Part shown: piece after piece, positions 1-21,810 of the stretch
Position numbering within the stretch: the stretch's first letter is position 1
How the letters are laid out: the number at the start of each line of letters is the position of its first letter
Assembly: GCA_002428405.1 (NCBI GenBank)
Contig: DIWD01000026.1
Span: 1 to 21,810, forward strand
Reading direction: 5' to 3'
Length of the DNA stretch: 21,810 bases
Origin: a bacterium UBA6115
Lineage (GTDB): Bacteria; Bacillota_A; Clostridia; Christensenellales; Aristaeellaceae
The notes under the pieces: generated by a model
Databases searched by the model: none
What the model was told of the DNA's origin: nothing
What the model saw: the letters and a program-made list of their open reading frames with translations, nothing else
Translations under genes and position numbers: made by a program

Positions 1-1
1 G

Positions 2-82
2 TTTTTGAAGATTCAGCAGGACATCAGCCTGTGTGGCCAGATTAGCACCATTCTCGCCGGTCAGCAAGAAACCACGCGGTAA
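2..82 (+). CDS. possible C-terminal tail of a gene running in from the left edge
   Basis: Frame 2 is open from the window edge to a TAA at 80-82 and gives 26 residues ending in QQETTR. No start is visible, so if real this is the last part of a gene lying outside the window. The peptide is too short to recognise. It would converge with the permease, whose terminator lies just downstream. An open stretch this short can occur by chance, so this is only a candidate. Confidence 0.25.
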   Translation, partial: FLKIQQDISLCGQISTILAGQQETTR

Positions 83-100
83 ATCGTCAGTTTTTGCGTA

Positions 101-127
101 AAAGGAAAGCCGCCCGGACGGGCGGCT
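101..127 (-). terminator. rho-independent terminator of the permease gene
   Basis: A perfect 8-bp stem (AGCCGCCC at 108-115 and GGGCGGCT at 120-127) closes a 4-base loop. Read on the minus strand the hairpin is followed by TTCCTTTTACG, a U-rich tract. It sits about 44 bases past the permease stop codon, as expected for an intrinsic terminator. The plus strand has no T-run after the stem, so it should act mainly on minus-strand transcription. Confidence 0.8.
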
Positions 128-170
128 ATGGAAGCGTTCAATATATCTGCCGGTCACATCATGTTTGGAA

Positions 171-1445
171 TCAAAATCCCGAGCCCCAGAACAGCCAGAT
201 GAGCACATAGCCGGAAGCGACAGCCGTGAGGGTAAAAGGAACGCTGACGCGCATGAACTCGCCCGCTGAAACTTCATAACCGCTTTTGCGCAGGATGCCC
301 AGCCCGGTGATGTTGGCGGAAGCCCCGATGGGCGTCAGGTTGCCGCCCAGGGTCGCGCCGGCCAGAAGCCCGAAATACAGGACAGTCGGATCCACCCCCA
401 TCAGTTTGGCGATGCCGGCCGTCACAGGCAGCATCGTGGCAACATAGGGGATATTGTCGATGAATGCTGAGAACAGCACGGAAGCCCAGACAATCAGGGT
501 ATAGATCGCAAAGAGGTTTCCGGCGCTGAGCTTCACAAAAATCCGGCTGATGGAGGTCACCACGCCCGCTTCGGTGATTCCCGCGATGACAACAAACAAG
601 CCCGCCAGCAGCATCAATGTGAAAAAGTCGATTTCCTTGAGGGTTTCGCCGATTGATTCCAGCGGTTTTCCTGTCCGGATGGCATCCCTGGCCAGTCCGA
701 TGAGGAGGAGGCCAATGCAGATCAGGCCGTTGGTCACCGCGGGCTTCTCAGGGATAAAGGAGGCCAGAATGAGCAGCACGACAGTGCCCGCCAGCAGAAC
801 GGTGGGAAAATAGTCTGTCACAGCGGTCTTGTCTTCCATCTTTACCTTCTGGCCATGCTTTCGGAAGAGGAAAACCAGCATAAAACCCGACAGGACTGCG
901 CCAGCCTGAACTACAAAGAACATGCCCGGCTTGCCCTGATAAAAAAAGAAATCAAGGAAGTCCATCCCTGCCGCTCCGCCCAGGAGGATGGCGGTGGTAT
1001 CGCCCACCAGTGTCGCCGCACCCTGAAGGTTGGAGGAGATCGCGATGGCGATGATCATCTTGACAGGCGAGATGTCCAGTTTTTTCGCCACTACTAGCGC
1101 GACCGGCGCCACCATCAGCACGGTTGCGACATTGTCCACAAACGCGGAGATGACGCCCGCAAACAAGGAGAGGGCGACAATCACCCATTTTACACTGGGC
1201 ATAAGGCGGATGATATAATCCGCCATCAGCGAAGGCATTTTTGACTGGATGAACAGATGTACGATGCCCATGGTACCGGCGATCATCATCAGGACGTTCC
1301 AGTCCACCGCGCCAAACACCTTGCTGATGGGCAGAATGCCGGTAATCACAAACAAGGCGCCCGATCCCAGCGCAATATAAGCCCTGACCTTAGGAAAGGC
1401 AAGCAGCGAGGCATAGGTGGCAAAAAAAATAACCGGTGCAACCAC
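171..1445 (-). CDS. ArsB/NhaD-type (ion transporter superfamily) membrane permease
   Basis: This 424-residue polytopic inner-membrane protein has about ten to twelve hydrophobic segments. It has the two-fold repeat typical of the ArsB/NhaD and SLC13-like group: each half carries a matching motif, SAFVDNVATVLMVAPV near residue 100 and SAFIDNIPYVATMLPV near residue 330. A glycine-rich stretch (GATLGGNLTPIGASAN) near residue 370 also fits the family. Members move anions, arsenite, or sodium against protons; the substrate cannot be read here. The start is GTG at 1443-1445, with AAGGAGG nine bases upstream. No ars regulator or reductase is adjacent, so an arsenic role is not supported. It is transcribed divergently from the polysaccharide operon, with its own promoter and terminator, and is probably functionally unrelated to it. 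Confidence 0.88.
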   Translation of the reverse strand: MVAPVIFFATYASLLAFPKVRAYIALGSGALFVITGILPISKVFGAVDWNVLMMIAGTMGIVHLFIQSKMPSLMADYIIRLMPSVKWVIVALSLFAGVISAFVDNVATVLMVAPVALVVAKKLDISPVKMIIAIAISSNLQGAATLVGDTTAILLGGAAGMDFLDFFFYQGKPGMFFVVQAGAVLSGFMLVFLFRKHGQKVKMEDKTAVTDYFPTVLLAGTVVLLILASFIPEKPAVTNGLICIGLLLIGLARDAIRTGKPLESIGETLKEIDFFTLMLLAGLFVVIAGITEAGVVTSISRIFVKLSAGNLFAIYTLIVWASVLFSAFIDNIPYVATMLPVTAGIAKLMGVDPTVLYFGLLAGATLGGNLTPIGASANITGLGILRKSGYEVSAGEFMRVSVPFTLTAVASGYVLIWLFWGSGF

Positions 1446-1474
1446 GGGTAAAGTCCTCCTTGGCCTTTTTTTTT

Positions 1475-1483
1475 ATTATAGCA
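1475..1483 (-). promoter_or_regulatory. extended -10 promoter for the permease gene
   Basis: On the minus strand this reads TGCTATAAT, a perfect extended -10 element (TGnTATAAT). No good -35 hexamer is found 16-18 bases upstream, which extended -10 promoters tolerate. The expected transcript start is near 1468, giving a leader of about 25 nt that contains the AAGGAGG site. Confidence 0.6.
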
Positions 1484-1590
1484 CAGCAAGCGTGTATCAG
1501 GTGTGTTTTTTTAAGTTGCTGTGTTTCAGGGTTCCCTTCAGCTTTGTCTTCCGCCTGCCCATTCACCGCATTGGATCTATTACCAGACAT

Positions 1591-1619
1591 TTGACCGCAA
1601 ATTGTTAAGAAAATAATAT
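1591..1619 (+). promoter_or_regulatory. upstream promoter P1 of the polysaccharide operon
   Basis: TTGACC (1591-1596) and TAATAT (1614-1619) are separated by exactly 17 bases. It lies 47 bases upstream of a second promoter with the identical -35 hexamer, so the two form a tandem pair. The hexamer match and ideal spacing support it; no transcript data are available. Confidence 0.5.
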
Positions 1620-1637
1620 ATTTGTATCTTCCGGTTA

Positions 1638-1666
1638 TTGACCAATATTGAAAAGGTGGGTATAAT
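1638..1666 (+). promoter_or_regulatory. main promoter P2 of the polysaccharide operon
   Basis: TTGACC (1638-1643), a 17-base spacer and a perfect TATAAT (1661-1666) make this the best sigma-A-type promoter in the window. Transcription should start near 1673, leaving a leader of about 180 nt before the first well-supported gene at 1855. The seven following genes are tightly packed and could all be read from here. Confidence 0.75.
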
Positions 1667-1854
1667 CACCTCGGGTTTTTGTTTTTCGACCCTATTTTTC
1701 TGGTACAGCGAAATATTTCCGGAATGACTATCTTCCCAAAAGCGCTGGTCCAGAAGACAGACTCAAGCATTGAGGGAACAAATTCACCACTCTCACAGGT
1801 AAAAATCCTGTTTGGTTTTCAGCACCCCCTCCCGGCAAGAAAGGTTTATGGAAC
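1667..1854 (+). promoter_or_regulatory. long 5' leader of the polysaccharide operon with small hairpins
   Basis: The leader contains a 10-bp palindrome GAAATATTTC (1710-1719), a small hairpin CTCAA/TTGAG (1762-1774), and a hairpin ACAGG/CCTGT (1795-1811) followed by TTGGTTTT that resembles a weak attenuator. A C-rich run follows before the AGAAAGG ribosome binding site (1838-1844). I looked for the conserved cores of c-di-GMP riboswitches, because the operon encodes a PilZ protein, and did not see them. Any regulatory role is inference from the leader's length and folding potential. Confidence 0.35.
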
Positions 1855-1858
1855 ATGA
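1724..1858 (+). CDS. possible 44-residue leader ORF overlapping the next start by ATGA
   Basis: An ATG at 1724 opens a 44-residue frame inside the leader. Its TGA stop (1856-1858) overlaps the ATG of the next gene (1855-1857) in the classic ATGA arrangement that couples translation. The peptide has no recognisable domain, signal or membrane helix. No proper Shine-Dalgarno is seen; only CCGGA directly abuts the ATG. An open run of 45 codons can arise by chance, so the coupling overlap is the main reason to list it. Confidence 0.28.
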   Translation: MTIFPKALVQKTDSSIEGTNSPLSQVKILFGFQHPLPARKVYGT

Positions 1859-2619
1859 CGTTCGCAAGCATTACATCCTATGATTCTCAGCCTTCATCCG
1901 ATTTATTTCGGAAAAAATATTACGGCGTCATATATCAGCACGCCTTCAGGGTAACAGGCGCCGACCAGCCGGCAAAGAAACTCACGGAGCGGGTCTTCCA
2001 GGAACTGGAGCGCCGCTACGCCAGCAGCCCATTGACCGGGCATATTGACGCCTACCTGGCCGCGCAGGTTTATCTGTCTTATGCGCAAAAAGGACTGGGT
2101 GACTCTGATGATGGCATGGAAAACGATAGCCTCATACCCGAAGCGGAAAAGGCAAGGCATATAAGCAATCCGCCTGAGGCTGCGCCAACCGCAAAAGTGA
2201 GCCGGGTTACAGAGTATCCCGCTTCCATAAAAGAAAACCCTGCCAAGGCTGACAACCGAGCGGATACAGCGCCGGCACCCCAGGCAGCCAAAGCCTCAGC
2301 ACCAGCCCCCAAGGAAGAGCCGCGGGCATCTGCTCCGCGCGGCGGGCTCGCTGAACCCATGCCCGTCATCGCTTCTTCGCCAAGGGACCGGGAGTATTAC
2401 GACAGGAACAGCACGATCTACTGGACCCCTGGGATGGAAACAGAGGTTTCATCTCCCGAGGAAGAGCCGGAAGATTCTATGGATTTTGAGTTTCCAAAAC
2501 AGCCAGTGCGCCGGCACTCTGCCTTATTCAGTATCCTCAACGGACTGCTGGCTCTGTGCTGTATAGGCGCCATCGTTTTTCTGCTGATAGAATTGGAAAT
2601 AATACCGCCACTTTTCTGA
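1855..2619 (+). CDS. tail-anchored protein with a sigma-70 region-2-like N-terminal domain
   Basis: This 254-residue protein is the first well-supported gene of the operon. Residues about 15-80 have the rhythm of an ECF sigma region 2: a YYGVIY helix, then RVTG, then LTERVFQELERRY, then an IDAYLAAQVYLSY helix in place of the usual WLYRIARN segment. The acidic A-E-D before LTQEVF is replaced by A-K-K, and there is no region 4, so it is unlikely to direct RNA polymerase on its own. Residues 80-220 form a low-complexity linker rich in Pro, Ala and Glu. Residues about 224-246 form a single C-terminal helix, so the head should be cytoplasmic and tethered to the membrane. The start has AGAAAGG ten bases upstream. 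The function is unknown; by position it may be a scaffold or regulator of the polysaccharide machine. The sigma-like resemblance was judged by eye. Confidence 0.7.
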   Translation: MTFASITSYDSQPSSDLFRKKYYGVIYQHAFRVTGADQPAKKLTERVFQELERRYASSPLTGHIDAYLAAQVYLSYAQKGLGDSDDGMENDSLIPEAEKARHISNPPEAAPTAKVSRVTEYPASIKENPAKADNRADTAPAPQAAKASAPAPKEEPRASAPRGGLAEPMPVIASSPRDREYYDRNSTIYWTPGMETEVSSPEEEPEDSMDFEFPKQPVRRHSALFSILNGLLALCCIGAIVFLLIELEIIPPLF

Positions 2620-2648
2620 GAACCTATACGAAATGAGGCCCGATAACA

Positions 2649-3350
2649 ATGAAAAACGACGTCACGCTCAATAATTCACTCAAACGCAGATGGGGGAAGT
2701 ATTACAAGGCCGACGAGGTTGAGGGATACTTTGCAAACGTCATGCAGGCCATCGCGCCGGAACGCAAGGAACTCAAAGCCCTGCGCGAGCGGTTTGACGC
2801 GATTCTCCAGGAAAAGGAAGACCATAGGGATTCCGCGGTAGAACTGGGGAAACGCGCACTGAAGGCTACTGAGGAAGCCGATACAAAAACACAGGAAATC
2901 CTGCGCCTGAGCGAAAAACTGGCCAGGAGCCAGGTGGATAACGCCCGGTTGAGTGAACAACTGTCCCAACAGGCTGTCGAGCTTGCCAGACTGCAGACGA
3001 AAGCGGATAAACTGGGTGAGCTGCTGGCAACGGTTGAACGCCAGAATCCAGTTGAGCAGATGCTTGATACAGAGCGCAAGACCAAGCAGCTGCTTGATAA
3101 GGCCAAGAGTGATAAGGAGGAAATCCTCCGGCTTGCATATGAGAAACGCTCGCGCATGATCGCGGCAAGCCGCGCCGCATATTACCATGCCCTGCAATTC
3201 AAACAGGATATGACAGATCATTTCCACCGCATGGAAGAGGATCTCAACGCCTCCATTGACGTATTGCGTCAGTCCGAAAGCATGCGTTTCGCCCTTCCTC
3301 AGGATGAGGAAACGCCCATCAGGAATGTGGAGCAAGAGTATTCATCATGA
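2649..3350 (+). CDS. DivIVA-like cytoplasmic coiled-coil protein
   Basis: This 233-residue protein is soluble, with no signal or membrane segment. The first 30 residues (LKRRWGKYYKADEVEGYFANVM) recall the DivIVA/GpsB N-terminal motif, in which an aromatic turn is followed by x-Y-x-x-x-E-V-x-x-F. Residues about 35-135 are an almost unbroken Leu/Glu/Lys/Gln heptad coiled coil, and residues about 140-215 form a second helical stretch. DivIVA proteins bind curved membrane and recruit envelope machinery to poles or septa, so this one may position the synthase; that is inference. It starts 29 bases after the previous gene with a weak GAGG site. It ends in a 4-base ATGA overlap with the lipoprotein gene, which implies translational coupling. 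A generic coiled-coil protein is the alternative. Confidence 0.7.
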   Translation: MKNDVTLNNSLKRRWGKYYKADEVEGYFANVMQAIAPERKELKALRERFDAILQEKEDHRDSAVELGKRALKATEEADTKTQEILRLSEKLARSQVDNARLSEQLSQQAVELARLQTKADKLGELLATVERQNPVEQMLDTERKTKQLLDKAKSDKEEILRLAYEKRSRMIAASRAAYYHALQFKQDMTDHFHRMEEDLNASIDVLRQSESMRFALPQDEETPIRNVEQEYSS

Positions 3351-4966
3351 TGAAGGAGAAAACCAGGAGAGTGTCCCGGCGGGCCGCGGTAAGCCTGCTT
3401 CTGTGCGCTGTCATGGCGCTGGCGGCCGGGTGTGCGCCAAAAACCGGAACGGAAAATCCTAAATCGACCTATCTGCCCAGGTATACCGTTTCACCCGCGC
3501 CCGCGCTGACCAATGAGCCGGCAAAAGTATATGGCAGCGTTCTGACAAACAAGCGCGTCGTCAGCATCATCCTGGAAGGCTACTCTGACGATGTTTCAAT
3601 GCGGTTGCTGATTGAAGCGCTCAAGGCGTATCAGGTTCCCGGCGTGTTCTTCATCAGCGGGGTTGCAGCCAACGAACACCCGGACGTTGTAAAGGAGATC
3701 TCGGAAAGCGGCTTCATCATCGGCAATTACGGCCTGAACGCGCCGAAAAAAATGCAGGAAAAGGATGTGCAGACCAACCTGGAGCAGTTCAGCCACGGCC
3801 AGGAACAGCTGGAGATGGTCACGGGGAAAACACCCAAGCTGTTCCGCGGCAACGGTTCAGAGTACACCAGGGAACTGCTTCAGACAGCCGCGTTGGCAGG
3901 TCTGGAAGCCGGCGTCCTGCCCTCGGTCTACCTGAACCACCATAGCTTCCGCAAGCAGGACGACGCCCTGATTTATACCCAGCGGCTGACCCCGGGCGCC
4001 ATCATCTCCATCAAGCTGGGGCAGGAACTCGACGCCGCAGAGTATGAGCGGGCGTATGAAAGCATGGACAACCTGGCGATAGATCCTCCGCCGCACCTGT
4101 CGGATGACATGGAGGAGCTCATTGAGGTTCGTTATATCAATGTGGCGCAGGTTTTTTCCTGGCTGCTGGAAGCGCTGAAAGAAGAGGGCTACACTGTGCT
4201 GCTGCCCCAGGCGCTTCAGGCAGAGCGGATCACCATGTTTGATTCACCCGCAGTGCTTGATGAACTGACGCTGGCCGCGCTGGACGAAACGGCCTACGCG
4301 CTTCCGGTGACCGCAGCACCCCTTGGCGTAACGGAAGGCCCCGCCCAGAGCGCCAGCCAGCTCAGCGGCGTCGTCCTGGTCGGCGATTCCATCCTCCAGG
4401 GGGTGGAGGGTTATGTCGCCTGGCGGCGGCAGAACGATCCCGGATTCCTTGGGGATACACGATTCCTGACCACGCCCTCGTTTGGCATCCGGACCGCCCT
4501 GATGCGGATCACTGACCTGTCGGAGCATCCGAAGGTGGACGGAGAAAAAATGGCCATCGCGGACGCTCTGCTGAAGCTGCAGGCAAAGACCGTCATCCTC
4601 ATGCCCGGGCTGTCAGATATACGCCAGTACTCAGCAAACGCGCTCATTGACAGCATCAAGCTGATGATCTATCAGATCCGCGAGAAGAACCCCGGCATCC
4701 GGATCTTCCTGCAATCCATACCCCCGGGAACAGCCCTGAAAATCGGGAAGCCCGATAACCAGAAGATCTTCCAGTACAACCTTGCCGTCTACAAGTTCTG
4801 CCTGTCCTTCGGGATCCCCTTCATCGACGGGGCTTCCGCCCTGCGGGACAGTGACGGCAACCTGCCGCTGTCGCTGTGCATTGATCAAAACACTTACGGC
4901 TACCATCTCAACGACGAAGGATGCCAAATGATGCTTGATTATCTCCTTCGCCATTGGCCAACCTGA
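3347..4966 (+). CDS. lipoprotein with a decayed NodB-like domain and a C-terminal SGNH-hydrolase-like domain
   Basis: The 539-residue product begins with a basic stretch, a hydrophobic core and a lipobox-like AAGC with Cys29, so it is probably a lipoprotein on the outer face of the membrane. Residues about 68-290 follow the NodB polysaccharide-deacetylase fold order. The TFDDG motif has become ILEGYSDD, and the His-x-x-x-His motif has become GNYGLNAP, so metal-dependent deacetylation is not expected. Residues about 341-537 look like an SGNH/GDSL domain: block I is VGDSIL (Ser348) and the last block keeps HLN (His520). Block III reads GLSD instead of G-x-N-D, and the Asp three residues before His520 is Tyr. 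It may handle O-acyl groups or only bind glycan. It is coupled by ATGA to the gene before it and lies 31 bases before the synthase. Confidence 0.8.
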   Translation: MMKEKTRRVSRRAAVSLLLCAVMALAAGCAPKTGTENPKSTYLPRYTVSPAPALTNEPAKVYGSVLTNKRVVSIILEGYSDDVSMRLLIEALKAYQVPGVFFISGVAANEHPDVVKEISESGFIIGNYGLNAPKKMQEKDVQTNLEQFSHGQEQLEMVTGKTPKLFRGNGSEYTRELLQTAALAGLEAGVLPSVYLNHHSFRKQDDALIYTQRLTPGAIISIKLGQELDAAEYERAYESMDNLAIDPPPHLSDDMEELIEVRYINVAQVFSWLLEALKEEGYTVLLPQALQAERITMFDSPAVLDELTLAALDETAYALPVTAAPLGVTEGPAQSASQLSGVVLVGDSILQGVEGYVAWRRQNDPGFLGDTRFLTTPSFGIRTALMRITDLSEHPKVDGEKMAIADALLKLQAKTVILMPGLSDIRQYSANALIDSIKLMIYQIREKNPGIRIFLQSIPPGTALKIGKPDNQKIFQYNLAVYKFCLSFGIPFIDGASALRDSDGNLPLSLCIDQNTYGYHLNDEGCQMMLDYLLRHWPT

Positions 4967-4997
4967 CGCCGACTCTCCAGGGGGAAAGGGAAGCTTC

Positions 4998-6803
4998 ATG
5001 TCCAACAAAAAACCAGTCACGGAGCAGATGATACAGCCGCAGACAGACAGACGGCTGCTTCCTCATGTTCCGGACCCCTATCTGATCCGTTCCGCGGCAG
5101 ACCGGCGTGATGATCTGCCGGGCGATCCCCACAAGCCCCAGCACGCGCGATTCGCAGGCAGGCGCTACTGTGTCCGATTTGCTGTGAAAGTTCAGGTGAC
5201 AGGGAGACTGTCAAGGACGCTTGACGCGGTCTGCGATGATATTTCCCAGACCGGCATGCGCATCAATCTTCCCAGGGGGAAAAGGACCTCCGCGCTGAAA
5301 GCGGGGGACACCTGCCACCTGACATTCAACCTGACGCCGGGGATTTTGCAGGAAGGTACTGAAAAACGTTACCGGGTGAAGGCCAAGGTAGCCCGGGTCA
5401 GCCTTGAGCAGGATACTTTCGCGGTGCAGTTTGACAAGCCGCTTTACGAATACCGCCGCAAATCCAAGGACAATTTCCTCCTGACGCTTGCCTCTTTGTT
5501 CCTGATGCTGGTGACGATGGTGATCCTGCTGATGCGGGCTGAGAGCGTGCTGTACTTCAGCCAGAACAGCCTTTTGTACGCCTATTCGATCGTGACGGCG
5601 GCTTTCCTGCTGTCGCGGTATCTCTTCGGCGCGTTGTACCGGTCTGTCCCGGTGGACCCCAATTACACCCCGAGCATCACCATTGTGATCCCCTGCTTCA
5701 ATGAGGAGACCTGGATCTCAAGAACGATCCTCAGCTGCATCGACCAGGACTATCCGGTGGACAAGCTTGAAATCATCATCGTGGACGACGGCTCAAGCGA
5801 CCGCTCCGTGGACGCGATCAAGAGCACGGTCCAAAAACTCTGGCAGGAAAGCAGCCGCTTTAAGACCCATGAACGCATCCGCGTTTTTTTCCAGAAACAC
5901 AACCAGGGCAAGCGCGAGGCCATGGCCCTTGGCATCCGCAACACGCACACGGAGTTGGTGGCCTTTGTGGATTCGGACAGCTTCCTGGAACCGGACGCCA
6001 TCCGCAACCTGGTCCAGCCGATGGTCGACCCCAAGATGGCGGGTGTTGCCGGACGGACTGACGTTGCCAACACCTACACGAACTGGCTGACCAAAATGCA
6101 GTCCGTCCGCTATTACATTTCCTTCAGGATCATCAAGGCCGCAGAAGCCTATTTCAGCTCCGTGATGTGCCTGTCCGGCCCCCTGTCCTGCTACAGGATG
6201 GAAGCGGTGAGCGAGGTGCTGGATGAGTGGCTGAACCAGACTTTCCTGGGGCGCAAGGCCACCTTCGGGGATGACAGGAGCCTGACGAACTTCGTGGTCA
6301 AGAAGCACCGCACCTACTACCAGGACACCGCCATCTGCTCCACCCTGGTGCCCAGCAACCAGAAAGTGTTCCTGAAGCAGCAAATGCGCTGGAAACGCTC
6401 CTGGCTGCGGGAGAGCCTGAAGGCCGGCGGGTTTATGTGGCGCAAGGAGCCCTTGATGTCGATGTCTTTCTATATGGGGCTCCTGATCCCCCTGATCGCG
6501 CCGCTGATCGTGATTTACAACCTGATCTATGTCCCCTTCGTCCTGCACATTTACCCCATCACCTTCCTGCTGGGAATCCTGATGATGTCTCTGATGATGA
6601 GCTTTGCGCAGTTGCTCCTGAAGAAAAGCACCCTTTGGGTATACGGGATGTGGTTCTGCCTGTATTACGAGGCCATCCTGCTCTGGCAAATGCCCTACGC
6701 CTGGATCACTTTCTGGGTGTCTGACTGGGGAACGCGCAGCAATAAGAAAAAGGGCAAGGCAAAAATCGAAAACCAGCCGAAGATCGAAACGTTCTATACT
6801 TGA
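4998..6803 (+). CDS. membrane GT2 polysaccharide synthase, hyaluronan/chitin-synthase-like, with N-terminal PilZ domain
   Basis: This protein likely polymerises a sugar nucleotide and exports the chain. From the chosen start it has 601 residues. Residues about 50-148 are a PilZ domain with both c-di-GMP motifs intact: R56-x-x-x-R60 and D81-x-S83-x-x-G86. Two helices follow (about 159-179 and 190-213). The GT-A domain has DDG (263-265), D325-S-D327, GDD (424-426) and Q461-x-x-R464-W465. About three more helix regions follow (488-575), then W577-G-T-R580, a motif known from hyaluronan synthases. The SGPLSCYR, NQTFLG, GDDRSLTN and QQMRWKRS stretches also recall HAS and NodC. The ATG at 4998 is preferred because GGGAAAGGG lies seven bases upstream; an in-frame ATG at 4935 would overlap the previous gene by 32 bases. 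BcsA carries its PilZ domain at the C-terminus, so the N-terminal position is unusual. The substrate cannot be fixed. Confidence 0.92.
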   Translation: MSNKKPVTEQMIQPQTDRRLLPHVPDPYLIRSAADRRDDLPGDPHKPQHARFAGRRYCVRFAVKVQVTGRLSRTLDAVCDDISQTGMRINLPRGKRTSALKAGDTCHLTFNLTPGILQEGTEKRYRVKAKVARVSLEQDTFAVQFDKPLYEYRRKSKDNFLLTLASLFLMLVTMVILLMRAESVLYFSQNSLLYAYSIVTAAFLLSRYLFGALYRSVPVDPNYTPSITIVIPCFNEETWISRTILSCIDQDYPVDKLEIIIVDDGSSDRSVDAIKSTVQKLWQESSRFKTHERIRVFFQKHNQGKREAMALGIRNTHTELVAFVDSDSFLEPDAIRNLVQPMVDPKMAGVAGRTDVANTYTNWLTKMQSVRYYISFRIIKAAEAYFSSVMCLSGPLSCYRMEAVSEVLDEWLNQTFLGRKATFGDDRSLTNFVVKKHRTYYQDTAICSTLVPSNQKVFLKQQMRWKRSWLRESLKAGGFMWRKEPLMSMSFYMGLLIPLIAPLIVIYNLIYVPFVLHIYPITFLLGILMMSLMMSFAQLLLKKSTLWVYGMWFCLYYEAILLWQMPYAWITFWVSDWGTRSNKKKGKAKIENQPKIETFYT

Positions 6804-6909
6804 CCCGGCGGCAGGGAGCTGTCAAAGGCTGAAAGCCTGCGGATGAACGGTCAGGTTTAACGCAACAACGATGCAGCACACCCGCACATGGAAGGAGCAA
6901 TGCCCGAAC

Positions 6910-8832
6910 ATGGAGGAATCCGGCGATCGCACGCAGCTCGCTCCGCAGACCGAGCAGATGCTGAGGCGGAAAAACACTTTTAAGACGATCAGGACCGTGG
7001 TTCAGATCGTCATTCTGGCAGCCGCTGTGCTTTTGGGCATCTATCTGCTGATCCCCAAACCCAAGCCACAGGCCGAACTGACAAGCGGGTCATTGGCAAA
7101 TCCTGGGGGCCTCATTTCAGACGTCGCCGGGAGCAACCGGTTTATCGCCATTTCCTATCCAGGGCTCACGGAATCAAAGAAACTTGAAAGCAAAATCGTC
7201 AACTATGAAGTCTTCCGCCAGCAGATAGAAGCGCTGAAAGCCTCCGGATACGTGACTATCTCCCAGGAAGACATCATCGATTACTACATGCATTACGGGA
7301 GCCTGCCGGAGAAAGCGCTGTTCCTGTTCTTTGAGGACGGCGTTCGCAATACCACCACGCTGGCACAGAGGGTCCTGGAGGAGAACGGTTACAGGGCTAC
7401 GGCGAGCACGTACGCCAACAACATGGGAGAAAAGAACAGCTCCTACATTACCGGTTCGACCCTGAAATCCCTGAGCAGAAGCGGTGTCTGGGAGACCGGC
7501 TCCAACGGCTACAGGCTCTCCTATATCAACGTCTTTGACCGTTACGGCAATTATTTCGGCCACCTCAACGCAAACGTCTTCCTCAAAGTCTACAAATACC
7601 TCTGGCGGGACTATAACCACTATCTGATGGATTATAAGCGGGACAAGGACAGGCTGCGCGAGGAAAGCGACACCCAGCTCACCGCGCGCATCCGCGAGGA
7701 CTACAGGCTGATGGAAGAAGCTTATCTAGATGCGCCGGGTTTTGTTCCGGGCCTTTATATTCTGATGCATTCCAACACCGGCGCCTTCGGCACGACCGCT
7801 GTTGCCAGCAACACTAACCGTGACAGCCTGACCAGCCTTTATGCCATGAACTTCAACCGACAGGGGACCGCCCTGAACACGCTTGATTCGTCCATATATG
7901 ACCTGTCCCGGCTTCAGGTGCAGAGTTATTTTTCAACCAACCACCTCCTGATGCGCATCTGGGACGATACGGGCGACAAGATGGCCTTTTTCACCGGCGA
8001 CAAGCAGGAAGCGGAGAAATGGTATGCGGACGTAGGGGTTGCTGAATACGCGGATAACAGGATCATCCTGACCTCGCAGCCGAGGGGCGAAGGGCTCATC
8101 ACACTGAAAAACCAGCTGTTCTCCGACCTTGACATGACGGTCACCCTGCAGGGCAACCTGATGGGATGCCAGAGCATTTATCTGCGCACGGACCGCAATC
8201 TGCAGCAAGGCATCCAGGTCGCTGCGGAAGACAATGAAATCGTTGTCCGTGAACTGGGCATTACGCCAAAGGAGATATTCCGTCAGAATCTGTTCGAGTT
8301 TGACGGCGGGCCGTTTGTTTCACTGCAGGAGGATGAATACAATGGCCTGGTGGCGCTGCAGGAAGCGCTGATCGCGTTTGAGCCGGACCCGATCAGGGTG
8401 GAGGAGGCGAAGGCTGAACTCACCAGACTGCGGAGCATTCAGCCGAAAACCCTGGCCATGGGCGGCGCTCCGTATTACCCGACTGTGGACCTGTCCGACC
8501 GGGGCAACCGGGAAGTCCGCATCCGTCTGGTGGGCTCGCGCCTCAGCATTTGGGTGGATGACCGCATCATGGTGGAACAGCTGCTTGTCTCCACCAATCC
8601 CATGGGCTCCCTTGCCCTGGGGTCCGGGGTATTCTACGACAAAGAGAAGCTCAGCCAGAGATTCCTCTATGACGACGTGTATGACGCGGTCTTCGTCAGT
8701 CCTGAAATCCGGGACGCTGAGAATCCAAACACGATCCTGTACACTTATGCGCGCGCGCAGCAGGAGACGATCAACCGCACTATCCAGAGGTGGTTCCAAA
8801 CCGTCGTGGATTTCTTCGTCGAGAGCTTCTGA
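6910..8832 (+). CDS. membrane-anchored NodB-like protein with a C-terminal lectin-like region
   Basis: The 640-residue product has one N-terminal helix (about 29-48) after a basic cytoplasmic stretch, so the body should be extracytoplasmic. Residues about 75-300 follow the polysaccharide-deacetylase fold. They include FFEDG (Glu142-Asp143) in place of FDDG, GSNGYRL at 197-203 where the His-x-x-x-His motif should be, and LMHSNTG with His287. Loss of both zinc-binding histidines argues against normal catalysis. The region about 370-625 contains two beta-rich halves (an IYLRTD strand, and later LSIWVDDRIMVEQ with FLYDDVYDAVFV) that resemble a ConA-like jelly-roll split by a helical insert; this is inference. 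The start at 6910 is preferred over the in-frame ATG at 6871 because GAAGGAG (6891-6897) precedes it, though the 12-base spacing is long. A 106-base gap separates it from the synthase and shows no terminator. Confidence 0.82.
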   Translation: MEESGDRTQLAPQTEQMLRRKNTFKTIRTVVQIVILAAAVLLGIYLLIPKPKPQAELTSGSLANPGGLISDVAGSNRFIAISYPGLTESKKLESKIVNYEVFRQQIEALKASGYVTISQEDIIDYYMHYGSLPEKALFLFFEDGVRNTTTLAQRVLEENGYRATASTYANNMGEKNSSYITGSTLKSLSRSGVWETGSNGYRLSYINVFDRYGNYFGHLNANVFLKVYKYLWRDYNHYLMDYKRDKDRLREESDTQLTARIREDYRLMEEAYLDAPGFVPGLYILMHSNTGAFGTTAVASNTNRDSLTSLYAMNFNRQGTALNTLDSSIYDLSRLQVQSYFSTNHLLMRIWDDTGDKMAFFTGDKQEAEKWYADVGVAEYADNRIILTSQPRGEGLITLKNQLFSDLDMTVTLQGNLMGCQSIYLRTDRNLQQGIQVAAEDNEIVVRELGITPKEIFRQNLFEFDGGPFVSLQEDEYNGLVALQEALIAFEPDPIRVEEAKAELTRLRSIQPKTLAMGGAPYYPTVDLSDRGNREVRIRLVGSRLSIWVDDRIMVEQLLVSTNPMGSLALGSGVFYDKEKLSQRFLYDDVYDAVFVSPEIRDAENPNTILYTYARAQQETINRTIQRWFQTVVDFFVESF

Positions 8833-8849
8833 TCAGGAGGATGACTGAG

Positions 8850-9860
8850 TTGCGAAAGGGCATCGGGCTTGCGCTGGTTCTGCTTTTTGGGCTGCTGTTC
8901 CCGTCTGCCGGCCAGGCAGGCGGGCTTTCATACGGTGTCTGGCTGCCGTATTGGGAAATAGACGCCGCGATGGATGAAGCAAAACGCGTGGTGGGAAAGG
9001 TGGACACCTTTGTGGCGTTTGCCTGCCAGTTCAACAGCAGGGACCAGATCTTTGTCCCCCCTGAGACACATGAGATCCTCTCCTCCCTGAACGACCCGGC
9101 CTTTGAGGATGCCGAAGTCTTTATCTCCGTGGTCAATGATGTTGAAATGGAATATGGGATATTTGAACTCAAGTCAGCATCCCTGATGAAAAGGCTGTTT
9201 AAATCGCCCGAATCGCAAAGCAGGCACACAGAGCAGCTGATCTCCCTGATTGACACATACCGGCCGGACGGGCTGGAGCTGGATTATGAAAACTTCGATG
9301 GAGACCTGGACCTCTGGTCATCCTATGTGGGACTGATCTCCAAGGTATGGTCCATCTGTCAGAGGGAAGGGATCAAACTGCGGGTAGCGCTGGAATCGGA
9401 CGCGCCAAAGTATGCGATGTTCCCGGAAGGCCCGGAGTACTCCGTGATGTGCTACAACCTTTTCGGTTCCCATGGCGGACCGGGCCCCAAGGCGGATTAT
9501 GAGTTCCTGGAAGATACCTGCAAGCTGTACCTGAATGTCCCGGGCCGCGTCCGCATGGCGTTTGCGACGGGCGGATTTGACTGGACCGGCAGGAAAACAA
9601 CCGCCCTGACCCAGGAGCAGATCAACCGGCAGCTGAAGCAGGCCGGCGTTGAACCGGAGCGGGACCCGCACAGCGGCGCGATGAGGGCCGTGTACAGGGA
9701 AGACGGCGTCGCCCATGAGGTTTGGTACGCCGACGGTCAAACTCTTGCCATGTGGCGGGATACATGCCTTGAATATGGGTATGATTCCTTTGACCTGTTC
9801 CGCTTGGGCGGAAATGACCTTGATGACTTGTCAAACTCGATTTGGTGGACACAACCGTAA
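8850..9860 (+). CDS. secreted GH18-type glycosidase
   Basis: Translation most likely starts at TTG 8850, because AGGAGG (8835-8840) sits nine bases upstream. The in-frame ATG at 8841 directly abuts AGGAGG and is too close. The 336-residue product then begins with a clean signal peptide: MRKG, a hydrophobic core, and AGQA with predicted cleavage after Ala23. It is a (beta/alpha)8 protein of the GH18 class. Residues 140-147 read DGLELDYE, matching D-x-x-x-D-x-E with Glu147 as the likely acid/base; the usual middle Asp is Glu143. MCYNL (200-204) and WYADG (292-296) match later family motifs. GH18 enzymes cleave beta-linked GlcNAc polymers, so an amino-sugar product of the neighbouring synthase fits. 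It probably trims or releases chains. It lies 17 bases after the previous stop and 15 bases before the next start. Confidence 0.86.
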   Translation: MRKGIGLALVLLFGLLFPSAGQAGGLSYGVWLPYWEIDAAMDEAKRVVGKVDTFVAFACQFNSRDQIFVPPETHEILSSLNDPAFEDAEVFISVVNDVEMEYGIFELKSASLMKRLFKSPESQSRHTEQLISLIDTYRPDGLELDYENFDGDLDLWSSYVGLISKVWSICQREGIKLRVALESDAPKYAMFPEGPEYSVMCYNLFGSHGGPGPKADYEFLEDTCKLYLNVPGRVRMAFATGGFDWTGRKTTALTQEQINRQLKQAGVEPERDPHSGAMRAVYREDGVAHEVWYADGQTLAMWRDTCLEYGYDSFDLFRLGGNDLDDLSNSIWWTQP

Positions 9861-9875
9861 CAAGAGGTGGTATTC

Positions 9876-12158
9876 ATGCCTGGAAGAAGACAGTTCCGAA
9901 CTGCGATTATATTACTCATTCTCATCCTGTGCAGCCTTGCGGGGGTCTATTATTTCCGCACACAAAGCAAAGCTCCGGAAACCTCGGCTGCCGCGGCGAC
10001 GCTGACCCCTGTCAGCCAGGGGCTGGAGGACGCGCTCAGCCGATATGACAATGCCGGGGAACAGGACAAATCCGCCCTTCTGACCAGCGCCGAAAGAAGC
10101 AGGGGCCGTAAAGCAGAGATGGTTTTCTGGGGCCTTCATGAAGAGTCGATGATCAGGGAAATCCTATCCGTGCTTGATGAGAACGGGATCAATTCGACTT
10201 TCTTTATCAATGAAACAGACATCGCCAATTATCCCCAGAGCCTGAAGATCATCGCTGACAGCACGCACCCGGTTGGCATTGCCTACGCCGGGAATGCCTA
10301 TGTCGCCGGCAAGACCGCGGCAAAACGCGCCGTTTCAGATTTTGTCAGGATAGGTGCCTCCATCCAGCTGTTGACCGGGCTCCAGCCCTCCGCAGTACTG
10401 ACTCTTGAAGCACCGGACGAGGAACTCCTGGCCGCTGCGTACGCCTCATATCTTTACACTGTCATGGTCCCCGCGAAAACGGTGACGCTGTCCTCAGCCG
10501 CCTCCCAGCCAAACCCGGGCGTGCTTCTGAACGATCTGCCCAGGGGATCCATCCTCTGCCTGCAGCTCAACGGCGTGACAAGAAGCGGACTGGACTATAT
10601 CAGGCAGCTGAGCGCCGCGCTTTCCCAAACCGATTTCACTGTAAACGCCAAGTCCCTGCTCACCTCCCCTTACGAACCGGCCCAGGAGCAGACGCGGGTC
10701 TACACAACAGAGCCGGCCGCCGCCTTCACCTTTTCCGGCCTGGGCAATGAAGAGGAACTCAATAATGTGCTCGATGTTCTCGACTCCCTCAAGGCGACAT
10801 CGACATTCTTCATTTCTGCAAAAGACATGGTACAGAACCCATCGCAGATCCGTGCCATTCTTGACAAGGGGCATGCTCTGGGCATCGCGGTGCAGTCTGC
10901 CGGGGTGACCAATGCCGAGACCCTTTTGGTTGAAATGCTGCAGGTCAAGGAGACGCTGAGCAGTGAATACGCCTATACCAAGCCGCTGCCGGTGCGCCCG
11001 GCCTTCGGCGGATACACTGTCCCCCTCCGCCAGGCCTGCGGCGCCGGAGGGTTCACGCTGATCTCAGCTTTGGGAACAGCATCCAAGCAGGAGGACGCAC
11101 GGGAGACAAATCCGGCTGTTGTGCTGGAAAAGGAATTCCCTGAAAGATTCGGGACACTTCAACGGGGAGAGATCATTCACTTCCAGATGAATCAATACCA
11201 GTACAGCAACAGCATATTGAGCGAGCTTGCGAAGCTGATCGCCACCCAAAGAAATACATATCAAATCAAACCGGTGATGGACATCCTCAACAACCGCGAC
11301 TACACCTACACTTATCCGCTCAAAGCGGAGAGCATCCTGCCGGAAGTAAGGGATGCCATTCACCCCGGTCAACTGTCAGGAGATCCGTTTACTGCCATCC
11401 AGTCCCGGTACATCGGCATTTTTTGGGTGGACAAAGTCGCCATGCTGCCCGGTTTTACCGCGGGTGAAATTCGAAAACTCGACAAGAAGGGATTGATCCC
11501 CAACAGCCAGAACATGGTTTTCCTGTCATTTGACGACTGGGGAACTGACCGGACCATCATGGCCCTCCTGGATGTGCTCAGAAAGTATAACGCGAAAGCG
11601 ACATTCTTTGTCAGGACAAACTATGTCACCTACAACCCCAACCTGCTGCGGGCCATCGCACTTGAAGGGCACAGCATCGGCAGCCATACGCATGAGCATT
11701 TTCCCCTGGCAAATGACGTGTCCGGAGGGAAAGGCACCAAGTATTCTGACCTGACCCCGGAGCAGGCCAAAGCATTGGAAAAGGATCTTGTGACCAGTTA
11801 CCAGCTTCTTCAGTCCATTGTCGGTGACATCAGGATCAACGGGCAGCCAGCGCTGACCCGGCTGTTCCGCCCACCAACGCTGGCGGTGAGTAAAACCGGC
11901 CTGACAACTGTGCTGGATTGCGGTTTTACCTACTCAGTATCCGGAAGCTTTACAAGCGAAGACTATAAAGCGATCGATGTGAATAAACTGGCAGCATCGA
12001 TTAAACGCAATACAAAGAGCGGCGCCAGCATCATAATGCATATGTCCGATGTCAGCGTACATACACCTGAAGCGCTGGAAATCTACTTCAAGGATATGGT
12101 AAAACTGCCAGCAGACAAAGCGTTCCGTTTTGCCTCTTTGGCAGATGTGCTGAAATAA
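9876..12158 (+). CDS. triple-NodB polysaccharide deacetylase, first copy
   Basis: The 760-residue protein has one N-terminal helix (about 7-25) and then three NodB-like modules outside the membrane. Module 1 (about 80-260) and module 2 (about 285-480) keep the ATFF-type strand, the G-H-x-x-G-I turn and the R-G-x-I-I segment, but lack the FDD and His-x-x-x-His residues; module 2 has FTFSGL instead of TFDDG. Module 3 (about 545-755) is intact: F552-D553-D554, H604-THE-H608, R665-P-P and H722 in MHMSD. It should remove N- or O-acetyl groups from a cell-surface glycan. The ATG at 9876 is chosen because AGAGGTGG lies just upstream; a GTG at 9867 is the alternative. It is the last gene of the tight operon. 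No convincing terminator follows. The gene at 12463 is a duplicate. Confidence 0.88.
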   Translation: MPGRRQFRTAIILLILILCSLAGVYYFRTQSKAPETSAAAATLTPVSQGLEDALSRYDNAGEQDKSALLTSAERSRGRKAEMVFWGLHEESMIREILSVLDENGINSTFFINETDIANYPQSLKIIADSTHPVGIAYAGNAYVAGKTAAKRAVSDFVRIGASIQLLTGLQPSAVLTLEAPDEELLAAAYASYLYTVMVPAKTVTLSSAASQPNPGVLLNDLPRGSILCLQLNGVTRSGLDYIRQLSAALSQTDFTVNAKSLLTSPYEPAQEQTRVYTTEPAAAFTFSGLGNEEELNNVLDVLDSLKATSTFFISAKDMVQNPSQIRAILDKGHALGIAVQSAGVTNAETLLVEMLQVKETLSSEYAYTKPLPVRPAFGGYTVPLRQACGAGGFTLISALGTASKQEDARETNPAVVLEKEFPERFGTLQRGEIIHFQMNQYQYSNSILSELAKLIATQRNTYQIKPVMDILNNRDYTYTYPLKAESILPEVRDAIHPGQLSGDPFTAIQSRYIGIFWVDKVAMLPGFTAGEIRKLDKKGLIPNSQNMVFLSFDDWGTDRTIMALLDVLRKYNAKATFFVRTNYVTYNPNLLRAIALEGHSIGSHTHEHFPLANDVSGGKGTKYSDLTPEQAKALEKDLVTSYQLLQSIVGDIRINGQPALTRLFRPPTLAVSKTGLTTVLDCGFTYSVSGSFTSEDYKAIDVNKLAASIKRNTKSGASIIMHMSDVSVHTPEALEIYFKDMVKLPADKAFRFASLADVLK

Positions 12159-12393
12159 ATCGGCCGCTGATTGATTGTTTTACATTTACAGAAATATGCC
12201 GGCCATGCTGTTTTCATTCCATCCGGCATCGTGATCGGATGGGCAAATCAGTTGCCGGCTTTTCAGTTGTCACAGCCATGTCCGTTTATTTGGTTGGAGA
12301 TTGTCATTTTCCGCTTGCTTTCACCGGCTGAAACCGGACAACACGGACGAATACCCTTTTAGGGTCAATGTGTGCGCTTTTTTGTTCCTTTTC

Positions 12394-12402
12394 TGCTATA
12401 AT
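12394..12402 (+). promoter_or_regulatory. extended -10 promoter for the second triple-NodB gene
   Basis: TGCTATAAT is a perfect extended -10 element, the same nine bases as in the permease promoter. The -35 region (about 12374-12379, GCGCTT) is poor. Transcription would start near 12409, leaving a leader of about 55 nt. This suggests that the second copy can be expressed independently of the main operon. Confidence 0.6.
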
Positions 12403-12420
12403 CAAAGTAAGTAGGCTCGG

Positions 12421-12450
12421 ATTCCCTGAGGACTGCCTCAAGGGAGGAAT
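12421..12450 (+). promoter_or_regulatory. leader hairpin covering the ribosome binding site of the second triple-NodB gene
   Basis: CCCTGAGG (12424-12431) pairs with CCTCAAGGG (12436-12444) apart from one bulged base. Outer bases ATTCC and GGAAT could extend the pairing. The 3' arm overlaps the AGGGAGGA Shine-Dalgarno (12441-12448), so the fold would partly hide it and might limit translation or make it condition-dependent. The role is inferred from pairing alone. Confidence 0.4.
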
Positions 12451-12462
12451 CACAGCAGGCAT

Positions 12463-14745
12463 GTGGTGGCTCTGATACCCGGAAAAAAACAATTCAGAAC
12501 GACGGTCGTCCTGTTGCTGCTGATCGCAGGCGTACTGGCAGGCGCCTATCGTTTGCGCGGCGTGAAAGAGGAAGAGCCCGTTGTTTCCGTTACCGTTTCA
12601 CCTGTCGTCCAGGGGATCGAAAATGCCCTGCGCCGATATGAAAGAAGCGGGAAGCAGGACAAGTCCACCCTCCAAACCAGTTTCGACAGGAACGCCGGCC
12701 TGAAGGTCGAGCTGGTCTTCTGCGGAATCGGGAATGCCGAATCCACCGGTGAGATCCTCTCCATCCTGCAGGAATACGGCATCAAAGCCGTGTTTTATGT
12801 TGCGGGTTCTGAATTGCCCGTCAGCAACGAGATTCTTCTGCGCATTGCCGAAAACGGCCAGAAGGTCGGGATCACCCATACGGAAAACGGTACCGTCACC
12901 GGAATATCAACGGCAAAGTGGACCATCACGGACCTTGTGAAGACAAGCGTCGCAATACAAGTGATGGTCGGCCTGAAGCCCTCCAGCCTGCTGACCCAAG
13001 AGCCGCCGGATGAGGAGCTGCTGGCCGCCGCTCACGCCTCCTTATTGGAGTCCGTGCTGGTCCCCACAAGGACCTTGCAGCTGGCCTCAGGCCCTTCCCT
13101 GCCAAATCCGGAAACGATCCTGAATGAACTGCCCAGGGGAGCCATTCTGTGCCTGCAGATCAACGGCGTGGCGGAAAGCGGCGTGGCTTACCTTCGGCAG
13201 CTGTGCGCCGCGCTTGTCGAAACTGATTTTGCCAGGAAAGCGAAGTCACTGCTTTCCTCCCCATACGAGCCCGCACGGGAAGTGGCGCGGATCTATACCA
13301 CGGAGCGGGCCGCTGCCTTCACCTTTTCCGGATTTGAGAATCAGGAGGAGCTTGACGGGGTATTGGATGCATTGGCGTCTGTGAACGCAGCCGCGACCTT
13401 TTTTGTCTCGGCGAATGATCTGGCGCAGAACCCATCCGGGGTGAGGGATATCCTCCAAAGCGGGCATGCGCTGGGCATCGCTCCGCTATCCACGGAGGGG
13501 GCGGGCGCGGAAGCAGTGCTGCAGGAGATCCTGCGGATCAAGGAAACCCTGTACAGCGCGTACGCATATGCCAGGCCGCTGCCGGTGCGCCCCGCCTTCG
13601 GCGGCTTCACGGACGTCCTCCGACAGGCCTGCGGCGCCGGCGGCTTCACCCTGCTGAGCGCCCTCGCCGACGCAGTTAAACCTGAGGACGAACGGGAAAC
13701 AGATCCGGCCATCGTGCTGGAAAAGCGATTTCCCCAGAAAAACGGTACACTTCAGCGGGGAGAAATCGTCCACTTCGAAATGAAACAGTACCAGTACAGC
13801 AGTGAAGTACTGGGCGGACTGGTAAGGCTGGTCGCCCAGGAAAGAAACATCTATGCGCTCAAGCCAGTGATGGAGATCCTCGGCAATCAGGCTTACCTTT
13901 ACACCTACCCCCTGAAGAAGGAAAGCATCCTGCCGGAGGTAAGGGACGCCATCCATCCCGGCCAGCTCAACATTGATCCGATGACGGCCATTCAAACCCG
14001 TTATCTTGGAATATTCTGGGTCGATATCCCTTCAGTACTGCCCGGTTTCACCCAGCGGGAAATCAGCAAACTTGACAAAAAAGGATTGGTCGATAACAGC
14101 CAAAACATGGTGTTCCTGACGTTTGACGACTGGGGGACGGACGGAACGGTGACCGGGATCCTTGATGTGCTCAGGAAGCATGAAGCGAACGCCACGTTTT
14201 TTATCAGGACAAACAACGTCCACTACAATCCAAACCTGCTGCGGGCCATCGCGCTGGAAGGGCACAGCATCGCCAGCCATACCCGCACACATTTTCCGCT
14301 GGCCAACAGCACGGATTCTGAAAGAAAGTTCACAGCTCTGACCGAGGCACAGGTGTCGGAGCTGACACTGGACCTGGTGGCCAGCTATGAGGACCTGCAG
14401 TCGATCATAGGCGATATCAGGATCGACGGCCGGCCCGCGCTGACGCGACTGTTCCGCCCGCCGACACTGGCGGTCAGCAAAAGCGGCTTGACCGCCGTGC
14501 TGGACTGCGGTTTTACCTACTCGGTATCCGGAAGCAGCACTCTGAATGACTATGAAGCCAAAAGCGCGGAGAGTCTGGCGGATACACTCCTGCGCAGCAC
14601 TAAAAGCGGCGCTGTGCTGGTGATGCACATGTCCGATAACAGCATTTATACAGCCGAAGCCCTGGACCTGTACTTGGGTAAAATGGCGGAGCTTTCCGGG
14701 GACAAAGCATACCGTTTTGTCAGCCTGGCAGAGGTTTTATACTGA
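12463..14745 (+). CDS. triple-NodB polysaccharide deacetylase, second copy
   Basis: This 760-residue paralogue of the preceding gene has the same order: an N-terminal membrane helix, two decayed NodB modules, and an active third module with F554-D555-D556, H606-TRT-H610, R665-P-P and H722. Similarity runs the full length and is strongest in module 3 (QNMVFLTFDDWGTD, NPNLLRAIALEGHSI, RLFRPPTLAVSK). It should act on the same or a related glycan at the cell surface. The start is uncertain. GTG at 12463 or 12466 is used because the codon aligned with the paralogue's ATG is ATA (12475-12477). The nearest good ribosome site, AGGGAGGA, is 14 bases upstream, which is long. It has its own promoter. 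Its stop is one base from the stop of the convergent signalling operon. Confidence 0.87.
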   Translation: MVALIPGKKQFRTTVVLLLLIAGVLAGAYRLRGVKEEEPVVSVTVSPVVQGIENALRRYERSGKQDKSTLQTSFDRNAGLKVELVFCGIGNAESTGEILSILQEYGIKAVFYVAGSELPVSNEILLRIAENGQKVGITHTENGTVTGISTAKWTITDLVKTSVAIQVMVGLKPSSLLTQEPPDEELLAAAHASLLESVLVPTRTLQLASGPSLPNPETILNELPRGAILCLQINGVAESGVAYLRQLCAALVETDFARKAKSLLSSPYEPAREVARIYTTERAAAFTFSGFENQEELDGVLDALASVNAAATFFVSANDLAQNPSGVRDILQSGHALGIAPLSTEGAGAEAVLQEILRIKETLYSAYAYARPLPVRPAFGGFTDVLRQACGAGGFTLLSALADAVKPEDERETDPAIVLEKRFPQKNGTLQRGEIVHFEMKQYQYSSEVLGGLVRLVAQERNIYALKPVMEILGNQAYLYTYPLKKESILPEVRDAIHPGQLNIDPMTAIQTRYLGIFWVDIPSVLPGFTQREISKLDKKGLVDNSQNMVFLTFDDWGTDGTVTGILDVLRKHEANATFFIRTNNVHYNPNLLRAIALEGHSIASHTRTHFPLANSTDSERKFTALTEAQVSELTLDLVASYEDLQSIIGDIRIDGRPALTRLFRPPTLAVSKSGLTAVLDCGFTYSVSGSSTLNDYEAKSAESLADTLLRSTKSGAVLVMHMSDNSIYTAEALDLYLGKMAELSGDKAYRFVSLAEVLY

Positions 14746-14746
14746 C

Positions 14747-15913
14747 TTATCCGCGGTCTTCCCTCTTGATCAACTCAGCAAACCTCTCCGCGATATCCGG
14801 GTCAAACTGCTTCCCGACCCCGTCCATAATAGCCTTGGCCGCGATTGCTCCCCTTTTTTCCGACGCTGAATCGGTTCGGTTCAGCACGCGGTCATATGTC
14901 TCAACCACTGCGATGATCCTTGATATCAGTGGGATTTCCTCCCCTTTCAGCCCCCTGGGATAACCTTTGCCGTCCCATCTTTCGTGATGGCCGTAAATGT
15001 ATTCAGCGATGTCCAGCGTGTCGTCAAACAGGTTGAGGATGCGATAGCCGACAATCGGATGCTGCCGTATCTTCTCATGTTCTTCCTCCGTCAGGGCCAC
15101 CAGGGTATCTTTCGCCAGGATATCGGGATCCAGCGTTATTTTTCCAATATCGTGAAGGAGAGCCACGCACTGCAGTTTGCTGATCTCCGCGTCGGAAAGG
15201 CCTATCGAAAGGCCCATCTCAATGCTGAGTTGCCCCACGGCCTCCGCGTGCCGTCTCTCCCCGTCGTTCTTTGAGAACAGAACATACGCAATCGTGTCAA
15301 TGACATCTTTGTTGACGGACTGGCGGTTCATCGTCTTGTCTTTGTACATCGCGTTTTCCGCGTTGGCCATCACCACATCCAGTGATTGACCTTCGTTTGT
15401 TTTTGTGTCGCTGCCTAATGAAATGCTGCCATTAATGGCTTCAACACGGGTATTGCGGATCCCCTCCCTGATCCGCGCCAGGATCCCTGCTGTTTCCTCG
15501 CTGTGGGTATTGGGCAGGAGAATGATAAACTCATCTCCGCCGACGCGCATGATGACCCCCTTTTCACCGCAGGACTGCAGGAGGACTTCCGAAAATTTCC
15601 TGATGAGCTCGTCTCCGGCTTCATGACCGAAAATATCATTCGTCAGTTTCAGCACATTGATGTCCGCATAAATGACAGACAGGGGCAGGTTGCCCGGAAC
15701 ATCCATGCTGTGGCGGTTCTCTTCAAAATATCTTCTGTTGAACAGCCCCGAAAGCGGGTCATGATAGTACTGATAACGGATTGCTTCCTCTTTTTCCTTG
15801 CGTTGGCTGATATCCAGAAAGGTGATCACCCCGCCGGTGACATTCCCGGCAATCATTTGGGGAAAGGAACGGTATTCAACGGGAAAGGCGATCCTGTCGC
15901 TCAAATCGCCCAA
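14747..15913 (-). CDS. GGDEF and HD-GYP c-di-GMP turnover protein, 5'-truncated
   Basis: The open frame has 388 residues. Residues 1-45 are only the last part of a PAS domain (FPVEYRS, then TGGVITFLDIS). Residues about 46-200 are a GGDEF domain with intact GGDEF (125-129) and no RxxD inhibitory site at the usual place. Residues about 215-385 are an HD-GYP domain with H254-D255, HHERWDGKGYP (309-319) and HPIVG. The usual A-V-x-D-x-Y-D reads AVVETYD, so one probable metal ligand is Glu. GGDEF makes c-di-GMP and HD-GYP degrades it; both may work here. The frame has no normal beginning: its first start is a TTG at 15913 with no ribosome site. A membrane helix fitting the missing N-terminus lies just upstream in another frame. 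Whether the protein is produced is doubtful. It is the last gene of the minus-strand operon. Confidence 0.75.
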   Translation of the reverse strand: MGDLSDRIAFPVEYRSFPQMIAGNVTGGVITFLDISQRKEKEEAIRYQYYHDPLSGLFNRRYFEENRHSMDVPGNLPLSVIYADINVLKLTNDIFGHEAGDELIRKFSEVLLQSCGEKGVIMRVGGDEFIILLPNTHSEETAGILARIREGIRNTRVEAINGSISLGSDTKTNEGQSLDVVMANAENAMYKDKTMNRQSVNKDVIDTIAYVLFSKNDGERRHAEAVGQLSIEMGLSIGLSDAEISKLQCVALLHDIGKITLDPDILAKDTLVALTEEEHEKIRQHPIVGYRILNLFDDTLDIAEYIYGHHERWDGKGYPRGLKGEEIPLISRIIAVVETYDRVLNRTDSASEKRGAIAAKAIMDGVGKQFDPDIAERFAELIKREDRG

Positions 15914-16068
15914 TATTTTTCTGCTGTTCTTGTTGCCGAGGACATCCAGCCCGCGAAAATCAGGGAACTGATGCCAATGATGGAGATCAGCATTGCGGTG
16001 ATGAACACCCTCCTGATTGTCCTTCTGCTTGACACCTTTCTTTGACTGCTGCTCAAAATCAGAACCAT
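15901..16068 (-). pseudogene. N-terminal membrane-helix fragment of the broken GGDEF/HD-GYP gene
   Basis: Two bases after the TAA of the EAL gene, an ATG opens a 55-residue frame ending at TGA 15901-15903. It has a basic N-terminus and one strong helix (VFITAMLISIIGISSLIFAGW), then SSATRTAEKYWAI. This is what the start of a membrane-bound sensor looks like. The downstream 388-residue frame overlaps it by 13 bases in another phase and begins in the middle of a PAS domain. The simplest reading is one ancestral gene that lost its sensor region and the first part of its PAS domain by an out-of-frame deletion. A separate small membrane peptide is less likely. The AAGG before the ATG is too close to be ideal; a TTG four codons later has better spacing. 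Confidence 0.5.
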
Positions 16069-16070
16069 CC

Positions 16071-18566
16071 TTACGTATTGGAAACTGCCCGTTTATTCAG
16101 AAACTCTATCGCCTGCTCTTCATCAAGGGGCCTGCTGAGAAGAAACCCCTGCATCCTGTCACATCCGCAGCTGAGAAGATACTGCTTTTGCTGTTCATGC
16201 TCCACGCCTTCCGCCGTAACATAGTGTCCCATTTTGTGCGAAATGGAGATGATATCGCTGGTGATGGCTTTTTCAGGTTTGATAAACATCAATGCCTTGA
16301 TGAAGGATCTGTCAATCTTGAGGTTGTTGACATTCAGCTCCCTTTCCCGCTCCAGCGAGGAATAGCCTGTACCAAAATCATCAATGGCAATATGAATGCC
16401 GGATCCTTTCAATTCTCCAAGGATCCTGTTCATCGCCTGATAGTTTGACGCAAAAACTGATTCTGTCACCTCCAGGGTGATGTTCCCGGGGAGAACTCCG
16501 ATGCTGCCGATCAGTTCAAACAGTCTCTCTGTAAAATCGCCGCCCAGCAGCTGAATGGCTGAGATATTGATGGAAATGCCGACATCGTGATGCCCGCTGT
16601 GATTCAACTTTTTCAAAAAGACGAGCGCCTGGCGGATAATTTTCTGGCCTATGGGGATGATCAGCCTGTTTTTTTCAGCATATGGGATGAATTCAAGCGG
16701 CGGAATCAGGCCGTAAGCGGCAGAACGCATCCTGGCCAGAGCCTCAAATCCGCAGATCCGATCTGTTTTAAGATCCATGATCGGCTGATACTGCAGGAAT
16801 AACCCGCCATCCTTTTCATCCTCAATGATGTGGGCCAGTTCGTGCTTGATCTCTTCTTCGCGAAGCACCTGTTCTTCCATTTCCGCATCATAATAACAGA
16901 CACTGAAATCCCTGCCATAAACCTCGATCGCTTTCTCCGAGGCAATCAAAAGCCGCTGCAGAAGTCTGTCAACGGACTCCTCCCTGCCTTGTTCTATTTC
17001 CACAACCCCAATCCCGCCGCCGATCCTTTCACTGGAAAGCAGAAGCCTCAGCGTGCCCGCCAGGTTGTCGCAGAATTGTTTCAGCCCTTCCTTGCCCTGA
17101 TAATCCTTCAGGTAGAAAACATAGCGGTTTTCATAGGTGCGAAATAGTTTCCTTTTGAGGGAACAGTAATGGCTAAGTGAATCAGCGACCTTCCTGACCA
17201 GATCCTGAACGTAATGAAAACCAAAGGTCGTGGTCAATGATTGAAGGCCGCTCAGGTTGATGCTCACCAAAGACTTCTCCCCGTCTGTCTCTTGCTTCAG
17301 ATCCGCATCAAGAAGGCTTTCAAGGCTGTTGCGGTTGAACAGGCCTGTCCATCTGTCATGTTCATTGCTGTATTTGAGGGAGTTTTCTATTGTTTTTCTA
17401 TCAGTAATGTCAATGATGATCCCCTCGAGCGCCTCCACCTCCCCATGAATGTCAAAAATGCCTTCCGCCATTTCGAGGACCCATTTGCGTTCTCCCGTGG
17501 CTGTAATGATCTCATACTCTGACTTCAGGGATTGCCGCTTTGGCAGGATCTTCTCCCATTCATCCCTGAGTCTCTCACGGTATTCCGGCGCGATGATGTC
17601 ATTGAAGGACAGTACTTTATTGCCAATCAGGCTTTCCGGCGGATAACCTGTCAGCTCAAGGCAGCGCCTGGAGATGAACTCCATTGTCCACTCAGGATCA
17701 TACCTGCATCTGTAAGCCATTCCGGGAAGGTTGGAGAGAAGGACGGATTTTGCCCGCTCGCTCTCTATGAGTTCCGCTTCAGCGGATTTACGCCTTGTAA
17801 TATCCTGCACAAGGCAGATGTGGTTGTTCCGGTGTCCGTCCGACAAACTTAAAAGAGCAACAACAATGAAAGCCCAGACGATGGAACCGTCAGGCCTGAT
17901 GTACCGCTTCTCCATGGAATAGGTGTCAATCTCCCCTTCCAAAAGCCTTGTAAAACTTTTGATTTCACCTTCCAGATCATCCGGATGCGTGATTCCTATC
18001 CAGCCCAGCTTATTCAGCTCTTCCTGTGTCCTGCCGGTGATCTGCTCATACATTGGATTGACCTTTATAAAATCACCAGGTTCATCCGATGACGGTTTCT
18101 GCCCGAAGGTGATGACGATGCCGATTGGCGCTTGCATAAAAATCATGTCAAAGGTCAGTCCCTGTTCATACAGCTCACTTTCAAGCGCCTGTTGGATCCT
18201 GAGCAATTCAATATGGATATTGATCCTGGCATTGAGAGAATCAAAATGGATGGGCTTCCTGATATAGTCCACCGCGCCAAGCTGCAGACCCTTTTTTTCG
18301 TTTTCCAGCTCGTCATAGTTCGTCAGGATGATGATACGGGGTCTTTTCCCCCTGTCATTGGGCTTCATCGCATTGAGCACCTGGAAACCATCCATCTGCG
18401 GCATATTCAAATCAAGGATGACCAGGTCAATGTCCATATGCTCCTTCATCATTTCCATGGCTTCAAGCCCGTCACAAGCCAGCAGTACATCATGGCTGCT
18501 GAGCATCTTCCTGATGATGAGGCGATCTGAAGCGGAATCATCGACGATCAGAATTTTGGGGAACAT
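16071..18566 (-). CDS. response regulator with EAL c-di-GMP phosphodiesterase (REC-PAS-PAS-GGDEF*-EAL)
   Basis: This 831-residue cytoplasmic protein begins with a receiver domain (1-125) holding the acidic pair D9-D10, phospho-acceptor D52, T82 and K104. Two PAS domains follow (about 135-265 and 275-400), each ending in a D-I-T-x-R-K motif. The GGDEF domain (about 405-560) has lost its signature; the expected site reads YENRYVF, so it should not make c-di-GMP. The EAL domain (about 585-825) is intact, with FEALAR, NIS, EVTES, IDDFGTGYSSL, KIDRSFI and AEGVE, so it should cleave c-di-GMP to pGpG. The ATG has AAGGAGG seven bases upstream and lies inside the end of the kinase gene (19-base overlap). 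That strongly suggests a cognate pair in which the kinase phosphorelay controls this phosphodiesterase. Confidence 0.92.
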   Translation of the reverse strand: MFPKILIVDDSASDRLIIRKMLSSHDVLLACDGLEAMEMMKEHMDIDLVILDLNMPQMDGFQVLNAMKPNDRGKRPRIIILTNYDELENEKKGLQLGAVDYIRKPIHFDSLNARINIHIELLRIQQALESELYEQGLTFDMIFMQAPIGIVITFGQKPSSDEPGDFIKVNPMYEQITGRTQEELNKLGWIGITHPDDLEGEIKSFTRLLEGEIDTYSMEKRYIRPDGSIVWAFIVVALLSLSDGHRNNHICLVQDITRRKSAEAELIESERAKSVLLSNLPGMAYRCRYDPEWTMEFISRRCLELTGYPPESLIGNKVLSFNDIIAPEYRERLRDEWEKILPKRQSLKSEYEIITATGERKWVLEMAEGIFDIHGEVEALEGIIIDITDRKTIENSLKYSNEHDRWTGLFNRNSLESLLDADLKQETDGEKSLVSINLSGLQSLTTTFGFHYVQDLVRKVADSLSHYCSLKRKLFRTYENRYVFYLKDYQGKEGLKQFCDNLAGTLRLLLSSERIGGGIGVVEIEQGREESVDRLLQRLLIASEKAIEVYGRDFSVCYYDAEMEEQVLREEEIKHELAHIIEDEKDGGLFLQYQPIMDLKTDRICGFEALARMRSAAYGLIPPLEFIPYAEKNRLIIPIGQKIIRQALVFLKKLNHSGHHDVGISINISAIQLLGGDFTERLFELIGSIGVLPGNITLEVTESVFASNYQAMNRILGELKGSGIHIAIDDFGTGYSSLERERELNVNNLKIDRSFIKALMFIKPEKAITSDIISISHKMGHYVTAEGVEHEQQKQYLLSCGCDRMQGFLLSRPLDEEQAIEFLNKRAVSNT

Positions 18567-21500
18567 TCTTCATCCTCCTTGAGCGGATCATCCCGCTCCA
18601 GATACCTTATATCCCTGTACTCCACGATCTCGCCAAGCAGCCTCTTCAACAGGTCCAGGAACTTGTTTTCTAGAGCGGGGATCTCCTCTACACTCAGGTC
18701 ATGCAAAGCATTCTGGAGCTTGATGGAGATGCGGAAAACTGCATCAGCCCCGATGCTGCCCGAACTGCCCTTTACCTTGTGCACGATCCGTTCAGCATCC
18801 GTATATCTTTTTTCCAGGACAGCCAGGGAGAGCATGTCCCCGGTATTCAGGTTTTCATCATAATATTCCAATAAAACCTGGCGGTAAATATCCGCGTCGC
18901 CCCCAAGATTCCTCAGGCCGGCAGAGACGTCCAGAACCCGGGACCCGTTTGCCGCGCCGTTCCTCTGGCTTTCAAGGATACCCCTGACGGTCCTGATAAA
19001 AAAGTCAGGGTCAAAGGGTTTGCTGATATAATGGTGGATCCCGCTTTGCTCGCATTTATCCTGAACGCCCATGATGACATCCGCGGTCATTGCGATGATG
19101 GGAACATCTGTTGAAATCTTCCTGATTTCCGCTGACGCTTCATAACCGTTCATGACCGGCATATGTAGATCCATCAGAATCAAATCAATGCTTCCCCTGT
19201 GTTTTTCAAACAGGTCAAGCGCCGCTTTCCCGTTATCGGCCAGAATAGAATCAATGCCGGACTGCTGAAGAAGGGTTTTTACGATAAGCTGGTTTGTCTT
19301 GTTGTCTTCCGCCAGCAGCACCATAAACGCCTTGTCGGGATTGGGGGCGGCACTGACGCTGCCTTTGTCCGGCTTTGCGGCCGGAGTCGTCCCTGCCTTG
19401 AATATGTCAAGGATGACATTCAAGAGCATGGAAGGGATAAATGGCCTTTCAATACCCCCGTCAACACCGAATTCCTTAAGTTTCTCAAACAAATCATCCC
19501 TCATCATTGGCAGGATCATGATGATTTTAGGTTTGCTGGCGATTTTCGCGTTGTCCCTGATGGATGCTGTGAAGCGAAAGCCGCCTTCAGAGGGAGCGTT
19601 GTCATCCAAAATCAGCAAATCATATGCCTTGCCGGATTTGTCCATTGCGGTTTCAAGCATGTCCATAGCTTTAGTCTGCGAATTGGCCAGTTCGCAGCGA
19701 ATACCAAAAGCGTTCAGGTAGCTCCCTGTCAGGCTGATGTCTGCCACAGCTTTTTCCAGAACCAGCGTTTTAATGCCTTCAAGGCGGCCGGCAGTCAAGG
19801 TTTCCACACTCTTCTCTTCCTTTTCCGTATCAACATTCAGGAAAAGATGAATGACAAAGCAGGAGCCTTGTCCCGGAACGCTGGAAACCCGGATCCTTCC
19901 TCCCATCAGATCCAGCAGGTTTTTAACGATCGACAAACCCAGCCCGGATCCTCCAAAGCGGCGGTTGATGCTGCTGTCGCCCTGGATGAAAGGCAGAAAA
20001 AGCTTGTTGACCTGCTCTTCTGTCATGCCGATTCCCGTGTCCTTCACTGTGAATACAAGATGAACCTGATCACTCTTCTTCTCCTCCAGCCCGATTTCCA
20101 GGGATACCTCCCCTTCTGTTGTAAACTTCACCGCGTTGTTGAGGACATTGAGGAGTATTTGTTCGATCCGTTTTGGATCGCCGAAAAACCACCCCGGCAG
20201 ATTGGGGTCTGTTATTATTTTAAGCGCAATGCCCTGTTCGTCAATTCTGTATGAAATGATATTGACGACCTCTTGAATTACCTGGCCGATGTTGAAGGAT
20301 GTGATCTCCAGATCGACCTTTCCCGCTTCAATTTTAGAAAAATCAAGGATGTCATTGATAATATTCAGCATGTTGCCGGACGCCTGGGTAATACGGCTGA
20401 TATACATATTCTGCGTCGGTGAAATATCTGTTTTCTTAAGCAGATGGGCCATCCCCGTAATGGCGTTGAGCGGCGTGCGGATTTCGTGGGACATTCTGGC
20501 TAAAAAGCTGGATTTGAACTCATTCGCCTCATCAGCCGCCTTTTTGGCGATTTCAAGGCTGGCCTGAGCCTTCTCCCTCTCCCTGACCTCTTTTCTCAGC
20601 CGGACATTCCAGAAGATGGAAACGGCCAGGATGACTGCAGCAAACGCGCCGGCGACCGCAATGGCACGCATGATGCGGTCCATGTCAATGTCTGATTCCA
20701 AATCGATCCACTTGCTGTTGATGGCTAATTTTTCTTCCTCAGTGATTGTATCCAGCGCCTTGTCAACAATGCTGATCAGTTCAGGCCAGTCTTTACGGGC
20801 GGCAAAATACAGCGCCTGCTGGTTCTCATTTTCAAACGCGATGAACTTCAGGTTTGTCAGAGCGTTTGTCACAATCAGATAATTCGAGGTTGCAAGGTTC
20901 CCGATATACGCCCTTTCCGAACCGTTTGCCACAGCCGTGAGCGCTTCTTCGGCGGAGTCATACAGGCTCAGGTTGATTTTGGGATATGCCAGCAGATAGC
21001 TGTGATGGGAACTGTTCCTTTGCACTGCCACCGTCATCCTGTCAAGGTTGCTGATTCCGGAAATGCCCATTTCCGAGTCCCTGATGACGATGACGCGCTT
21101 TGAGAAATAATACGGCTTTGAAAAAAGAAAATGCTCCGCCCTGTCTTCTGTCAGTGAAATAGCGGGCATCGCGTCAAGCTCCCCAGCCAATGCCTTTTCG
21201 TAAGCTTCGGGCCATGTCAGGCCTTTCCGCACCTCAAAGCGCAATCCGGTTTTCTCCCTGATGATGGAGAGATAATCCGCTGAGATGCCACGATGCTCTC
21301 CATCCTTGTCAATGAACTCAAAGGGTGTAAACGCGGGGTCCACCCCCAGCTGAATGACAGGGTGGGCCTGCATGAAAGCAAGCTCCTCCTCTGTCCAGGA
21401 AATACCGCCGCCATCGGCGAAGCCGGAAACCAATACAACAGCGGAAAGAAAAAGTGACAGGAACAGCAGCACAATCCCTTTTTTTATCAATGGATACTGG

Positions 21501-21619
21501 CAAAAAGCTGCCTCTCCCGCCCTTTCCCTCTTTAAGCATTGTTCCGCAATCATTGCTCCAGGATTCCTCTCGTGGCTATACCGCAGACTGTCCATGCCGG
21601 TTCCGGAATGAATCGCCAT
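18548..21619 (-). CDS. hybrid sensor histidine kinase (SBP_bac_3-HisKA-HATPase-REC-REC-Hpt)
   Basis: The 1023-residue protein has a membrane helix at about 46-66, then a periplasmic-binding-protein-type sensor (72-306) of the BvgS/amino-acid-binding class (GVDPAFTPFEF at its start), and a second helix at 317-337. HisKA follows with H378 in MSHEIRTPLN. The ATPase domain has NVLNNAVKFT, DTGIGM and GGSGLGLSI. The first REC (about 615-740) keeps LLILDD but lacks the N-terminal acidic pair and the conserved Lys, so it is decayed. The second REC (766-880) is intact, with EDN, D817 and the K-P pair. A C-terminal Hpt domain has H947 in HKVKGSSGSIGA. The expected relay is H378 to D817 to H947 and then to the REC of the EAL protein. 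The ATG at 21619 has AAAGGA four bases upstream. The ligand is probably a small polar metabolite. Confidence 0.93.
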   Translation of the reverse strand: MAIHSGTGMDSLRYSHERNPGAMIAEQCLKRERAGEAAFCQYPLIKKGIVLLFLSLFLSAVVLVSGFADGGGISWTEEELAFMQAHPVIQLGVDPAFTPFEFIDKDGEHRGISADYLSIIREKTGLRFEVRKGLTWPEAYEKALAGELDAMPAISLTEDRAEHFLFSKPYYFSKRVIVIRDSEMGISGISNLDRMTVAVQRNSSHHSYLLAYPKINLSLYDSAEEALTAVANGSERAYIGNLATSNYLIVTNALTNLKFIAFENENQQALYFAARKDWPELISIVDKALDTITEEEKLAINSKWIDLESDIDMDRIMRAIAVAGAFAAVILAVSIFWNVRLRKEVREREKAQASLEIAKKAADEANEFKSSFLARMSHEIRTPLNAITGMAHLLKKTDISPTQNMYISRITQASGNMLNIINDILDFSKIEAGKVDLEITSFNIGQVIQEVVNIISYRIDEQGIALKIITDPNLPGWFFGDPKRIEQILLNVLNNAVKFTTEGEVSLEIGLEEKKSDQVHLVFTVKDTGIGMTEEQVNKLFLPFIQGDSSINRRFGGSGLGLSIVKNLLDLMGGRIRVSSVPGQGSCFVIHLFLNVDTEKEEKSVETLTAGRLEGIKTLVLEKAVADISLTGSYLNAFGIRCELANSQTKAMDMLETAMDKSGKAYDLLILDDNAPSEGGFRFTASIRDNAKIASKPKIIMILPMMRDDLFEKLKEFGVDGGIERPFIPSMLLNVILDIFKAGTTPAAKPDKGSVSAAPNPDKAFMVLLAEDNKTNQLIVKTLLQQSGIDSILADNGKAALDLFEKHRGSIDLILMDLHMPVMNGYEASAEIRKISTDVPIIAMTADVIMGVQDKCEQSGIHHYISKPFDPDFFIRTVRGILESQRNGAANGSRVLDVSAGLRNLGGDADIYRQVLLEYYDENLNTGDMLSLAVLEKRYTDAERIVHKVKGSSGSIGADAVFRISIKLQNALHDLSVEEIPALENKFLDLLKRLLGEIVEYRDIRYLERDDPLKEDEECSPKF

Positions 21620-21682
21620 TTTGTCCTTTCAGACCAAATTCAATCCCTGCGCTCCAGGCAAGAAACTGTTTCCCGACAGGAA

Positions 21683-21720
21683 GCGCTTTATACCATAGAT
21701 ACACCGGATGATCAAAGCGC
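21683..21720. repeat. inverted repeat GCGCTTT/AAAGCGC framing the signalling promoter
   Basis: GCGCTTT at 21683-21689 and AAAGCGC at 21714-21720 are perfect inverted copies whose centres are 31 bases apart, about three helical turns. They overlap the -10 and -35 hexamers respectively. This geometry would suit a dimeric repressor or an autoregulatory response regulator. Part of each arm overlaps the promoter consensus, so coincidence is possible. Confidence 0.4.
21687..21715 (-). promoter_or_regulatory. promoter of the signalling operon
   Basis: On the minus strand TTGATC (21715-21710) and TATAAA (21692-21687) are 17 bases apart, with TG at the extended -10 position. Transcription should start near 21680, giving a leader of about 60 nt. 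A 7-bp inverted repeat overlaps both hexamers (see the next entry), which suggests regulated initiation. Confidence 0.65.
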
Positions 21721-21810
21721 CGTTCATTTGACTGGATAATCATTTTTTGTGTATTTGTATTCTACATGATAAGAGGACAAACCGCAAGTTATGCCAGGCA
21801 GATCCGATCA

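What the first reader, a model, noticed from the sequence alone, without database searches (positions are those of the whole stretch)
1855..21619. A candidate undescribed c-di-GMP-controlled exopolysaccharide system with its own signalling operon
A tight seven-gene operon for polymer synthesis and modification, plus a further deacetylase gene, converges on a kinase/EAL/GGDEF operon. The synthase reads c-di-GMP and the facing operon changes c-di-GMP, so sensor, messenger enzymes, effector and polymer-tailoring proteins all lie within 20 kb. The gene set (sigma-like tail-anchored protein, DivIVA-like protein, NodB-SGNH lipoprotein, PilZ-HAS-like synthase, GH18, two triple-NodB proteins) matches no named system such as Bcs, Pga/Ica, Pel or Alg.
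Basis: inference. Interest (0 to 1): 0.75.

Follow-up and report, generated by a model that had tools for sequence, protein, structure and literature searches.

The report
Undescribed clostridial exopolysaccharide synthesis operon
This stretch holds a gene set that probably builds, trims and exports a sugar polymer on the surface of anaerobic bacteria under control of the messenger c-di-GMP; its four-gene core recurs in many related bacteria, but none of the papers looked at describes it.

The parts
1638..1666 (+). sigma-70-like promoter (TTGACC, 17, TATAAT) about 190 bases before the first gene
   Evidence: 11 of 12 consensus bases; 3 promoter-like sites in the region against a mean of 0.9 in shuffles; a consensus match only
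1855..2619 (+). tail-anchored protein with a weak sigma-factor-like N-terminal match; clade-specific accessory
   Evidence: NF009172, 20.3 bits, cut-off 222; found in 11 of 80 loci, all in the window's clade; no Pfam family in 9 members
2649..3350 (+). coiled-coil DivIVA-like protein; clade-specific accessory
   Evidence: PF05103 DivIVA matches 3 of 7 family members, not the window's own; on the operon strand in 7 of 80 loci
3347..4966 (+). lipoprotein with a degenerate NodB (CE4) domain and an SGNH domain; core position before the synthase
   Evidence: lipobox read from the sequence
4998..6803 (+). polymer synthase: N-terminal PilZ, transmembrane pair, hyaluronan-synthase-like GT2
6871..8832 (+). 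membrane-anchored PgaB/IcaB-fold CE4 protein with CBM66-like domain and non-canonical active-site residues (E155-D156, E208 and N212)
8841..9860 (+). GH18-like protein keeping the last D and E of the GH18 motif (start inferred; ORF opens at 8790)
9867..12158 (+). triple-NodB protein; only the third domain has DD, HxxxH and RPP
12463..14745 (+). second triple-NodB protein, a paralogue of the previous one, 304 bases downstream
14747..15913 (-). GGDEF+HD-GYP protein, probably N-terminally truncated; absent at this place in L001
16071..18566 (-). REC-PAS-PAS-GGDEF-EAL protein; no GGDEF motif, EAL motifs present (probable phosphodiesterase)
18548..21619 (-). hybrid sensor kinase (SBP_bac_3, HisKA, HATPase, two receiver stretches, Hpt)

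Best explanation
The + strand operon encodes a synthase-dependent exopolysaccharide system. The membrane GT2 enzyme polymerises and extrudes the chain (inferred from fold and invariant catalytic residues). Its N-terminal PilZ domain gates it with c-di-GMP (inferred). On the outer face a membrane-anchored PgaB/IcaB-fold protein with a CBM66-like domain holds or modifies the chain, a GH18-type enzyme cuts it, the third NodB domain of the triple-NodB proteins removes N-acetyl groups, and the SGNH domain acts on O-acetyl groups (all inferred). The substrate is most likely UDP-HexNAc. In lineages with the dehydrogenase, UDP-HexNAcA is probably a second substrate. In Negativicutes a putative outer-membrane protein exports the product. 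The convergent kinase-EAL genes are a separate c-di-GMP module that lies next to the operon in this lineage.
Against: No biochemical evidence. Canonical RxxxR in only 4 of 81 PilZ domains. No riboswitch in the window or in the 9 clade loci scanned with Rfam. No dehydrogenase in the window, L001 or L002 loci. GGDEF presence in 50 of 50 synthase genomes is close to the background of 325 of 348, so it proves nothing. 6 of 8 NodB-type domains in the window lack the canonical residues. 69 of 80 loci have no c-di-GMP gene in the fetched flanks. The putative outer-membrane proteins match no Pfam porin family and no solved structure by sequence, and 9 of 15 end in Phe, so the barrel is my reading.
Confidence: 0.73

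Rival explanations
1. It is a divergent Pga/Ica system making partly deacetylated beta-1,6-GlcNAc (PNAG), with PgaB split into two genes (CE4 fold plus GH18).
For: 6871-8832 has the PgaB/IcaB fold and is followed by a GH18-like gene; the Sporomusa outer-membrane candidate has PgaA-like TPRs.
Against: PgaC/IcaA model 118.9 bits against a cut-off of 422.3 and below NodC (198.2); no PgaD-type family among the window proteins; the CE4 residues are replaced by E-D and E/N in 73-74 of 74; a dehydrogenase is frequent, which PNAG does not need (recalled).
Confidence: 0.15
2. It makes hyaluronan or another HexNAc/uronic-acid glycosaminoglycan: a HAS-type synthase using two sugars.
For: Best solved relatives are hyaluronan synthases by profile (165.6 bits; BcsA about 27) and fold; a source database names some members hyaluronan synthase; UDP-sugar dehydrogenase in 46 of 80 loci.
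Against: The two dehydrogenases scanned score TviB-like (428 and 432 bits) far above UDP-glucose dehydrogenases (at most 161 bits), so HexNAcA rather than GlcA is the likely product; NodB deacetylases are not part of hyaluronan synthesis (recalled); about 25% identity does not fix sugar specificity.
Confidence: 0.2
3. It makes a chitin/chitosan-like beta-1,4 polymer: NodC-like synthase, NodB deacetylases and GH18 chitinase.
For: NodC is the best NCBIfam model for the synthase (198.2 bits); GH18 and NodB are chitin-active families; the best solved relative of the GH18 protein is a probable chitinase (24 bits).
Against: NodC cut-off is 550; solved chitin synthases rank below HAS by fold (26.4 against 29.6) and profile; does not explain the dehydrogenase.
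Confidence: 0.2
4. The operon acts on cell-wall, spore or sporulation glycans and c-di-GMP plays no role.
For: The triple-NodB proteins score best with PdaB/PdaA sporulation models, though below cut-off; canonical PilZ motif mostly missing.
Against: A HAS-type synthase with PilZ; an extra envelope gene in Negativicutes loci only; c-di-GMP riboswitches in relatives; present in Lactobacillus (L027, L036), which forms no spores (recalled).
Confidence: 0.08

Closest known systems
Hyaluronan synthase (Chlorella virus and Xenopus HAS)
   Different: N-terminal PilZ and an extra transmembrane pair; operon with deacetylases, GH18 and a TviB-like rather than UDP-glucose dehydrogenase
Pga/Ica (PNAG) systems
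   Same: PgaB/IcaB-fold membrane protein, GH-type partner, PgaA-like TPRs in the outer-membrane candidate of one locus
   Different: Synthase far below the PgaC/IcaA cut-off, non-canonical CE4 residues, CBM66-like domain, PilZ instead of PgaD
Bcs/Ccs cellulose and RiGT2 beta-glucan synthases
   Same: PilZ fused to a processive GT2
   Different: PilZ is C-terminal in BcsA and RiGT2 (PMC10374906 and PMC4125290, passages). The Ccs operon as described has GH5 and MBOAT/DHHW genes (PMC7710045, passages); the same paper mentions another C. difficile locus with a BcsA/B-like pair, GH113, a WecB-like epimerase and a CE4 protein, which shares a CE4 gene but differs in synthase and hydrolase family
E. 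coli NfrBA-YbcH (N4 glycan receptor)
   Same: c-di-GMP-controlled GT2 synthase with a TPR/barrel outer-membrane partner (PMC8669469, passages)
   Different: Uses MshEN, not PilZ; the word deacetylase does not occur in the main text
Listeria Pss
   Same: c-di-GMP-induced exopolysaccharide of a Gram-positive (PMC4125290, passages)
   Different: Receptor is a GGDEF I-site protein (PssE); the terms deacetylase and GH18 do not occur in that text

Membership tests
Bcs/Ccs cellulose synthase | PilZ domain C-terminal to the GT2 domain | tested here: not met
   PilZ 55-147, GT2 228-407; model agrees
Bcs/Ccs cellulose synthase | CelA/BcsA catalytic subunit model | tested here: not met
   TIGR03030 44.1 bits, cut-off 699.1
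Pga/Ica | PgaC/IcaA synthase | tested here: not met
   TIGR03937 118.9 bits, cut-off 422.3
Pga/Ica | PgaB/IcaB deacetylase fold | tested here: met
Pga/Ica | CE4 metal and base residues (DD, HxxxH) in that protein | tested here: not met
   E155-D156, E208 and N212 in 73-74 of 74; that these columns stand for the canonical ones is my reading, not a superposition
Pel | PelF/PelG-type genes | tested here: not met
   no such family listed among the 12 window proteins; which Pfam families mark Pel is recalled
NodC chitooligosaccharide synthase | NodC equivalog score | tested here: not met
   198.2 bits, cut-off 550
Hyaluronan synthase | HAS GT2/transmembrane fold | tested here: met
Hyaluronan synthase | makes GlcNAc-GlcA polymer | not testable with these tools
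   needs enzymology
c-di-GMP-binding PilZ | [D/N]xSxxG motif | tested here: met
   80 of 81
c-di-GMP-binding PilZ | RxxxR motif | tested here: inconclusive
   4 of 81 (window, L001, L026, L066); second Arg in 80 of 81
Synthase-dependent EPS systems in general | outer-membrane exporter in diderm hosts | tested here: inconclusive
   one gene family in 15 of 15 Negativicutes loci and 0 of 65 others; PgaA-like TPRs in one; barrel itself not shown

The most novel reading that the evidence does not exclude
A widespread, unnamed class of c-di-GMP-controlled surface polymer: a hyaluronan-synthase-type enzyme with a front-mounted, non-canonical PilZ switch makes a HexNAc/HexNAc-uronic-acid chain that NodB enzymes then partly de-N-acetylate into a zwitterionic polymer, with a PgaB-fold protein whose rebuilt active site does a new reaction or acts as a chain chaperone. 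It is shared by gut Faecalibacterium, acetogens and Negativicutes.
Probability: 0.3. Interest if true: 0.82.

Novelty: new variant of a known kind. Interest (0 to 1): 0.62.

Why it matters
Few exopolysaccharides of gut and soil Clostridia are known at gene level (general knowledge). This set gives a testable locus, found in records of Faecalibacterium prausnitzii, Pelosinus, Sporomusa and Anaerocolumna among others, that could explain c-di-GMP-dependent surface polymer in these groups. It pairs a HAS-type synthase with an unusual PilZ placement and a PgaB-fold protein whose altered active-site residues are almost invariant.

Tried and rejected
Signalling operon as part of the system: rejected as a general claim. 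Presence of GGDEF in all synthase genomes as evidence: dropped after the background came out at 325 of 348. The Lactobacillus comparison says a little more: 1 of 61 genomes has the synthase and 18 GGDEF matches; of the other 60, 59 have 0-2 and one (G095) has 11 without a synthase match. Riboswitch in the window: none. Rfam was run on only 28 of the 80 loci (4 with c-di-GMP-I); my own model R1, built from those four, was run on all 80 and the window, so 4 of its 7 hits are by construction and 3 (L067, L075, L077) are new. Dehydrogenase: a first count of 40 loci missed genes masked by antisense ORFs; the direct count is 46, one of them (L064) a dehydrogenase stretch inside a NodB ORF, and one more (genome of L007) lies just beyond the fetched stretch by its coordinates. 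DivIVA-like hits in L039 and L050 (15 bits, - strand) were dropped as chance. The 2 of 72 loci counted as out of order: L078 has its CE4 gene on the other strand; L006 fails only because its synthase ORF was opened too early. Co-location on the 80 loci is biased by choice on the synthase (best 80 of 246 relatives); the 348-genome sample answers that, though 3 of its 7 genomes were already known. A 76-bit hit of the partner profile in a further genome (G449) is counted as a generic CE4 match. The GGDEF excess compares counts made at different cut-offs, and related loci are not independent. Sigma-like gene: no family found. Literature: 10 searches listed no paper that I recognise as describing this operon; I read passages of eight papers, no whole text.
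Full report
Observation. One search confirms seven closely spaced + strand ORFs at 1855-12158, an eighth at 12463-14745 and three convergent - strand ORFs to 21619. Domain scans give: a tail-anchored protein with a weak sigma-like match; a coiled-coil protein whose relatives match DivIVA (3 of 7); a NodB-SGNH lipoprotein; a PilZ-GT2 synthase; a 653-aa protein with a weak CE4 match; a GH18-like protein; two triple-NodB proteins. The - strand has a hybrid kinase, a REC-PAS-GGDEF-EAL protein and a GGDEF-HD-GYP protein. A promoter-like site stands at 1638-1666.

The core recurs. A pattern-based scan of the genome collection found 246 relatives of the synthase; the best 80 became loci. Profiles of the window genes found CE4-type genes in 79 loci, the PgaB-fold protein in 79, GH18 in 73, the sigma-like gene in 11 and DivIVA-like in 9 (7 after two chance hits are dropped). 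72 loci hold all four core genes; in 70 of these they stand in the order CE4, synthase, PgaB-fold, GH18 on one strand (the two others are explained). Of the 8 without all four, 6 are short or end-cut contigs and 2 (L055, L059) show no GH18. Because these loci were chosen by the synthase, I drew 348 genomes of one phylum: 7 have the synthase, the same 7 have strong hits to the partner profile, adjacent in each, and the only further match is a 76-bit generic one. One of 72,556 plasmid records, of Paenibacillus cellulositrophicus, carries the set with its dehydrogenase.

Dehydrogenase and envelope. A nucleotide-sugar dehydrogenase is in 46 of 80 loci, all on the operon strand, and in 37 of the 54 with over 6.5 kb upstream. 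The two scanned score best with the UDP-GlcNAc 6-dehydrogenase TviB (428 and 432 bits, cut-off 592). In Tissierella (L064) a dehydrogenase N-terminal stretch is in one ORF with the triple-NodB protein. L001 and L002 lack it; their genomes, and that of C. sartagoforme, show only weaker matches elsewhere (239-262 bits), ManNAc-dehydrogenase-like in the two that I scanned (G001, G016). So uronic acid in the window's polymer is not shown. A further gene family stands before the operon in 15 loci, which are all the tree rows listed under Sporomusaceae, Selenomonadaceae or Acidaminococcaceae, families of the Negativicutes, and in none of the other 65; Negativicutes are diderm (recalled). I take it for an outer-membrane protein: the Sporomusa version carries TPRs that match PgaA and 9 of 15 end in Phe, but neither Pfam nor the PDB shows a porin.

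c-di-GMP. Rfam found c-di-GMP-I riboswitches upstream in 4 of 28 loci scanned; a model built from them found 7 of 80 (the 4 and 3 more), all on the operon strand and before its first gene, none in the window. GGDEF-bearing genes number 14 in 794 kb of flanks, in 11 loci, against 3.96 expected; related loci are not independent. GGDEF in 50 of 50 host genomes is not evidence, since 325 of 348 of the phylum sample have it.

Signalling operon. In L001 (92% identical synthase) the EAL gene lies 85 bases after the second triple-NodB gene and the kinase follows. In G002 the kinase-EAL pair is on another contig, as far as contig numbers tell; 7 other clade genomes have no kinase match at E 1e-100. The GGDEF-HD-GYP gene is missing in L001 at this place. 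In the window its 5' region has a membrane-anchor-like reading in another frame, which suggests a deletion. The operon is therefore a neighbour, perhaps useful, not a conserved part. The EAL protein lacks a GGDEF motif while EAL and HD-GYP motifs are present, so the module may mainly lower c-di-GMP (inference).

Known or new. The synthase fails the cut-offs for Bcs, Pga/Ica and NodC and no Pel-type family shows. Papers on Ccs, RiGT2, Pss, Nfr, L. acidophilus gts, a c-di-GMP/EPS review, the operon survey of Bundalovic-Torma and the Anoxybacillus genome (passages only) do not, in those passages, describe this gene set. Names given to the best 120 of 3158 database relatives, where any, are glycosyltransferase or hyaluronan synthase. 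I call it a new variant of synthase-dependent, c-di-GMP-linked exopolysaccharide systems. This rests on ten searches of an open-licence library; most subscription papers and all preprints were out of reach.

Noticed in passing
window 14747-16080 (-): GGDEF-HD-GYP gene with a TTG start; upstream DNA encodes a membrane-anchor-like peptide in another frame, as if a sensor part had been deleted; its stop is 1 base from the stop of the facing triple-NodB gene.
   Followed up: partly
L064 7348-9972: Tissierella: dehydrogenase N-terminal stretch and triple-NodB in one ORF, a natural fusion or a deletion scar.
   Followed up: partly
L081 1303-4170: The kinase of the closest relative shows two in-frame TGA codons: broken gene or assembly error.
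   Followed up: no
G019 (L027): Lactobacillus equicursoris genome has 18 GGDEF matches while 59 of 60 other genomes of the genus sample have 0-2.
   Followed up: partly
L023 15966-20883: In C. sartagoforme the core is followed by a membrane protein, a second GT2 and a large membrane-anchored protein resembling BcsB-type genes (recalled resemblance, not tested).
   Followed up: no
window 171-1445 (-): CitMHS/ArsB-type permease divergent from the operon; no relative found in the 80 loci at phmmer E 1e-4.
   Followed up: no
window 2649-3350: DivIVA-like gene inside a polymer operon of one clade, perhaps to place the synthase at pole or septum.
   Followed up: no
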